From positions 1 through 64,000 of the forward strand of contig NZ_CP014699.1 of the NCBI RefSeq assembly GCF_001642085.1: DNA of 64,000 nucleotides, written 5' to 3'. Source of the DNA: Streptococcus pantholopis. Its GTDB lineage: Bacteria; Bacillota; Bacilli; Lactobacillales; Streptococcaceae. The position numbers were made by a program, and so were the translations under genes. Below, piece after piece: positions 1 to 64,000 of the stretch; within the stretch, counting starts at the first letter, position 1, and every line of letters starts with the position of its first letter. The notes below the pieces were generated by a model. The model made no database searches, was not told where the DNA came from, and was given only the letters and a program-made list of their open reading frames with translations.

Positions 1-1629
1 GTGGCTGCAGTTTACCGAAGCTGCAAAGAAAATTTGCCAAAAAAGGAGTACAGATAGGTCTGGGTGTTTTTGTTCTGGTCCTTTGTTTTTGGGGCATCTG
101 GGGACGGATGGTTTTTTCTAAAACAAATTTAATCAGAGATTATGTAGCAGCACGAAGCGATCAATCGGGGATCCATTTGAAAATATTAAAGGTTACTTAG
201 TTTGGGCAGATACCAAAGAAAAGGTAACCAATGATGATGTTAAATATGCCAAATACAGCGCCATCAGTAAACAGCAGGCTGATGAGCTGAAAGAGGAGCT
301 GGAAAGGGCTGATGAGTCTGATGACTACTATGTTGAGCGAGTGGGCACACGGTTTTTCTTTTTCCCGGATTACCGCATAGCCATGAAACCAATGAGCCTG
401 ACCATTAAAACTAATCTGCCTAATATGGATGTTTTGCTCAACCAGAAACGTCTGGCAGCCAGCGATTCTGAGGATTTTAGTGTGACTGTGGACCGCCTGC
501 CGATCGCTGATGATTACACAGCCAGTATTTCCGGCAGATACAATGATAAGACAGTTGTTGAGCAAGTCTATGATGGGGAGAATCCTGTCTTGGATTTATT
601 GGTAACATTTAAGAACTTTACCGTAAATAGTAACTTAACAGACGGTGATTTGTATTTTGGAGAGACCAAGGTCGCTGCTTTGGATAATGGGACCTACCAG
701 GTTGAGGACTATCCTGTAACTGATTCGGCGGATGCTTATGTGAAAAAAAACTTTGAAGACGGGGATCTTGAGTCTAACAAGCAGCCGCTGGCTGAGATTG
801 CCGAAGGCGCTACAGTAGACTTAAATGTCGATAATCTGCTGGATGAGACAGGTGCTGTTCAGTATCTGCAGACTGTCTTTGATCAGCTGTCTGCTTACGC
901 TGAGACCAAGCAAGATCCAATGTGACTGCAGTCTTTGAAAGGGTACTGACAATGATTTTTACAAGGCGCTGAAAGAAAGTGTCGCAGATAAACTGGAAAA
1001 CGACCGCCGCAAGGCTTCTGATTTTACAGTCAGTGATGTGACTTTAAACAGTCTGGAGCAGGTTGGTAAAGAAAGCTATCTGCTAAACTTTGCTGTCAGC
1101 TATGCCTTTTATTACGATAAGGCGACGGATCTTGATAAAAACTCCTATGGCAATATCGTTCAGGCGCTGACAGGCCAGCTGACTTTGAAGAAATCTGATT
1201 CGGCTTATCTTGTTGCGCAGGAAGGGCAGAAAAATCTCACCGTCACTTGGGAAGATAATCAGGTTCAAGCAGATCCTGACTTGCCGGAAGGACTTTTAGG
1301 CAGCTGGGAAGCTAAAACAGTCAGATAAGACTATCAGCCTGACTTTTGCGGAAGACGGTACGGTGACTAAGACAATTGATTATAAAAGCAATAAAAAAGA
1401 GGATCGGACAGTCACTGCAGTCATCAGCAGTTTGGAAACAGTAGCCGACAGCACTTATCGCTATGTGTATGAAGCAGGAAGTGACCCGTCAGCTTTTGTT
1501 GCAGCGGACAGTCTGGATAATCCTGATAACAGCCAGTATGGTTTCAAGCTGGAAGATTCCAAGTTAACCCTGCTCATCTGGGAAGACGGCAAGGAAAAGA
1601 CAGACCTCACCTTGAAGAAAAATAAATGA
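1..1629 (+). pseudogene. Decayed TcaA-like membrane protein gene (left part outside window)
   Basis: The remains of one gene are spread over three frames and at least four frameshifts (near 168, 916, 946 and 1318). A membrane segment is readable at about 60-130, followed by pieces resembling the intact protein at 47713-49320 in the same order: the YLVWADTKEK region, the NSNLTDGDLYFG repeat domain, and a C-terminal FAVSYAFYYDK domain. The intact family has an N-terminal membrane anchor and extracellular TcaA-type domains. The beginning lies left of the window. With this many breaks it cannot make a full protein as written. Either it is a decaying paralogue of the 47713 gene, or this stretch is of low sequence quality. 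Confidence 0.75.
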
Positions 1630-1655
1630 CCCGACTGGAAGTCAGAAAATTGCAT

Positions 1656-1694
1656 ACTAAAAGCAACAGCTTTACTCCGCTGTTGCTTTTTAGT
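1656..1694. terminator. Bidirectional intrinsic terminator
   Basis: A 15-bp near-perfect hairpin (ACTAAAAGCAACAGC with its complement) has A/T runs on both sides. It lies between the TcaA-like remnant on + and the RluD-like remnant on -, so it can serve both. Confidence 0.8.
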
Positions 1695-1745
1695 ATAGAA
1701 TGAGTATTTAGGGGTACAGCAGGCCTGCTTTTAGAATCTGTGCTT

Positions 1746-2612
1746 TCACTGCTGTCTTGAAAATGGAGCCAGTGCTGTTTTAAAGCTGTCAGATTCTGCC
1801 TCAGCCCTTATAGTTTCTAAAGTCAGAGGGTGCCTAAAACTGATTCGGTAAGCGTGCAGCATCAGGCGGCTGTGAGCTGCCGAACTGTAGAGGGGATCGC
1901 CTATCAGAGCATGGCCGTGATAGGCCAGATGCACTCGATTTGGTGGGTGCGTCCGGTTTCTAAGGAGCAGTCCAGCAGGCAGCTTGTTTATACTGGTTCA
2001 GCCGTCTGACCTTGGTGACAGCTGTCTGACCGTTTTTTCTGTCAACCAGCCGCTTGCGCCGATCATGGCGGTCCCGTCCGATTTTTTCTCGGTAAATGCA
2101 GTTACCGTCTGGAAATTCCCCTGAGCGAGGGCTAAGTAGCGGCGGGCGATCCGTTTTTCTTCCAGCAGGCGGTTGAGAATAGGGAGAATAAAAGGTTTTT
2201 GGCAAAATCAAAACACCGCTGGTTTCTTTGTCTAAACGGTGGACAACATAGCAGGTTTGGCCGTATAGGCCGAAACATGATTGAGCAGAGCAATTTCGCC
2301 GGCCCGTTGCCATGTGTTTTCATTCCTTCATCTTTATTGACAATAATAAGGTGCTCGTCTTCATAGAGGCAGTTCACTTTATTTTTATCTCCCATTATTA
2401 TAGTTTTAGAAGGTAGTCCTCTTCGTCAAACTGTAAATAAAGATATCACCGGGCTTTGCCTGATTTTGCCAGTGCACAGGCTGTCCGTTGAGCCAGACAT
2501 GATTTTTGCGTAAGAAATGCCGGATTTTCCTAGGAATGAGCAGATGCTCTTCTAAAAGTTCTTTAATCGTGCAGGGCCCGTAAGGGTTGTTAAGGGTTAC
2601 TGAGAATGCCAT
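1746..2612 (-). pseudogene. Decayed RluD/RluA-family pseudouridine synthase
   Basis: Read on the minus strand from an ATG at 2612, pieces of an RluA-family pseudouridine synthase appear in order but in different frames. They are an S4-like N-terminus (KIRHFLRKNHVWLNGQPV), a YEDEHLIIVNKDEGMKTH strand, the catalytic-loop motif HRLDKETSGVL, and a C-terminus with MHLAYHGHALIGDPLY. The catalytic Asp of HRLD is still readable. At least four frameshifts separate the pieces (around 2400, 2300, 2200 and 1950), so no working enzyme is encoded as written. The intact family modifies uridines in rRNA. Confidence 0.85.
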
Positions 2613-2979
2613 ACTTTTATTATAACACCTTGTCTGCCAAAAATATTTGCGGTAAAGATGTTTTCTGGGAATTTGTCTAATAAACTACTGTTTTTAACAG
2701 CTTAGATCAGCAGTTTTACAGTTTCCGGCTGTCGTTTTATGCCAAAATTGCATGACAACATAAATTTATAATTGCTTAATTTAAAGGTGTTTTGAATCAT
2801 TTTATATAGGCGTAGTAGAAGAATTAACCAAAAATTAACCAAGCAGTGTATTTTTTAGTTAATGATATAGAATAAAGTGCATTAGTAGAAGCTAATGCAT
2901 TTTATTGTGTATCTTATAAATCTTGATTAATATTTACATTATTGGTATAATGTTAGTATAGAAAAGAGGTGTACAGTTT
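2613..2979. other. Intergenic region with hairpin and promoter of the toxin-antitoxin remnant
   Basis: No gene is seen. A hairpin with arms TGCATTAG and CTAATGCA (about 2879-2900) followed by TTTTATT looks like a terminator. A promoter with TTGATT (2923-2928), a 17-nt spacer and TATAAT (2946-2951) faces the antitoxin remnant. Confidence 0.6.
2923..2951 (+). promoter_or_regulatory. Promoter of the RelB/YafQ locus
   Basis: -35 TTGATT and -10 TATAAT are 17 nt apart, 28 nt before the antitoxin ATG at 2980. An AGAGGT ribosome site follows at about 2965. Confidence 0.7.
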
Positions 2980-3175
2980 ATGACTACAATTACATTTAAG
3001 GTTGATGATGAAATGAAGAAAGAGGCTACTGAATTGTATAAATCAATGGGTTTAATTTGTCTAGTGCCTTGCGATTATTTTTGAAGCAATCGTTAGTTAC
3101 TCGCAGCATCCCTTTTGTCATTAGGCTGATGAATTATCGCCTATTATTGAGGATTCATTAAAGGAGTTAATATGA
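2980..3175 (+). pseudogene. Frameshifted RelB/DinJ-type antitoxin
   Basis: Starts MTTITFKVDDEMKKEA, the ribbon-helix-helix N-terminus typical of RelB/DinJ antitoxins. A frameshift near 3055 moves the rest (LSSALRLFLKQSLVTRSIPF) into another frame. A second near 3120 puts the C-terminal ADELSPIIEDSLKELI in a third. If the breaks are real, the DNA-binding start could be made but not the toxin-wrapping tail. The toxin gene follows at once. A 17-codon reading frame (3172-3225) bridges the two and may only couple their translation. Confidence 0.75.
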
Positions 3176-3217
3176 GTGAAGAATTTACTGATGTTAAAAG
3201 TTTGCTAGAGAGTTTAG

Positions 3218-3496
3218 ATGCTTAAAATCAAATATCATAATCAGTTTAAAAAAGATTATAAATTAGCTTTGAGACGTGGGTTTAAGGCCTCTAAGCTAGA
3301 AGAAGTTTTAGAGATTTTAGTAGAAGGAAATGGTTTACCAGAAAAATATAGAGATCATCAGTTGACTGTCAGCAAATATTATAAGGGTGTCAGAGAATGT
3401 CATATTCAGCCAGATTGGCTTTTGATCTATCGGATTGATGATGATAAGTTGATTTTAAATTTGTTGAGAACTGGTAGCCATTCTGATTTATTTTAA
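3218..3496 (+). CDS. YafQ-family type II toxin (mRNA interferase)
   Basis: A complete 92-residue protein of the RelE/ParE superfamily, closest to YafQ. Such toxins cut mRNA on the ribosome and are held inactive by DinJ/RelB. YafQ-type features are visible: a conserved His in the HQLTVSKYYKGVRECHI stretch, an Asp in QPDWLLIYRI, and the C-terminal TGSHSDLF carrying the catalytic His. It starts next to the antitoxin remnant and probably belongs to the same transcript. The toxin reads as intact while its antitoxin reads as broken. That is odd unless the antitoxin frameshifts are sequence errors or another antitoxin covers it. Confidence 0.85.
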   Translation: MLKIKYHNQFKKDYKLALRRGFKASKLEEVLEILVEGNGLPEKYRDHQLTVSKYYKGVRECHIQPDWLLIYRIDDDKLILNLLRTGSHSDLF

Positions 3497-3514
3497 TTTT
3501 AGAAGAGGTGTTTT

Positions 3515-3628
3515 ATGAAGAAGAAATTATGATGAGACAATTTCTTTTGATGAAAATACATATGTTAAAGAAGGTTCTGATAAGTATAAATCTTTGATAG
3601 AAAATGCATCTGAGGTTTATGGAAATTA
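3515..3628 (+). pseudogene. Small frameshifted ORF after the toxin
   Basis: After a good ribosome site (AGAGGTG) an ATG at 3515 opens MKKKL and stops at once. One base out of frame a peptide runs from YDETISFDENTYVKEG to ASEVYGN, ending at 3628. It looks like a roughly 38-residue gene with one indel. The product is not recognised. Confidence 0.35.
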
Positions 3629-3630
3629 AA

Positions 3631-3668
3631 GAAAAAGACGGCTAGAGAAATCTAGTCGCTTTTTTCGA
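3631..3668 (+). terminator. Terminator of the toxin-antitoxin locus
   Basis: A hairpin with arms GGCTAGA/TCTAGTC and a GAAA loop is followed by GCTTTTTTC. Confidence 0.6.
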
Positions 3669-3810
3669 TTAAATTTTCAGGGATGAAATAACTAAAAATG
3701 TAGAAAGAAGTAAAATATATAGTAAGTGGTTGTTTTTTGAGGAAGATTTATTTTTGGGATAATGCTTTGTTATAATAGTACATTGCAGGTAGTGTTAGAT
3801 AATTTTTTTT

Positions 3811-3831
3811 GGTGGTGATATAATAGAGCTA
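3811..3831 (+). promoter_or_regulatory. Extended -10 immediately before pbp2a (possible leaderless start)
   Basis: TGATATAAT (TATAAT at 3819-3824) ends only six bases before the ATG at 3831, and no Shine-Dalgarno sequence is present. Transcription from this box would start at or next to the ATG. A second TATAAT at 3771-3776 could give a normal leader but has a weak -35. Confidence 0.5.
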
Positions 3832-6196
3832 TGACGATTATTGAATTACTGAAAAAAAAGTTTTTCCCAAAACGATCAGACCAGCCTTCTGCTGAGGGAA
3901 GATCTCAGTTCGATGATAGAACAGCAGCGCCTTCTGATCAGGATAGTCTGGATGAAACCAAGATTTTCCAAGATGACAGTCTAAAAGAGGATGTTGCTGC
4001 CAGTGAAAGAGAAGAGGCTGCGGACGCCAGAGAGAGCGCCTATCAGCGCAGCCGCGGCTACCGTGAAAAAGAAAGAGAGCGTCCGGCCTGGCTGCAGACC
4101 CTGAGCCGTTTTGTGCCATCACCTAAAAGTCCTATTCGTCGTTTCTGGCGGCGCTACCGCATCGGCAAGATTCTGCTGATTATAGGAGCTGTTTTTGTTT
4201 TAGTGATAGGCTCCTACCTCTTTTATTTGGCAAAGACGGCTAAGGTTTCTGATTTGCAGGAAGCGCTGAAAGCTACGACTGTTATTTATGACCGCAATGA
4301 AGAGTACGCCGGCAGTCTGTCCGGACAAAAAGGAAGTTATGTGGAGCTGGACGCTATTTCTGATGATTTGGAAAATGCGGTTATTGCGACCGAAGACAGG
4401 AGCTTTTACAGCAATAACGGAATCAATATTCCGCGCTTCCTTTTGGCCGTTGTGACCTTTGGAAAATTCGGCGGGGGGTCAACCATTACTCAGCAGCTGG
4501 CTAAAAATGCCTACCTGACTCAGGACCAGACTATCAAACGTAAGGCTCGAGAATTTTTCTTGGCTTTAGAGCTGACTAAAAAATACAGCAAGGATGAGAT
4601 CCTTACCATGTACCTGAACAATGCTTATTTTGGCAATGGGGTCTGGGGTGTTGAAGATGCCAGTCAGAAATATTTTGGTACCAGTGCAGCCAATCTCAGC
4701 TTGGATGAAGCAGCTACTCTGGCCGGCATGCTGAAAGGGCCTGAGGTTTATAATCCTTATTATTCTGTTGAGAATGCCACTAACCGCCGAGATACAGTTT
4801 TAGCTAATATGGTGGCCGCCGAAAAGATTACGCAGGAAGCTGCTGACCAAGCAGCGGCTGTAGGTCTCGGCAATCAGCTGGCTGACACCTATGTCGGTAA
4901 ATCTGATGATTACCAGTACCCCTCATATTTTGATGCGGTGGTCAATGAAGCCATAGAGGTTTACGGCCTGTCAGAAGAGGATGTTGTCAATAACGGCTAC
5001 AAGATTTATACGGAGTTAGATCAGAATTATCAGTCCGGTATGCAGATTACCTTTGATGATGACAGCCTGTTTCCTGTTTCGGCTTATGATGGAACCAGTG
5101 CTCAGGCGGCCAGTGTGGCTCTTGATCCAGCTACCGGCGGCGTCCGAGGCTTGATAGGTCGGGTCAACAGTACTGAAGACGTTTCTTTCAGAAGTTTTAA
5201 CTATGCTACCCAGTCCTCAAGAAGCCCAGGGTCAACCATTAAACCGCTGGTTGTTTACGCACCGGCGATTGCAGCCGGCTGGAGTGTTGACAGAGAACTT
5301 CCCAATTCGGTGATTGACTATGATGGCTATGCGCCGACCAATTACGGCGGTTATGAATCGGAAAACATTCCTATGTATCAGGCCTTAGCCAATTCTTACA
5401 ACATTCCTGCTGTTTACACTCTGGATAAGCTGGGAATCAGCAAGGCCTTCTCCTACGGTGAAAAGTTTGGGCTCAATATGGACGCTGCCAGCAAGGAGCT
5501 GGGGGTTGCGCTTGGCGGCAGTATGACGACCAATCCGCTGGAGATGGCTCAGGCCTATGCAGCTTTTGCTAACGGAGGGGTTATGCACACTGCTCACCTC
5601 ATTACCCGTATTGAAACGGCCAGCGGCGATGTGATTAAAGAGCATAAAGATAAGTCCAAACGTGTGCTCAGTCAGTCGGTAACCAATAAAATGACCAGTA
5701 TGATGCTGGGACTTTTTCCAATGGTTCAGCAGTCAATGCTAATGTTTATGGCTACACTCTTGCCGGTAAAACAGGTACCACAGAGACAGATTTCAACCCA
5801 GATTTAAGTGGCGACCAGTGGGTGATCGGTTATACACCCGATGTGGTCATCAGCCAGTGGCTGGGCTTCAATGAGACAGATGAAAACCATTATCTCAGCG
5901 ATGCCAGCTCCGGGACGGCCTCCTATATTTTCAGCACTCAGGCCTCCTACATTCTGCCTTATACGGACGGAACAGATTTTAAGGTTGAAAATGCCTATCT
6001 GCAAAACGGTGAAAGTCTGGTTTATGATGCGGACGACAGCAATGACACCACAGCCAATGATTCGCAGAGCATTATTGACAGCATCAAAGACTCAGCGGAT
6101 AAAGCCAGTCAAAGTATCAAAGATGCTGTAGAGGAATACGGCATTAGAGAGAAGGCCAAGGAGCTGTGGGATAATATCATCGATTATTTCAGATAG
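3831..6196 (+). pseudogene. pbp2a: Class A penicillin-binding protein (PBP2a type) with one frameshift
   Basis: Bifunctional peptidoglycan synthase: a charged cytoplasmic N-terminus, a membrane anchor at residues about 113-132, a GT51 glycosyltransferase (EDRSFY near 187, GGGSTITQQ near 214), then a transpeptidase with the STIK serine motif near 467 and SYN near 521. One base is missing near 5712-5717, in a CTTTTTCC run. The frame then stops early at 5807, while the rest (SNGSAVNANVYGYTLAGKTGTTETDF, with the KTG motif at 5768-5776, to 6196) lies in another frame. Without the shift the protein would be about 788 residues, normal for the family. A single indel in a T run, with everything else conserved, points to a sequence error or recent mutation. 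rpmG and secE follow. Confidence 0.85.
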
Positions 6197-6245
6197 CTTG
6201 CGTGAAATGCTGAATCGTGTTAGAATAAAGACCGACGGAGGCATT

Positions 6246-6398
6246 ATGGCACAGAAAAAAGCAAGTCTGGCCTGCACGGTCTGCGGCAGCCGCAACTATA
6301 CCATAAAAATCGGCAGCACGCCCAGACCCGTACGGTTAGAAGTTAAGAAGTTTTGCAAATACTGTAAAAAATACACGCTGCATAAAGAGACCCGCTAG
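6246..6398 (+). CDS. rpmG: 50S ribosomal protein L33
   Basis: A 50-residue L33 with four cysteines in two CxxC pairs (ACTVCGS and KFCKYCKK), the zinc-binding form. The ATG at 6246 follows a GGAGG-like site (ACGGAGGC). It sits between pbp2a and secE, the usual streptococcal order. A longer reading frame from 6198 has no ribosome site and was not used. Confidence 0.92.
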
Positions 6399-6452
6399 TC
6401 GATTATATCAGAGGAAAGAGCGAATGCTGTTTCCCAATGGAAGGAGAAACCC

Positions 6453-6629
6453 GTGGCATTTATTAAAGGTGTTTTCACGATTTTAAAAGAAACAACCTGG
6501 CCTGGCCGCAAACAGCGCTGGAAGGACTTTCTGTCAGTTATGGAGTATACGGTCTTTTTCACGATTGTTATCTTCATCTTTGACCAGCTGCTGGGCCTAG
6601 GTCTGTTGGAACTGCTCAATCATTTTTAA
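6453..6629 (+). CDS. secE: Preprotein translocase subunit SecE
   Basis: A 58-residue protein starting at GTG 6453, with AAGGAG ten bases upstream. It has the SecE hallmarks: an amphipathic region with KETTWPGRKQ and a single membrane helix (YTVFFTIVIFIFDQLLGLGLL). It clamps SecY in the SecYEG channel. rpmG is just upstream as expected. In most streptococci nusG follows within a few hundred bases, but here a terminator and the secretion island follow, so the chromosome is rearranged at this point. Confidence 0.9.
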   Translation: MAFIKGVFTILKETTWPGRKQRWKDFLSVMEYTVFFTIVIFIFDQLLGLGLLELLNHF

Positions 6630-6633
6630 AAAC

Positions 6634-6680
6634 AGAGGCTCTCTGTCGGCTGTAATAGCTGATAAAGGGCCTCTTTATTT
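6634..6680 (+). terminator. Terminator after secE
   Basis: AGAGGC pairs with GCCTCT (6669-6674) around an inner imperfect stem, followed by TTTATTT. Confidence 0.65.
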
Positions 6681-7270
6681 AACTTTTGGCTCTTTTTCGA
6701 AAATAGAAAACTAAATCATAAACTGTGCTAACTTACTTATAATGGTTGTTTTTATATTTTGTGTAGTCTCTTGGTCTTACTGAAAGAGCTGCTTTAAAAG
6801 GCTAGCTGATATAAAGTTTATTACTGTAAAATTATAGAGCTCTTCTATTTTTTGTTTGATTAGAGAATGCGCATGAGTTGAATGGATTCACAAAAGGTGT
6901 GGGATGGAATAAATGAGAAATCCTTTAAATATTTGGAGACGAGACTAGTGGAATTAATTGTAAAAATAAATTTAAATCGGAGTCGCTATTCTGACTATAA
7001 CAAACAACCTGTCGATGGAATAATGTTTAAAAGTTAAAAAAATTCACTTAATCGCTGAAATGAATATTCCAGAATGCTTTTTTTGAGTGTTTCTCTTTTC
7101 CAAATATTGAAAAAAATGACAAAATTTCATATACTATAGTAATATAGTGAGTTGGTTTCAGATAATTTTAACTGTTTGTCTACCCATAAGAGAGCGTTAA
7201 ATGGTGATTAAGATAAATTTATTTAAAAATAGCAATCGCAACTGGTAGAAAGTGAAAGGGAGAGATTGAA
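6681..7270. other. AT-rich intergenic region before the T7SS operon
   Basis: About 590 bases without a convincing gene. Its 3' part carries the essA promoter (7107-7135) and a leader of about 130 bases. The left end of the accessory island probably lies here. No attachment-site repeat was recognised. Confidence 0.6.
7107..7135 (+). promoter_or_regulatory. Promoter of the T7SS apparatus operon
   Basis: TTGAAA (7107-7112), a 17-nt spacer and TATACT (7130-7135). It is the best sigma-70 type match upstream of essA. The next four genes overlap or nearly touch, so this promoter probably drives essA to esaA. Confidence 0.65.
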
Positions 7271-7732
7271 GTGAAAAAAGGGATATTCTTTGTATCACTA
7301 ATCTTAGTCATAGCATCGTCGACTAGCATTGATGCTAATGATGGTAATTTGGATATCAAAACCGATACGATTAATCAGTCAAGGCAACATTCTACTGGCA
7401 ATGCTATTGAACGACAATATGCACCGAATCTTTTTCTTGATCGAGTGGCTCAGGAAGTTACAAGAGAAAAGACTAATGATGAAAATGTATTATCTGAGGC
7501 TGCCAATATAACATTTAATGGGGTTTCAAGCAATAATTATACATTTGATACTATGTCTTACACCAGTAAACTGTTTGATAATTATTCGATTGACGATACG
7601 ATTGTAACTACAGAAAATGAGCAACCAAAAAAAGTAGTATGGAAGATTTCAGCAGCTGTTCTTTTTATGGTGATAATGTGTGGAATTGGAGTATGGCTAG
7701 GAAGGGTCTGGCATGGAAGACGAATACATTAA
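7271..7732 (+). CDS. essA: T7SSb component EssA
   Basis: A 153-residue protein starting at GTG 7271 behind AAGGGAGAG. It has a hydrophobic signal-like N-terminus (FFVSLILVIASS), a polar extracytoplasmic middle rich in Asn, Thr and Asp, and one C-terminal membrane helix (about residues 126-147) followed by a short basic tail. This size and topology match EssA, a membrane component needed for export in the type VIIb system. Sequence similarity within EssA is low, so the call leans on position: first in the operon, overlapping esaB by 20 bases. Confidence 0.8.
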   Translation: MKKGIFFVSLILVIASSTSIDANDGNLDIKTDTINQSRQHSTGNAIERQYAPNLFLDRVAQEVTREKTNDENVLSEAANITFNGVSSNNYTFDTMSYTSKLFDNYSIDDTIVTTENEQPKKVVWKISAAVLFMVIMCGIGVWLGRVWHGRRIH

Positions 7733-7967
7733 TGTGACAATAAGATATAAAAATCAAGATTTAGATTTACGTTTTTCTAAGAGGTTGTCATTAGAGCAGT
7801 TGGAAGATTTAGTGAAAAAAAGTTCTTTGGAAAATCATTTAGGGATTCTTGAAAAAAATTGGATATTAGAAATATCTAATAAGCCTATAATAATCGAAAG
7901 ACACCGTGCGCTTGCGGACTATCCGGTAGGGAATGGTGATGTATTGGAGGTTAAGTTCAATGAGTAA
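7713..7967 (+). CDS. esaB: T7SSb ubiquitin-like protein EsaB/YukD
   Basis: An 84-residue cytoplasmic protein with an alternating strand pattern (YINVTIRYKNQDLDLRF at the start, NGDVLEVKF at the end), as in the ubiquitin-fold YukD/EsaB family, whose usual length is about 80. EsaB is required for, or modulates, T7SSb secretion. It overlaps essA upstream by 20 bases and essB downstream by 8, so translation is probably coupled. Confidence 0.85.
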   Translation: MEDEYINVTIRYKNQDLDLRFSKRLSLEQLEDLVKKSSLENHLGILEKNWILEISNKPIIIERHRALADYPVGNGDVLEVKFNE

Positions 7968-9086
7968 TGATTTGATACAATTAAAAGTAAAGAAAGAACA
8001 GTTGGAAGTTATTTTAACATCTAATACATTTGTACGAGATAAGCTATCTACTATCCAACAATATGTAGATGCGCAGGTGACTTTGAACGAAGGGGGGAAT
8101 TAGCTCTTATATATAAAAAACCTCCGCATTCTCGCAGCCTTCATAAATTAACTCAAGAGACACGTACAAATCTGGAACGTCTGAAGTTGGCGCAAATTCT
8201 AATGGCTATTCCACGGCATGACAATGACTTCCGTATTACATATTTGCATCCTAAAAATATTTTTGTTCGAGGAAATGTAGTTGAATTATTACATTATGGG
8301 ATTTCAGAAATTATGTTTCCAGAGGAATACAGTGAGGAAAATTATCTTAGACATTATAAAGCTTTAGTAGTATCAGTTTTACGTCCCAAACTTGATTTTG
8401 AGTTTTTAGTTAATGGGCTTTCTGCTGTTAATGATAAAACTGTGCAAGAAATCGCTGTCCTCAAAAACTACAGTGACGTGGTGGAATACATAAATAGAAT
8501 TTACGATGATGAGGCTAGAAAAGAGCGTGAATCTAAGCAGTTAGTCTCTATTATGAAATGGAGGATTGTAACGATTGCGGCAGCTGTTCTGGGAGTTTTA
8601 ACCGTTGGATTGGGAGCTGTTGCAGGATATAATGTCTTCTGGAAGACACCTTTGCAAACAGATACAGTTAAGGCTCAGGCATCCTTTTTATCTAATGATT
8701 ATGAATCAGTAGCTGACAGCTTAGAACCCTACTCTCTTGCCCGACTTGAAGAAGAAGCTAAGTATGTTTTGGCCACTTCATATGTGCATCTGGATAATTT
8801 ATCAGATAGCCAAAAGGCGTCGGTGCTAAATACAATTTCTCCTTCAAGCGAAGAAAATCTACTGGACTATTGGATCAGTATCGGACGTGGTAAATATAGT
8901 AAAGCGTTGGATTTAGCCAAAAATATTGGAGATAATCAATTAATTCTGCATGCTTATACTAATCTTTATGAACAAGTCAAAGCAGACTCCAACATGAAGG
9001 GCTCTGAGAAGCAAAAAAAGTTAACATCTTATAGAAAGCAAATAAAAAAGCTATCAAAACGATTAGGAGAACAGCAGAATGAGTGA
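7960..9086 (+). pseudogene. essB: T7SSb component EssB, frameshifted in a G run
   Basis: The ATG at 7960 overlaps esaB. The frame runs 47 codons and ends at a TAG at 8101. From the G6 run at 8092-8097 the reading continues one base out of frame (ELALIYKKPPHSR onward) to 9086. Joined, this is about 375 residues: an N-terminal pseudokinase-like cytoplasmic domain, one membrane helix (WRIVTIAAAVLGVLTVGLG) and a helical extracellular domain, the EssB layout. EssB is a core channel component. The break is in a homopolymer, so it may be a sequence error, phase variation by G-tract slippage, or a real inactivating mutation. An internal TTG at 8187 would give a protein lacking the first quarter. Confidence 0.85.
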
Positions 9087-12000
9087 AAACATTAAGCGTT
9101 CCTACCACCAATTAGGGGATGATTTGATAGATGAGCAGACTAATCGGCGTCAAATTATAGTGTTTGGTGAGGAGCTTCAAATTAATAGTCTCGATCCTGA
9201 TGAAAATGTAACTTTAGGAGAATTTTGCTTCACAGACAAAGCAGGAGAGCTATTTGTAAACAATCTTGCTTTATCTGATAGCTCTGTCACTGTGGAAGGT
9301 ACACTAATCTACGCATTAAGTAGTTTAGATGATATTTATGTAGAGTATATTTTTCCACCAGCTTATGATCTTATTTTATCAAATAAGCCTAATGAAGGCA
9401 TAACAGCTTCGACTCAGGCTAAAGTTGTTTTTTCCAAAGATTCGGTCTATATTTATCCAAATGGGAGTTTAGTATACTATAATCGCAAGTATGTATCCCA
9501 AAATGTGATTAAAAAATTTGAAATAAACGATGAGATTTTTGTTGGAAATTATTTGATAAAAAACAGGGGTAGGCAGTGGGAAATTGCTTCGTTTTTTACT
9601 CCTCCTATTTTTAATGAAAAGCACATTTTTATAGAGGACAAAAAGGATATTTACCCTCTTTCTTTTCCGGAGTATCGTAGAAGTCCACGTGTGCTTCCAA
9701 CAGTCCATGATGAAAAAATACGCTTTGAAAAGATAAAAAATCCTAGCAGTAAGCCTAAAAACGCTTTGTGGCGTGCAGCGCTTCCTCCAATAGGTATGGT
9801 TATTTTAGCTGGGGTAGTAACTGTTTTGATGAAACGTAACCCTGTTATGATGCTGACTATGGGTGGGATGAGTGTTATGACTGCAGCTTTTTCCATTACT
9901 AATTATTTTTCTACTAAAAAGGACTTTAAGGAAAATGAATTGATGAGAGTTGCAGATTACGAACAGTATCTTTTGAAACATACAGCCGAGTTAGAAGAGT
10001 ATTATTTGGAAGAAAAAAATATTCTCTACTATCAGCAACCTCGTATTTCTGAATTAGAGGACATGGCAATACGTCTTGATTCTCGGATTTACGAACGGTT
10101 ATCCTTTAATGAAGACTTTATGCAGGTAGCTTTGGGAATTGGAGATGTCAAAAGTCAGTTAGATCTTTCGTATCATTATGATCCGTTGAACAAAGATGAT
10201 GAGACTGTCTTTGCTCAGAAACTATTACGTGATTTTGAGATTCAGAGATCTGTTCCTGTAACTATCAACCTTAATGAAACTTTTTTGGGTATTGTCGCTG
10301 GTCATGATTTAGGGCAGCGCCTAGCTCAAACGTTAATATTTCAGCTTGCTGTCTTCCATTCCTATCGTGATGTCAATTTTGTTGCCTTAGTTTCTGAGGA
10401 AGACTACCAATCAATTTGGAAAACTTGGCGTTTTTTACCTCATTTTGATTTAGCTGGAAGAAATGTTCGAGGGATTATTCATGATGAGCGCAGTAAAGAT
10501 GCAGTTTTAACTAGTTTGTATCAACTTTTTCAAAGTCGGCTTCAAGTTGAGAAAGGAGAGGATACAACCTTCTTACCTCATATTGTGGTATTGATATCGG
10601 ATGACCGTCATTTAACCGGTCACGTTATTAATGAGTATTTATCACGACCAGACTTGTCCCAGTATGGGGTAACTGTTATCTGGTTAAAAGAAAGTAAACG
10701 GCAATTGCCTGAAACGGTTAATAGTTTAGCAGTTCTTCAAAGCAGCAGCAGTGCACATCTTATCAATGATCATGGGATATATATTAACCAAGCTTTCGAT
10801 CCCTATGTGGAGTTTAATCAATTTGAAATGGCTGTTCGTTCTTTGGCCAATCTTAACCATGTGGAAACACAGAAAAATTCCTTACCAGATTCAATGACAT
10901 TCTTGGAGATGTATGGCGTCACACATGTTAACGAGCTTGATATTAACAAGCGTTGGGAGAAAGCAGACACATCTAAAAGCTTAGCTGTTCCTTTGGGGGT
11001 AAGAGGAAAGGATGATATCATATTTCTTAATCTGCATGAGCGCGCTCATGGTCCTCATGGCTTGGTTGCAGGAACAACAGGTTCGGGGAAGTCTGAAATT
11101 CTACAATCGTACATCTTGTCTTTAGCTCTTAATTTTTCCCCGGAAGATATTGGTTTTTTGCCAATTGACTTTAAAGGTGGAGGAATGGCAAACCTGTTCA
11201 GAAATTTACCTCACTTAATGGGCTCGATTACAAACTTAGATGGTGCAGGGACTCAGCGTGCACTGGCTTCAATTCGTGCAGAGCTCCAAAAACGTCAGCG
11301 CTTGTTTGGAAAATTTGGAGTGAATCACATTAATGGTTATACTAAACTCTATAAACAAGGTAGACAAGCTAATGATGACAGATTCCCAACTGAACCCTTA
11401 CCACATTTGTTTTTGATATCTGATGAATTTGCGGAACTGAAACAGAATGAACCTGAGTTCATGAATGAATTGGTATCAACGGCTCGTATTGGTCGCTCTT
11501 TGGGTATTCATCTGATTTTAGCGACACAAAAGCCATCTGGTGTCGTTAATGATCAAATTTGGTCTAACTCACGATTTAAATTAGCGTTGAAAGTAGCTGA
11601 TAAAGCAGATTCTAAGGAAATTATAAAAACACCGGATGCCGCTTCTATTACGCAGCCAGGCCGAGCCTATTTGCAAGTAGGAAACAATGAAATCTATGAA
11701 TTATTTCAATCTGCTTGGTCAGGTGCAGCCTACAACCCCTCGAGTGACCTAGATAGTAATGAAGTGGACAAACGCCTTTGGGTCATCAACGAGTTGGGGC
11801 AGTATGAGTTGGCAACTGAAGACCTCTCTTACTTAGAGGATAAGGCAGCGAATCTTAGTGATGTGACAGAGCTTGATGCAATTGTTAATTATATTTCTGA
11901 TTATACTTCAAAATCAAATGTTACGATCCCAGAGAAACCATGGCTCCCTCCACTTGAATATGAAATTGTCTCTCCTATTTTAGAAACTCAATGGTGTGAA

Positions 12001-13509
12001 AAACGGACTCTTCAGGCCTCTTTTGCTTTTATGGATGTTCCGTCTGAACAAACTCAATATGATTGGAAGTTTGACTTGGAAGAAATGGGGCATACTATCA
12101 TTTTTGCTTCTCCGGGATATGGAAAATCACAAGCTCTCCAAACCTTAATTATGAATTTTTCAAGAGTTAACAATCCTGAGCAAATGCATTTTTATCTCTT
12201 TGATTTTGGAACTAACGGTCTTCTGCCGCTTAGAGATCTTCCGCATGTGGCAGATCTGGTTACTTTAGATGAAGGAGAAAAGTTGCTGAAAGCTCTTAAA
12301 CGTATTCGTGAAATACTTAAAGCGCGTAAAGAACTGTTAGCAGAATATGGGGTTGCCTCGATTGATCAATATGAGCAGAAGTCTGGGGAATCATTACCGA
12401 TTATTGTTAACATTATTGATTTATATGATACCATTCGAGAAAACTCTTTAGAAGTAGTGGCTGAAGCTACTTTTAATCAGGTACTCAGGGAAGGCTCGAG
12501 TTTGGGAGTGTATCTTATTGTGACGGCTCTTAGAAGTAACTCACTGAAGTTAAATATGCGTTCAAACTTTGCCAGTCAGTTGGTTCTCTATTTAGTTGAT
12601 AAAGATGGGAAAAAAGAATTAGTTGGTTTTGACGCTTTACCTGATCAGGAAATTGCAGGACGAGGGCAAATAAGACTAGATAACCAGTTAAGAGCCTTTC
12701 AAATTTACCTGTCTGAACCAGGCAGAAATGATATTGAACGGCTCCGCGCTTTGGAAGCAGATATAACTTCTATGACTCAATTATGGACTGGCAAAGTACC
12801 TGCTGCAATTCCTATGCTTCCGAAAGAGATAACTTTTGCCGATTTCGAAGCAGATGAAAATGTCCAGAAATCTAAGGTAGAACTCGCCCTCCCTATTGGC
12901 TATGACAAAGAAACAACCGAAGTAGCAGCTCTAAATCCTAAGGAGTACAGTTTTTTACTTTTCACAGATGATACACCTAATCAGACCTATAGTCTTGAGA
13001 AAGCAATTGTGATGGCTTTCGCTTCTTTTGCTGGCAGAGTTGATCGTGTAGTTATTGATTTAGATGGGCGGTTTGAAAAAAATGCCGAAAGTTTTGATAA
13101 TATCATTACAGAGGAAGTGTTAAGCCAATTTATGGGAGAACTGCTTGCACTTATTAGAAGTGGACAACAGAAAGAAAAACCTATGTATATCTATTTCCCA
13201 GATATTCACCTTGCGGGTGACAAAATTTCTTTGACTGAAAAGGAGCTGGATTCACTCTTTAAAAAAGGTTCATCTGTAGGTATCCATCTGATTTTCCATG
13301 GCTATCAAAATAATGTTGAGACTAAATTTACTCCGTTTTTTAAGCGTTTGCGCCAAAATATTCCGGCTGGAACATTTGGAACAATCAGCTCAGAGCAAAA
13401 ATTGGTTTCGGGTCGCCATGCTTTTAATGAACCTTTAGTAGCGCTTGATGAAACTCAATTATTTAAAGGAAGAGAGATTTATCGTGTCAGATTTCCGCAA
13501 GATGAATAG
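9079..13509 (+). CDS. essC: T7SSb motor ATPase EssC
   Basis: A 1476-residue FtsK/SpoIIIE-type ATPase, the energy source and substrate receptor of the system. The N-terminal 200 residues are beta-rich, FHA-like domains. Two close membrane helices lie near residues 230-275 (LPPIGMVILAGVVTVLM and the one after it). Domain 1 has a full Walker A (GTTGSGKS, near 664) and a Walker B region (HLFLISDEF). Domain 2 has a Walker A-like ASPGYGKS near 1010. Domain 3 near 1290 is degenerate (LLFTDDTPNQT). In this family the C-terminal part selects the substrates and varies between strains. The start overlaps essB by 8 bases. Confidence 0.95.
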   Translation: MSENIKRSYHQLGDDLIDEQTNRRQIIVFGEELQINSLDPDENVTLGEFCFTDKAGELFVNNLALSDSSVTVEGTLIYALSSLDDIYVEYIFPPAYDLILSNKPNEGITASTQAKVVFSKDSVYIYPNGSLVYYNRKYVSQNVIKKFEINDEIFVGNYLIKNRGRQWEIASFFTPPIFNEKHIFIEDKKDIYPLSFPEYRRSPRVLPTVHDEKIRFEKIKNPSSKPKNALWRAALPPIGMVILAGVVTVLMKRNPVMMLTMGGMSVMTAAFSITNYFSTKKDFKENELMRVADYEQYLLKHTAELEEYYLEEKNILYYQQPRISELEDMAIRLDSRIYERLSFNEDFMQVALGIGDVKSQLDLSYHYDPLNKDDETVFAQKLLRDFEIQRSVPVTINLNETFLGIVAGHDLGQRLAQTLIFQLAVFHSYRDVNFVALVSEEDYQSIWKTWRFLPHFDLAGRNVRGIIHDERSKDAVLTSLYQLFQSRLQVEKGEDTTFLPHIVVLISDDRHLTGHVINEYLSRPDLSQYGVTVIWLKESKRQLPETVNSLAVLQSSSSAHLINDHGIYINQAFDPYVEFNQFEMAVRSLANLNHVETQKNSLPDSMTFLEMYGVTHVNELDINKRWEKADTSKSLAVPLGVRGKDDIIFLNLHERAHGPHGLVAGTTGSGKSEILQSYILSLALNFSPEDIGFLPIDFKGGGMANLFRNLPHLMGSITNLDGAGTQRALASIRAELQKRQRLFGKFGVNHINGYTKLYKQGRQANDDRFPTEPLPHLFLISDEFAELKQNEPEFMNELVSTARIGRSLGIHLILATQKPSGVVNDQIWSNSRFKLALKVADKADSKEIIKTPDAASITQPGRAYLQVGNNEIYELFQSAWSGAAYNPSSDLDSNEVDKRLWVINELGQYELATEDLSYLEDKAANLSDVTELDAIVNYISDYTSKSNVTIPEKPWLPPLEYEIVSPILETQWCEKRTLQASFAFMDVPSEQTQYDWKFDLEEMGHTIIFASPGYGKSQALQTLIMNFSRVNNPEQMHFYLFDFGTNGLLPLRDLPHVADLVTLDEGEKLLKALKRIREILKARKELLAEYGVASIDQYEQKSGESLPIIVNIIDLYDTIRENSLEVVAEATFNQVLREGSSLGVYLIVTALRSNSLKLNMRSNFASQLVLYLVDKDGKKELVGFDALPDQEIAGRGQIRLDNQLRAFQIYLSEPGRNDIERLRALEADITSMTQLWTGKVPAAIPMLPKEITFADFEADENVQKSKVELALPIGYDKETTEVAALNPKEYSFLLFTDDTPNQTYSLEKAIVMAFASFAGRVDRVVIDLDGRFEKNAESFDNIITEEVLSQFMGELLALIRSGQQKEKPMYIYFPDIHLAGDKISLTEKELDSLFKKGSSVGIHLIFHGYQNNVETKFTPFFKRLRQNIPAGTFGTISSEQKLVSGRHAFNEPLVALDETQLFKGREIYRVRFPQDE

Positions 13510-13524
13510 GAGAAACGAGAAACT

Positions 13525-16347
13525 ATGATTAAGTTAAAAAGTTTTAGAAAATTACTAATTGAAGTAGGTGCAGTACTTGTTCTCTTAGGAGTAATAGGGG
13601 CTGTTTACTTTAATTGGAATAAGCTTTTTCCAAATATAAAGTTACAGCAAAAAAATCATATGAATATTGCTGTTGTTAATCAAGACAATGGAGGAATTTT
13701 TAATAAAATAAACTATCAATTTGGTAAAGATTTTACAAATTTACTGACAAAAATAAACTCAGATAATACAACATGGACAGTTATGTCACGAAGTCAAGCA
13801 GAAAATCGGTACAATAACAATTCTGTAGACGCTGTTATTTATATATCTAGTGATTTTTCAACAAATATTTTACAATTAGATAGTTTTAATCCAGAGAATG
13901 CCAAGATTTCCTATAAAGTAAAGCGAACAACTGATAAGGCTCAGTCTCTTGAGATGGAAAAACGCATTGGGACTTATATTAATGTTATTAATCAAAGGGC
14001 CATTAAAATGTATTTTGCCAGCGTTATTAATAATTTAGATGACGCTAAAGTTCAATTGACAAATATTGTTGGAGACGAAGATGCTATTTACAGCGGTTTA
14101 TCAACAAATATTTACGCACCTTCTCAGCAGTCAACACAATACTTGAGTAATCTAACAAGATCCGCAGATGGTTTGAAAACATCAAATGGATCCTTTGAAA
14201 ATTCTGTATCAAGTTTCAAAGATTCTACTGTGAAATTGCTTCAAAATAATGCTTCGACCCTTAATGAGCAGCTATCAGTTATTCAGTCTAATACAGAATT
14301 ACAGTCACAGATTAACAAGCACAATGCTTCAGTATCAGAAAAAGCCGTAACTAATCAGTACGATACAGACAGTCAATTATACTCAAATCTTTATCTTAGT
14401 ACCGTAGAATCTTTAAACAGCTTCTATAATCCTTCAACTGATGCATTGGCACCGATTGAAGTGGCACCTGAAGAAGGTTTGCCTAATACTTTGAATGATG
14501 TAGTAGCAACCGAAGAATCTAAAACAGTATATCAACTTTTTTCTGAAGAAATTCAAGCTTATAATGCTGATATTAGCACTTATCAGGTCAGAATTGAGAA
14601 TGCGAGAAAACAACTTGATGAATTAAGAACTTCTCTCGATAAAACCCGTAGTCAAATTTCTGAACATTATTTTAATACACCAGAAATATCGGTTGATGGG
14701 ATAGACGATATGGGAGAAGACAATGCTGCTATAACTTCAGCTGTTTCTGACAAGGTGACTCAAGAAAGTGCGAAGCAAGCATTAGCAAAACAAGTTTCAA
14801 ATTCAATGTCGCGTTCAGATAATTTGCCGAACGACTATACTGATCAAATTAATTCAACAATTGCTTCTCTTAGTGTCAATGCATCCGACTACCAAGACCT
14901 TTTTGCCCATTTACTTTCTTTAGATGCTATAAGCTCTTCGCAGGTAGCAGAATATAACAAAAAGATAGAACTACTTAAAAATTACGCTGATAATAAAGGA
15001 GCAACTACAGGCTCTGCTCCTAATTATAATTTTAGCAAAGTATCAAATGATACCCTGCCTTCTTCACGAACTGAGACAGTAACTTTCAGTAATGTCTATC
15101 CTGAAAGTGAACTGATTAAAGAGGCTACAGATGAGGAAGAAAAGATTTCGACTTCGTATAAAGAAACAGCAGTTACTGTGACTGTTGATAGCTCCAGTAC
15201 TGTTTCTGCAACGGCCAGCGTTGATAAAAATAATATTTCGTCTCCAACTGATTTGACACTATCATATACTTTCTCGCCGAAATATGGGCTGAATACAATT
15301 AAATTGAACCTGACAGTCGGTTCCGAAACTATCCCTCTGGTATACAGTTTTTATTACAGCGACAGCGAAGAGAAAGTTAATCTGGTTGAAAATGATTTAA
15401 AAACACTTTTAGGCCAGCTAAGTCGGATTGATACAGCTGCTACAACAATAAAGAATTTATATGGAGACCCTTCAAGTAATTCTTATGATATTGATGTCGC
15501 TAATCCAGCCGATGACTCAGTGTTTAATTTGTATGGGAATATTGATTCAGATTCTATTTTTAATCAGCTTAAAGATAGTGATGTTACCAATTATAAAGCA
15601 TCGGGTGTTGAATTATATACACAGTTATCTATTGAGATTAATCAATTGAACGCAGCTATCGATGAATTGCCATCTGTTGACGAAGCGACACTGCCGACTA
15701 ACTATTTTTCTAAAAATCTTCAAGATTTAGTTGACTGGTATAATGCAACAGTCAACTCATTAAACACACAGTATGCTGATTGGCAGAATAATCAAGTGAC
15801 TAAATTAGGGACGGCCTCTACAAATTCGGGAGATATGGACGATAATACATTGTATTCTGGCGCTGACTCTAATAACCGACTTTATGAGACAGTATCTAAT
15901 CTTGCAAATGCAACCAATACCAATGCTTCAAGAATTTCTACAAATGCTGACAGTATTGGAACCATGTCTACCCAGTTTGACAGCTTGGTCAATCAGGCAA
16001 ATCAGGTTCAAGGCAAGGTCACAGAAGTATCTGATAATACTTCGAAACTTGTTGAAGAGCAAGCGGACAATATCCAAAATGCTAAAGATTACAGTGAGAA
16101 CTTTAACGAGGTTCTAAACAACGCTAGAACTGGCGGGACAGATAATGAGTCCGTACTGAATTTCTTGGCTAGTCCGGTTCAGGCGGTTAAAATTGGGTCT
16201 GATTCTGTTTTAAGCACTCTCCCCCTATGGGTATGGCTGTTATCTGTTGCTCTGCTATCCAGCGGTTTATCCATTTGGGGGACACGATTTGTCAGCAAAG
16301 TAAAAAATAGTAAGCAAAAAGTATTGCAAGATGAAGACGAAGAATAA
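13525..16347 (+). CDS. esaA: T7SSb component EsaA, with only one C-terminal membrane helix
   Basis: A 940-residue protein with an N-terminal membrane helix (EVGAVLVLLGVIGAVYF), a long extracellular part rich in Ser, Asn and Thr with coiled-coil stretches, and one hydrophobic segment near the C-terminus (LPLWVWLLSVALLSSGLSIW). EsaA/YueB forms the outward stalk of the system and serves as phage receptor in Bacillus. The N-terminal MNIAVVNQDNGG matches the YhgE/Pip-like start of that family. YueB and staphylococcal EsaA carry several C-terminal membrane helices; only one is readable here. There is no frameshift sign. It begins 15 bases after essC and ends about 100 bases before esxA. Confidence 0.85.
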   Translation: MIKLKSFRKLLIEVGAVLVLLGVIGAVYFNWNKLFPNIKLQQKNHMNIAVVNQDNGGIFNKINYQFGKDFTNLLTKINSDNTTWTVMSRSQAENRYNNNSVDAVIYISSDFSTNILQLDSFNPENAKISYKVKRTTDKAQSLEMEKRIGTYINVINQRAIKMYFASVINNLDDAKVQLTNIVGDEDAIYSGLSTNIYAPSQQSTQYLSNLTRSADGLKTSNGSFENSVSSFKDSTVKLLQNNASTLNEQLSVIQSNTELQSQINKHNASVSEKAVTNQYDTDSQLYSNLYLSTVESLNSFYNPSTDALAPIEVAPEEGLPNTLNDVVATEESKTVYQLFSEEIQAYNADISTYQVRIENARKQLDELRTSLDKTRSQISEHYFNTPEISVDGIDDMGEDNAAITSAVSDKVTQESAKQALAKQVSNSMSRSDNLPNDYTDQINSTIASLSVNASDYQDLFAHLLSLDAISSSQVAEYNKKIELLKNYADNKGATTGSAPNYNFSKVSNDTLPSSRTETVTFSNVYPESELIKEATDEEEKISTSYKETAVTVTVDSSSTVSATASVDKNNISSPTDLTLSYTFSPKYGLNTIKLNLTVGSETIPLVYSFYYSDSEEKVNLVENDLKTLLGQLSRIDTAATTIKNLYGDPSSNSYDIDVANPADDSVFNLYGNIDSDSIFNQLKDSDVTNYKASGVELYTQLSIEINQLNAAIDELPSVDEATLPTNYFSKNLQDLVDWYNATVNSLNTQYADWQNNQVTKLGTASTNSGDMDDNTLYSGADSNNRLYETVSNLANATNTNASRISTNADSIGTMSTQFDSLVNQANQVQGKVTEVSDNTSKLVEEQADNIQNAKDYSENFNEVLNNARTGGTDNESVLNFLASPVQAVKIGSDSVLSTLPLWVWLLSVALLSSGLSIWGTRFVSKVKNSKQKVLQDEDEE

Positions 16348-16387
16348 AAAGTAACGTTTTTGTAACAATAAAGACATATTAGTGTTG

Positions 16388-16416
16388 TCGACAGACTACT
16401 TGAATTTTAATATAAT
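16388..16416 (+). promoter_or_regulatory. Promoter of the first esxA
   Basis: TCGACA (16388-16393), a 17-nt spacer and TATAAT (16411-16416), 35 nt before the ATG. It differs in sequence from the promoters of copies 2 and 3, because the duplicated block begins just downstream at the AAAAGGAGATTT ribosome site. Confidence 0.65.
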
Positions 16417-16451
16417 AGCGGTGTATTAAATAGAAAAAGGAGATTTATACT

Positions 16452-16745
16452 ATGGCAGAAGTATCATTATCACCAGAAGAGCTTTCCAGCCAAGCGAGTG
16501 TTTATTCGACAGCTGTTGAGCAGATAGAGACAGCTATTCAGGCGGTAGAAAGAACGAACGGCGAGATGCAGTCTCACTGGAACGGGCAAGCCTATCAAGC
16601 CTACTTAGAGCAATATAATCAGCTTCGTTCAGATGTGACGAAGTTTGAAGAGTTGTTAACATCAGTGAACCAACAGCTGACCTCTTATGCATCAGTTGTT
16701 TCCGAGCGTGATACAAGCGATGCGGGCCAATTCACCTTTCAGTAA
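16452..16745 (+). CDS. esxA: WXG100 protein EsxA, copy 1
   Basis: A 97-residue helical hairpin protein with the WxG turn as WNG (SHWNGQAY, about residues 42-49). EsxA is a secreted small substrate and structural partner of the T7SSb. The ribosome site is AAAAGGAG. The same protein, residue for residue, is encoded at 25618 and 35783. It directly follows esaA rather than opening the operon, and has its own promoter, so it can be made in excess of the apparatus. Confidence 0.95.
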
Positions 16746-16772
16746 ATAGAGTGACTATAAGAACTTTTTAGA

Positions 16773-16812
16773 AAAGGGCTGGGACGGGAGTCCTGGTCCT
16801 TTCCTTTATGTT
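16773..16812 (+). terminator. Hairpin after esxA copy 1 (terminator or attenuator)
   Basis: A 13-bp stem with three G-U pairs (AAAGGGCTGGGAC, GGGA loop, GTCCTGGTCCTTT) is followed by a T-poor tail. It would let most transcripts stop after esxA and some run on. It is preserved in all three copies. Confidence 0.6.
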
Positions 16813-16854
16813 TAAATAAAGCTTGTAGTGAAAGAGAAGAGGGGGGTATAAGAG

Positions 16855-17280
16855 ATGTCAGATGCAGCTATGGCGTCCTATTATGATAATTTAGCGAGTC
16901 AAGAGTCGGCTAATTATGCATCAGCGATAGCGGAGAAGGGGGTAGTAGACGGTCAGATAGCGCGATTGCAGGAAGCAGAGACGAGTTTGACCAGTCAGAT
17001 AACTGAGTTTCAGACCAGTATAATAGATGCTTTTTCGACGATAGAGGCGAGTGACAGCAGTCAGTTTCAGGGTGATCGACAGACGAAGTATGAGGAGAAG
17101 TATAGTTCAGCGCAGACAGCAGCGACGACGAACAAGAGCAGTCATGATACGAATTTAAGCAGTATAGGGACGAAGATATCGGAGTTGGAGACGACGTCAG
17201 CGAGTTTACAGTCGGCAGCGAACACGGCATACAACAATATGACGAGTTATACGAATCAGGCAAACAGTTATAGGGGGTAG
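16855..17280 (+). CDS. Small helical LXG partner protein 1, copy 1 (DUF5082/DUF3958-like)
   Basis: A 141-residue, almost wholly alpha-helical, cysteine-free protein with Gln/Ser/Thr/Ala-rich heptads and no membrane segment. Genes of this kind stand directly before LXG toxins, and their products bind the LXG domain to guide export (LXG-associated alpha-helical, Lap, proteins). Family assignment is by size, composition and position, not by a motif. The start is ATG 16855 after a GAGGGGGG site. The coding strand uses an odd AG/AC-rich vocabulary (many ACG, GCG and AGC codons), unlike the apparatus genes, and this also creates a long antisense frame. Identical in sequence to the copies at 26021 and 36186. 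Confidence 0.75.
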   Translation: MSDAAMASYYDNLASQESANYASAIAEKGVVDGQIARLQEAETSLTSQITEFQTSIIDAFSTIEASDSSQFQGDRQTKYEEKYSSAQTAATTNKSSHDTNLSSIGTKISELETTSASLQSAANTAYNNMTSYTNQANSYRG

Positions 17281-17289
17281 GAAAGGAAT

Positions 17290-17574
17290 ATGGCAAAGAC
17301 AGGGACCAATTACGAGACGTGGTCAGGCTTGACAGGGACAGTGTCGACGAGTGTTTCGGGTTTATCGGATTTATCGGCCTTGACTTTTTCGACAACCACC
17401 ATGACTCCGTTTACGGATTTCAGTCAGTTAATAGAGGATTTCAACAGTGTATTAACGGACTTGAGGACGTATACGGAGAGTGATGTGACGCATATGAATC
17501 AGGCGGCAGAGAACAAGGTGACGGATGACAGCAATCAGGCGAGTGCAGGGAGTGGAAGCAGCAGTAGGTTTTAA
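17290..17574 (+). CDS. Small helical LXG partner protein 2, copy 1 (TIGR04197/DUF5344-like)
   Basis: A 94-residue protein starting nine bases after the previous gene behind GGAAAGG. It has a Ser/Thr-rich N-terminal half, a helical middle, and a polar tail with Asp after the helix, as in small T7SS substrates and LXG partner proteins. The order esxA, partner 1, partner 2, LXG toxin is the usual one for LXG export modules. The exact family is uncertain. The copy at 26456 is identical and that at 36621 is truncated. Confidence 0.65.
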   Translation: MAKTGTNYETWSGLTGTVSTSVSGLSDLSALTFSTTTMTPFTDFSQLIEDFNSVLTDLRTYTESDVTHMNQAAENKVTDDSNQASAGSGSSSRF

Positions 17575-17651
17575 TCACTGAAGGGCACTGCAGGAGGTAA
17601 ATTTTGTAGTTGCTTTGAGATAGCCTATCTTATGCTTGATTAGCAATTATC

Positions 17652-18368
17652 GAGATTTAAGATTAGAAGGGGCTTGATATGAAAATCGATATGACAGAGG
17701 TCAATGAGAATAAGACAACTTTAACGACCTCTATTGATAATTTGAACAGTCAATTGGAAACTGCTAAGACTTCCTTTACGAATCTAGTCAATACCGACAG
17801 TCTTCAAGGGGAGGTCAAGACAGCCATAGACGGTAAGATTAATAACTATCAGATTCCGCTTCTGACCAACTTTTCCAATAGTTTATCGACTTTATCGGCC
17901 CAGTATGATAAGGCGATAGAGGCGTTTCAAACGACGGTTGAGGAGACCTCAGCTACGGCGATTATCGATACGGATTATCTGCAGGGATTAGAGGATGGCT
18001 ATAGTACGATAGAGAGCAGTATAGCGACGATAGACAGTGAGACGTCCAAGATTTACAGTTCGATATCTGATATCATCAGTTTGAGCAATCCCAGCAGTTC
18101 AGATATTACGACACCGTTGAGTGAAGCCAAGAAGGTATTGACGGATACCAAGAGCAACATGGAGACTTTTAACGGCTGGACACAGGGGACAGAATTCAGT
18201 GAACTGTTGGCCAGTCAGGGGACCATATTGGCTTCTTTATCTGAATTAATAGGGGTATCTTATACTGATGCGGATGCTTCGGCATTTTATTCGGATGCCA
18301 GTTTTGCGGACGGTGTTCAGACCATTGCTCAAGGGATTACTTCAGCTGCTACTCCTGTTGCTTTGCTC
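17652..18368 (+). repeat. LXG N-terminal block shared with LXG-2
   Basis: Matches 20894-21610 (offset 3242). The match starts 27 bases before the ATG and ends at LXG codon 230, well past the point where LXG-3 departs (codon 177). Confidence 0.9.
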
Positions 18369-19103
18369 AAAGGTGTAGCAAAATCGCTTAATACTATTTC
18401 TCAAAATTCGGGTTCTTGGTGGGAAAGCTTTTCAGATATTTGGAAAAATTATAGTTTACAGACAGCTAAATCCAGTTCGAAAAACTCACCAATAGCATTA
18501 AATATAAATCTTTCATCTTTTTGGGATGACCTTTTTGGTTCTCAAGACAGTGTTTCTGTATCACAAAATTATAGAAAAGAAGGAAATTGGCTTTTTACAA
18601 CCTACCACAAACAGACAGAAAAAAGCGTTACAACTGACCCTGGAGTTGTTCAAACAAAAACAGATAATGGTCGTTTTTCGGGAGTAGCTATCAATGCAGG
18701 TCCTTTGTCGTTTGATGTGAGTCTTGAAGATTGGCATTTTAATTTGAATACTGAAATCAACTTGTTTGGCTATACCGGTGGTGTTAAAGCAGATTTAGGT
18801 TTCTCTAATGAAACGGGTATTGAGTTGGATGTAGCAGGAGGAGGAGGTCGTAAGACCGATACATCTTCAAGCACTGATTATTTTGGCTTGAAGGTCAGTA
18901 CAGATTTAAATGATGGTATATTGGGTGGTTACCATCAGCACACTACCTCTACAACTAGTGGAAATACAACAACGAGTACACAAAATGAATCTGGTTTCCA
19001 AGTGGGGAACTGGGGAGAAGTAGCCGCTGTAGCAGTTGTAGCAGGAATAATCGTTGCTCCAGAAGTAACAGTTCCTGTTTTAGGGACAGCCTTAGCCTTT
19101 TAG
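17679..19103 (+). CDS. LXG polymorphic toxin 1, unrecognised C-terminal domain
   Basis: A 474-residue T7SSb effector. Residues 1-200 form the helical LXG targeting domain. Residues 1-230 match LXG-2, and 1-177 match LXG-3. From about 231 it is unique: a Trp-rich linker, then a beta-rich Gly/Asp/Asn/Thr region (roughly 270-440), and a hydrophobic C-terminal end (VAAVAVVAGIIVAPEV and beyond) able to enter a membrane. No known nuclease, NADase or lipase motif was found. Target unknown; membrane attack is a guess from the tail. It is followed by a 2-TM protein, a DUF4176 protein and a small anchored protein. The last codons reappear as an orphan fragment at 31031. Confidence 0.85.
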   Translation: MKIDMTEVNENKTTLTTSIDNLNSQLETAKTSFTNLVNTDSLQGEVKTAIDGKINNYQIPLLTNFSNSLSTLSAQYDKAIEAFQTTVEETSATAIIDTDYLQGLEDGYSTIESSIATIDSETSKIYSSISDIISLSNPSSSDITTPLSEAKKVLTDTKSNMETFNGWTQGTEFSELLASQGTILASLSELIGVSYTDADASAFYSDASFADGVQTIAQGITSAATPVALLKGVAKSLNTISQNSGSWWESFSDIWKNYSLQTAKSSSKNSPIALNINLSSFWDDLFGSQDSVSVSQNYRKEGNWLFTTYHKQTEKSVTTDPGVVQTKTDNGRFSGVAINAGPLSFDVSLEDWHFNLNTEINLFGYTGGVKADLGFSNETGIELDVAGGGGRKTDTSSSTDYFGLKVSTDLNDGILGGYHQHTTSTTSGNTTTSTQNESGFQVGNWGEVAAVAVVAGIIVAPEVTVPVLGTALAF

Positions 19104-19127
19104 CGGTCAAGAAAGAAGTAATATGAT

Positions 19128-19880
19128 ATGGACTACCTTAGAATAAGACAGCGATATACCCTTTTAGTGAGATTGGCGATTTTACTACCTTCACTACCAT
19201 TGCTTTATTATTTGTTTGCTAAGGACAACTATCTTATTAAAATATTGTGTATCATAATATATATGGCCGTTTTGGCTGTTTGCGTTTATATAATTAATCG
19301 TTGGTATAGCCAAACCGTCACTTATGTTTTGTATTCCCAAGTCGATTTAGCTGCCTTTAGGGAATTTATAGAAATAAACGGTGAGTCTAAAAATGGCAAA
19401 AATCACTTACAATCTAAGCTAGCTGCCATCACATATCACTATCTTATTGGGGACTTTGTATCTGTAATCCAAAGGGTGAGTGAATTAGACGGGAATGCTA
19501 AACTGAGTCAGTCGCAAGCAAGGGTGTTGGCTCTCTATCGAATTAAATCACATATATTATTAGGGGATTATTCAAATAAGCAAGAGTTTAGAGAAGCTGT
19601 CTCCAAGACACTGTCAGAATATCATAATGAAAATAGAGAAATAGTGGAAAACTGTGAAGCTGTTTACGATATTGTGTCAAGTCAGCAACCAAATGACTAC
19701 TTTGAAGAGTTAGAGAGCGATTTAAAGATATATCAGCTAGAGTTTATGTACTTTAAAGCTTGTAATGCTGTTTTGAAAGGCAATACAGCAGAGGCAGAGA
19801 AGCTGTTTACGGCATTGTCTCAAGAAGATGATAATCTTTACATTGTAAAGGAATCAAAAAAGTATTTAGAGGAGAACTAG
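19128..19880 (+). CDS. Putative immunity protein: two membrane helices plus TPR-like cytoplasmic domain
   Basis: A 250-residue protein with two hydrophobic helices near the N-terminus (about residues 15-31 and 36-55), then a cytoplasmic helical region with repeat-like spacing (YHYLIGDFVSVIQR, LYRIKSHILLGDY, FKACNAVLKGNTAEAEKLF) resembling tetratricopeptide repeats. It starts 24 bases after LXG-1, the usual immunity position, and is membrane-bound, which would suit a toxin acting at the inner face of the membrane. No database family is recognised. A copy truncated after about 180 residues lies at 31169, again after the same toxin end. It ends one base before the DUF4176 gene. Confidence 0.6.
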   Translation: MDYLRIRQRYTLLVRLAILLPSLPLLYYLFAKDNYLIKILCIIIYMAVLAVCVYIINRWYSQTVTYVLYSQVDLAAFREFIEINGESKNGKNHLQSKLAAITYHYLIGDFVSVIQRVSELDGNAKLSQSQARVLALYRIKSHILLGDYSNKQEFREAVSKTLSEYHNENREIVENCEAVYDIVSSQQPNDYFEELESDLKIYQLEFMYFKACNAVLKGNTAEAEKLFTALSQEDDNLYIVKESKKYLEEN

Positions 19881-19881
19881 T

Positions 19882-20214
19882 ATGGCAGCAGCAAGTCGTC
19901 AGCAGCTACCTGTAGGGTCTGTTGTTAATATATCAGATGAGGCAGCAAATGTTGTCATTATCGGTCAGTTTCCAGTTGTAGAAAATGATGGTGATAAGGG
20001 CTATTATGATTTTGTAGGAGTAACTCTTCCTATTGGCTATGATGCAAAGACCTTATTGTTTTTCAATAAAGAAGATATCAACAATGTTATCTTTTTGGGG
20101 TATATTGATGCAGCTTTCCAGAGTTTTCTAAAAGAAGCCGACTCATTTGAAAAAGAAACGAGATTGCAAAAGCTTAAAGCAAGTCAAGCTAGGAGAGAGC
20201 AAGATGACCTTTAG
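19882..20214 (+). CDS. DUF4176 protein, LXG-1 cassette
   Basis: A 110-residue cytoplasmic protein with the DUF4176 pattern: LPVGSVVNI near the start, a YYDFVGVTLPIGYD core, then FFNKEDINNVIFLGYID. Such proteins are regular companions of LXG toxins in Firmicutes T7SS loci; their job is unknown. Each complete cassette here has one (23645, 30601), and a longer relative is at 36720. The 3' end overlaps the next gene by 11 bases. Confidence 0.75.
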   Translation: MAAASRQQLPVGSVVNISDEAANVVIIGQFPVVENDGDKGYYDFVGVTLPIGYDAKTLLFFNKEDINNVIFLGYIDAAFQSFLKEADSFEKETRLQKLKASQARREQDDL

Positions 20215-20614
20215 ATTTAAAAAATGGCAACTTATTTTCCTTATTATCCCGGTTATTATCATCTTTGGTATTGTAAAATCGCAGATTGACTCGCAAACAT
20301 CAAAAGATGGAACTTATTATCTGGTTGTTGAGAACTACTCTACTATGACAGCTTCGTTAGATAAGACGTCTTGGATAAAAATTGAAGATGATCAACTCAT
20401 TATAAATGAAGACGATAGTGAAACTAGCTACGATTATGATGTCGATAAGGAAGAGTTTGAGAAAGATTCTATGACCTACTTTTGTTTATTTAATGAAGGG
20501 ATACTTACAATTGGAACGCATGACGACGATTCAACGGAAACAACAACTTATGTCAGCCCAAAGAGTAATATGTATTCAGGATATGAGGATGGGACAGTGA
20601 AGATTTCTAAATAA
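20204..20614 (+). CDS. Small membrane-anchored extracytoplasmic protein (possible immunity)
   Basis: A 136-residue protein with one N-terminal membrane helix (LIFLIIPVIIIFGIV) and an outside domain of short strands rich in Asp, Glu, Ser and Tyr (DGTYYLVVENY, WIKIEDDQLIINEDD). The ATG at 20204 overlaps the DUF4176 gene and has AGGAGAG upstream, so it was chosen over a longer frame from 20147. The domain layout, a short acidic beta-sandwich, is like that of the lipoprotein at 25090. It could be a second, outward-facing immunity factor for LXG-1; function not shown. Confidence 0.5.
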   Translation: MTFRFKKWQLIFLIIPVIIIFGIVKSQIDSQTSKDGTYYLVVENYSTMTASLDKTSWIKIEDDQLIINEDDSETSYDYDVDKEEFEKDSMTYFCLFNEGILTIGTHDDDSTETTTYVSPKSNMYSGYEDGTVKISK

Positions 20615-20893
20615 ATGCCGTCCTTGTTATTGTATGTATATGCTTTTTTCTTAGGAAATAGTCCGAATGTTATCAGCGCTGAATAGGAAGTGTTATATGC
20701 TGGGCGGAGTATTAAGAATTTTTTATGGGAACGTTGTTCGGAAAAAGGGATAACTGCTGAATTAACTTATAAAATCTCCTAAAAAATTTTTTAAGAAAAG
20801 TCCATTACCTCAATATGGATAAAACTATTTTTGTTACAATTCAAAGTAACTGAAAAAAGAGCGGTACGACTATTTAATGTATGTTATTTATTA
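20615..20893. other. Intergenic region before LXG-2
   Basis: About 280 bases without a gene. Unlike LXG-1 and LXG-3, this toxin has no esxA or partner genes in front. Sequence shared with LXG-1 starts at 20894. A weak hairpin (AAAATCTCCTAAAAAATTTTTTAAG area) is near 20775. No strong promoter was identified. Confidence 0.5.
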
Positions 20894-20920
20894 GAGATTT
20901 AAGATTAGAAGGGGCTTGAT

Positions 20921-22699
20921 ATGAAAATCGATATGACAGAGGTCAATGACAATAAGACGACTTTAACGACCTCTATTGATAATTTGAACAGTCAATTGGA
21001 AACTGCTAAGACTTCCTTTACGAATCTAGTTAATACCGACAGTCTTCAAGGGGAGGTCAAGACAGCCATAGACGGTAAGATTAATAACTATCAGATTCCG
21101 CTTCTGACCAACTTTTCCAATAGTTTATCGACTTTATCGGCCCAGTATGATAAGGCGATAGAGGCGTTTCAAACGACGGTTGAGGAGACCTCAGCTACGG
21201 CGATTATCGATACGGATTATCTGCAGGGATTAGAGGATGGCTATAGTACGATAGAGAGCAGTATAGCGACGATAGACAGTGAGACGTCCAAGATTTACAG
21301 TTCGATATCTGATATCATCAGTTTGAGCAATCCCAGCAGTTCAGATATTACGACACCGTTGAGTGAAGCCAAGAAGGTATTGACGGATACCAAGAGCAAC
21401 ATGGAGACTTTTAACGGCTGGACACAGGGGACAGAATTCAGTGAACTGTTGGCCAGTCAGGGGACCATATTGGCTTCTTTATCTGAATTAATAGGGGTAT
21501 CTTATACTGATGCGGATGCTTCGGCATTTTATTCGGATGCCAGTTTTGCGGACGGTGTCAAGACCATTGCTCAAGGGATTACTTCAGCTGCTACTCCTGT
21601 TGCTTTGCTTAATAGTGTTTCTAAAGCGCTTCGTTCAGCTGAGCAGGAGGAAGATTCTTGGTGGCAAGGCTTTGCAGAAATCTGGAAGGAGTATACATCG
21701 GCTATAAGTGGTAGTTCTTTGTACAAAGGTGTTACAGGCAGTGTTTCCTTGTTACAAACTTATCTAAAAATTTTTATTAAGGGCTCTAAGACCCGTGATG
21801 CAGCTGATCTAGGTGGCAAAGCATTTCAGAAACTCAGTCTTTCATGGTCAGCTATTAGCAAATCAGGCAAAGATTTAAGGTCTATTGTTAAAAATCTTAA
21901 GAATTCTAAAGCTTGGGGAGCATTGGCTAAAATCGGTAAGACTAAGGGTTGGAAATCGCTATCTAAAACTTATAAATGGGGGAAAAAATACTTTGATGCA
22001 GTTAAAAATCCCTTGAAATCCTTTGTGAATAATTTGAGTGACGGTGCTGCTAAGATTGGGAAGTGGGGATCAAAGCTCAAATCAAAAACTTTAAGCTTAG
22101 GCTTAGGTCTAGTAGGAAAGATTGCTAATTCTAAGGCTTGGAAAAAGGTTACTAATTCTAAGGCTTGGAATAAAGTTGCTAATTCTAAGGCTTGGAAAAA
22201 TGTTAGTGGTGTACCCAGCAAGCTCAAAGGCCCTTTGAAGTCCGGTATAAAGACTTTAGGTAAAGTTGCTAGGGTTGGTGGCTGGGCAATGACCATTGCT
22301 GAAGCTGGGATTTCTGGTTATCAAGCCTATAATGATAAGGACAGTAGGGCTTATCACAGTGTTGGGAAGTCAGCCATTCATGCGGGAGTTGAAACTGTTA
22401 AAAATGCTGGTCCAATCGAATATACATTAGCTGGTGCTGAGATTGGTTCGGTGATTCCTGGAGTAGGGACAGCTGTTGGTGCAGGTGTTGGCTTTGTCGT
22501 TGGTTCTGCTAATGCAATGTGGGGAGTAGTAGACGGTTGGTTAGGCACTGATTCAAAAGAGAGGGCTTACTCTTGGGTTGAAAATAAATTAGATGATGCC
22601 TATGATTGGACAGCTGATAAGGTGCAGAAGGCAGGAAAAGCCGTCGGAGATACTATGTCAAGGGGCTGGAACAATGTCAAATCAGCTTTCGGTTTTTAG
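20921..22699 (+). CDS. LXG polymorphic toxin 2, probable pore-forming (glycine-zipper) type
   Basis: A 592-residue effector. Residues 1-230 match LXG-1 with two substitutions (N10D, Q213K region). The variable part has a basic helical region with repeated NSKAW units (see 22123-22204). It ends in a Gly/Ala-rich segment with GxxxG spacing (SVIPGVGTAVGAGVGFVVGS, residues about 508-530) and an amphipathic tail. Glycine-zipper LXG toxins such as streptococcal TelE permeabilise membranes, so a pore-forming role is likely but inferred. The cassette lacks its own esxA and partner genes and may borrow those of its neighbours. The six-TM gene that follows is the obvious immunity candidate. Confidence 0.8.
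   Translation: MKIDMTEVNDNKTTLTTSIDNLNSQLETAKTSFTNLVNTDSLQGEVKTAIDGKINNYQIPLLTNFSNSLSTLSAQYDKAIEAFQTTVEETSATAIIDTDYLQGLEDGYSTIESSIATIDSETSKIYSSISDIISLSNPSSSDITTPLSEAKKVLTDTKSNMETFNGWTQGTEFSELLASQGTILASLSELIGVSYTDADASAFYSDASFADGVKTIAQGITSAATPVALLNSVSKALRSAEQEEDSWWQGFAEIWKEYTSAISGSSLYKGVTGSVSLLQTYLKIFIKGSKTRDAADLGGKAFQKLSLSWSAISKSGKDLRSIVKNLKNSKAWGALAKIGKTKGWKSLSKTYKWGKKYFDAVKNPLKSFVNNLSDGAAKIGKWGSKLKSKTLSLGLGLVGKIANSKAWKKVTNSKAWNKVANSKAWKNVSGVPSKLKGPLKSGIKTLGKVARVGGWAMTIAEAGISGYQAYNDKDSRAYHSVGKSAIHAGVETVKNAGPIEYTLAGAEIGSVIPGVGTAVGAGVGFVVGSANAMWGVVDGWLGTDSKERAYSWVENKLDDAYDWTADKVQKAGKAVGDTMSRGWNNVKSAFGF
22123..22204 (+). repeat. In-frame 27-base tandem repeat in LXG-2
   Basis: Three consecutive units of GCTAATTCTAAGGCTTGG plus nine bases encode NSKAW repeats; a related unit lies near 21900. 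The copy number could vary by slippage and change the length of the toxin neck without breaking the frame. Confidence 0.85.
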
Positions 22700-22714
22700 A
22701 GAGGAATATATAAC

Positions 22715-23587
22715 ATGGGGAAATCTATATTTGGAGCTGATTTTGAAGAAAGTAAGCGGATTATTAACTTTAAAAAGCTATCTAATACTCTGAAAAACGA
22801 CACCTCAATGAACCGTTCATTACCCCGCCGCTTGTTTGCTTTTTTTATAGCGGGAACGCTCTTATTCTCAGCCATGCTGGGCCTGTTATTTGCCATGCCT
22901 TTTGGTTTAAGATCGGCTGCTGAGACTGGAAGTGTTCGTCACTTATCTTCAGAAGCGGTTATCATGATAGGAAATATCGGTCAGGCAATGTTAATTCCAA
23001 ATATTATTGTATTTGTGATAATGCTTCTATCGGCCTGTTTTTCTATCCTGATTCCAAAACGTGATATTTCCAGACAAATTTTTTCTGGTTTTCCTTTTTT
23101 AGGAAGCATGATTTATACTGCAACGGTACCCTTCATTTATATCACTGGCATGCTGGCTTTCAATCGATTTGGCATATCAGGTTTGCTTCTGCAAGTATTG
23201 GTTGGTTTTCTTTTAATAGCTTTAATCTTCTATCAAGGCTATTTACGAACCAAAGCACAACTATATGGTGAAGCTAATAATAGGGACAGTTTTTATACAA
23301 AATTAATCTTGGGAATAACGATAGGGACTAGCTTTATTCTTTTAATTTTGAGTCAAACGGTATTTAAGGGGCTGACCAGTGATTTTAATGCTAAATGGTA
23401 CAGCTATCTCCTAGGTTTAGGCGTAACTGTTACAATGGTTGTTTTCGCCTATAGCTTTCGAAAAATGAGTGATTTCTGCCTTTTTCAAGGTTTCTATATG
23501 ATGAAATACTCTAAGCAGTATAAAGACTACCTGCAAATTGCGGATGAAAATTGGTACCGCGGTGGGCGTAAGAAGGAGCAAAAATAA
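22715..23587 (+). CDS. Six-TM membrane protein, putative immunity for LXG-2
   Basis: A 290-residue integral membrane protein with about six hydrophobic helices (first FAFFIAGTLLFSAMLGLLFAM, last LLGLGVTVTMVVFAYSF) and cytoplasmic basic ends. It starts 15 bases after LXG-2 behind GAGAGGAA. Immunity proteins of pore-forming LXG toxins are membrane proteins, so position and topology fit. No family name is recognised. Nothing else in the window resembles it. Confidence 0.55.
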   Translation: MGKSIFGADFEESKRIINFKKLSNTLKNDTSMNRSLPRRLFAFFIAGTLLFSAMLGLLFAMPFGLRSAAETGSVRHLSSEAVIMIGNIGQAMLIPNIIVFVIMLLSACFSILIPKRDISRQIFSGFPFLGSMIYTATVPFIYITGMLAFNRFGISGLLLQVLVGFLLIALIFYQGYLRTKAQLYGEANNRDSFYTKLILGITIGTSFILLILSQTVFKGLTSDFNAKWYSYLLGLGVTVTMVVFAYSFRKMSDFCLFQGFYMMKYSKQYKDYLQIADENWYRGGRKKEQK

Positions 23588-23644
23588 TACAACCCATTAC
23601 ATTATTGTTTTAATACTTATGTTAAAGAAAGAAGAGGAATTAAG

Positions 23645-23941
23645 ATGGCAAAAGAGTTACTACCGCTGGGGAGTTTGGTTTATTTGAAAGAAGGCACGGT
23701 TAAATTGATGATTATTGGACGCGGGATTGAACTGAACGAAGAGGCTGGAAATGTCTATACAGACTATGCTGGCGTAGTTTATCCTGAGGGTTTTAATCCT
23801 GAAAATGGCTACTTTTTCAATGATGAAGATGTTGATCGAGTAATTTTTCGAGGTTTTGAGGATGAAGAAGAGAATCGTTTTATGGAGGTTTACGAGGAGT
23901 GGGAAAAGACAATAACCATTCCTAAAAAACAGTCAGATTAG
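23645..23941 (+). CDS. DUF4176 protein, LXG-2 cassette
   Basis: A 98-residue protein with the same plan as its relatives at 19882 and 30601: LPLGSLVYLKEG at the start, YTDYAGVVYPEGF in the middle, FFNDEDVDRVIFRGFEDEEE near the end. Cytoplasmic, no membrane segment. Good AGAGGAA ribosome site. A terminator follows, which separates it from the next three genes. Confidence 0.78.
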   Translation: MAKELLPLGSLVYLKEGTVKLMIIGRGIELNEEAGNVYTDYAGVVYPEGFNPENGYFFNDEDVDRVIFRGFEDEEENRFMEVYEEWEKTITIPKKQSD

Positions 23942-23990
23942 TGAATAGCTAGTTACTAGCGTACATAAAAATGAATTAAATACCCTATTT

Positions 23991-24026
23991 GAGAGGACTG
24001 GGAGAGATTCCTGGTTCTCTTTTTCC
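23991..24026 (+). terminator. Terminator after the LXG-2 immunity/DUF4176 pair
   Basis: A hairpin of the type GGACTGGGA/TTCCTGGTTC with a GAGA loop is followed by TTTTT. It is the same general design as the hairpin behind esxA but with a proper T tract. Confidence 0.75.
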
Positions 24027-24069
24027 ATTTCTTTATTATTGAAATTAACCGATTGAAGGAGAATAGTAG

Positions 24070-24645
24070 ATGGTTGTGTTATTAATTTTTGGAATCTTTA
24101 TAGCTATAGTTGCTGTAACTCTGTTATTAGTTTTTATTCTTATTCGTCATGTCAATAAAGCCAACCGACGATATGAAACCTTCGCCAAGCAGTACGGTTA
24201 TCAGTTTGATAAGGCACAAGGCAGGGCAGCATATAGAGATTACTCCAGAAATAATACTAAAAAAGTCGTGAATATGAAGTTGGTTGCTAATCCTTATGTT
24301 GAAAAATATGCAAATTATACTTCCTATCCTTTTGGCAGGGGAGCCCATTTAAAGGTTGCTTATGTTATCTCAGGAACGTATCAGCATGTTCCTTTTCGAG
24401 CATTTACTTATCAATTTACTGGTAGCAGTATTGAACAATCTGGCCCTGGCGGTGTTTTTAGTATTGTTATGATCCAAACTGAAACTGCCCATTTTACGGA
24501 TTTACCAGATAATGTGTTTTACGAAAATAAGACGTTATGTGAATATTTACCAGAAAATTTAAATGTAGATACAATTCATAAAAGGATTGAGAACTTAATA
24601 AAAATAAAGGAGATAGAAGATGACACAGAGACAGTTTCCAAGTAA
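24070..24645 (+). CDS. Single-TM protein of unknown function, LXG-2 accessory
   Basis: A 191-residue protein with an N-terminal membrane helix (VVLLIFGIFIAIVAVTLLLVFILI) and a soluble domain rich in aromatic residues. The domain contains an AYVISGTYQHVPFRAFTY strand pair and YENKTLCEYLPENLNV near the end. Not recognised. It overlaps the next gene by 26 bases and follows a terminator, so it opens a three-gene accessory unit between LXG-2 and the second esxA module. It may belong to the immunity repertoire; there is no direct evidence. Confidence 0.6.
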   Translation: MVVLLIFGIFIAIVAVTLLLVFILIRHVNKANRRYETFAKQYGYQFDKAQGRAAYRDYSRNNTKKVVNMKLVANPYVEKYANYTSYPFGRGAHLKVAYVISGTYQHVPFRAFTYQFTGSSIEQSGPGGVFSIVMIQTETAHFTDLPDNVFYENKTLCEYLPENLNVDTIHKRIENLIKIKEIEDDTETVSK

Positions 24646-25093
24646 AGATTTTCCCGTATTTCCGGAAGTCTCAGTAGAGGCAGGAAGTGAATGGATAAAT
24701 CGGAATTCTCCGGAGTCTGTGATAGGCTTAATCAAAACTAAAGAAAAAGCATTTTCGCCTAATGTTTTAATTAGTATCAAAAAAGTTGAGGAAAGCTATA
24801 CTTTTGAGAGCAACTCCGCAGAGTTAGCGGACTATACTAAAAACTTTAAGGGGTTAAATATTTTTGCGAATGCGGTTCATGAGATAGACGGACGTCAGTG
24901 GAAAATTGAAGAGTATGCTTATGTTGATGAACGTATAGGTATCTTAGCCCAACTGGTGGCTGTGACGTTTATTCCCATTAAGGATGCAAAATTTATGATT
25001 AATTTTACTGGGACAGTCGGTTTGCGTGAGGAAGCAAAAAATAAAGATTACGAAGAAATTCAAAATATGTTAAGGAGTGCTAAAATCAAATGA
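24620..25093 (+). CDS. Cytoplasmic protein with DUF1795/PsbP-like fold features
   Basis: A 157-residue protein without signal or membrane helix. The strand pattern (PNVLISIKKVEES, KIEEYAYVDERIGILAQLVAVTFIP, KFMINFTGTV) and the closing helix (DYEEIQNMLRSAKI) resemble the PsbP/Mog1/DUF1795 fold. This is a fold-level guess. It overlaps the genes on both sides, so the three are co-translated. Chaperone-like or immunity roles are both possible. Confidence 0.5.
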   Translation: MTQRQFPSKDFPVFPEVSVEAGSEWINRNSPESVIGLIKTKEKAFSPNVLISIKKVEESYTFESNSAELADYTKNFKGLNIFANAVHEIDGRQWKIEEYAYVDERIGILAQLVAVTFIPIKDAKFMINFTGTVGLREEAKNKDYEEIQNMLRSAKIK

Positions 25094-25491
25094 AAAAATC
25101 ACAATTAATCATTACAGCGCTGAGTCTTCTATTTGGTTTTTTCCTTCTTTCCAGCTGTAGCGATTCTGATAACCTTCAAGGGACTTGGAAGGTTCAAGAT
25201 GCTTCAGGACAAAATGGGACAATTGAGTTTAAAGAAAAAACGGTCATAGTTGATGGTGAGGAGTATGATTATACTCAAAATGCAGTTGGCACAGAAAATG
25301 GTGTTACTTATTATGGTATTAAGCAGAATGGACAAAACTATTCCATCATTTTTCCTGAGGATGATGATAACCTTGCTATTATGTTGGAAGTGGAATCAAC
25401 GGATAATTATCTCGAAGGCACAATGCTATATGCGATGAACAAAAGCAAGAGTCCGAACTACCAATCATATGCGAAGAAGTATATGAATTAA
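25090..25491 (+). CDS. Small lipoprotein (possible immunity protein)
   Basis: A 133-residue protein with a signal peptide and the lipobox LLSSC at about residues 19-23, giving a lipid-anchored outside domain of about 110 residues. The domain starts LQGTWKVQDASGQNGTIEF, a small beta-barrel-like pattern also suggested in the 20204 protein. An outward-facing lipoprotein would suit immunity to a toxin delivered to the cell surface. Its last bases, with the following promoter, recur at 35642, so a copy of this gene end marks the start of module 3. Confidence 0.6.
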   Translation: MKKSQLIITALSLLFGFFLLSSCSDSDNLQGTWKVQDASGQNGTIEFKEKTVIVDGEEYDYTQNAVGTENGVTYYGIKQNGQNYSIIFPEDDDNLAIMLEVESTDNYLEGTMLYAMNKSKSPNYQSYAKKYMN

Positions 25492-25547
25492 GTCAACCTA
25501 ATTTATTTTTATCAAGAAGTTTGTCAGTTTAGACTGCGAGTAAGGGG

Positions 25548-25576
25548 TGGACAAAAGGCCAAAGATTTGATATACT
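25548..25576 (+). promoter_or_regulatory. Promoter of the second esxA
   Basis: TGGACA (25548-25553), a 17-nt spacer and TATACT (25571-25576). The same bases recur at 35713-35741. Confidence 0.75.
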
Positions 25577-25617
25577 GACTGTGTCATTACATTAAAAGCG
25601 AAAAGGAGATTTATACT

Positions 25618-25911
25618 ATGGCAGAAGTATCATTATCACCAGAAGAGCTTTCCAGCCAAGCGAGTGTTTATTCGACAGCTGTTGAGCAGATAGAGACAGC
25701 TATTCAGGCGGTAGAAAGAACGAACGGCGAGATGCAGTCTCACTGGAACGGGCAAGCCTATCAAGCCTACTTAGAGCAATATAATCAGCTTCGTTCAGAT
25801 GTGACGAAGTTTGAAGAGTTGTTAACATCAGTGAACCAACAGCTGACCTCTTATGCATCAGTTGTTTCCGAGCGTGATACAAGCGATGCGGGCCAATTCA
25901 CCTTTCAGTAA
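25618..25911 (+). CDS. esxA: WXG100 protein EsxA, copy 2
   Basis: 97 residues, identical to the product of 16452-16745, including the WNG turn. It starts the second full export module and has the stronger duplicated promoter. Three identical copies suggest recent duplication or gene conversion, and raise EsxA dosage. Confidence 0.95.
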
Positions 25912-25938
25912 ATAGAGTGACTATAAGAACTTTTTAGA

Positions 25939-25978
25939 AAAGGGCTGGGACGGGAGTCCTGGTCCTTTCCTTTATGTT
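25939..25978 (+). terminator. Hairpin after esxA copy 2
   Basis: Same 13-bp stem and GGGA loop as behind copy 1. One base just beyond it differs (AAAGGTT for AAAGCTT). Confidence 0.6.
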
Positions 25979-26020
25979 TAAATAAAGGTTGTAGTGAAAG
26001 AGAAGAGGGGGGTATAAGAG

Positions 26021-26446
26021 ATGTCAGATGCAGCTATGGCGTCCTATTATGATAATTTAGCGAGTCAAGAGTCGGCTAATTATGCATCAGCGATAGCGGA
26101 GAAGGGGGTAGTAGACGGTCAGATAGCGCGATTGCAGGAAGCAGAGACGAGTTTGACCAGTCAGATAACTGAGTTTCAGACCAGTATAATAGATGCTTTT
26201 TCGACGATAGAGGCGAGTGACAGCAGTCAGTTTCAGGGTGATCGACAGACGAAGTATGAGGAGAAGTATAGTTCAGCGCAGACAGCAGCGACGACGAACA
26301 AGAGCAGTCATGATACGAATTTAAGCAGTATAGGGACGAAGATATCGGAGTTGGAGACGACGTCAGCGAGTTTACAGTCGGCAGCGAACACGGCATACAA
26401 CAATATGACGAGCTATACGAATCAGGCAAACAGTTATAGGGGGTAG
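26021..26446 (+). CDS. Small helical LXG partner protein 1, copy 2
   Basis: 141 residues, the same protein as at 16855. One silent change is visible (AGC for AGT near 26412). It lies between esxA and partner 2 of the LXG-3 module and probably serves the shared LXG N-terminus rather than a particular toxin end. Confidence 0.75.
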   Translation: MSDAAMASYYDNLASQESANYASAIAEKGVVDGQIARLQEAETSLTSQITEFQTSIIDAFSTIEASDSSQFQGDRQTKYEEKYSSAQTAATTNKSSHDTNLSSIGTKISELETTSASLQSAANTAYNNMTSYTNQANSYRG

Positions 26447-26455
26447 GAAAGGAAT

Positions 26456-26740
26456 ATGGCAAAGACAGGGACCAATTACGAGACGTGGTCAGGCTTGACA
26501 GGGACAGTGTCGACGAGTGTTTCGGGTTTATCGGATTTATCGGCCTTGACTTTTTCGACAACCACCATGACTCCGTTTACGGATTTCAGTCAGTTAATAG
26601 AGGATTTCAACAGTGTATTAACGGACTTGAGGACGTATACGGAGAGTGATGTGACGCATATGAATCAGGCGGCAGAGAACAAGGTGACGGATGACAGCAA
26701 TCAGGCGAGTGCAGGGAGTGGAAGCAGCAGTAGGTTTTAA
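26456..26740 (+). CDS. Small helical LXG partner protein 2, copy 2
   Basis: 94 residues, identical to the product of 17290-17574. Two GACAGGGAC stretches stand 33 bases apart near its start; in copy 3 the DNA between them is missing. Confidence 0.65.
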   Translation: MAKTGTNYETWSGLTGTVSTSVSGLSDLSALTFSTTTMTPFTDFSQLIEDFNSVLTDLRTYTESDVTHMNQAAENKVTDDSNQASAGSGSSSRF

Positions 26741-26844
26741 TCACTGAAGGGCACTGCAGGAGGTAAATTTTGTAGTTGCTTTGAGATAGCCTATCTTATG
26801 CTTGATTAGCAATTATCGAGATTTAAGATTAGAAGGGGCTTGAT

Positions 26845-28230
26845 ATGAAAATCGATATGACAGAGGTCAATGAGAATAAGACAACTTTAACGACCTCTAT
26901 TGATAATTTGAACAGTCAATTGGAAACTGCTAAGACTTCCTTTACGAATCTAGTCAATACCGACAGTCTTCAAGGGGAGGTCAAGACGGCCATAGACGGT
27001 AAGATTAATAACTATCAGATTCCGCTTCTGACCAACTTTTCCAATAGTTTATCGACTTTATCGGCCCAGTATGATAAGGCGATAGAGGCGTTTCAAACGA
27101 CAGTTGAGGAGACCTCAGCTACGGCGATTATCGATACGGATTATCTGCAGGGATTAGAGGATGGCTATAGTACGATAGAGAGCAGTATAGCGACGATAGA
27201 CAGTGAGACGTCCAAGATTTACAGTTCGATATCTGATATCATCAGTTTGAGCAATCCCAGCAGTTCAGATATTACGACACCGTTGAGTGAAGCCAAGAAG
27301 GTATTGACGGATACCAAGAGCAACATGGAGACTTTTAACGGCTGGACACAGGGGACAGAATTCAGTGAACTGTTGTTGGCACAGTCAACGCAGTTACAGT
27401 CTCTAATGGGATTAGTTAATATAAGTTATACTGCATCTGATGCTAAAACGTTTTACAACAAGACGGATTTTGCAGATAATGCAGCTTATGTTGCTCAGGC
27501 AATCTCGAATCAGTCAACTCCCGTAGGGCTACTGGCAAATGTAGGGAAACATACTTCAAGCTTCTTTGATTATTTAGGAGAGAACAAAGGTGATATCCTA
27601 AAGAACTTATTGATAGATATCACAACAAATGGTATTGAGCAGACGGGACTGATGATTCAGCGCCTGGCTGGGCTCAGACTTCAGCAGCAAGGTATTCCAG
27701 GACCTGTTGGAAAAAATAGCTTTGTGATGTTTGATCCAAGTAAACGCATAGGCAAATGGCCTCTATCTAATGCTATGGATAAGATTACAAAGGGAGCAAG
27801 AGTGGCCAACATAGGGAAATGGGCCGGCAGAGCGGCAACAGGGCTCGCGTTTGCTTACAGTACTTATAACGATGTCGCTAATAACGGTAAAACTCTTGGA
27901 CAGGCAGTTGCTAAAAATGGAGCTTCAACAGCCGTTGGTTGGGCAGCGAATGTAGGAGCGACTGCTTTCTTGACAACCATAGCAGTAAGTAATCCAGTTG
28001 GCTGGGCCGCTGTGGGTGTCGCAGCAGCTGGTATAGCTGCTGGTACTGCAGCAAGTATTATCTTTGACTGGGCTTATGAAAATAATGAAACGGTCAGGAA
28101 TGTTGTCGATGGAGCAGGTGCGTACATTGATAAAGGACTGGATAAAGCCAAAGAAGGATTAAGCAATGCTGGAAAGGCTATAGGGAACGCTTTTTCCAGC
28201 GGTCTAAGCGGACTTAATCCATTTGGCTAA
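26845..28230 (+). CDS. LXG polymorphic toxin 3, probable membrane-depolarising type
   Basis: A 461-residue effector. Residues 1-177 equal LXG-1; the rest differs even within the late LXG domain (LLLAQSTQLQSLMGLVNIS). The C-terminal half has a Gly/Ala-rich hydrophobic stretch (residues about 360-407, VGWAAVGVAAAGIAAGTAAS) and an amphipathic tail with repeated Gly, ending NPFG. The genes behind it encode DUF443-like membrane proteins, the family of the immunity protein TsaI, which protects Staphylococcus aureus from the membrane-depolarising T7SS toxin TspA. Toxin sequence and immunity type both point to the membrane as target. Function is inferred. Confidence 0.82.
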   Translation: MKIDMTEVNENKTTLTTSIDNLNSQLETAKTSFTNLVNTDSLQGEVKTAIDGKINNYQIPLLTNFSNSLSTLSAQYDKAIEAFQTTVEETSATAIIDTDYLQGLEDGYSTIESSIATIDSETSKIYSSISDIISLSNPSSSDITTPLSEAKKVLTDTKSNMETFNGWTQGTEFSELLLAQSTQLQSLMGLVNISYTASDAKTFYNKTDFADNAAYVAQAISNQSTPVGLLANVGKHTSSFFDYLGENKGDILKNLLIDITTNGIEQTGLMIQRLAGLRLQQQGIPGPVGKNSFVMFDPSKRIGKWPLSNAMDKITKGARVANIGKWAGRAATGLAFAYSTYNDVANNGKTLGQAVAKNGASTAVGWAANVGATAFLTTIAVSNPVGWAAVGVAAAGIAAGTAASIIFDWAYENNETVRNVVDGAGAYIDKGLDKAKEGLSNAGKAIGNAFSSGLSGLNPFG

Positions 28231-28244
28231 ATGGAGGTGTACAA

Positions 28245-28883
28245 ATGTCTTTCGACCAATATAATATTCGGTATTTCCTGCTTGAGACAGATGAGAAGTA
28301 TTACATCTTTGATAGAAAATCCAGTTTCATAGGATATTTTTTTGCGCCTCTAAATGCTTTGACCCCAAAAAATGCTTATGAACTGTCCAGTGAGCAGTAT
28401 CAAAGTTTATTAGCATCTATCATAGAAAAGAGGCAGCTGCCACCTTCTGGTTTACTGAGAGGTTCATTGCGCTTAGCTGCTGTTATGTGGGCAAATATAC
28501 TAGCCAGACAAGTTTTTAATTATCTTGATACAGACTATTCTCTGTCCGTTAATCTTATACTGTTATCAATATCTATGATTTTGAGTATGCTGTTAATTCA
28601 TCTTATTAATAAACAAGCTAAGAATGGTCTAGAAAAGGTGATAAAGCTAAGCAATTTACGGCGGCGAAAGATTAGGGTTATACCTAGCCTTACCCCTCAA
28701 TTGATAAAGACAGGCTTTTTAGGTCTTGCTATGTTTTTACTGATGTTGGCTGCGATGTATGTTTATATTCTTTCAGGAAATCTTATTTTTGTTCTACTGT
28801 TGCCAGTGCTAGAGCTGATTGTTCTCATTGCGGCTTATTTTCCTTATTTTGAAAAAATGACTGTTAAAGCAGTAAAAAAATGA
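28245..28883 (+). CDS. DUF443/TsaI-like membrane immunity protein 1
   Basis: A 212-residue protein that opens with a soluble strand region (NIRYFLLETDEKYYIFDRKSSFIGYFF), then an ELSSEQYQSLL segment and four to five hydrophobic helices in two groups. This is the tandem five-TM (TIGR01218/DUF443) layout. It follows LXG-3 by 14 bases with a GGAGG site. It is the most diverged of the three tandem paralogues and sits next to the toxin, so it is the best candidate for the cognate immunity gene. Confidence 0.65.
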   Translation: MSFDQYNIRYFLLETDEKYYIFDRKSSFIGYFFAPLNALTPKNAYELSSEQYQSLLASIIEKRQLPPSGLLRGSLRLAAVMWANILARQVFNYLDTDYSLSVNLILLSISMILSMLLIHLINKQAKNGLEKVIKLSNLRRRKIRVIPSLTPQLIKTGFLGLAMFLLMLAAMYVYILSGNLIFVLLLPVLELIVLIAAYFPYFEKMTVKAVKK

Positions 28884-28997
28884 TAACTTATCATTTGTTG
28901 TTGGATATCGAAAATTGCCTGCCAGATAATGGATCTTTAATAAATAAAAAAACAAATAGCAATGCTGAAAACTGCTGGATAATTGATAGGGGAAAGC

Positions 28998-29663
28998 ATG
29001 ATAGAAAATATTGAATTGGTTGCTGTGAATTTTCGTTACTTGGCTTTTAGAGCTGCTGGGACTTATTACCTTTTGGACAGAAAGCCCAGATATATTATTT
29101 CTTATTTTTTCTTTCCGATCAGCTGGTTTTTTAAACAAAAATTTTATTCTATCAGTGAAGAGGAGTATCTTAGGCTTGTTCAGTCAGCACAGTCAAAGGG
29201 TACAGGTCTTGCCCTCCCAGCTTCTCTTACTGGTGGCTTAGCCGTTGTATCCGGTGCACTGCTTAGGCGAAGTGGAATCATAGAGCAGCTGGGAACGGGT
29301 TTATCTCACTATGCAACTATCTTTATTATTGGTTTTTTAACCTTATCTGCTTTTGTCAGTGTCTGGCTTTTTCACCGTTTCAGTCAAAAGAGATTAACAG
29401 CCTTTTTGCCGCTTAAAGGCAGAAAAATTTGTTACAATAGGTTATACCCACAAGCTGTCAGCATGGTTTTAATAAAGAGAACTTTTGCTCATGTGATGCT
29501 GTAGCTGTTGACATTGTTCATTGGGGCAGTTGCTTTCTATTCTAATAACTGGTTTTTTCTGCTTTCGGCATTTCTTCTGCTCTGCTTTATGCTTTGTGTC
29601 AGTGTTGTTAGCTATAGTCCTGATATCCGCTACCGACTCAATGATAAAGTGGTGGTGTCATAA
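28998..29663 (+). pseudogene. DUF443/TsaI-like membrane protein 2, interrupted by a nonsense codon
   Basis: ATG 28998 behind AGGGGAAAG. The frame runs to TAG at 29502-29504 and then continues in the same frame (LLTLFIGAVAFYSNNW onward) to TAA at 29661-29663. Aligned with the next gene, the TAG stands where that gene has TGG (Trp in VLWILTL), so one G-to-A change explains it. The truncated product would lose the last two membrane helices. The rest is close to the 29764 protein (NFRYLAFRAAGTYYLLDRKP). It looks like a recently lost spare immunity gene. Confidence 0.75.
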
Positions 29664-29763
29664 TGTGAGCACATCAAAGAAGTGCTCTTTTCTAAAAGAA
29701 TTATTCTTAGGCAGCATCGAGAAAGGATAAAGAAAAGCTGTTTTTATGATTTGATTTTTAATA

Positions 29764-30447
29764 ATGGGAGGATTTATGTATTATGGTGGCTTAGAGCTTG
29801 TGACGATTAATTCCCGTTACTTGGTCTTTAGTGCGGCTGGCAATTACTATCTTTTGGATAGAAAACCTAAGTATTTTGTCGGTTATTTTTTCCTGCCCAC
29901 AGCTTGGCTTGTGAAACAAAAATTATATCTTCTTACAGAAAGTGATTATCTTAAACTTGTTGAGAAAGTTCAACAGAACAGAGCGAGCGGTATAGTGGTA
30001 CCGGCTTCATTCAGCGGCGCTGGAGCTGTCTTGCTCAGTTTGTTTATCCGAAGAAGCGGTTTGATGGAACAATTGGACTTAGGCTTCTCTTTGTTTGTGA
30101 ATAGTATAATTGTCTGCCTAATGTTTTTGATAGCTTTTGCATTGGTACAATGGGTTTATTTAACGAGATATCGAAAGATTGCTTCGGATTTATCATTAGA
30201 GCAAAAGGGACTTGTCTACGCAAAATTAATCCCTGAGAGGCTTAATAAAACAGTCATGAAAGCTGTTTTTGTACATATTGTGCTGTGGATACTGACTCTT
30301 GCTGTGACTGCGGCAGCTATTTTATCAGGCAACTTGTTTTTTCTCTTTTCCACTCTTTTGCTTTTCTTTCTCTCCTTACTTTTTAGCGGGATTGGGCAGA
30401 CGTCTCTGCTGAGCTATAAACTAAAAATTTTACGAAAGAATCGATGA
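29764..30447 (+). CDS. DUF443/TsaI-like membrane immunity protein 3
   Basis: A 227-residue protein with the same plan as the two before it: a YLVFSAAGNYYLLDRKPKYFVGYFF start, a TESDYLKLVE segment, an RRSGLMEQL link, and four to five membrane helices with a basic end. The tandem arrangement is typical of this family and probably gives protection against related toxins of other strains. GGGAGG ribosome site. Confidence 0.65.
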   Translation: MGGFMYYGGLELVTINSRYLVFSAAGNYYLLDRKPKYFVGYFFLPTAWLVKQKLYLLTESDYLKLVEKVQQNRASGIVVPASFSGAGAVLLSLFIRRSGLMEQLDLGFSLFVNSIIVCLMFLIAFALVQWVYLTRYRKIASDLSLEQKGLVYAKLIPERLNKTVMKAVFVHIVLWILTLAVTAAAILSGNLFFLFSTLLLFFLSLLFSGIGQTSLLSYKLKILRKNR

Positions 30448-30600
30448 AAGTAGAGGAAGTTAAGAATTCCAGTATCCCATTGGATACCATAAGTTTTAGA
30501 TGCTTGGAGACAAGGATCGTTGTTTCATCAGTTTTTCCTTTACTATAAGGAGAAGCGATGACTGTAAATGTATAATAGATTAAAAATAAGGAGATAATTA
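30448..30600. other. Short intergenic region with an inverted repeat
   Basis: CCAGTATCCCATTGGATACCATAAG near 30470 holds a short inverted repeat. AAGGAGATAATT before the ATG at 30601 is a good ribosome site. No gene is seen. Confidence 0.4.
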
Positions 30601-30921
30601 ATGTTACCTATTGGCAGTGTCGTTTACCTGAAAGAAGGTAACCAAAAATTGATGATTTTAAATAGAGCGCCTCTTCTGACCGTGAATGGTATGCAAAAGT
30701 ATGTTGATTATTCAGCTTGTGAATTCCCTAAAGGACTTGTTCCAGAAGAAGTTTATTATTTCAATGAAGAAGATATTGATAAAGTTATATACATGGGCCT
30801 TCAGGACGAAGATGAAAAACGATTTGAAGAGTTATATAATGTGTGGCGCAAAGAAAATGAAACTAGAATCCCACAAGCTAAAATAGTTAAAAATAGCAGC
30901 GGCAATATCGAACTTCAATAA
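30601..30921 (+). CDS. DUF4176 protein, LXG-3 cassette
   Basis: A 106-residue protein of the same type as at 19882 and 23645: MLPIGSVVYLKEGNQKLMI, YVDYSACEFPKGL, FNEEDIDKVIYMGLQDEDE. Cytoplasmic. It is closer to the LXG-2 cassette protein than to the LXG-1 one. It ends the LXG-3 cassette. Confidence 0.78.
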   Translation: MLPIGSVVYLKEGNQKLMILNRAPLLTVNGMQKYVDYSACEFPKGLVPEEVYYFNEEDIDKVIYMGLQDEDEKRFEELYNVWRKENETRIPQAKIVKNSSGNIELQ

Positions 30922-31030
30922 CTTTTTTGACTTATTAACTTAACGCCATAGGCTTTTAATATTTTGTCGATGCCTGCCACTTTATTCTATAATTTTTTTG
31001 GCTAATCTGTTTTTTTAGTTTAAGTCAGCT

Positions 31031-31144
31031 TTAGGTTTCCAGGTAGGAAACTGGGGAGAAGTAGCCGCTGTAGCAGTTGTAGCAGGAATAATTTTTGCTC
31101 CAGAAGTAACAGTTCCTGTTTTAGGGACAGCCTTAGCCTTTTAG
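31031..31144 (+). pseudogene. Orphan 3' tip of an LXG-1-type toxin
   Basis: Matches the last 36 codons of LXG-1 (GFQVGNWGEVAAVAVVAGII and on, with V to F once) and its stop codon. No start codon or LXG domain stands in front. The match continues through the spacer into the gene at 31169. It is a leftover or donor fragment from cassette recombination. Confidence 0.88.
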
Positions 31145-31168
31145 CGGTCAAGAAAGAAGTTATATGAT

Positions 31169-31756
31169 ATGGACTACCTTAGAATAAGACAGCGATATAC
31201 CCTTTTAGTGAGATTGGCGATTTTATTACCTTCACTACCATTGCTTTATTATTTGTTTGCTAAGGACAACTATCTTATTAAAATATTGTGTATCATAATA
31301 TATATGGCCGTTTTGGCTGTTTGCGTTTATATAATTAATCGTTGGTATAGCCAAACCGTCACTTATGTTTTGTATTCCCAAGTCGATTTAGCTGCCTTTA
31401 GGGAATTTATAGAAATAAACGGTGAGTCTAAAAATGGCAAAAATCACTTACAATCTAAGCTAGCTGCCATCACATATCACTATCTTATTGGGGACTTTGT
31501 ATCTGTAATCCAAAGGGTGAGTGAATTAGACGGGAATGCTAAACTGAGTCAGTCGCAAGCAAGGGTGTTGGCTCTCTATCGAATTAAATCACATATATTA
31601 TTAGGGGATTATTCAAATAAGCAAGAGTTTAGAGAAGCTGTCTCCAAGACACTGTCAGAATATCATAATGAAAATAGAGAAATAGTGGAAAACTGTGAAG
31701 CTGTTTACGATATTGTGGAGATGGAAGCTCGACTTCCTAAAATTGCGAATCCATAA
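31169..31756 (+). pseudogene. Truncated copy of the LXG-1 partner/immunity gene
   Basis: The first roughly 180 codons are the same as the gene at 19128, including both membrane helices. At 31718 the match stops and the frame ends after 15 unrelated codons (EMEARLPKIANP at the end). The junction lies 60 bases before the restriction gene, so the incoming restriction-modification DNA probably cut it. The remaining protein could still reach the membrane, so leftover immunity cannot be ruled out. Confidence 0.8.
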
Positions 31757-31777
31757 AGTTTACAGGGGGAGTGCACT

Positions 31778-33520
31778 ATGAAGTCAAGAACTTATGGCTG
31801 GGTACAAAATCCATCAAGTTTTATTAGTTTAAAAAAAGTTGTCCAAATTTTTAATAATAAATCTAATCACTACCAATTACTGAAAGAAAAGTTGGTAGAT
31901 ACTATCTATTTTGAAGACATTAGAACAATTTTCTTAAATAAACTACAAGAAGGTGTAGAGGAATTTTCTTATTTGGAGCTTGTTGGAACCTCTAAAGATA
32001 GGAACGGAAGATTACCTAAAAAACGGTCTGATGCTGTGGCAGATGCTCTTATTCAGATTAGTATTACCCCTCAGCAGACAAAAAACACAGGCAAAACTTG
32101 GACAGATAACTGGACGGCAGACGGCTTTTTACGCTGGGCAGTTAGCCTTAATTTTGTGTCAGTCGATAGAGAAACAGACTGTTTCTCTATCACTGCTAAA
32201 GGGCGAGCTTTTTCCACAACTCTTGATGGTTCAGATGAGGAAATTGCTATTCTACAACAAGCTTTATTGGCTTATCCACCGGCTACCCAAATTCTTTCTC
32301 TATTAAAGGAGCACGGAGGCTATTGCACCAAATACTATCTGGGTGAAAAGCTTGGATTCCGTGGAGAAAAAGGATTTACTTCTTACAACGAAGACATCAT
32401 GTTCGATTGGTTAGGTGCTGCAACGCAATCAGAAAGGAAATCGATAAAATCAGACATCGAAGGAACAAGTGATAAGTATGCCAGAGGGATTTGCAATTGG
32501 TTGAAGAATGTTGGTTTAGTGGAAACTAAAACAGTTAAAAGATTGTTAGATAATGGCATGGTAGATGGATTTCAAGGTTATAAAATCAATGCTCGAGGTA
32601 TTCATTTACTAAATCAATCGCAAGGTAGTTCAAAAAATACAAGACTTGAAAAATTTATTATGTGGGAATTTTTTGCTACCCATGGGGAAAACCGGGATTA
32701 TATTCGAACTCGTCGAGCATATATCGTGAAATTTCTTCAGGAAACTCAATCTTTATCCATATTGTTAGCCAAATTAAGGTCCAAAGGTTTTAATGATGAA
32801 AAAGAAATTATTTTATCAGATATTGAAGGGTTAATTAATTTTGGACTAAGAATAGGGTATTCAGAGAATAGGATAATTTTAAAAGATCGTGTAAATGATT
32901 TTTCTATTCCAAATTTAGAAATTACAAAAGAACTGAAAGATGAGCAATCCGAAAAACGGAAAGCATATTTTTTGAAAGAGACGAATTTACCGTTGAAATA
33001 CATCGAATTACTAGATATTGCTTACGATGGTAAAAGAAATCGAGATTTTGAAATTGTTACGATGGAACTATTTCGTAATGTTTATCGTTTACAGTCAAAA
33101 TTATTAGGCGGAGTTCGAAAGCCAGATGGATTATTATATAAGCACCGTTTTGGAATTATTGTAGATACTAAGGCTTACGGAGAGGGCTATTCGAAATCGA
33201 TTAGCCAGGCTGATGAAATGATACGCTATATTGAAGACAATAAACGCCGTGATGAAAACCGTAATTCTACAAAATGGTGGGAGCACTTTCCAGATTGTAT
33301 TCCTAAACAGAGTTTCTATTTTATGTGGGTATCTAGCAAATTTGTTGGTAAATTTCAAGAGCAGCTGGATTATACAGCAAATGAAACGAAAACGAACGGT
33401 GCTGCTTTGAATGTAGAACAACTTCTTTGGGGTGCGGATCTAGTAGCAAAAGGTAAATTAGATATTTCTCAATTACCAAGTTATTTTCAAAATAAGGAGA
33501 TTGAATTTGTAAAAGCATAG
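31778..33520 (+). CDS. AlwI-family type II restriction endonuclease
   Basis: A 580-residue protein with the conserved N-terminal signature of AlwI-type enzymes (LPKKRSDAVADALIQI, WTADGFLRWAVSLNF). A C-terminal nuclease core is suggested by the FEIVTMELFRNVY helix, GIIVDTKAYGEGY (Asp and Lys of a PD-(D/E)xK site) and RRDENRNSTKWWEHFP. AlwI cuts outside the asymmetric site GGATC; this enzyme may have the same or a related target. The matching methyltransferase faces it tail to tail, 10 bases away. The pair interrupts the effector array and is a mobile defence unit by its position. Confidence 0.85.
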   Translation: MKSRTYGWVQNPSSFISLKKVVQIFNNKSNHYQLLKEKLVDTIYFEDIRTIFLNKLQEGVEEFSYLELVGTSKDRNGRLPKKRSDAVADALIQISITPQQTKNTGKTWTDNWTADGFLRWAVSLNFVSVDRETDCFSITAKGRAFSTTLDGSDEEIAILQQALLAYPPATQILSLLKEHGGYCTKYYLGEKLGFRGEKGFTSYNEDIMFDWLGAATQSERKSIKSDIEGTSDKYARGICNWLKNVGLVETKTVKRLLDNGMVDGFQGYKINARGIHLLNQSQGSSKNTRLEKFIMWEFFATHGENRDYIRTRRAYIVKFLQETQSLSILLAKLRSKGFNDEKEIILSDIEGLINFGLRIGYSENRIILKDRVNDFSIPNLEITKELKDEQSEKRKAYFLKETNLPLKYIELLDIAYDGKRNRDFEIVTMELFRNVYRLQSKLLGGVRKPDGLLYKHRFGIIVDTKAYGEGYSKSISQADEMIRYIEDNKRRDENRNSTKWWEHFPDCIPKQSFYFMWVSSKFVGKFQEQLDYTANETKTNGAALNVEQLLWGADLVAKGKLDISQLPSYFQNKEIEFVKA

Positions 33521-33530
33521 TCGAATCAGA

Positions 33531-35492
33531 TTATGCTTTTACTGTTTTAGGATCATAGTTTGTGATGAGCACTTCAACACTGTCTTCTTTTATAGTATTG
33601 TAAGAAGAATTTTTATAATGGTAGTTTAGTATGGTTAGATGAAGCTGTTCCTCTTTAATAAAATCCTCTAGCATAGTGTTATGCTTGCCTTTATGCTTCA
33701 AAACATTGCTTAGTGCAAATTTGATACCTCTGTGATTGAGTTCTCTCATTACTTGGTACATTTCGGCTTCCTGCTTCTCCCCCCAATTGGTGAACCCTCT
33801 ATTACCATCGTTGTAACTACCTGTGGTTATAAGATAAGGTGGATCGAGATAAACAAAGTCATTTTTTGACAATTTTGAAATATCGAAATCTATCAGCAAT
33901 TTATCTGAAAAAGTAGCTTTTAAGCTTTGTAGGCGAGTTATGAAATTGAGCAAGTTTTTTTTCATATTTTCACTGAAATGACTTCTGTTCCGCCCAAAAG
34001 GGTTATTAAACTCCATAAGATTATTAAACCGAAATTGATAATTATAGCTATAAGAGGATAAAATATATAGATCTAATGGGTTTGGATTTTCATTATACTG
34101 TTTCCGGAAAGCCAAAAAACCTGCTTCATTGGTTTTGCTCAGTTGATATTCCTTGATTCTTTTTTCAATTTTTTCAACCAACTCAATTGGGTCGTGCGAC
34201 TGAAAATAGCGAAACATTTCGTTTATTCGATAATTCATATCGTTGAAAATATATCTATGAGCGGGAACGTTAATACCGACATTTGCTCCGCCGCTAAATA
34301 AGTCTACGAATGTATCAATCTCTTTTGGAAAAAGTGGAATAATTTGTTTAAGTAGACGATATTTTCCTCCAATATAGTTGAGGGGACTTTTTATATATTC
34401 TCTTTGATTAATAACAGTCGGTTTATGCTTAGGTTTATTTAAGAACTTATTAGGGGTTGGCTTTCGTTGAATATAAAAAAGAAGTTCATATAGTTCTTTT
34501 TGTTTTGATTTTTGCTTCGATTGGTATTTCCGATAAGGTATTCGCTTAACATCTACCTGATTGTCATAGGCATACTTCAAAAGCAGCGAGTAGAGCTCGC
34601 TTTCCGAGATAATGCCCTCATTGTTGTAACTCAAGATTATATGAGTGGAATCTATATTAGCTATCAAATTTTCCATAGCATTAGCTGCTCTAGTTTTCGT
34701 AGAATAATCACTTTTTAGGCTTTGCCAATCGAATATTTTTGTCACTCCTTTTAGCTCGGGTTTATGATGTAGAGCTACATTTTCTAGCAAGTGATAATTT
34801 GAGGCATACTGACGAGAGTTATAGGGAGTGTCAATATAGACAATATCTGCTTTAATCTGCTTAACGAGTTCGTTAGCATCTTGGTGGAAAGCTTTATTTT
34901 TTCTATAATTATTAAATATTATTGTTTCTTCCGTTAATGTTAATGGATTCAATGCTCGTTTATCCCAATGCTTCAAAAAAGCTCCGTAAGTGCCTGTAAT
35001 ATTGCTTACGTAAGGGATAGCTTCGATTAAACAATTTAGTAAATAGAAGTATTCATACTCATTCAACAATAATTTCTCTGCTTTCCATTTTTCAATCTGT
35101 TCCCTAATACTATCAATTTTACGAGCATTTTCTTGTGTTAGATACATAGAATTTCCAGCTGGAGAGTAGTTGTTTGTGTAATATCCAGACATTCCCTCTA
35201 GTTGTTGTAAATACTCTAAGGGGTTATTAATCCCAATTTTTTTCAATGCATTAAAATGCAGATAGGAGTTATTTTCGATAACGGTCTTAGCCTTAATATA
35301 ATTAAAGTAGAGTGTGTCGTTAGAATAAATAGTAAAATAAGGTTTGAAGAAATTCCCAACCACATTTGTACCTGCGAATAAATCTAAAAAGATTTCCTCT
35401 CCACCAAAGAGATGCTTATCAAGCATCTCTTTTATTTCTGATAGTAATAATTTTTTAGAACCTATATATCTCATTTCGACATCCTTATTCAT
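33531..35492 (-). CDS. Double-domain adenine-specific DNA methyltransferase (D12 class, AlwI/FokI type)
   Basis: A 653-residue fusion of two Dam-like methyltransferases. Domain 1 has the SAM-binding motif DLFAGTNVVGNF and the catalytic motif as DTPY (VYIDTPYNSRQY). Domain 2 has DLFSGGANVGINV and DPPY (FVYLDPPYL). Two domains are needed when the recognition site is asymmetric, because each strand is methylated separately, as in M.FokI. This fits the AlwI-like nuclease next door. The start is ATG at 35492 on the minus strand. It is transcribed toward the nuclease gene, from its own promoter in the 35500-35640 gap. Confidence 0.87.
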   Translation of the reverse strand: MNKDVEMRYIGSKKLLLSEIKEMLDKHLFGGEEIFLDLFAGTNVVGNFFKPYFTIYSNDTLYFNYIKAKTVIENNSYLHFNALKKIGINNPLEYLQQLEGMSGYYTNNYSPAGNSMYLTQENARKIDSIREQIEKWKAEKLLLNEYEYFYLLNCLIEAIPYVSNITGTYGAFLKHWDKRALNPLTLTEETIIFNNYRKNKAFHQDANELVKQIKADIVYIDTPYNSRQYASNYHLLENVALHHKPELKGVTKIFDWQSLKSDYSTKTRAANAMENLIANIDSTHIILSYNNEGIISESELYSLLLKYAYDNQVDVKRIPYRKYQSKQKSKQKELYELLFYIQRKPTPNKFLNKPKHKPTVINQREYIKSPLNYIGGKYRLLKQIIPLFPKEIDTFVDLFSGGANVGINVPAHRYIFNDMNYRINEMFRYFQSHDPIELVEKIEKRIKEYQLSKTNEAGFLAFRKQYNENPNPLDLYILSSYSYNYQFRFNNLMEFNNPFGRNRSHFSENMKKNLLNFITRLQSLKATFSDKLLIDFDISKLSKNDFVYLDPPYLITTGSYNDGNRGFTNWGEKQEAEMYQVMRELNHRGIKFALSNVLKHKGKHNTMLEDFIKEEQLHLTILNYHYKNSSYNTIKEDSVEVLITNYDPKTVKA

Positions 35493-35712
35493 CCTTTTAG
35501 TCTTTTCATTATACCATACTAAAAATTAACTTCCAATACTTTATTCGGAAACTTGGAAGTTTCCAGATAAAGCATGATTTTTAGGTTATAGATGTTTGGG
35601 TTGTATTTATTGTTTTAGACTACTGAATGAGGTATGGCATAAAGTATATGAACTAAGTCAACCTAATTTATTTTTATCAAGAAGTTTGTCAGTTTAGACT
35701 GCGAGTAAGGGG

Positions 35713-35741
35713 TGGACAAAAGGCCAAAGATTTGATATACT
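35713..35741 (+). promoter_or_regulatory. Promoter of the third esxA
   Basis: TGGACA (35713-35718), a 17-nt spacer and TATACT (35736-35741), identical to the copy 2 promoter. Confidence 0.75.
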
Positions 35742-35782
35742 GACTGTGTCATTACATTAAAAGCGAAAAGGAGATTTATACT

Positions 35783-36076
35783 ATGGCAGAAGTATCATTA
35801 TCACCAGAAGAGCTTTCCAGCCAAGCGAGTGTTTATTCGACAGCTGTTGAGCAGATAGAGACAGCTATTCAGGCGGTAGAAAGAACGAACGGCGAGATGC
35901 AGTCTCACTGGAACGGGCAAGCCTATCAAGCCTACTTAGAGCAATATAATCAGCTTCGTTCAGATGTGACGAAGTTTGAAGAGTTGTTAACATCAGTGAA
36001 CCAACAGCTGACCTCTTATGCATCAGTTGTTTCCGAGCGTGATACAAGCGATGCGGGCCAATTCACCTTTCAGTAA
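35783..36076 (+). CDS. esxA: WXG100 protein EsxA, copy 3
   Basis: 97 residues, identical to copies 1 and 2. It has a complete promoter, ribosome site and hairpin, and can be expressed although no toxin follows in this module. Confidence 0.95.
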
Positions 36077-36103
36077 ATAGAGTGACTATAAGAACTTTTT
36101 AGA

Positions 36104-36143
36104 AAAGGGCTGGGACGGGAGTCCTGGTCCTTTCCTTTATGTT
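36104..36143 (+). terminator. Hairpin after esxA copy 3
   Basis: Same stem and loop as behind the other two esxA copies. Confidence 0.6.
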
Positions 36144-36185
36144 TAAATAAAGGTTGTAGTGAAAGAGAAGAGGGGGGTATAAGAG

Positions 36186-36611
36186 ATGTCAGATGCAGCT
36201 ATGGCGTCCTATTATGATAATTTAGCGAGTCAAGAGTCGGCTAATTATGCATCAGCGATAGCGGAGAAGGGGGTAGTAGACGGTCAGATAGCGCGATTGC
36301 AGGAAGCAGAGACGAGTTTGACCAGTCAGATAACTGAGTTTCAGACCAGTATAATAGATGCTTTTTCGACGATAGAGGCGAGTGACAGCAGTCAGTTTCA
36401 GGGTGATCGACAGACGAAGTATGAGGAGAAGTATAGTTCAGCGCAGACAGCAGCGACGACGAACAAGAGCAGTCATGATACGAATTTAAGCAGTATAGGG
36501 ACGAAGATATCGGAGTTGGAGACGACGTCAGCGAGTTTACAGTCGGCAGCGAACACGGCATACAACAATATGACGAGTTATACGAATCAGGCAAACAGTT
36601 ATAGGGGGTAG
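36186..36611 (+). CDS. Small helical LXG partner protein 1, copy 3
   Basis: 141 residues, the same protein as at 16855 and 26021. Intact, although its usual companions (partner 2 and a toxin) are lost from this module. Confidence 0.72.
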   Translation: MSDAAMASYYDNLASQESANYASAIAEKGVVDGQIARLQEAETSLTSQITEFQTSIIDAFSTIEASDSSQFQGDRQTKYEEKYSSAQTAATTNKSSHDTNLSSIGTKISELETTSASLQSAANTAYNNMTSYTNQANSYRG

Positions 36612-36620
36612 GAAAGGAAT

Positions 36621-36701
36621 ATGGCAAAGACAGGGACGGTGTCGAGAGTACGATATCGTTCGCCAATTTTGTTTTATTTTTTAACGGACTTTATATTTTA
36701 A
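36621..36701 (+). pseudogene. Truncated LXG partner protein 2, copy 3
   Basis: Starts MAKTGT like the intact copies, but at GACAGGGAC the 33 bases up to the next GACAGGGAC are missing. After seven more matching bases (GTGTCGA) it departs altogether. The frame ends after 26 codons. The LXG toxin gene that should follow is absent. Confidence 0.85.
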
Positions 36702-36719
36702 CAAAAGGAGTATGAGAAT

Positions 36720-37370
36720 ATGACAGCAGTGGATAGTCTTTATCAGGCAGCGCTCGAACGACTGCCTATTTCAGAGCTTGCACGGGAGGTGTTAAACCAG
36801 TTTGGTTATAGTGTGACAAGCCAGCGGGAAATTTTTCGGGACTTGCAGCTAGCTTTTTTTACGCAACAGAATGAGTATACCTATCAAGGAATTATTGGTG
36901 TTTCAACTACACTTCATTTTGACTGGCCGTCTGAAACGGTAACATTTAATCGGTTAGATGCTGAAGTAGTACTGGCACTTTCAGATTTTAAATGCTGGCT
37001 AGCAGAGACTGATTTACTTTTGGCGCCAGTTCTTCCTTTAGGAACAGTGGTTGAGTTAGATAGTCGCTTCTTTCCTGAAGCGCTTGTCAAATCATTTGAA
37101 AAAGAAGGGATTCCTTTTAGAGCATCAATTTCGGGACGCCGGTTTTTGTTACACCCTAATGCTGCTGATGAACACAGTTATGTAGATTATTTGGCAACGA
37201 TTTATCCCTATGGCATTAGATTGGATACGGAACCACTTTTAGTCCCTAATTATATGATTGAACGCATTGTCCAAGAAGGCTATCAAGACGAACAAGACGC
37301 TGTTTATGTGGAAGCGCAGTATCGCAGAGATTACTTTCATTCAGGTATCTTATCAGGTATTTATAAATAG
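36720..37370 (+). CDS. Long DUF4176-type protein
   Basis: A 216-residue cytoplasmic protein behind AAAAGGAG. The C-terminal half shows the DUF4176 order: LPLGTVVELD (about residue 107), then YVDYLATIYPYGI and MIERIVQEGYQDEQD. The N-terminal hundred residues (LYQAALERLPISELAREVL onward) are extra and not recognised. Long forms of DUF4176 occur in other T7SS loci. It is the only cargo behind the third esxA module and may be a general T7SS accessory protein rather than part of one toxin cassette. Confidence 0.65.
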   Translation: MTAVDSLYQAALERLPISELAREVLNQFGYSVTSQREIFRDLQLAFFTQQNEYTYQGIIGVSTTLHFDWPSETVTFNRLDAEVVLALSDFKCWLAETDLLLAPVLPLGTVVELDSRFFPEALVKSFEKEGIPFRASISGRRFLLHPNAADEHSYVDYLATIYPYGIRLDTEPLLVPNYMIERIVQEGYQDEQDAVYVEAQYRRDYFHSGILSGIYK

Positions 37371-37484
37371 GAATGAGTCCTAAATAGCAGAGTAATTACT
37401 ATATCTAACCTCAGGCAAGTGGTTATGACAAGATTTATCGATACTCTGAATGACTCTTGGCTGTCAGTCAAGAGTTCATTTATG

Positions 37485-38235
37485 TGACTTTCAGTCCGTC
37501 ACGCTCCGTAGGGTGCGTGACAAATGAACCACCCGCTATGCGGGTGCGCGATGAAGGTTATACCAAAAAAACTCCAAACGCGCTACAATAAAGGTGTTCA
37601 AGCCTATTGTAAAGGGAAAGGAGAAAAATATGGCGCAAATGGCACATAGTTTATCACATCCAAAGTGGCTGTGTCAATACCACATTGTCTTCACCCCTAA
37701 GTATAGACGAAAAATCATCTATAATCAATATCGAAGTAGTCTGGGAGAGCTATTTCGACGATTGTGTAGTTATAAAGGTGTTGAAATTATCGAAGGCCAT
37801 CTGATGCCAGACCATGTTCATATGTTAGTGAGTAATTCTCCGAGATTAAGTGTATCAAGTTTCATGGGAGATTTAAAAGGCAAGAGTGCTCTTATGATGT
37901 TTGATAAACACGCCAATCTCAAATATAAATTTGGCAACGGCCATTTTTGGGCAGAGGGATATTATGTCAGTACGGTAGGGCTTAATGCAGCCACAATTAA
38001 GAAATATATACAAGAACAGGAAAAACATGACATAGCACTTGATAAGTTGAGTGTGAAAGAATATGAAATCCCTTTAGGGATAATGGCAAGTAGTAGGAAC
38101 GTCTCTTTAAGAGGCTAGTAACGAGTCAAGAGCAGTGAGGCTTGAACAAAGTGAAAGCCAGCGTCTTTAGGCGCTGGCTGGTGTTGTGGGCTTATAGCCC
38201 TTGTTCAAACCACCCGTTTGACGGATGGTCATGAT
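37485..38235 (+). mobile_element. IS200/IS605-type insertion sequence
   Basis: One TnpA gene flanked by subterminal hairpins instead of inverted repeats. On the left are GTCACGC/GCGTGAC (37498-37521) and ACCCGC/GCGGGT (37531-37545). On the right are GCCAGCG/CGCTGGC (38157-38177), GGGCTTATAGCCC (38188-38200) and one at 38210-38228. The ends are approximate. It marks the right edge of the T7SS island. Confidence 0.85.
37630..38118 (+). CDS. tnpA: IS200/IS605 family transposase TnpA (Y1)
   Basis: About 162 residues from ATG 37630 behind AAAGGAG. A HUH Y1 transposase: the HUH pair is HVHM (in LMPDHVHMLV), and the catalytic Tyr is in KKYIQEQEKH near residue 128. It moves single-stranded DNA using the hairpin ends. 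Full length for the family, so the element may still be active. No accessory tnpB is present. Confidence 0.93.
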   Translation: MAQMAHSLSHPKWLCQYHIVFTPKYRRKIIYNQYRSSLGELFRRLCSYKGVEIIEGHLMPDHVHMLVSNSPRLSVSSFMGDLKGKSALMMFDKHANLKYKFGNGHFWAEGYYVSTVGLNAATIKKYIQEQEKHDIALDKLSVKEYEIPLGIMASSRNVSLRG

Positions 38236-38654
38236 TGGTTCAGGATTTTTAGCAATTTAATTCTAGAGCAATAAAATATAGAGATGGACAGGGGAATATA
38301 TTTATATGAAAGGTGGCATCATCGATAATGTTATTTTGATCTCATTGCTGGTCTCTTAGGTTTTTCCTGTCAAGAATTAACAGAAAAAACCTAGGTAGTG
38401 AGATTTTAAGACTATTGTCTTCCCCAATGGAATACCTTATATTTAATCAAAACAGCCTTGTATGTTTTAAAGTAGTCATACAGTTAAATTTAAAAAAGTA
38501 AGAGATAGCAAATAAGACTCTGTCTCAAAGACTGGTCATCGGCTAGTAATAACATTCATAGATAATGATGATACAGCGTTAATAATTATTGTCTGTGCTA
38601 GTATTGCTGAGGAGTCGCATTTCAACAACGGGAAATGAAAACAGAGGCTTTGTA
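38236..38654. other. Intergenic region without a gene
   Basis: About 420 bases with stop codons in all frames. A minus-strand frame further right (38536-38835) lies in repeat DNA. A hairpin with arms CCTAGG/AAACCTAGG-like bases is near 38355-38395. Nothing else is supported. Confidence 0.5.
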
Positions 38655-38887
38655 TTTTGTGAACTGAACGCGCCCTAAACGCTGCGGGAAAAAGATGTCC
38701 TGACTTAGAATCTGGCGATTCGTCAGTCAGTCCCCTATTTTCCCTTTGCGTTCTTAACGGGTTTTGTATCTTAATGAACTGAACACGCCCTAAAATCCTA
38801 GTGAAAAAGATGACATCTATCGCGATGCGAGTCATCGCTCAGCTGTCTCTATTTTCATACGGATTTTTTAACGGGCTTTGTATCTTG
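38655..38887 (+). repeat. Modular intergenic repeat, locus R1 (two units)
   Basis: Each unit starts GAACnCGCCCTAA and ends TTAACGGGnTTTGTATCTT, with short inner hairpins. The last TATCTT ends 12 bases before the acetyltransferase ATG. The same family is at 41652, 43985, 49548 and 52150. Confidence 0.8.
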
Positions 38888-38898
38888 AGGAGAATATG

Positions 38899-39393
38899 AT
38901 GTTATTGATTAGGCAGGTAAAGGAAGATGATTTGGCTGAAATCGTTCGTATTGAGCAGGAGAATTTCTCACCTGAGGAAGCTGCTGATTTTCAAACGTTT
39001 AAAGAACGGTTCAGCTGTATTAAGGATACCTTTCTTATTGCAGAAATTGCCGGAAAGATCGCTGGCTATATTGAAGGTCCGGTAATTGAGCAGCGTTATT
39101 TGACGGATGATCTTTTTCATAGAGTAAAACCCAATCCTCTTCAAGGCGGTTTTATAGCAGTGACAAGTCTATCTGTGGCCTCTGATTTCCAGAGGCAGGG
39201 AGTTGGAACCGCTTTGCTGGCTGCTTTGAAAGATTTAGCCGTCGCCCATAAGCGCTTGGGAATTACGCTGACCTGTCACAGTCACTTAATCTCCTATTAT
39301 GAGATGAATGGCTTTACTGATGAGGGGGAATCCGCTTCGCAGCACGGCGGTTCTGTTTGGTACAATTTGGTTTGGGAAGAATCACAAAACTGA
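38899..39393 (+). CDS. GNAT-family acetyltransferase
   Basis: About 164 residues. The start at ATG 38899 has GAGGAG six bases away; the ATG just before it is also possible. The acetyl-CoA loop is visible as RQGVGTALL (in DFQRQGVGTALLAAL), with LSVASDF before it and the YYEMNGFTDEG end typical of GNAT proteins. In other streptococci a gene of this kind stands between murC and mltG; here mltG follows but an IS and repeats precede. Substrate unknown. Confidence 0.88.
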   Translation: MLLIRQVKEDDLAEIVRIEQENFSPEEAADFQTFKERFSCIKDTFLIAEIAGKIAGYIEGPVIEQRYLTDDLFHRVKPNPLQGGFIAVTSLSVASDFQRQGVGTALLAALKDLAVAHKRLGITLTCHSHLISYYEMNGFTDEGESASQHGGSVWYNLVWEESQN

Positions 39394-39435
39394 AGCAAGG
39401 CTTTTATTAAGAATCGATGACAAAAAAGTATCCAG

Positions 39436-39464
39436 TTGCTTTTATCCCGCTTTTAGGTTATAAT
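39436..39464 (+). promoter_or_regulatory. Promoter of mltG
   Basis: TTGCTT (39436-39441), a 17-nt spacer and TATAAT (39459-39464), followed by GAGGAGG and the TTG start. Confidence 0.7.
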
Positions 39465-39494
39465 GGCGTTTGATTAAGAAGAGGAGGATGTGCT

Positions 39495-41102
39495 TTGACC
39501 GATTTTAAGGATGACAAGCAAGACAGCCAAGATTTAAAACATTTTAAAGAAAAGCTTCTTGCTGAATTAGAAGAGGCCAATCAACTCAGAAAGCAGCAGG
39601 AAGAAGCCTTAGCTCAGAAGGAAGCTGCTGAAAAGGACCCTATCCATTCAGAAAGTACTGACAGAACTGCGCAGAGACCCCTCTTATCTGCAAAAGAAAA
39701 AAGAGAAGCTTCTCCTAAAGAAACTGCCAATCAGCAGCCGACCGCAGATGATGTATCTTTTAATAACCATTCTCTACAGGCTTCAGAATCTGCCGAGCAG
39801 CTTTCGGATGCTGATACCGCAACTTCCGAAAAACTGTCTGCAGATGATGCCAAAACAGATTTGGACAATGATGAGCAGCCCCAATCAGCTGCTCCAAAGA
39901 ATAAACGTACTGGCAAACAGAGGAAGGCCGTAGGCAGAAGACGGCGGCAGAAAACGGATAAGCTAGCTAAACGGATTGCGCGTGTTCTTATTTCGGCCAT
40001 CGTTTTGCTTTTAGCAGCCTTTATCTTTTTTGCTTATCGCTATGTTGCCGACGGGATTGCTCCTGTGGATAAAAAGTCAACGGAATATGTGACTGTGGAA
40101 ATTCCTGAAGGTTCCGGTAATAAATATATCGGCCAAATTTTGGAAAATGCTGGTGTAATTAAAAACGCGACAATCTTTAATTACTACACTAAGTTTAAAA
40201 ATTACAGCAATTTTCAGAGCGGCTATTATAATCTGCAAAAAAGCATGGATTTAGATGAAATCTCGCAAATCCTGCAGGAAAGCGGAACGGCTGAACCGCA
40301 GGAACCGGTGCTGGGTAAAATTTTGGTAACGGAAGGTTACACTATTGAGCAGATTGCAACGGCAGTAACAAAGAATACAGTAGGGGAAAAGAAGAGCACA
40401 CCTTTTAAGAAGGATGATTTTTTAGCCCTTGTTAAAGACGAGAAGTTTATCTCGCGGATGACTGAGAAATATCCTGAGCTTCTTGCAAATCTCCCAAGTG
40501 CTGATAAAGCAGTTTATCAGCTGGAAGGCTATCTGTTCCCTGCAACCTATAATTATTACGACGAGACCACGCTGGAAGAACTTGTTGAAGAGATGATTGC
40601 CACAACTAACGCTTATATGTCTGACTATTATTCAGCAATCGAAGCAAAAGGCATGACGGTCAATGAGGTGCTTACACTGGCCTCACTGGTTGAAAAAGAA
40701 GGGGCGACAGATGAAGACCGGCGAAATATTGCCAGTGTATTCTATAACCGTTTAGAGGCTGATATGGCTTTGCAGAGTAACATTGCCGTTCAGTACGCTT
40801 TAGGAACCTTAGGTGAAAAAACCTCTTTAAAAGACGATGCAACTATTGACACAAAGGTTGATTCCCCGTATAATGATTATACTAATACCGGCTTAATGCC
40901 CGGACCGGTAGACAGCCCGAGCCTTTCAGCAATCGAAGCAACTGTCAATCCGGCAGATACCAAATATCTGTATTTTGTAGCAGACGTCACAACTGGTGAA
41001 GTCTACTTTGCTGAAAATTTTGAAGAGCATGAAGCCAATGTTGAAAAGTATATTAACAGTAAGCTGGATGACTCATCCTCTTCATCTTCATCCGATAATT
41101 AA
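39495..41102 (+). CDS. mltG: Endolytic transglycosylase MltG
   Basis: 535 residues. It starts at TTG 39495 with GAGGAGG eight bases before; no in-frame ATG is close. A long acidic, Gln/Ala/Ser-rich cytoplasmic region (1-155) leads to a membrane helix (VLISAIVLLLAAFIFFAYRY) and the YceG domain. The catalytic stretch LASLVEKEGATDEDRRNIASVFYNRL, with its conserved Glu, is near residue 400. MltG cuts new glycan strands during peripheral growth in streptococci. A Ser-rich tail ends the protein. greA follows after a hairpin. Confidence 0.93.
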   Translation: MTDFKDDKQDSQDLKHFKEKLLAELEEANQLRKQQEEALAQKEAAEKDPIHSESTDRTAQRPLLSAKEKREASPKETANQQPTADDVSFNNHSLQASESAEQLSDADTATSEKLSADDAKTDLDNDEQPQSAAPKNKRTGKQRKAVGRRRRQKTDKLAKRIARVLISAIVLLLAAFIFFAYRYVADGIAPVDKKSTEYVTVEIPEGSGNKYIGQILENAGVIKNATIFNYYTKFKNYSNFQSGYYNLQKSMDLDEISQILQESGTAEPQEPVLGKILVTEGYTIEQIATAVTKNTVGEKKSTPFKKDDFLALVKDEKFISRMTEKYPELLANLPSADKAVYQLEGYLFPATYNYYDETTLEELVEEMIATTNAYMSDYYSAIEAKGMTVNEVLTLASLVEKEGATDEDRRNIASVFYNRLEADMALQSNIAVQYALGTLGEKTSLKDDATIDTKVDSPYNDYTNTGLMPGPVDSPSLSAIEATVNPADTKYLYFVADVTTGEVYFAENFEEHEANVEKYINSKLDDSSSSSSSDN

Positions 41103-41103
41103 A

Positions 41104-41140
41104 AGCAAACATGGTGTGGCAACGCATCATGTTTGACTTT
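41104..41140 (+). terminator. Hairpin between mltG and greA
   Basis: CAAACATG pairs with CATGTTTG around a loop of about 15 bases. The T run is poor (ACTTTGGC), so it may slow or only partly stop transcription into greA. Confidence 0.45.
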
Positions 41141-41168
41141 GGCAAAAAAATAGAAAAGAGATTAAAAA

Positions 41169-41651
41169 ATGGCAGAAAAAACTTATCCTATGACACTCGC
41201 TGAAAAAGAACAGCTTGAACAGGAACTTGAAGAATTAAAACTGGTCCGCCGTCCGGAAGTGGTTGAACGGATTAAAGTCGCCCGTTCTTATGGCGATCTT
41301 TCGGAAAACAGTGAATACGATGCAGCTAAAGATGAACAGGCTTTTGTCGAAGGGCAAATTTCGACACTGGAAACCAAGATTCGCTACGCAGAAATTATTG
41401 ACAGCGATGCCGTCGCTAAAGATGAGGTTGCTATCGGAAAGACTGTTATTGTTCAAGAAATTGGCACGAGCGATAAAGATACCTATTCCATTGTCGGCGC
41501 AGCCGGAGCAGATGTTTTTTCCGGTAAAATTTCAAATGAAAGCCCGATCGCACAAGCCCTTATTGGGAGGAAAAAAGGCGATAAGGTAACAATTGAAACC
41601 CCTGCCGGAAGTTATGATGTTGAAATCATCAGCGTCGAAAAAACAGCTTAA
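41169..41651 (+). CDS. greA: Transcription elongation factor GreA
   Basis: 160 residues, the standard length. The N-terminal coiled-coil finger carries the catalytic acidic tip and the family signature ([20 protein letters not shown], residues about 39-58). The C-terminal FKBP-like domain includes [16 protein letters not shown]. GreA makes backtracked RNA polymerase cleave its transcript. It lies directly after mltG, as in other streptococci. Confidence 0.96.
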
Positions 41652-42490
41652 ACCAAGATACCAAGCCCGTTAAAAGAGCAAAGCAAAAATAGGAGCCTGA
41701 CCGCTGAGTCACTAAAGACTCAAGGGAGGGCTATCTTTTTTGCACAGCTCTTAGGGCGTGTTCAATTAAACCAAGATACCAAGCCCGTTAAAAGAGCAAA
41801 GCAAAAATGGCGGTAAGCCAGAAATCTCTGATTTCGTAGGCGCACCCCTGCCAAGACGACTAGAAGGGTGCTGTCGGCTGTTAAGACGACAAAGCCTTCA
41901 GACGGCTACGGCTAGCGGAAACTAGGTAACGATACAGATTTCCTTCCCCTCACTCTCCCTTTTCTAGGTTCGGGCTGAAATCATCCACTGGATGATTTCA
42001 CTGCACAGCTCTTAGGGCGTGTTCAATTAAACCAAGATACCAAGCCCGCTAAAAGAGCAAAGCAAAAATGGCGGTAAGCCAGAAATCTTTGATTTCGCAG
42101 ACGCACCCCTGCCAGAACGACTAGAAAGGTGCGGTCGACTGTTAAGGCGACAAAGCTTTCAGTCGTTTACGGCTGGCGGTAAGCCAGAAATCTTTGATTT
42201 CGCAGACGCACCCCTGCCAAGACGACTAGAAGGGTGCTGTCGGCTGTTAAGACGACAAAGCCTTCAGACGGCTACGGCTAGCGGAAACTAGGTAACGATA
42301 CAGATTTCCAATCCCCTCACTCTCCCTTTTCTAGGTTCGGGCTGAAATCATCCACTGGATGATTTCACTGCACAGCTCTTAGGGCGTGTTCTCAATTAAA
42401 CCAAGATACCAAGCCCGCTAAAAGAGCAAAGCAAAAATGGCGGTAAGCCAGAAATCTCTGATTTCGCAGACGCCCCTCTGCCAGGACGGT
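41652..42490 (-). repeat. Modular intergenic repeat, locus R2 (several units)
   Basis: Four or more units in a row, each bordered by AAGATACCAAGCCCG and TTAGGGCGTGTTC. Blocks such as GGCGGTAAGCCAGAAATC recur inside. The short ORFs here fall within repeat sequence and are not believed. About 840 bases without a gene, between the convergent greA and yidC. Confidence 0.88.
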
Positions 42491-42560
42491 GGGGTGAATT
42501 TGGTCTTTCAATTGTTTCTGTAGGCTAGCGTATCTTGTTTTTAGGTGACTAAAAAATGGA

Positions 42561-42607
42561 AAAAAACCGGTGAAAGCCAGTTGCTCTGCTTTCACCGGTT
42601 TTTTTAA
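42561..42607. terminator. Bidirectional terminator between greA and yidC
   Basis: A perfect 17-bp stem (AAAAAACCGGTGAAAGC and its complement) with a 10-base loop and A/T runs on both sides. Confidence 0.9.
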
Positions 42608-42627
42608 TTAGCTTAAATTAAAATAAA

Positions 42628-42672
42628 ACAGCTGAGCTAGCTTCCCAAAAGGTGGGAGCTAGCTCAGTCTGT
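42628..42672 (-). terminator. Terminator of yidC
   Basis: A strong hairpin with arms TGAGCTAGCT/AGCTAGCTCA, followed on the minus strand by TTTTATTTT. Confidence 0.8.
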
Positions 42673-42687
42673 TAACTCTTTTAAGAA

Positions 42688-43605
42688 TTAGTGCCTTCTT
42701 TTTTGTTTGCCGGCATTGCGTCTGTTTCTATTGCCTGCGATAGCTGTCTGTGGTTTGCCGGCTGATGTAGGGGTAACATCTTTAGGGCGATTTGTTGATT
42801 TAACGGCTTTAGGTGGGTTCTCTTTAAATTCTTTTTCGACTTGCTCCCGGAGCTTAGGCCGAATCAGGTAAGTGGTGATTAATTGCTGAGCAATACTGAA
42901 AATCCCTCCGACAAACCAGTACAGAGCAACACTTGCCGGCAGAGAAATGGACATCATGACCATCATCAAGGGCATCATATACATAGTAGTCCGCATCTGG
43001 GCTTTTTGCTCTTCTGCGACAGACTGAAGCGACAGCCAAGACTGCAAGAGATAAAGGACAGCAATGATGGCTGTCAAAACAAGACTGCGTTCTGCCAGAT
43101 TAATCCCAAGAAAATTGCTGTTTGGCACCTCTCGTGCAGCAAAGTAAAGAGCTGAAATAAAGGGCATTTGGATAAGCAGCGGGAGACAGCCGATACCCCC
43201 CAGCACACTAACACCATTTTCACGCTGTGCAGCCATGAGTTCGGACTGAGCAGCCAATTTTTCTTCTTGGGTTTTTGCATTTTTAATGCGCTCATTAATT
43301 GGCTCAAAAATGGGCTTAAGATAAGCTGTTTTTTCCGACTGGTAGCTGGCTTTTTTCGACTGCTGCAGGTTAAGCGGCAGAATGACAGTTCGGACAATGA
43401 TGGTCACCAGGATGATTCCTAAACCATACCCCAGCCCCATATTATTAGCAAAATAATCGATTGCTGTGGTCATCGGCCGGCCCAGAAAATCCCAAATAAT
43501 GCCGCTAGGATTACCGCTTGCATCCCGTCCGACACAGCCCGAAAGCAGCAAAAGCATTGTTATCCCTGTTCCTGAAAGTAAGATACGCTTTAAATTTTTT
43601 TTCAC
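42688..43605 (-). CDS. yidC: Membrane protein insertase YidC (lipoprotein type, YidC2-like)
   Basis: 305 residues. A lipoprotein signal (LLLLSGC, Cys near residue 24), then five membrane helices in the YidC/Oxa1 pattern, including a hydrophilic-groove Arg in [11 protein letters not shown] and [17 protein letters not shown] long Lys/Arg/Asn-rich cytoplasmic tail (about 60 residues ending [12 protein letters not shown]) matches the YidC2 form of streptococci, which can bind ribosomes. It inserts membrane proteins with or without SecYEG. It lies 80 bases after acyP on the same strand. Confidence 0.95.
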
Positions 43606-43687
43606 CTTTTTATTCCTTTAAAATTTAATATACCCATCTATTTTACTTTTTTTTTTCTAAATTCTCAATAGTTCTGCGGACGGATTT

Positions 43688-43966
43688 TTAATTGGCCATA
43701 CGAAAATCTGTATAGTCCGAAAACTGTCCAACTGAGACATCAACATAAGTGACTTTGGCCCATTGGGACGGTCCCTTGCGTATTTCCTGAATAAATTTAG
43801 CCATTTTGCCGGAATCGTCTGACTGGGCTAAAATTTCAACAGTGCCATCATCATTATTCCATACCCGGCCGTAAATGTCTCCGATTTCAAGCGCTAAAGC
43901 GTAAGTTGAATAACGAAAACCAACTCCCTGAACGCGACCGGAAACCAGCAAACGTACTTTTTTCAT
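43688..43966 (-). CDS. acyP: Acylphosphatase
   Basis: 92 residues. The active-site signature is complete: GRVQGVGFRYST with the phosphate-binding Arg, and the catalytic Asn in GRVWNNDDGTVEI. It hydrolyses acyl phosphates. First gene of an acyP-yidC unit on the minus strand. Repeat locus R3 begins 21 bases upstream of its ATG. Confidence 0.95.
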   Translation of the reverse strand: MKKVRLLVSGRVQGVGFRYSTYALALEIGDIYGRVWNNDDGTVEILAQSDDSGKMAKFIQEIRKGPSQWAKVTYVDVSVGQFSDYTDFRMAN

Positions 43967-43984
43967 ACCAAAACTCCCTTCTAA

Positions 43985-44540
43985 AATAAGATACCAAGCC
44001 CGTTAAGAAATCCGTATGAAAATAGGGACAGCTGAGCGATGACTCTCATCGCGATAGATGTCATCTTTTTCACTAGGATTTTAGGGCGTGTTCAGTTTCA
44101 CCAAGATACCAAGCCTGTAAAAAGAGCAAAGCAAAAATGGCGGTAAGCCAGAAATCTTTGATTTCGCAGGCGCACCCCTGCAAAGACGACTAGGGAGCGA
44201 GACAGAACCCCAGACCGTAAAGTTCGATGCCTCGCCCCCGCAAAGCCTAGCAGACATTTTAAAGCTTTGAAAAAGCGACTAAAATGCCGCTAGACGACTA
44301 GCGTCTTGTTTATACTGCAAGCAGTGATTTGGGAGGCTAGGATTTTTGTCTGCCTTCAGACGCCTACGGTTGGCGGTAAGCCAGAAATCTTTGATTTCGT
44401 CTCTACCTCTCTTACTAAGATGACAAATTACGGCTGGCAAGGGACGATTAAGAGCCTCAGTTTATAAGGTTCCCTAACTCTCTAGGTTCCGCATTAGGGC
44501 AAAGATCATCTGCTAGGTAATTTTCATTCCTCAGTGTTTA
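43985..44540 (-). repeat. Modular intergenic repeat, locus R3
   Basis: About 555 bases of the repeat family fill the gap between the divergent acyP and the trmH-type gene. One unit (43985-44095) is close to the R1 second unit in reverse orientation. Longer units with GGCGGTAAGCCAGAAATC follow. No gene is seen. Confidence 0.85.
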
Positions 44541-44557
44541 GGGCTTCGCTCAGTTTT

Positions 44558-44573
44558 TTGTTATAATGTCTAT
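44558..44573 (+). promoter_or_regulatory. Extended -10 adjoining the trmH-type start (possible leaderless mRNA)
   Basis: TTGTTATAAT, with TATAAT at 44562-44567, lies six bases before the ATG at 44574, and there is no Shine-Dalgarno sequence. The geometry is the same as at pbp2a (3819-3831). Confidence 0.55.
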
Positions 44574-45317
44574 ATGACTATTATAACCTCAAAAGCAAAT
44601 AATCTCATTAAAAAGACAAAAAAACTGCTGCAAAAAAAGTATCGCAGCCATTCTTATTTGATAGAAGGCTGGCATCTTTTTGCTGAGGCAGAAAAAACAG
44701 GGGCTGTTTTTCTCAACATTTTTGTTGTCAGCGAACAGGCTGAGAAAGTGCGTCACCTCAAACAGGTTAAGTTGGTAACTGAAGATGTCTTAAAGACCTT
44801 ATCGGAGTCCCCGGCTCCGCAAGGAATTGTAGCAGAAGTCGCTATGCCGCCTGTTCCAAAACTCTCTGAGATAGCCGCAGGGCGCTTCCTGCTGCTGGAA
44901 GATATACAGGATCCCGGCAATCTTGGGACCATGGTTCGGACAGCAGCTGCTGCAGACTTTTCAGCTGTTTTTATCTCTGAAAAATCAGCTGATATCTATA
45001 ATCAAAAAACACTGAGAGCCATGCAGGGGAGCCATTTTTATTTGCCGGTTTACCGGACAAATCTATTGGAGACTTGTCTTTTGCTGCAAAAACAGTCTGT
45101 TCCTCTGCTTGCGACCAGTCTGAAGCAGGGAGCTGTTGATTACAGGAAGCTCTTTAAAACGGAACATTTTGCTCTCATAATGGGCAATGAAGGTCAGGGG
45201 ATTTCCGATGAGTTGACACAAAGAGCCGATCAATTGGTCCATATTCCCATGCCCGGACAAACAGAAAGTTTAAATGTTGCTGTTGCTGCCGGTATTGTTA
45301 TTTTCAGCTTAATTTAA
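44574..45317 (+). CDS. TrmH/SpoU-family RNA 2'-O-methyltransferase
   Basis: 247 residues. An N-terminal substrate-binding domain (KKYRSHSYLIEGWHLF) precedes a SPOUT knot domain with the three family motifs: DPGNLGTMVRTA (about residue 116), IMGNEGQGIS (about 203) and PMPGQTESLNVAVAAGI (about 226). It methylates ribose 2'-OH in rRNA or tRNA; the target is not clear from the sequence. It is divergent from acyP-yidC as in related streptococci. Confidence 0.92.
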   Translation: MTIITSKANNLIKKTKKLLQKKYRSHSYLIEGWHLFAEAEKTGAVFLNIFVVSEQAEKVRHLKQVKLVTEDVLKTLSESPAPQGIVAEVAMPPVPKLSEIAAGRFLLLEDIQDPGNLGTMVRTAAAADFSAVFISEKSADIYNQKTLRAMQGSHFYLPVYRTNLLETCLLLQKQSVPLLATSLKQGAVDYRKLFKTEHFALIMGNEGQGISDELTQRADQLVHIPMPGQTESLNVAVAAGIVIFSLI

Positions 45318-45353
45318 GTGAGTGTGCTATAATAGAGCTAGAGGTAATTGGAT

Positions 45354-45857
45354 ATGAGGAATTATGAGCGGGACCAAGAGTTTATGAACCACGTTGGTCA
45401 TCTTATCAGACATCCGCGTTTTCAAAGACTTGACGGCATTACTCAGCACCAGCATTCAACTCGGCTTGAACATTCCATTAATGTCAGTTATACCAGTTTT
45501 CGCATTGCCAGAAAATTGGGGTGGGATAAAAAAAGTACAGCCAGAGGAGCTCTTTTGCATGACTTTTTTTATTACGACTGGCGGGTTACTAAATTTAATA
45601 AAAGCCATGCCTGGGTTCATCCGCGTATTGCTGTGAGAAATGCCCGAAAACTGACACAGCTCAGTAAAAAAGAAGAGGATATTATCCTCAAGCATATGTG
45701 GGGAGCGACTGTTGCTCCGCCGCGCTATAAAGAAGGCTACATTGTGACTATGGTTGACAAGTATTGGGCGGTAAAAGAGGCTGCTATGCCTTTGCGGAGG
45801 GTTTGGCAGAAACGCCGCCGCTTCAGTCGAAAATTTTTAGGCAGTCACAATCATTAG
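45354..45857 (+). CDS. HD-domain phosphohydrolase
   Basis: 167 residues from ATG 45354 (AGAGG upstream). Metal-binding HD signature: His in [16 protein letters not shown] in [10 protein letters not shown], and a later Asp in VTMVDKYWA. Such proteins hydrolyse nucleotides or related phosphates; the substrate is unknown. An extended -10 (TGCTATAAT, 45325-45333) stands before it. Confidence 0.88.
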
Positions 45858-45873
45858 AAATGGAGATTTTAAT

Positions 45874-46563
45874 ATGAATGACAGTATGATTTATACACAG
45901 ACAGATACAGGACTGAATAGATTTTTCGCTAAAATCTACAGTTTAGTCGGTATGGGAATCGGCTTGTCCGCCCTTATTTCTGCTTTGATGCTCTATGTTT
46001 TTACCGACAATATGATCGCTATCATGATTAATTACCCTTGGGTATATTACGGAGCTATCTTTGCAGAGTTAATTTTGGTTCTGGTGGCCAGCAATGCTGC
46101 CAGAAAAAATACACCGGCTGCTCTTCCGCTCTTTTTAACTTACTCGGCCTTAAACGGCTTTACTTTGAGCTTCATTATCGTGGCTTATACACAAACCACT
46201 GTTTTGCAGGCCTTTCTGTCATCAGCTACCATCTTCTTTGTGATGGCCCTGATTGGGGTTACAACTAAAAGAGATTTATCCGGCATGGCTAAGGCTCTGC
46301 TGGCCGGCTTGATTGGTATTATTGCTGCCAGCTTAATTAATCTCTTTATCGGAAGCGGCATGATGAGCTATATCATCAGTATTGTGTCTGTTTTAATTTT
46401 CTCAGGTCTGATTGCTTATGATAACCAAAGAATTAAACATGTCTATCAAGCGACAGGAGGGAATGTCGGTGATGGCTGGGCTGTATCAATGGCCCTCAGT
46501 CTCTACCTTGACTTCATTAACCTTTTCTTGAACCTGCTGCGTCTGTTTGGCAATCGCCGGTAA
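45874..46563 (+). CDS. Bax inhibitor-1 (BI-1/YccA) family membrane protein
   Basis: 229 residues with seven hydrophobic helices. The family features are present: NGFTLSFII in the middle and [12 protein letters not shown] with the conserved Asp of the proton/calcium site near the end. Bacterial members are pH-sensitive calcium leak channels or influence membrane protease action. Sixteen bases after the HD gene and probably co-transcribed. Confidence 0.92.
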
Positions 46564-46649
46564 AATGAATTTTTACCTGATTATTCGGGCTTTGTGCTTC
46601 GGTGTCTCTGAAGTGTCAGAACGGTTGAAGAAGCCCTCCCCCTTATTTA

Positions 46650-46694
46650 AAAGTTCTGTCATATCTACTGTGGAGATATGACAGAACTTTTTTA
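46650..46694 (+). terminator. Terminator after the BI-1 gene
   Basis: A long perfect hairpin (AAGTTCTGTCATATCT and its complement, 7-base loop) ends in TTTTTTA. Confidence 0.9.
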
Positions 46695-46790
46695 TTGTAA
46701 TTGAGATTATACAGAGCTTACAGGCGTTTTGCCTTGCTAAAAAACAGAAACAATCTTAAATTATGCCTTCTGAAAAATACTCGGTTTTAG

Positions 46791-46819
46791 TTGAATGGTT
46801 TTTCCCGATATGTTATAAT
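46791..46819 (+). promoter_or_regulatory. Promoter of the TcaA-like gene pair
   Basis: TTGAAT (46791-46796), a 17-nt spacer and TATAAT (46814-46819), followed by GGAGGAG and ATG 46846. Confidence 0.8.
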
Positions 46820-46845
46820 GGCTCTAAAAATTGTGGAGGAGTATT

Positions 46846-47700
46846 ATGAAAAAAGAAGATTGGGTAGATTATTTTGCGGCTATCAACGGCCGTATGCCAT
46901 CAGATGAAGAAATAGCACAGGCGCTCATGGCTGGAGAATTTGTTGAAAATGATGAAGAAACCGGTATAGAGAAAACTGCTCAAAATCCAGGGGTGAAGCC
47001 ATCAGATGACGCAGTCCCTCAGTTGGCTTCAACAGTAGCTGGTAAAGGAAGCAGTTTATTCAAAGATTTCTGGGGCTGGCTGGTTTCTGCTTGGCAGTCC
47101 CCCACATCAGAGGTTCCGACTAATAAGTACAACGGTTATGTAGCTTTTGGACTGCTGACTCTTTTTTACACTATTGCTGTTTTTGTCATGATTCGGCGTG
47201 CGGTTGGAATCGGTACTTTTTATGTTAATAATTTTAGCCGTTTTTTTGGTGAAGAAAGCAGCTTCGCAAATCCGGTTGGACCGTCAGCCTTCTTTATGAT
47301 TTTGATTGCAGCAGCGCTTTACATTTTTTCAGTTATTTTCTCAGGTTTTGTTGCTAGACGATTGGTATATAAGGAAACCGACTTTACTTTTTCAAAGAGC
47401 TTTGAATGGTACGGTCGGCTCTTTTCGATTAATATTATATTGTCAGCTGTCTCAGCCTTTTTTGCCCTTATAGGACTCTCATTGCTTTCATTTTTTGTAT
47501 TATCTGTCAGTGTTACGATTTTTGGGCTTGCAACGACATTTGCGCTGGCTCAATCAAAAAATGTTTCTGGCATGGATATGTTCTATAAATACCTCATTGC
47601 TATCCTTGTAAACGCAGTTATCATGTTTTTATTCTCTATAGTAGAATTTAGTATTTTAGCTAGATATATCAGAGAAATAGGAAGCAGCTTCTTTTATTAA
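46846..47700 (+). CDS. Multi-TM protein partnered with a TcaA-like protein
   Basis: 284 residues from ATG 46846 (GGAGGAG). It starts with a short soluble module, W-DYFAAINGRMPSDEEIAQAL, seen again twice in the next protein. A polar linker follows, then four to five membrane helices (YVAFGLLTLFYTIAVFVM and later ones). Not assigned to a named family with confidence. Sharing a module with its neighbour suggests the two work in one membrane complex, possibly in envelope stress or glycopeptide response as known for TcaA. Confidence 0.7.
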   Translation: MKKEDWVDYFAAINGRMPSDEEIAQALMAGEFVENDEETGIEKTAQNPGVKPSDDAVPQLASTVAGKGSSLFKDFWGWLVSAWQSPTSEVPTNKYNGYVAFGLLTLFYTIAVFVMIRRAVGIGTFYVNNFSRFFGEESSFANPVGPSAFFMILIAAALYIFSVIFSGFVARRLVYKETDFTFSKSFEWYGRLFSINIILSAVSAFFALIGLSLLSFFVLSVSVTIFGLATTFALAQSKNVSGMDMFYKYLIAILVNAVIMFLFSIVEFSILARYIREIGSSFFY

Positions 47701-47712
47701 TTGAGGTGGATT

Positions 47713-49320
47713 ATGGCAAGTCAAGAAAAGTGGGTCCGCTTATTTGAACAGGTAATTGGGCGGCAGCCAAGCCCTGAAGAATTTATGAAGGGGAAAGAGA
47801 CAGGATTCGCTCCGATTCATATTAAAGAAATTGCGGGTCTTCAAGTCCCTGAAAAATCTGCCGATGAAAGTATTGCTGCAGGAGCTCCAAAGCAAGGCAA
47901 AACTGATATTCAGGAGTGGACAGCAGCATTTGAAACAAAGGCTGGCCGCAAGCCGACAAAAGAGGAATTTATGTATGGAAAGAGCCAGAAATTTGCGCTT
48001 TTTTCTGTCGATGAACTGGCCAATGTCATAAACAGCACCCCTGCTCCTCAGAAGAAGCCGATGTCCAAGCGTAAGAAACTTCTTCTTGGGACAGCCTTTT
48101 TTATCATACTGTCATTGATCTCTGCTTATGCTTATGGCTTGCATTACTACTCTCGTCCCGAAGTGGCTAAGCGGTATTTAGAAGCTGTTAATAAAGATTT
48201 TGATGAGGCTTTGCCATATGAGGTTTGGTCAGATACAGAAAAGGCGATTAAAAAATCCGAGCTGGCCTACACGGATAAAAAATCTGTTCAAATTGAAAAC
48301 GATGAATCAGCTTTATTAAATGGTAGTGCTATGCGTAAAATTGGGCAAAAATATCTTATTTTTCCTAACTGGAAGGTCGTTGTTACTCCAATAACAGCTA
48401 AAGTAACTTCTAATACTAAAGGAATGACCTTGTCTGTTAATAAGAAGAAGTTTGCCACAACCGACAGCAGCCGTTTTTCAAAAACCTTAACCCGCCTTTA
48501 TCCGGGGACTTATCAGTTCGAAGCTTCCATTAATTTGGATGGCCAAGAAGTAAAAGTGTCATCAGAAGAAAATTTATCCAGTGATAAAACGGTTGCTTTA
48601 GATGTTACCTATCTCAATTTTACTGTAAAAAGCAATTTATCCGATGGGGATTTATATATTGGCAGTAAGAAAGTCGGCACCTTGTCAGATGGGAAGCTTG
48701 AAGTTTCAAATACTGCTGTTACCAACTCGTCTAAAGTTTATGTCAAAAAGACATTCGGTGATGATTCAAATGTGAAATCTGATACAATTTCTGTTGAAGA
48801 CATCTATGATGGTGATACTATTACCCTAGATGCTGATGGGATACTGACAAAAGCTACAGCTAAAAGTGTCCTTGAAAAAGCCTATTATAAACTGTCAAAC
48901 TATGCCAGTAATCATACTGCACCTGATAAGCTGGAGAGTGTCTTTAAAGGGGGCAGTAAAAATTCCATGTACAGCGATGTTGTCAATATGATTGAAACAA
49001 ATACGACAAACGCTAAAAACCGCAGTGCGAAATCAATTACTTTTTCAGATATAGATGTCACAAAAGTGACTCAGACAGGGGAGAAAACTTATACTGTAGA
49101 TTTTACAGTTATCTACGATTTTTATTATGCCTACGATTCTGAACATAAAAGTTCAGGCAGCATCATTCAAAAGATGTCCTGGTCAGCAAACGTAGAGTAT
49201 GATGGCAGTGCAGACAGCAGGAGCGATAGCTATTATTACAATGATTATACCGATGATTACGTCATAGCTGGAAAGAATGGGGACTCCTCTGTTTTATCTG
49301 AAAAAAACACAGTGAATTGA
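47713..49320 (+). CDS. TcaA-like membrane-anchored surface protein
   Basis: 535 residues from ATG 47713 (GAGGTGG). Two copies of the W..-F-..GRxPSPEEFMxG module (about 5-35 and 65-95) are cytoplasmic. Then come a basic stop (MSKRKKLLLG), one membrane helix and about 400 extracellular residues with TcaA-type repeat domains (YPGTYQFEASI, NLSDGDLYIG) and a C-terminal domain (YTVDFTVIYDFYYAYDS). TcaA of S. aureus affects teicoplanin sensitivity. The broken gene at 1-1629 is its paralogue. Confidence 0.75.
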   Translation: MASQEKWVRLFEQVIGRQPSPEEFMKGKETGFAPIHIKEIAGLQVPEKSADESIAAGAPKQGKTDIQEWTAAFETKAGRKPTKEEFMYGKSQKFALFSVDELANVINSTPAPQKKPMSKRKKLLLGTAFFIILSLISAYAYGLHYYSRPEVAKRYLEAVNKDFDEALPYEVWSDTEKAIKKSELAYTDKKSVQIENDESALLNGSAMRKIGQKYLIFPNWKVVVTPITAKVTSNTKGMTLSVNKKKFATTDSSRFSKTLTRLYPGTYQFEASINLDGQEVKVSSEENLSSDKTVALDVTYLNFTVKSNLSDGDLYIGSKKVGTLSDGKLEVSNTAVTNSSKVYVKKTFGDDSNVKSDTISVEDIYDGDTITLDADGILTKATAKSVLEKAYYKLSNYASNHTAPDKLESVFKGGSKNSMYSDVVNMIETNTTNAKNRSAKSITFSDIDVTKVTQTGEKTYTVDFTVIYDFYYAYDSEHKSSGSIIQKMSWSANVEYDGSADSRSDSYYYNDYTDDYVIAGKNGDSSVLSEKNTVN

Positions 49321-49357
49321 TTCATTTCCTAAGGAATTTGAAGATTAGTCTTTCTGT

Positions 49358-49400
49358 AAAGATGAGCGATCCTTTGAAGGATAAGGCTCATCTTTTTCTT
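49358..49400 (+). terminator. Terminator after the TcaA-like gene
   Basis: AAAGATGAGC pairs with GCTCATCTTT, followed by TTCTTT. Confidence 0.85.
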
Positions 49401-49503
49401 TAGGATAACATTCAGTTTATCCTGCAGTTGCCCCAAAAAATGATAGACCTTTGGGTCATTAAACCTGCAGCCTGATTGATGAATCTGCTGCAAAAGAGCC
49501 GTT

Positions 49504-49533
49504 TTGTCATTTGCCAGTGCTTTGTGTTATAAT
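49504..49533 (+). promoter_or_regulatory. Likely lysA promoter, about 730 bases upstream
   Basis: TTGTCA (49504-49509), an 18-nt spacer and TATAAT (49528-49533). Nothing but repeat DNA lies between it and lysA at 50266. Confidence 0.55.
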
Positions 49534-49547
49534 GGTGCTAATAGTTT

Positions 49548-50250
49548 AAACTGAATATACCCTAAAATCCTAATGAAAAAGATGACATCCGTCGCGATAT
49601 GAGTCATCGCTCGTCTGTCCCTATTTTCATACGGATTTCTTAACGGCCTTTGTATCTTAGTGAACTGAACACGGCCTAAACGCTGCGGGAAAAAGCAGGG
49701 TCAAATATAGAACTGATTTCACAGTTAGGCAGCCGTAAACGACTGAAAGCTTTGTCGCCTTAACAGTCGACCGCACCTTTCTAGTCGTTCTGGCAGGGGT
49801 GCGCCTACGAAATCACAGATTTCTGGCTTACCGCCATTTTTGCTTTGCTCTTTTAACGGCCTTTGTATCTTGTTAATTGAACACGGCCTAAGAGCTGTGC
49901 AGTGAAATCATCCAGTGGATGATTTCAGCCCGAACCTAGAAAAGGGAGAGTGAGGGGACAGGAAATCTGTATCGTTACCTAGTTACCGCTAGCCGTAAAC
50001 GACTGAAAGCTTTGTCGCCTTAGCAGCCGACCGCACCTTTCTAGTCGTTCTGGCAGGGGTGCGCCTACGAAATCACAGATTTCTGGCTTACCGCCATTTT
50101 TGCTTTTGCGTTTTTAACGGCCTTTGTATCTTATTAATTGAACACGGGCTAAGCTCTTTGCAAAAAAGATAGCCCTCCCTTGAGTCTTTAATGACTCGGC
50201 GGTCAGGCTCCTATTTTTGCTGTGAGCTTGAACGCCCTTTGTATCTTAAT
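49548..50250 (+). repeat. Modular intergenic repeat, locus R4, in the lysA leader
   Basis: Several units in direct orientation fill about 700 bases, each with ACCCTAA or CGGCCTAA at the start and ACGGnCTTTGTATCTT at the end. The final TATCTT ends 18 bases before the lysA ATG. Confidence 0.88.
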
Positions 50251-50265
50251 TTATCGGAGTTGAGA

Positions 50266-51510
50266 ATGAAAATCCCTTTTATCAGTCAAGAAGAGTTAAG
50301 TAAGATTGCTGCCGAATTTCCAACCCCCTTTCATCTTTATGATGAAAAGGGAATCCGTGAAAAAGCGCGTGCTTTGAATCAGGCTTTTTCCTGGAATAAA
50401 GGCTTTAAAGAGTATTTTGCAGTTAAAGCAACTCCTAATCCAACAATTTTGAAGATTTTGCAGGAAGAAAACTGCGGTGTAGACTGCGCAACAGAAGTTG
50501 AACTGCTGATGAGCCATAAGCTGGGATTTACTGATATCATGTTTTCTTCCAATAATACACCGGCAGAAGAATACCGCTATGCGCGTCAGATTGGGGCTAT
50601 TATCAATTTGGATGCTTATGAGGATATCGCTTTTCTTAAGGAAAATGCAGGGCTCCCTGAAACAATCTCTCTGCGCTACAATCCGGGAGGTATCTTTGCT
50701 TTGGGAACTGACATTATGGACCATCCGGAGGAATCGAAGTTTGGTATGACTAAGACGCAGCTAATGCAGGGGTTTAAAGAATTAAAAGCTGCAGGGGTCA
50801 AGGAATTCGGACTGCATGCGCTTTTAGCTTCCAACACAGTCACTAATGACTACTATCCGACTTTAGCAGGGGAACTGTTTGAATTAGCAGTAGAAGTGAA
50901 AGAAGAAACAGGTATTGAGCTCAGTTTTATCAATCTTTCAGGCGGGATAGGCGTCAATTATTTACCCGATCAGGAGGCCAATGACATTGCTCTGATTGGT
51001 CAAAAAGTGCACCAGGTCTTTGATGCGGTCTTACAACCGGCTGGTTTGGGTCAGATTAAAATTTTCACAGAGCTTGGACGGTTTATGCTGGCACCGCACG
51101 GTCTCTTAGTAACCAGGGTGCATCACCGTAAAAAAACCTACCGTGACTATGTAGGAGTAGATGCTTCGGCTGTCAATCTGCTGCGTCCGGCTATGTACGG
51201 TTCTTATCATCATATTACCAATATGACCAATCCTCAAGGAGAACCGGAAATTGTTGATGTCGTTGGGTCGCTTTGCGAGAACAATGATAAATTTGCCGCA
51301 GGACGTGAACTCCCTCATGTTCGTGTAGGGGACTTGCTGGTTATCCATGATACCGGTGCCCATGGTTTTTCAATGGGCTACCAGTATAACGGCCGGCTGC
51401 GGTCAGCTGAAATTCTTTATCAGACGAACGGTCAGGCCAAGATGATCCGCCGGGCTGAAAAACCAGAAGATTACTTTGCCACACTTTACGGCTTTAATTT
51501 CGAAAAATAG
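50266..51510 (+). CDS. lysA: Diaminopimelate decarboxylase
   Basis: 414 residues from ATG 50266 with CGGAG upstream; the frame extends further left only through repeat DNA. A fold III PLP enzyme: PLP lysine in YFAVKATPNP (about residue 52), Gly-rich phosphate loop in NLSGGIGVNY, substrate contacts in EPGR-like TELGRFML, and CEN in GSLCENNDKFA. It turns meso-diaminopimelate into lysine, the last step of lysine synthesis. It stands alone. Confidence 0.93.
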   Translation: MKIPFISQEELSKIAAEFPTPFHLYDEKGIREKARALNQAFSWNKGFKEYFAVKATPNPTILKILQEENCGVDCATEVELLMSHKLGFTDIMFSSNNTPAEEYRYARQIGAIINLDAYEDIAFLKENAGLPETISLRYNPGGIFALGTDIMDHPEESKFGMTKTQLMQGFKELKAAGVKEFGLHALLASNTVTNDYYPTLAGELFELAVEVKEETGIELSFINLSGGIGVNYLPDQEANDIALIGQKVHQVFDAVLQPAGLGQIKIFTELGRFMLAPHGLLVTRVHHRKKTYRDYVGVDASAVNLLRPAMYGSYHHITNMTNPQGEPEIVDVVGSLCENNDKFAAGRELPHVRVGDLLVIHDTGAHGFSMGYQYNGRLRSAEILYQTNGQAKMIRRAEKPEDYFATLYGFNFEK

Positions 51511-51560
51511 CAGAGACAGCTGGTCGCCAGTCTTTAGGGCTGCCGGCTGGTCTTTTATTG
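51511..51560 (+). terminator. Imperfect terminator after lysA
   Basis: CTGGTCGCCAG and CTGCCGGCTGGTC can form an imperfect stem, followed by TTTTATTG. Confidence 0.5.
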
Positions 51561-51627
51561 TTTCAGAATTTTATCTTAGCTATACTGATCCAAGACAGGT
51601 TTTTTGTTGAGGGCAGGGGACAATTAT

Positions 51628-51656
51628 TTGTAAAGCACTTTCATTTCTGCTATAAT
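51628..51656 (+). promoter_or_regulatory. Promoter of the YneF gene
   Basis: TTGTAA (51628-51633), a 17-nt spacer and TATAAT (51651-51656) with an upstream TG. Confidence 0.8.
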
Positions 51657-51687
51657 ATAGAATGTAAAAAATGTAGGAGAGAACAGT

Positions 51688-51930
51688 ATGACGACTTTTG
51701 TTTGGATTTTATTGATTATTATTGCTCTGGGAGCCGGCTTGGTTGGCGGCGTTTTTATTGCACGGAAACAAATCGAGAAAGAAATCGGCGAACATCCTCG
51801 TCTGACTCCGGATGCTATTCGTGAAATGATGAGCCAGATGGGACAAAAACCAAATGAAGCCAAGATTCAGCAAACCTACCGCAATATTATTAAGCAGTCA
51901 AAGGCTGCTCAGGCAAAAGGTAAAAAATAA
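51688..51930 (+). CDS. YneF family (UPF0154) membrane protein
   Basis: 80 residues. One N-terminal membrane helix ([20 protein letters not shown]) and a cytoplasmic helix with the family signature [14 protein letters not shown] [25 protein letters not shown]. Function unknown; conserved across Firmicutes. Own promoter and ribosome site (TAGGAGAG). Confidence 0.93.
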
Positions 51931-52064
51931 TTTTTACTGAGCTGATAGGAATCCGGAGCGACGGTTTTAGGCAGGTTAGCCTGACTCAAGCTAAGGCGGC
52001 TTGGCTGTTTTATCACACTTTAAGCCTTGTAAGCAGCCATTATGCTGTGGGTAAAAATGGTTTT

Positions 52065-52094
52065 TATAAAAATAACAGGACCGTTATTTTTATA
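52065..52094. terminator. Perfect AT-rich hairpin
   Basis: TATAAAAATAAC and its exact complement around AGGACC. Bidirectional design; it probably ends the YneF transcript. Confidence 0.7.
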
Positions 52095-52149
52095 GCTTTA
52101 GTTGCACAGCCCTGTCAGTTATCAAAGTTAAGGGAAAGGTCCGCTGGGC

Positions 52150-52635
52150 CTTTTTGATTTTTGCCTTGCTCTTTTAACGGGCTTTGTATCTTGTTTGAAC
52201 TGAACACGGGCTAAGCTCTTGGCAAAAAAGACATGGCTAAGTTTAGAATTGATTTCAAGTTAGCTGGCCGTAAACGTCTGAAGGTTTTATCGTCCTAGCG
52301 GCTGACAGCACCCTTCTAGTCGTTCTGGCAGGGGTGCGTCTGCGAAATCGAAGATTTCGGACTTACCGTCATTTTTGCTGTGAGCTTTTCACGGGCTTTG
52401 TATCTTGATGAATTGAACACGCCCTAAAATCCTAGTGAAAAAGATGGCTGTCAGCGTGATGCCAGCATCACTTGCCATCCCCTATTTTCATACGGATTTT
52501 TTCACGGGCTTTGTATCTTGATGAATTGAATACGGCTAAATGCTGCAGGGAGAAGATGGTCTGACTTAGAATCTGGCGATTCGTCAGTCAGATCCCTATT
52601 TTCCTTTGCATTTTTTACGCCCTTTGTATTTTTTG
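52150..52635 (+). repeat. Modular intergenic repeat, locus R5
   Basis: Three or so units in direct orientation (ends near 52196, 52406, 52528 and 52632). The last TATTTT is 18 bases before the murI ATG. With the hairpin before it, this accounts for the 720 bases between yneF and murI. Confidence 0.85.
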
Positions 52636-52650
52636 TGTAGGGATTGGATT

Positions 52651-53451
52651 ATGGATAATAGACCGATTGGGTTTTTGGATTCTGGTGTTGGGGGGCTGAC
52701 TGTTGTTCGTGAGCTGATGCGGCAGCTTCCTCATGAAGAGATTGTTTATATCGGTGATTCGGCCCGTACGCCTTACGGTCCGCGCCCAGCTGAGCAGATA
52801 CGTCAGTACACATGGGAATTGGTTCGGTTTCTTTTGACCAAAAATGTTAAAATGATTGTTTTTGCCTGCAATACGGCTACGGCGGTGGCTTGGGAAGAAG
52901 TGAAAGAGAAACTGGACATTCCGGTCTTAGGTGTTATATTACCGGGATCCAGTGCTGCAATTAAATCAACTGTCAAAGGAAAAATCGGGGTTATTGGGAC
53001 AGCAATGACCGTTCAGTCAGATATTTATAAGCAGAAAATTCATTTACTGGCACCGCAAATGGAAGTTACAAGCCTTGCCTGCCCTAAATTTGTTTCTATA
53101 GTCGAATCCAATGAAATTTCTTCCAGTGTAGCTAAGAAGATCGTCTATGACAGTTTGGCACCTCTGGTTGGCAGAGTTGATACTTTGGTTTTAGGCTGTA
53201 CCCACTATCCGCTTTTACGCCCTCTGATTCAGAATGCCATGGGGGAAAAGGTCAAGCTGATTGACAGCGGAGCAGAATGTGTCCGTGATATCTCGGTTCT
53301 TTTGAACTATTTTCAAATTAACCGCCGCCGCGAGCTGACCGATCAAAAAGGGTCCCATCGTTTTTATACAACGGCCGGCATCACCGGTTTTAAGACAATT
53401 GCTGATAACTGGCTGGACCAAAAAATAAGCGTGGAGCATGTCACATTATGA
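52651..53451 (+). CDS. murI: Glutamate racemase
   Basis: 266 residues from ATG 52651; a longer frame from 52606 enters repeat DNA. Both catalytic cysteines are visible, in [11 protein letters not shown] (about residue 73) and LGCTHYPLL (about 184), as is the DSGVGGLTV start. It makes D-glutamate for peptidoglycan. First gene of a run of eight overlapping or touching genes; the next start overlaps it by 4 bases. Confidence 0.96.
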
Positions 53452-54443
53452 GTGAGAAAATTTATGAATATAAAGATGATAATGACTGGTTTGTAGGCCG
53501 CTGGACAGGAACGTTCTCTTTTGACGGTTTTGTCTCTTTAGATAATGATATTCTGGAGCTGCAGGGCAGTTTAAGCAGACTTATTTCCTCCGGTCAGTCA
53601 AACCCTGCCTCTAGCGCTGGCAATATTTTGCTGCTGCGCTTCAGCTCTGTTTTGCGTTTGCTGGCTTTTGTCGCGGACATGATTAATCAAGAGCTGGGCC
53701 GTCATTTAGAGGTTCGGCAGCATCAGGGGGCGGTTCTGATGATTGAGCAGGAACGGCTGCTTCTGATCCATCTGCCCCAGTCCGGTCTGCCTCTCTCTGC
53801 TCTTTCAGAGGGCGGACTTCCGGCTTCCTTTGGGGATACCATCCTTATTGCGACACGAAATGACGGTAAAACTAAGGAATTTTCGGGAATTTTTGCTAAA
53901 CTAGGACTTAAGGTGGAAAATTTAAACGATTATCCTGATTTGCCTGATGTTGCTGAAACGGGGACAAGTTTTGCAGAAAATGCCCTTTTAAAGGCAGAAA
54001 CAATCGCTAAACTGACTGGGAAAATGGTTTTAGCAGATGATTCTGGCTTAAAAGTAGATGTGCTGGGAGGTCTGCCTGGTGTTTGGTCTGCCCGTTTTTC
54101 CGGACCTGATGCTGATGATGCTTCCAACAATGCCAAATTGCTGCATGAGCTGGCGATGGTTTTTGACATCAAAGACCGTTCTGCTCAGTTTCACACCACT
54201 TTAGCTGTAGCAGCACCGGGGAAAGAGAGTTTGGTAGTAGAAGCGGACTGGCCGGGCTATATTGCTTTGCAGCCTAAAGGAGAAAACGGCTTTGGCTATG
54301 ATCCTTTATTTTTAGTTGGTGAGACAGGCCGAACAGCTGCGGAATTGACGCCTGCTGAAAAAAATCAGCTGTCTCATAGGGCCTTGGCTGTTAAAAAGCT
54401 AATGGAGGTATTTCCAGAATGGCAAGCAAAACATTCATTGTAA
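53448..54443 (+). CDS. rdgB: XTP/dITP diphosphatase with streptococcal N-terminal extension
   Basis: 331 residues. Residues 1-125 are an extra domain found in streptococcal members and not recognised otherwise. The Ham1/RdgB domain follows with [14 protein letters not shown] (about residue 132), [10 protein letters not shown], the [23 protein letters not shown] signature and GFGYDPLFL. It removes non-canonical purine nucleoside triphosphates. It overlaps murI by 4 bases and the next gene by 25. Confidence 0.94.
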
Positions 54444-54940
54444 TGAGCGATTCTCATGGTGACCGTGAGATTGTTAAAGATATTAAGGAACGCTATTTGG
54501 GGAAAGTCACTGCGATTTTTCACAATGGGGATTCTGAACTGCCAAGTTCAGATACGGTTTGGGATGACATTTATGTTGTCGCTGGCAACTGCGATTACGA
54601 CAGCGGCTATCCCAACAGCCTGCTTATCCCTTTCCCCGGTGTGACGGTTGCCCAAACACACGGCCATCTCTACCATATTAACTTCACTTGGGATAATCTC
54701 ATCCGCTTCGCACAGGAAGGAGAGGCCGATATTTGTTTATACGGCCACCTGCACCGTCCTGCTGCCTGGCAGGAGCAAGGTGTCCTATTTCTTAATCCCG
54801 GCAGTGTTTCACAGCCGAGAGGAGAAATTAATGAGCGGCTCTATGCTAAGCTGGATATTGATGATGACAAAGTAAGCGTAAGCTATTATACACGTGAGCA
54901 CCAGCTCTACCCCGCACTGTCAAAGGAATTTATACGATGA
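54419..54940 (+). CDS. YfcE/MJ0936-type metallophosphoesterase
   Basis: 173 residues with the full set of metal ligands: MSDSHGD, FHNGDSE, VAGNCDY, QTHGHLY, YGHLHRP. The [10 protein letters not shown] motif is also present. A calcineurin-like phosphodiesterase; the natural substrate is unknown. It begins inside the rdgB end and ends 4 bases into the next gene. Confidence 0.93.
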
Positions 54941-55401
54941 TTGCTAAGGAATTTGAAGACTTTTTACTCGGCCAGCTGGACAGTTATTTAATTCCGGCAG
55001 ATGAATTAGCCATCTTTGTTGATACGCATAATGCTGACCATGTGATGCTTCTGCTGGTTAATAACGGCTATTCCCGTGTCCCTGTCATTACCAAGGATAA
55101 AAATTATGTCGGTACGATTAGTATTGCGGATATTATGGCCTATCAGACTAAAGAGAAGCTGACAGCAGCGGAGCTGGCACAGACAGATATCGCTCCCATG
55201 GTTAATACTCAGATTGATACGATAAAAGATCATTCTGATTTAACTGAAATTATGCATAAATTGATCGACAACCCATTTTTGCCTGTTATTACGGATTCAG
55301 GGATTTTTGCTGGTATTATTACACGCAAATCTATTTTAAAAGCTGTTAACAGCCTTTTGCATAATTTCACGGATTTTTACACGATAACAGCCCATGAATG
55401 A
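54937..55401 (+). CDS. cbpB: CBS-domain protein (CbpB-like, possible cyclic-di-AMP receptor)
   Basis: 154 residues made of two CBS motifs (about 10-60 with VPVITKDKNYVGTISIADI, and 80-135 with LPVITDSGIFAGIITRKSIL). The family includes CbpB/DarB, which bind c-di-AMP and signal to the stringent-response enzyme in Bacillus and Listeria. Assignment to this role here is by family and size. It overlaps both neighbours. Confidence 0.88.
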   Translation: MIAKEFEDFLLGQLDSYLIPADELAIFVDTHNADHVMLLLVNNGYSRVPVITKDKNYVGTISIADIMAYQTKEKLTAAELAQTDIAPMVNTQIDTIKDHSDLTEIMHKLIDNPFLPVITDSGIFAGIITRKSILKAVNSLLHNFTDFYTITAHE

Positions 55402-56137
55402 TTTAATTGCAGCTTTTATAGACAGCAAAGCTCTTTCTTTAAACTCGCAAAAATCTTATTATTATGACCTGCAGCAGTTCAGTCAGACAGTAGGCAGCCG
55501 TATAAACAAGGAACGTCTCGCCTTGTATGAGCAGTCTTTGGCGCCTTTAGCCATCTCGGCTAAAAAACGAAAGATTTCTGCAGTGAATCAGTTTTTGTAT
55601 TTTCTCTACCTTAAGCAGGAGCTTGATAGCTTTTACCGGCTGCAGGTAAAGGACCGCCTGCCGGTAAAAACTGCAGTGCATCCCTTAATCGATTCTGCTG
55701 TTTTTTATCAAAAAAGCGTTAATGGCTGCGGCCAGCTGATCGCCTTATTAATCATCGAAACTGGTTTGCTGCCGAGTGAGATTCAAATGATCAAAGTCAC
55801 AGATGTGGACTTGACTTTTAAGGTGCTGCGTCTGACTAAGGCCGGTTTTAGCCGTGTGATTGAGCTGCCTGATCGTCTCCTGCCCTACATGAGTCCCTTT
55901 CTTTCTGATGATAAAACCTTTCTTTTTGAACACCGCGGCTCGTTTTACTCGCGACAATGGTTTTTTAAGCAGCTGAAAGCTTACTTGGCTGAAATTGACC
56001 AATCCGACTTAACGGCACAAAGCTTGCGGGAACAGTTCATTCTTTCACAGAAAACCAGCGGGAAAACACTGGCTCAAGTTAGCCGCAGTTTAGGTCTTAA
56101 AAGCCCGCTGACTTTGGAAAAATACTATAAAGACTAA
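55394..56137 (+). CDS. XerD-like tyrosine recombinase homologue lacking catalytic residues
   Basis: 247 residues with the phage-integrase fold and C-terminal TLEKYYKD, which keeps a Tyr. The first catalytic Arg is replaced (TGLLPSEIQ where active enzymes have TGLRxSE), and the HxxR box reads LREQFIL. It is therefore unlikely to recombine DNA. Streptococci keep this gene next to scpAB, which suggests a structural or DNA-binding role; the true Xer enzyme of streptococci is XerS. It ends at the base where scpA begins. Confidence 0.9.
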
Positions 56138-56841
56138 TGGACATAAAATTAAAAGATTTCGAAGGCCCCTTGGATTTACTGCTGCATTTGGTCTCTAAAT
56201 ATGAGGTGGATATTTATGATGTGCCGATTGTTGAAGTGATTGAGCAGTACTTGGCCTATATTGCTACTCTGCAGGCTATGAGGCTGGAAGTAGCCGGAGA
56301 TTATATGGTGATGGCCAGCCAGCTGATGTTGATTAAGAGCCGTAAGCTTCTGCCAAAAGTTGCTGAAACAGCTGTTGAAGAAGATGATCCGGAGTTAGAG
56401 CTTCTCAGTCAGATTGAGGAGTATCGGCGTTTCAAAGTTTTGAGCGACGAGCTGGCTGCTCAGCATGACAAACGCGCTGTTTACTATTCCAAGCCCAAAG
56501 AAGAACTGATTGTTGAAGACGCCATCTTAAAACAAGATAAATCTGTCATGGATCTGTTTCTGGCTTTTTCAAAAGTGATTTCTGCCAAACAGGAAGAGGT
56601 TAAAAACAGTCATACGGTCATTGAAAAAGATGACTATCGGATCGAAGACATGATGGCCCTGCTAAACAGCCGTTTGGAGAGTGAATCTTCTGTCGTCTTA
56701 ACCGGCGTTTTTGCAGGCTGTCAAAATCTGCAGGAAGCCATCACACTGTTTCTGGCCGCATTGGAATTAATCAAACGTCAGCAGGTCAGTGTTGAACAGG
56801 AAGATAATTTTGGCCGGATTATTTTACGAAAAGGAGCCTGA
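56137..56841 (+). CDS. scpA: Segregation and condensation protein ScpA
   Basis: 234 residues. The kleisin N-terminus [25 protein letters not shown] is clear, followed by the [17 protein letters not shown] helix and a C-terminal winged helix region ([18 protein letters not shown]). It bridges the SMC heads in the chromosome condensin with ScpB. Starts at the last base of the previous gene. Confidence 0.96.
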
Positions 56842-56846
56842 AAAAG

Positions 56847-57437
56847 ATGTCTTATTTGTCTCAAATTGAGGCTTTGCTGTTTGTTGCAGGCGAAGACGGG
56901 TTAAGTCTGAGGGACTTGGCTCTTATGCTTGATTTAACGCCCACTGCCTTGCAGCAGCAGCTGGAAAAATTAGAGCAGAGGTACCAAGAAGACGATGATA
57001 GCTGCCTCTGTCTAACAGAAACAGCCAACAGCTATAAGCTGGTCACTAAAGCAGTCCATGCTGATTTACTGAGAAGATATGCCAAAGCTCCGATAAATCA
57101 AAGCCTGTCTCGGGCCAGCCTGGAAGTCTTGGCCATTATCGCTTATAAGCAGCCAGTGACCCGTATCGAAATCGATGATATCCGCGGGGTCAATTCCAGC
57201 GGAGCGCTGAGCAAGCTTCAGGCCTTTGGTTTAATTCGGGAGGCTGGGAAAAAAGAGGTTATCGGCCGTCCCAATCTTTATGCCACAACAGACTACTTTT
57301 TGGATTATATGGGCATTAATCATTTAGATCAGCTGCCTGATATTTCCGGTATAGAAATTAAGGAAGAAGAAACGGCTCTGTTTATGCCGGCTGATTCGAT
57401 GACAGAAACAAAAGGACAAAATTATGAGAATAAATAA
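56847..57437 (+). CDS. scpB: Segregation and condensation protein ScpB
   Basis: 196 residues. Two winged-helix domains: [21 protein letters not shown] at the start, and [31 protein letters not shown] in the second. Forms a dimer on ScpA. Five bases after scpA; overlaps rluB by 14 bases. Confidence 0.96.
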
Positions 57438-58146
57438 ATATATTGCCCATGCCGGTCTGGCAAGCCGAAGAAAAGCTGAGGAGCTGATAAAACAAGGAGT
57501 GGTTACTCTGAATGGACAGGTTGTGACAGAACTGGCCACACTGGTCAAATCCGGAGACCGTGTCGCTGTAAAGGGAGAGCCTATCTATAATGAGGAAAAA
57601 GTCTATTATCTCCTCAATAAACCGCGCGGGACCATTTCCAGTGTTTCCGATGAGAAGGGGCGAAAAACCGTGGTAGATCTTTTACCTGAGGTTAAGGAGC
57701 GGATTTATCCTGTAGGGCGCTTAGACTGGGACACATCAGGACTGCTCCTTTTGACGAATGACGGTGATTTTACAGATAAGATGATTCACCCGCGCAATAA
57801 GATTAATAAGGTTTATTTAGCGCGTTTACAGGGCATAGCAACTAAAGAAAAGCTGCGTCCTCTTACGAAAGGGATGAAGCTTGACGGACAAAAGACCCAG
57901 CCTGCTCATTACCGCATTGTTAAAACGGATGCGGAAAAAAATCGTTCAGTAGTGGAGCTGACCATTCATGAAGGGCGGCATCATCAGGTTAAAAAGATGT
58001 TTGAAGCGGTTGGGCTTCCGGTTGATAAACTCTCAAGGATACAATTTGGCAGTCTTGACTTAGGGGGATTAAAACCGGGAGAGTTTCGCCGTCTTAGTAA
58101 AAAAGAGGTCAGCCAGCTGCATAATTTGGCTGTTAATAGTAACTGA
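57424..58146 (+). CDS. rluB: 23S rRNA pseudouridine synthase RluB-type
   Basis: 240 residues. An N-terminal S4 domain ([20 protein letters not shown]), then the RsuA/RluB catalytic core with [17 protein letters not shown] (catalytic Asp about residue 103) and [15 protein letters not shown]. Modifies a uridine in 23S rRNA. The ATG lies within scpB; the stop overlaps the yidD start by one base. Confidence 0.94.
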
Positions 58147-58400
58147 TGGTAAAAAAAGTACTTATTAGTTTAGTTCGTCTGTATCAAGCCTATCTGTCTC
58201 CCCTTTTTCCGCCTTCTTGCCGCTACCAGCCGACCTGCTCAAATTATATGATTGAAGCGATTGAAAAACACGGTCTTAAAGGTGTTCTCATGGGTTTGGC
58301 CCGTATTTTACGCTGCCATCCCTTTGTTCGAGGCGGCAAAGATCCGGTTCCGAATCGTTTTAGCCTGAAAAGAAACAGCCCGCGGTCATCAAATGAATAA
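58146..58400 (+). CDS. yidD: Membrane protein insertion efficiency factor YidD
   Basis: 84 residues with the family signature [31 protein letters not shown] and RCHPF. An amphipathic membrane-associated protein that helps YidC. Last gene of the murI-to-yidD run. Confidence 0.94.
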
Positions 58401-58402
58401 GC

Positions 58403-58438
58403 AAATCCCCATAGGACACTGTCCTATGGGGATTTTTA
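58403..58438. terminator. Bidirectional terminator between yidD and trkH
   Basis: A near-perfect hairpin of AAATCCCCATAGGACA and its complement with runs of A and T on the two sides. Confidence 0.92.
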
Positions 58439-58451
58439 AACTTCAAAGCTT

Positions 58452-59891
58452 TTAGATTTTGGACCAAGTTTTTGGGATAAAGAACAACAGCATAGGGTAA
58501 ATTTCTAAACGTCCGGCAATCATAGCAAAGGACAGCAGGACTTTGGAGAGGGGGTTGAAGATGGCAAAATTATCAGTTGTCCCCAGCATAGGTCCGATAT
58601 TGTTCATACATGAGGCAGCAGCACTGAAAACGGTCATAAAGTTATTATTATCCAGTGATAAAAAGAAGATCAGCCCCAGCAGAAAAATAACATAGAGCGC
58701 CAGATATTTTAAGACACCGTTCTGGGTCTCCTTATCAATCGTTTCATGATTGATATGCAGTGACATCATGCGATTAGGATAAAGGGTTGACATCACTTGG
58801 TTTTTGGTAATTTTAGCCAGAATTAGGGATCTCATAACCTTGAAACCGCCGGCTGTAGAGCCTGCCGATCCCCCGACAAACATGAGCAGCAGCAGAATGA
58901 CCTGAGAAAAGAGCGGCCAGCCGCTGATATCCGTAATACCATAACCTGTGGTAGTAATCGTTGCTGAAACTTGGAAAAAGACATACTCCAATCCCTGTCT
59001 GACATTATCATAAAGTCCTAAGACATTAAGGGCAATCAAACCTGCAGCAACTAAGACAATTTTGATATAGGTATGCAGTTCTTCGTCTTTGAAAAAAACT
59101 TTGAACTTTCTAAGCAAAAGGAAATAATAAAGATTAAAGTTAACGCCGAAAGCCAGCATTCCTAAGGAAACCAGATTGGTTATTAAAGAGCTGTTATAGT
59201 GGGCGATGCTGTCATTGTAGACAGCAAAACCGCCGGTTCCCGCAGTCCCCATAGCTGTAATCAGGCTGTCGTAGAAAGGGAGCCCTGCCAGCCACAGAAT
59301 CAAAGTAAACAGGGCAAACATAGCCAAGTAAATAAAGTAAAGGATTTGGGCAGTGTCTTTCAGTCTGGAAACCATCTTGCCAAAGACTGGTCCCGGAACT
59401 TCTGCCCGCATCACCTCAAGATGGCTGTTTTTACTGTTCTCCATAATTGCCAGGGCAAAGACCAGCACCCCCATCCCTCCGATTAGGTGAGCAAAGCTCC
59501 GCCAAAACATAAGAGCGGGGGAGAGGGCGGCCGTATCAGCAAGAATGGTCGCTCCGGTTGTGGTGAAACCTGAGCTCGTTTCAAAGAAAGCATCTATAAA
59601 ATTGGGGATCTGTCCTGTAAAGACAAAAGGGAGAGCTCCGAAAAAGGACCAGAGAACCCAGCATAAGGCAACAATCAGCAGAGCTTCTTTAGTGTATATA
59701 TGATAGTTTTTCGGTTTGATAAGGACACCTAAACCGCCCAGCAGGCAAAGCAGACCCATGGTTGCCAGAATACTGAAAAAAACAGCGCTTTCTTCCCGAT
59801 AAAGAGCCGCCACAATCAGCGGAACAATCATCAGGGCAGCTTCCAGTAAGAGTAATTTTGAAAGGAGATAGCGAATCATACTCTTATTCAT
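58452..59891 (-). CDS. trkH: Potassium uptake protein TrkH/KtrB type
   Basis: 479 residues with about ten membrane helices in four repeated pore units. The filter Gly of each is seen in SSGFTTTGATIL, GTAGTGGFAVY, TITTTGYGITD and MNNIGPML. This is the ion-conducting subunit working with the NAD-binding TrkA subunit encoded 3 bases upstream on the same strand. Confidence 0.95.
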   Translation of the reverse strand: MNKSMIRYLLSKLLLLEAALMIVPLIVAALYREESAVFFSILATMGLLCLLGGLGVLIKPKNYHIYTKEALLIVALCWVLWSFFGALPFVFTGQIPNFIDAFFETSSGFTTTGATILADTAALSPALMFWRSFAHLIGGMGVLVFALAIMENSKNSHLEVMRAEVPGPVFGKMVSRLKDTAQILYFIYLAMFALFTLILWLAGLPFYDSLITAMGTAGTGGFAVYNDSIAHYNSSLITNLVSLGMLAFGVNFNLYYFLLLRKFKVFFKDEELHTYIKIVLVAAGLIALNVLGLYDNVRQGLEYVFFQVSATITTTGYGITDISGWPLFSQVILLLLMFVGGSAGSTAGGFKVMRSLILAKITKNQVMSTLYPNRMMSLHINHETIDKETQNGVLKYLALYVIFLLGLIFFLSLDNNNFMTVFSAAASCMNNIGPMLGTTDNFAIFNPLSKVLLSFAMIAGRLEIYPMLLFFIPKTWSKI

Positions 59892-59894
59892 AAT

Positions 59895-61244
59895 CTACCT
59901 CTCAAATACATCATAGATATGACTGACATTATTTAAAAGGGTAATAACAACAATCTTGTCGCCTACCTCAAAAATGTCATCGCCTGTTGGGAAAATCGTC
60001 TTACCCTTTCGGATAATGGCAGCGATTAATACATCTTTTTTTAGTTTAAGGGAGGCCAGCGTTTTGCCGGCCATTTTGTTTTTAGCCCGAATTTCAAATT
60101 GCAGTGTTTCAACCTGTCCATTGGCAACATGGTGCATGGCATCAAGATTAGAATCCTGAGCATTGACACGTCCGCGAATGAAGTGCATCATACTGTCAAC
60201 GGCAATGCTTTTTGGGGTAACGATACTGGAAAATTGAGTCGTATCAATAATCTCTAAGAGACTGGTGCGGTTAACCTTAGTAATATTCTTTTGGATGCCT
60301 AATGTTTCTAAAAACATTGATGCGATGATATTTTCTTCGTCAACTCCAGTCAAGGTTGCGACCGCATCAAAGCTGGATACACTTTCTTCCATTAAAAAGT
60401 TTTTTACAGTTCCGTCTCCCTGTACAACATGAACATCAGGGAATTCCTGACTGAAAAGCTCTGCCCGTTCCGGATTGATTTCAATTAATTTAAAATGAAG
60501 CTTGGCCTGTCTTAGGATGTTCAGCAAGTAATAAGTAATCCGTCCAGCTCCGATAATCATCATGTTCTTGATTGTTTTAGAATTAACAAAATGATGAAAA
60601 GCCACCATTTCGGTCCGGTTTCCAGTGACAAAAATTCTGTCATCGGTCACAATTGTGTCCTCGCCGTCTGGTATGATAATTTTTCCCTGACGTTCAATGG
60701 CACAGATTACCACATTGCTGAATTTCTGTCGAAACTGACTGAGGCTCATCCTGCATAGCTTGCTGCTGTCGGTGACTTTGAATTCCATCAGCATAACCCT
60801 GCCATTGACAAAATGTTCAACAGATAAGGCATTGGGGAAATCGATAGAATTAGCGATATAGCGCGCTGTCAGCAGTTCAGGGTTGACAACTAAAGAAAAA
60901 CCGAGGAAATTTTTCTCTTTGAAATAGGGATTGGAGTATTCCGGATTGCGGACTCGGACAATGGTTTCCTTTGCCCCCATCTTTTTGGCAAGAACTGCAG
61001 CAATCATATTGACTTCATCTTTGTCGGTAATAGCAATGAAAATATCGCAGTCTTTGACATCAGCCTGCTCCAGAATTTTAAAATTGGCACCGTTGCCGAC
61101 AATTCCCATAATATCATAGTGCTTGGTAACATTCTTTAAAACCGGCTCTTTTTCTTCGATTAAGATAACGTCGTGTTCTTCTTCAACAAGCGAACGGCAG
61201 AGAGCTGTTCCCACCTTTCCTCCGCCAACAACAATTATTCTCAT
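59895..61244 (-). CDS. trkA: Potassium uptake regulatory subunit TrkA
   Basis: 449 residues with two Rossmann RCK-N domains (GGGKVG at residue 7; IIGAGRITYYLL near 231) and two RCK-C domains (about 140-215 and 370-449). It binds nucleotide and gates the TrkH channel. Related streptococcal potassium-transport subunits bind c-di-AMP. First gene of a trkA-trkH operon on the minus strand. Confidence 0.95.
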   Translation of the reverse strand: MRIIVVGGGKVGTALCRSLVEEEHDVILIEEKEPVLKNVTKHYDIMGIVGNGANFKILEQADVKDCDIFIAITDKDEVNMIAAVLAKKMGAKETIVRVRNPEYSNPYFKEKNFLGFSLVVNPELLTARYIANSIDFPNALSVEHFVNGRVMLMEFKVTDSSKLCRMSLSQFRQKFSNVVICAIERQGKIIIPDGEDTIVTDDRIFVTGNRTEMVAFHHFVNSKTIKNMMIIGAGRITYYLLNILRQAKLHFKLIEINPERAELFSQEFPDVHVVQGDGTVKNFLMEESVSSFDAVATLTGVDEENIIASMFLETLGIQKNITKVNRTSLLEIIDTTQFSSIVTPKSIAVDSMMHFIRGRVNAQDSNLDAMHHVANGQVETLQFEIRAKNKMAGKTLASLKLKKDVLIAAIIRKGKTIFPTGDDIFEVGDKIVVITLLNNVSHIYDVFER

Positions 61245-61422
61245 TTTTACCTCCAGTTTATATCCTTTATCATACTCCTTTTTTCCTTAAAATACTACTG
61301 ATTTCCTCTAAAAATCACTCAAAGCATCTTTGAATTTTTAGAGCCTATTTAAATGAGAAATAAGGGTTTCTAAAGGTAAAAGGAAGCTGGGCAAAAAAAT
61401 TACTATTTTTGTATCAAATATA

Positions 61423-61450
61423 TTGACTTTATATGTCAAAGTGTTATAAT
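61423..61450 (+). promoter_or_regulatory. Promoter of the trmL leader with overlapping inverted repeat
   Basis: TTGACT (61423-61428), a 16-nt spacer and TATAAT (61445-61450). TTGAC and GTCAA (61423-61427, 61435-61439) form a short inverted repeat across the spacer that could bind a regulator. Confidence 0.7.
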
Positions 61451-61459
61451 ATCATATGA

Positions 61460-61566
61460 GATTCGTTGGTTTAAATCAAACCTGTTATGATTTAAGAAAA
61501 CGAATCGCCACAACCACATTGTTTGCTGAGCTTGACTCCGGGCAGTGTGGTTATTTTTATGTTTTG
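61460..61566 (+). ncRNA. Structured leader RNA with possible pseudoknot and terminator, upstream of trmL
   Basis: GATTCGTT (61460-61467) pairs with AACGAATC (61499-61506). Inside, GGTTT/AAACC (61468-61472, 61478-61482) closes a loop AAATC that is complementary to GATTT at 61489-61493, so an H-type pseudoknot can form. A 10-bp terminator stem (61512-61521 with 61543-61552) and ATTTTTATGTTTT follow, ending before the trmL start. This layout suggests a riboswitch or attenuator, or a small RNA. A known family, for example the 23S-methyl motif of Lactobacillales, is possible but was not confirmed. Confidence 0.55.
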
Positions 61567-61586
61567 GAAGAAAGTGTGACAGGATA

Positions 61587-62135
61587 ATGAATATAGAAGA
61601 ATTGAGCCGGCGGCAGCACCGTTCTGACAGTCAAAGAAACCATATTGTTCTTTTTGAGCCCCAAATACCAGCTAATACAGGGAATATTGCCCGAACCTGT
61701 GCAGCTACAAACAGCCCTCTTCATATTATCCGGCCGATGGGCTTTCCGGTGGATGATAAAAAGATGAAGCGGGCAGGCTTAGATTATTGGGATAAGCTGG
61801 ATATCACTTTTTATGACAGTTTGGCAGAATTTATGGACAGCTCCCAGGGGATTGTCCATCTCATCAGTAAGTTTGCTGTCAAAACCTATGCGGCGGTCAA
61901 TTATAGGGACAGCCAGCCGCATTATTTTATCTTCGGCCGCGAAGATAAGGGACTGCCTGAGAGTTTTATGCGGGCTCATGCCGAACAGGCTCTGCGTATC
62001 CCTATGAATGATGAGCATGTCAGGAGTCTCAACCTGTCCAATGCAGTCTGTTTGATTATTTATGAGGCCTTGCGCCAGCAGGACTTTCCCGGTTTAGAAC
62101 TTACCCATACCTATGAGCAGGATAAATTAAAGTAA
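61587..62135 (+). CDS. trmL: tRNA 2'-O-methyltransferase TrmL
   Basis: 182 residues from ATG 61587. SPOUT enzyme with the TrmL motifs [40 protein letters not shown] and [17 protein letters not shown]. It methylates the wobble ribose of certain leucine tRNAs. About 25 residues longer at the N-terminus than short members. An earlier in-frame start (61545) lies inside the leader terminator and is unlikely. Confidence 0.93.
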
Positions 62136-62197
62136 AGGTTTCTGGGAATTCGGCCAGACAAGTAAAAACAGCCTTTACCTCGAAAACAAAACGTTGG

Positions 62198-62219
62198 AGA
62201 GCCTGAAGGCTCTTTTTTG
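62198..62219 (+). terminator. Terminator after trmL
   Basis: AGAGCC, TGAA loop, GGCTCT, then TTTTT. Confidence 0.85.
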
Positions 62220-62360
62220 CAGACCAGACACCAGAACAGAGTGTTTCTTGCTGCACTGTTAAAAAGACCTCTTTAAAAGTAATCAAGCCATAATAAAAAT
62301 GAGAAAGGCTGTTAATGAATATAAGGTAAAATGCATAGAACACTAAAAAAAGGAGGATTT

Positions 62361-63770
62361 ATGAAAGATACCAACCGAAACATTTTAAGTTTTCTTTTCC
62401 TGCTGTTTTTGTCAATTCAGCTAGGTTCTGCTGCCTTTCGCATCAGTGCTGATGAGATAAGTGCTGCAGAAAATCCGGCAGCCTCTTCTGAGACTGTCCA
62501 GACTGGGGCAAGTCAGGCAGAATGGGATAATTTTGCTGCTTCTGCAGACGAGGAACCTGTTTCAGCTCTTATAGAGACAGAAACAGATTCGCAGCTGGCA
62601 AATCTGACAGCTGATCAAACGGTTTCTGAAGAGGCAGGAGCGGCAGTCCTTCCTGTCGTATCAGAGGATGCAGCTTCTGTTCAGGATAATGTGTCCGAAC
62701 TTACAGGACAGTCCGTTATTCTGCCCGCTTATCGTTATGCCAATCAGGGTGATGATTACTGGACGCGGATAACAGCTGTGGGAGGCAGTCAGATTCCTTA
62801 TGTGATTATCAATCCGGACAGCGGTCCGGGGACTGCTCCCAATGCTGACTTCAGCCGGCAAATAGCCGACAACAGGAATGCCGGAATTCAGAATATTGCC
62901 TATGTCAAGACCGATTATTTCAATCGCAGTTTAGCTGATATTACAGCTGATGTCGATCGCTATGTTGCCTTTTATGGGACAGACAATATCGCCGGTATTT
63001 TCTTCGATGAAGCCGGAGCTGGCACCAATCCAAATGACTTGCAGGTGATGGCCGATTTATATACCTATGTCAAAAACACCTATCCCAATATGACCGTCAT
63101 CGCTAATCCCGGCCGCTCCATCACAGATGATCTGTCCCCTTATGCTGATATCTGGCTGACCAGTGAAGTCAGTGCAGAAGACTATATCAATAATTTTCCG
63201 CAGCCTCAGTCAAATTTTGAAAATGATTCCGCCAATGCCAACCGGATTTTCCACTTGATTTATGCCGCGGATCCGGCTCAATATGACACACTTATTGAAC
63301 TAGCACGGCAGCGCAATGCCGGCTGGCTGATGATTACGGATGATGTGCAAAACAATCCCTACGATGAGCTGCCGACAGATTTTGAAAGTCTGATGTCCCG
63401 TATTAATGCGCTTGGCAGACCGGCTGATCTTGCCCCTGAGGCTGTTGCTGCTGGCATACAGCCAACTGAAACAACAGTTGAGCCAGTCCTGGCTAATGCT
63501 TTGCTTTCAGCAGAGAGTGCCCCTCTATCGTTAACGATTGATCCGTCAGACCAGTCAGAGGCAGCCGGAATATCATCAGATCGGCTGCCGGCCGGTCAGG
63601 CTGGACAGCTGCAGCGTCAGACAGCACTTACAGCTCCTGCCGATCAGCAGCATCAGGTTTTACCGGAGACTGGTCAAGTCCCTGACAGTCTGTACCTGTT
63701 TTTATCAGGGATTCTGTCACTGATTGCATTGGGCTTGGTCCTTTATCGTTTCAAAGGACTTCAAAAATAA
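62361..63770 (+). CDS. LPXTG-anchored surface protein with spherulin-4/GH135-like domain
   Basis: 469 residues from ATG 62361 (AAAGGAGG). A signal peptide (about 1-33) is followed by an acidic Ala/Glu/Ser/Thr-rich linker (34-120) and a TIM-barrel-like domain of the spherulation-specific family 4 (about 122-355). That domain has VILPAYRYANQ, PYVIINPDSGPG, FFDEAGAG (likely catalytic acidic residues) and NPGRS. A Pro/Ala/Gln-rich wall-spanning part comes next, then the sortase signal LPETG (about residue 436), a membrane helix and a basic tail. GH135 relatives cut alpha-1,4-galactosaminogalactan, so an exopolysaccharide hydrolase at the cell surface is plausible. Not shown. Confidence 0.82.
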   Translation: MKDTNRNILSFLFLLFLSIQLGSAAFRISADEISAAENPAASSETVQTGASQAEWDNFAASADEEPVSALIETETDSQLANLTADQTVSEEAGAAVLPVVSEDAASVQDNVSELTGQSVILPAYRYANQGDDYWTRITAVGGSQIPYVIINPDSGPGTAPNADFSRQIADNRNAGIQNIAYVKTDYFNRSLADITADVDRYVAFYGTDNIAGIFFDEAGAGTNPNDLQVMADLYTYVKNTYPNMTVIANPGRSITDDLSPYADIWLTSEVSAEDYINNFPQPQSNFENDSANANRIFHLIYAADPAQYDTLIELARQRNAGWLMITDDVQNNPYDELPTDFESLMSRINALGRPADLAPEAVAAGIQPTETTVEPVLANALLSAESAPLSLTIDPSDQSEAAGISSDRLPAGQAGQLQRQTALTAPADQQHQVLPETGQVPDSLYLFLSGILSLIALGLVLYRFKGLQK

Positions 63771-63778
63771 GAAAATTC

Positions 63779-63831
63779 TCTAATATCTGCAGCAGTCCCC
63801 TGCCAGTCAGATATTAGGGATTTTTTTGTCT
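63779..63831 (+). terminator. Terminator after the LPXTG gene
   Basis: CTAATATCT and AGATATTAG form the outer stem around a GC-rich inner part. GGGATTTTTTTG follows. Confidence 0.8.
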
Positions 63832-63971
63832 GATAAAGAGAGTTTAGACGTTTGTCCTGTCCTGCGGACCTAGCTATGCAGCTTAGCAGTGATTTTTGCA
63901 TCTTGCCTGTTTGGCTATTGTCTTTCAAACTAGGTTTGCTATACTAATGGCTGAAAGGAGGTTCTTTTTCT

Positions 63972-64000
63972 ATGAAAGTCAGCTTAGAAAAAGTTGCTCA
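63972..64000 (+). CDS. Start of a gene cut by the window edge
   Basis: ATG 63972 follows GAAAGGAGG at a good distance, and a promoter (TTGTCT, 16-nt spacer, TATACT, about 63918-63945) stands upstream. Only MKVSLEKVA can be read; not identifiable. Confidence 0.6.

What the first reader, a model, noticed from the sequence alone, without database searches (positions are those of the whole stretch)
16388..37370. T7SSb effector array built from near-identical export modules with swapped toxin ends
The block esxA, partner 1, partner 2, start of LXG occurs at 16436 and 25602 almost base for base, and without the toxin at 35642. A fourth LXG start stands alone at 20894. Behind the constant part come three unrelated toxin C-termini, each with its own immunity candidates and DUF4176 gene. 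Three residue-identical EsxA proteins argue for very recent duplication or ongoing gene conversion. The layout is that of a toxin-switching locus in which homologous recombination between constant modules can exchange, delete or silence toxins, comparable to Rhs and MafB arrays.
Basis: partly seen in the sequence, partly recalled or inferred. Interest (0 to 1): 0.88.

Follow-up and report, generated by a model that had tools for sequence, protein, structure and literature searches.

The report
Shared-handle toxin array in Streptococcus
A streptococcal chromosome carries five exported-toxin genes with an almost identical front part but mostly different toxin ends, at three separate places; the pattern suggests that recombination keeps the front part uniform while toxin ends are swapped, a known style of bacterial weapon evolution in an unusually clear and extended form.

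Summary
Three esxA modules are near-identical in DNA (99.5-99.8%), and three LXG genes share codons 1-176 but carry unrelated toxin ends. The module is the TelA type: partner 1 is a LapA4 homologue, partner 2 a LapA3 homologue (structure 8gmh). Module 3 lacks the toxin, and its LapA3 is broken.

Two islands 0.25 and 0.46 Mb into the same chromosome carry LXG genes with the same front (98-99% protein) and no TelA-type Lap genes, plus three headless toxins. Site patterns among the five full copies are mosaic, pointing to exchange between loci. In two pairs of close relatives the same slot holds different toxins, with the break at nearly the same codon, about 177-180. Of 15 LXG types with two or more genes, 12 have exactly one gene with LapA3 nearby.

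Swapping by recombination is therefore supported. A live, regulated switch is not shown; all five full genes have a start codon. Related ideas are in print for Enterococcus, Bacillus and Staphylococcus. I rate it a new variant of a known kind.

The parts
7271..7732 (+). EssA-like machinery gene
   Evidence: Open reading frame in T7SSb gene order; no Pfam match; similar by eye to a gene in the same order in relatives. EsaB lies at about 7677-7955 (tblastn 27% identity)
8187..9086 (+). EssB (YukC), C-terminal part; its N-terminal part lies in another frame just upstream, the break being at a G-run (read by eye)
   Evidence: Pfam PF10140 positions 80-356; frames and sequence; real break or sequencing indel not decided
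9079..13509 (+). EssC ATPase, 1476 aa, open frame
   Evidence: FtsK_SpoIIIE; 61% identical to EssC of G190 and G194 over the full length
13525..16347 (+). EsaA-like, 940 aa
   Evidence: Homologues beside EssC in G190 and G194
16388..16416 (+). sigma-70-like promoter before esxA copy 1
   Evidence: TCGACA-17-TATAAT, 11 of 12 (a consensus match only: 86 such sites in the region, 58 expected)
16425..18209 (+). constant module 1 (esxA, lapA4, lapA3, LXG codons 1-177)
   Evidence: 99.6% to 25591-27375
16452..16745 (+). EsxA copy 1 (WXG100)
   Evidence: PF06013 3e-15
16773..16802 (+). terminator-like hairpin after esxA (repeated at 25939 and 36104)
16855..17280 (+). LapA4 homologue, copy 1
   Evidence: Profile hit to 8gmh_C LapA4, E 4.6e-61
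17290..17574 (+). LapA3 homologue, copy 1
   Evidence: Profile hit to 8gmh_D LapA3, E 1.4e-41
17679..19103 (+). LXG toxin 1; toxin end of a family with no Pfam match
   Evidence: PF04740; LXG part matches 8gmh_B, E 1.2e-72; toxin end has homologues in 14 other of 335 genomes
19128..19880 (+). immunity candidate for toxin 1
   Evidence: Position; no Pfam match, no NCBIfam match over its cut-off
19882..20214 (+). DUF4176 (Ltc chaperone family)
   Evidence: PF13780 1e-18
20894..21631 (+). second LXG start with ribosome-binding site, no partner genes directly upstream
   Evidence: 98.4% to 17652-18389
20921..22699 (+). LXG toxin 2 with glycine-zipper motif
   Evidence: PF04740; GxxxGxxxG at residues 516 and 520
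22715..23587 (+). membrane immunity candidate for toxin 2
   Evidence: Position; 34-47% identical to immunity candidates of islands B and C
23645..23941 (+). DUF4176
   Evidence: PF13780 9e-25
25591..27375 (+). constant module 2
25618..25911 (+). EsxA copy 2
   Evidence: 100% identical to copy 1
26021..26446 (+). LapA4 copy 2
26456..26740 (+). LapA3 copy 2
26845..28230 (+). LXG toxin 3
   Evidence: PF04740; followed by three DUF443 (TsaI family) genes
28245..30447 (+). three DUF443 immunity genes, the second apparently with a split frame
   Evidence: PF04276; frames
30601..30921 (+). DUF4176
   Evidence: PF13780 6e-26
31034..31717 (+). fragment: end of toxin 1 plus shortened immunity gene
   Evidence: 99% to 18993-19676
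31778..33520 (+). FokI-family restriction endonuclease
   Evidence: Four FokI Pfam domains
33531..35492 (-). D12-class adenine methyltransferase, two matched stretches (probably a fused pair)
   Evidence: PF02086 1e-72, 2 stretches
35642..36637 (+). module 3: EsxA and LapA4 intact, LapA3 broken, no LXG
36720..37370 (+). long DUF4176 protein; in relatives a similar gene precedes LXG 1
   Evidence: PF13780; gene order of G190, G194 and G021 (similarity by eye)

Best explanation
This is a TelA-type T7SSb effector array in which the export handle is the constant part. The LXG domain (codons 1-176) is recognised by one LapA3/LapA4 pair and exported with the help of EsxA. The cassette of toxin end, immunity gene and DUF4176 chaperone is the exchangeable part. 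Homologous recombination between LXG copies, within the array and with two satellite islands elsewhere on the chromosome, keeps the handle uniform. It joins new cassettes at the point where homology ends (codon about 177 between linker classes, about 214-240 within a class). A displaced toxin can be left headless downstream. Satellite LXG genes lack Lap genes and would borrow the array's pair in trans. Shown: near-identity, mosaic sites, nearly the same break point in relatives, headless copies, no TelA-type Lap genes at the satellites. Inferred: RecA-type recombination, trans use of the Lap pair, antibacterial action, fitness value.
For: Five full LXG fronts in one genome are 98-100% identical, against at most 68% to any other genome in the set. 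The 13 variable DNA sites found in the first 531 bases (headless fragments included) are third codon positions in 12 cases, while relatives are only about 60-64% alike in DNA, so protein selection alone cannot explain the identity. Sites 30, 39, 111 group T7_2 with B and sites 318, 321 group B with C: six four-gamete failures, simulated chance without recombination 0.001-0.006. C is a patchwork: promoter like B (1 difference in 77), start like T7_1 (3 in 531), linker like T7_3 (3 in 207). Relatives: G020/G021 are 97.5% identical up to +541 of LXG 1 and G190/G194 95.0% up to +532, then the toxins differ; window copies 1 and 3 break at +531. Island C: 90 bases of the constant part repeated on both sides of the class II toxin cassette, 2 differences. 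pyrH and frr, about 6.4 kb apart here, lie -2 to 44 bases apart in 18 of 19 relatives read and 289 in one, so C is an insertion. TelA-type Lap genes only in the array. Across 21 genomes: 15 LXG types with two or more genes hold 42 genes, of which 16 have LapA3 within 3 kb upstream; of 16 single-gene types 15 have one.
Against: No strain of the same species and no reads were available, so ongoing exchange is not shown. In some species groups (G040, G041, G180; also G005, G113, G116, G117) the front is as similar between species as within a genome, so homogenisation is not always genome-specific, and recent spread could mimic it. G190 carries the same toxin on both LXG genes (99%), a plain duplication. 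The mosaic rests on 5 informative sites. G114 has two LXG genes of one type and no LapA3 hit near them; G210 has no LapA3 hit. The LapA3 search used a TelA-type profile, so distant Lap genes can be missed. Partner 2 also matches NCBIfam TIGR04197, a different Lap family by name, though under its cut-off (23.2 against 26 bits). The essB frame is split, so the machinery may be impaired or the assembly has indels.
Confidence: 0.74

Rival explanations
1. Recent duplication only: whole modules and islands were copied very recently and have not exchanged sequence since; toxin differences came in with the copies.
For: Very high identity, all array copies in one orientation, and tandem toxin copies in islands B and C at about 93-99% DNA identity. 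In G190 the second LXG gene is a plain copy of the first.
Against: Conflicting site groupings within 531 bases and the patchwork of gene C need exchange or repeated identical mutations. Toxin replacement at nearly one codon in three lineages is not explained by copying alone.
Confidence: 0.15
2. A programmed switch locus (like pilE/pilS or MafB) with one expressed copy and silent stores.
For: Three headless toxins in islands B and C, two of which keep 264 and 90 bases of the constant front, the third starting in the linker; direct repeats that would allow deletion or exchange.
Against: All five full LXG genes have a start codon, and B has a TTGACA-17-TATACT promoter-like sequence just upstream (read by eye). 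No recombinase was seen in the array apart from the IS200-type transposase at its border. The headless toxins are of one toxin class only.
Confidence: 0.08
3. Assembly artefact: repeats multiplied or wrongly joined.
For: Several neighbouring genes have split frames (essB, a penicillin-binding protein gene 3831-6196, one DUF443 gene), which suggests indel errors.
Against: Copies differ by base substitutions and have partly distinct flanks; island C lies between two genes that are otherwise neighbours; relatives show the same design.
Confidence: 0.03

Closest known systems
Streptococcus intermedius TelA-LapA3-LapA4 (PDB 8gmh)
   Same: LXG domain, LapA3 and LapA4 are clear homologues; as described for telA/telB (passage of PMC10765036), relatives of the window keep a further gene between the Lap pair and the toxin
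   Different: There TelA and TelB are described with LapA and LapB proteins of their own (passages of PMC13355648); here one Lap type would serve five toxins at three places
Orphan LXG modules of Enterococcus faecalis OG1RF (PMC7790226, passages)
   Same: Toxin fragments with homology to a full LXG gene that could recombine
   Different: Here two of three fragments keep 264 and 90 bases of the constant front, and the layout of displacement is visible in island C
B. subtilis and Listeria LXG loci with one front and different toxins (PMC8321402, PMC10327511, passages)
   Same: Nearly the same LXG domain at one genomic position with different toxin ends (B. subtilis); LXG genes at many chromosomal places
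   Different: Here the same front is repeated within one genome, with mosaic sites, and satellites lack Lap genes; Listeria hotspots are said to carry one or two helical partner genes
S. aureus TspA/TsaI and EsaG recombination (PMC9484751, passages)
   Same: DUF443 immunity tandem genes, a toxin fragment in the immunity cluster, recombination between paralogues
   Different: There recombination was shown for esaG and tipC immunity genes and little for tsaI; here it is in the LXG targeting domain
Rhs, CDI and MafB polymorphic toxins with orphan ends (recalled; Rhs and CDI work is cited in PMC7790226)
   Same: Constant delivery part, swapped ends, displaced orphan cassettes
   Different: Unrelated proteins and secretion route

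Membership tests
T7SSb locus | EssC, EssB, EsaA and EsxA together | tested here: met
   EssB frame is split
TelA-type LXG module | LXG domain homologous to TelA LXG | tested here: met
   8gmh_B, E 1.2e-72, codons 1-176
TelA-type LXG module | LapA3 and LapA4 partner genes upstream | tested here: met
   for LXG genes 1 and 3 of the window; not directly upstream of LXG gene 2, absent at the satellites
TelA-type LXG module | Lap-dependent export of the toxin | not testable with these tools
   needs a secretion assay
Polymorphic toxin array with orphan ends (Rhs/CDI-like in working) | constant front, unrelated toxin ends with own immunity | tested here: met
   immunity function itself inferred from position and family
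Polymorphic toxin array with orphan ends (Rhs/CDI-like in working) | headless toxin cassettes with some constant homology | tested here: met
   two of three in islands B and C keep constant front, one only linker; in the window only an end fragment at 31034
Rhs or MafB family proper | Rhs repeats or MafB domain | tested here: not met
   Pfam at E 0.01 shows only LXG in the three window toxins; works like, is not
Programmed silent-cassette switch | one expression site, silent stores | tested here: inconclusive
   five full genes each with a start codon speak against it; expression itself not tested
TspA/TsaI | DUF443 immunity genes behind an LXG toxin | tested here: met
   three DUF443 genes behind toxin 3
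TspA/TsaI | toxin end homologous to TspA | not tested
   no TspA sequence was compared

The most novel reading that the evidence does not exclude
A hub-and-satellite rule for LXG toxins: the unit of specificity is the LXG-domain type, not the toxin. Each type has one Lap pair at a hub. Any number of toxins, including genes hundreds of kilobases away without Lap genes, plug into it in trans by carrying the same domain. Recombination between loci keeps that domain uniform and lets toxin cassettes move between slots.
Probability: 0.5. Interest if true: 0.7.

Novelty: new variant of a known kind. Interest (0 to 1): 0.56.

Why it matters
In Streptococcus intermedius LXG toxins have been described with a cognate Lap pair each. 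If one pair serves a whole set of toxins at distant loci, counts of toxins per strain and predictions of which toxins can be exported change, and a newly arrived toxin end needs only to recombine into a resident front to be exported. The prediction is simple to test by removing the Lap genes and looking at the satellite toxins. The shared break codon also gives a practical rule for finding swapped toxins in genomes.

Tried and rejected
Species name: not obtained. The one genome-contig scan returned 3 loci, of which the best is Streptococcus sp. DD13 at 65%; the window's own record may be left out of that collection. The genus Streptococcus is inferred from that record, whose contig length equals that of G210:C1, a genome of the window's genus.

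Single-sequence AlphaFold model of the end of toxin 1: mean pLDDT 31, useless, so no fold search was made. Homologues of toxin 1 came from the genome search and are outside the stated rule for structure jobs, so they were not sent.

A promoter-only switch: not favoured because all five full LXG genes have their own start and upstream region.

DNA identities of row G020_b are an artefact (a stop in that fragment shifted the codon mapping); only its protein identity is used. For the genus-wide table I used 21 of the 31 genomes with a match (own genome included), and not all LXG places of those 21: in G041, G040, G180, G190, G020 and G021 further places, partly of other types, were not fetched. 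Headless or partial fronts were left out. One full front was dropped by me before the count: G044 at 2146844 (L066, a 251-residue frame with a stretched match); it has no LapA3 hit near it, so counting it would add one gene without a Lap neighbour.
Full report
Names used here: toxins 1, 2, 3 are the LXG genes at 17679, 20921 and 26845 (T7_1 to T7_3 in the scripts); islands B and C are at chromosome positions 252 kb and 458 kb.

What is there. The window begins a single-contig chromosome of 2,241,302 bases of the genus Streptococcus (genus). A T7SSb machinery (EssA-like, EsaB, EssB, EssC, EsaA) runs to 16347 and is followed by the effector array. Differences were listed base by base: 8 of 1785 between modules 1 and 2, 2 of 996 between modules 2 and 3, 12 of 738 between LXG 1 and LXG 2. 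Module 3 is a remnant: LapA3 stops being homologous 17 bases in, and no LXG follows.

What the parts are. Profiles of partner 1 and partner 2 (window protein plus four relatives) hit the solved TelA complex 8gmh: LapA4 at E 4.6e-61 and LapA3 at E 1.4e-41; the window LXG domain hits the LXG chain of the same entry at 1.2e-72. Curated families are weaker: Pfam YwqH-like for partner 1 (30.9 bits, cut-off 33.7) and NCBIfam TIGR04197 for partner 2 (23.2, cut-off 26), both under cut-off; Pfam gives nothing convincing for partner 2. DUF4176 proteins are described as Ltc chaperones that hold some LXG toxins in an export-ready state (passages of PMC13355648). Behind toxin 3 stand three DUF443 genes, the family of the TspA immunity protein TsaI (passages of PMC9484751 and PMC9600955). 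Toxin 2 and the full toxins of islands B and C contain GxxxGxxxG motifs, toxins 1 and 3 do not; glycine zippers are needed for toxicity in TelE (passages of PMC10434224). Toxin 1 has no Pfam match at its end; that end has homologues in 14 other of 335 genomes of the family, one of them (L074) behind an N-terminus that looks different by eye. Membrane attack by toxins 2 and 3 and by the island toxins is inference; the action of toxin 1 is unknown.

Beyond the window. The constant LXG front recurs in full at 252506 and 458806 of the same chromosome, and parts of the gene at 255031, 256986 and 461189. Island B holds one full LXG toxin and two headless copies of the same toxin class with immunity candidates; the second headless frame begins with a toxin tail joined to LXG at about codon 90. 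Island C, between pyrH and frr, holds a full LXG gene with a class II toxin, an immunity candidate and DUF4176, then a headless class I toxin with immunity candidates and DUF4176. Of the three headless toxins, two keep constant front (264 and 90 bases), one starts in the linker. In 19 relatives whose locus I read (of 20 with a match), pyrH and frr are -2 to 44 bases apart in 18 and 289 in one, so C is inserted; the site of B was not resolved this way. Neither island has a TelA-type Lap gene: LapA4 is found at three places and LapA3 at two, all in the array. The second T7SSb of this genome has small genes of its own beside its candidate effector, which these profiles do not match.

Evidence for exchange. 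Among the five full fronts, sites 30, 39 and 111 join T7_2 with B, and sites 318 and 321 join B with C, giving six four-gamete failures. Without recombination, 13 mutations on random five-leaf trees gave six or more failures in 0.12%, 0.36% and 0.63% of 40,000 runs each for 531, 177 and 100 free sites. Gene C reads as a patchwork of B-like promoter, T7_1-like start, B-like middle and T7_3-like linker. The headless toxin of C is closer to B (1 difference in 90) than to C's own full gene (2 in 90) over the shared constant part, as expected if a B-like gene was displaced by a class II cassette. This is suggestive, not conclusive, on so few bases.

Relatives. G190, G194 and G021 have EsxA-LapA4-LapA3-long DUF4176-LXG 1-immunity-DUF4176-LXG 2 (G021 with one more immunity-DUF4176 pair); G020 has the same order with some split frames (DUF4176 and immunity assigned by eye). 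G020 and G021 are 97.5% identical from 2.2 kb upstream to +541 of LXG 1, G190 and G194 95.0% to +532, and the toxins then differ. In the window, toxin 1 against toxin 3 breaks at +531. The likely reason for the common point is that two linker classes diverged long ago, so homologous exchange runs up to, and stops at, their border; a second border at about +640 to +700 separates toxins within class I. In G190 both LXG genes carry the same toxin (99%), a plain duplication.

Genus-wide test. Of 284 genus genomes (own included), 31 match the LXG front. I fetched loci from 21 of the 31, and not every place in those. They hold 58 counted full fronts in 31 types (85% clustering within a genome); one more full front in G044 was dropped. 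Single-gene types: 15 of 16 have a LapA3 gene within 3 kb upstream. Types with two or more genes: 15, with 42 genes, of which 16 have one; 12 of the 15 have exactly one, G000 and G005 two, G114 none (with LapA3 hits). Satellites lie 10 kb or more from the hub, or on other contigs, in G000, G040, G041, G044, G134 and G180. In G134 three genes with 99% identical fronts, one of them 1.07 Mb from the hub, face a single LapA3 hit in the whole genome. Against a strict species-by-species homogenisation: in G040/G041/G180 and in G005/G113/G116/G117 fronts are as similar between species as within.

What is known. LXG toxins as polymorphic toxins, Lap pairs, orphan LXG fragments that could recombine, one front with different toxins at one place, many chromosomal LXG sites and recombination among immunity paralogues are all in print (passages of PMC5555719, PMC9600955, PMC7790226, PMC8321402, PMC10327511, PMC9484751, PMC10765036). 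Truncated essC copies near effectors are reported in S. gallolyticus (passages of PMC13253547) and S. suis (abstract of PMC12558993). I did not find a statement that one Lap pair serves several LXG toxins in trans; this rests on seven answered text searches of an open-licence library and on passages, not whole papers.

Verdict. Recombinational exchange of toxin ends is the best reading (0.74). A programmed switch is unlikely on present evidence. The most interesting part is the one-Lap-pair-per-LXG-type pattern with satellites, which is directly testable.

Noticed in passing
31778-35492: A FokI-family restriction endonuclease with a D12 methyltransferase sits inside the effector array between two array fragments; relatives of the endonuclease are in 3 other of 284 genus genomes, in one of them in pieces. 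Loss of the segment by recombination between modules 2 and 3 would remove the methyltransferase too, which could select against that deletion (speculation).
   Followed up: partly
7940-9086: essB is split between two frames at a run of G; cannot tell a real break or phase-variable tract from a sequencing indel.
   Followed up: partly
3831-6196: A transglycosylase/transpeptidase (penicillin-binding protein) gene also seems to have its frame split; short fragments in 1-3800 suggest indel errors or decay at this end.
   Followed up: no
G000 C1 1806675-1822393 (L037, L030): A second, different T7SSb with its own EsxA-like protein and a partial essC copy 97.5% identical to the main essC over the 1019 bases compared, around a candidate effector gene.
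   Followed up: partly
G000 C1 934640-937340 (L036): Another LXG gene of a different type with a partial copy downstream (411 bases, 97.8% identical).
   Followed up: no
38639-38887, 41655-44400, 49548-52551: A dispersed intergenic repeat family of about 100-260 bases occurs many times in the window; copies also lie just after island C (464620-464940) and about 2 kb before island B (250069-250439).
   Followed up: no
L031, L032, L034, L035: In relatives the second LXG gene of the array is homologous to the first only from about codon 5 on; three of four have a TTG there behind an AAGG-like sequence, and three of four a TATAAT box upstream (by eye).
   Followed up: partly
37594-38118: IS200-like transposase gene at the right border of the array.
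   Followed up: no
G000 C1 256963 (L028): Headless toxin 2 of island B starts with a toxin tail fused to LXG at about codon 90 at a shared Thr-Ser-Ala stretch, as if formed by a short-homology deletion.
   Followed up: no
61460-61557: 23S-methyl RNA motif (RF01065), 87 bits.
   Followed up: no
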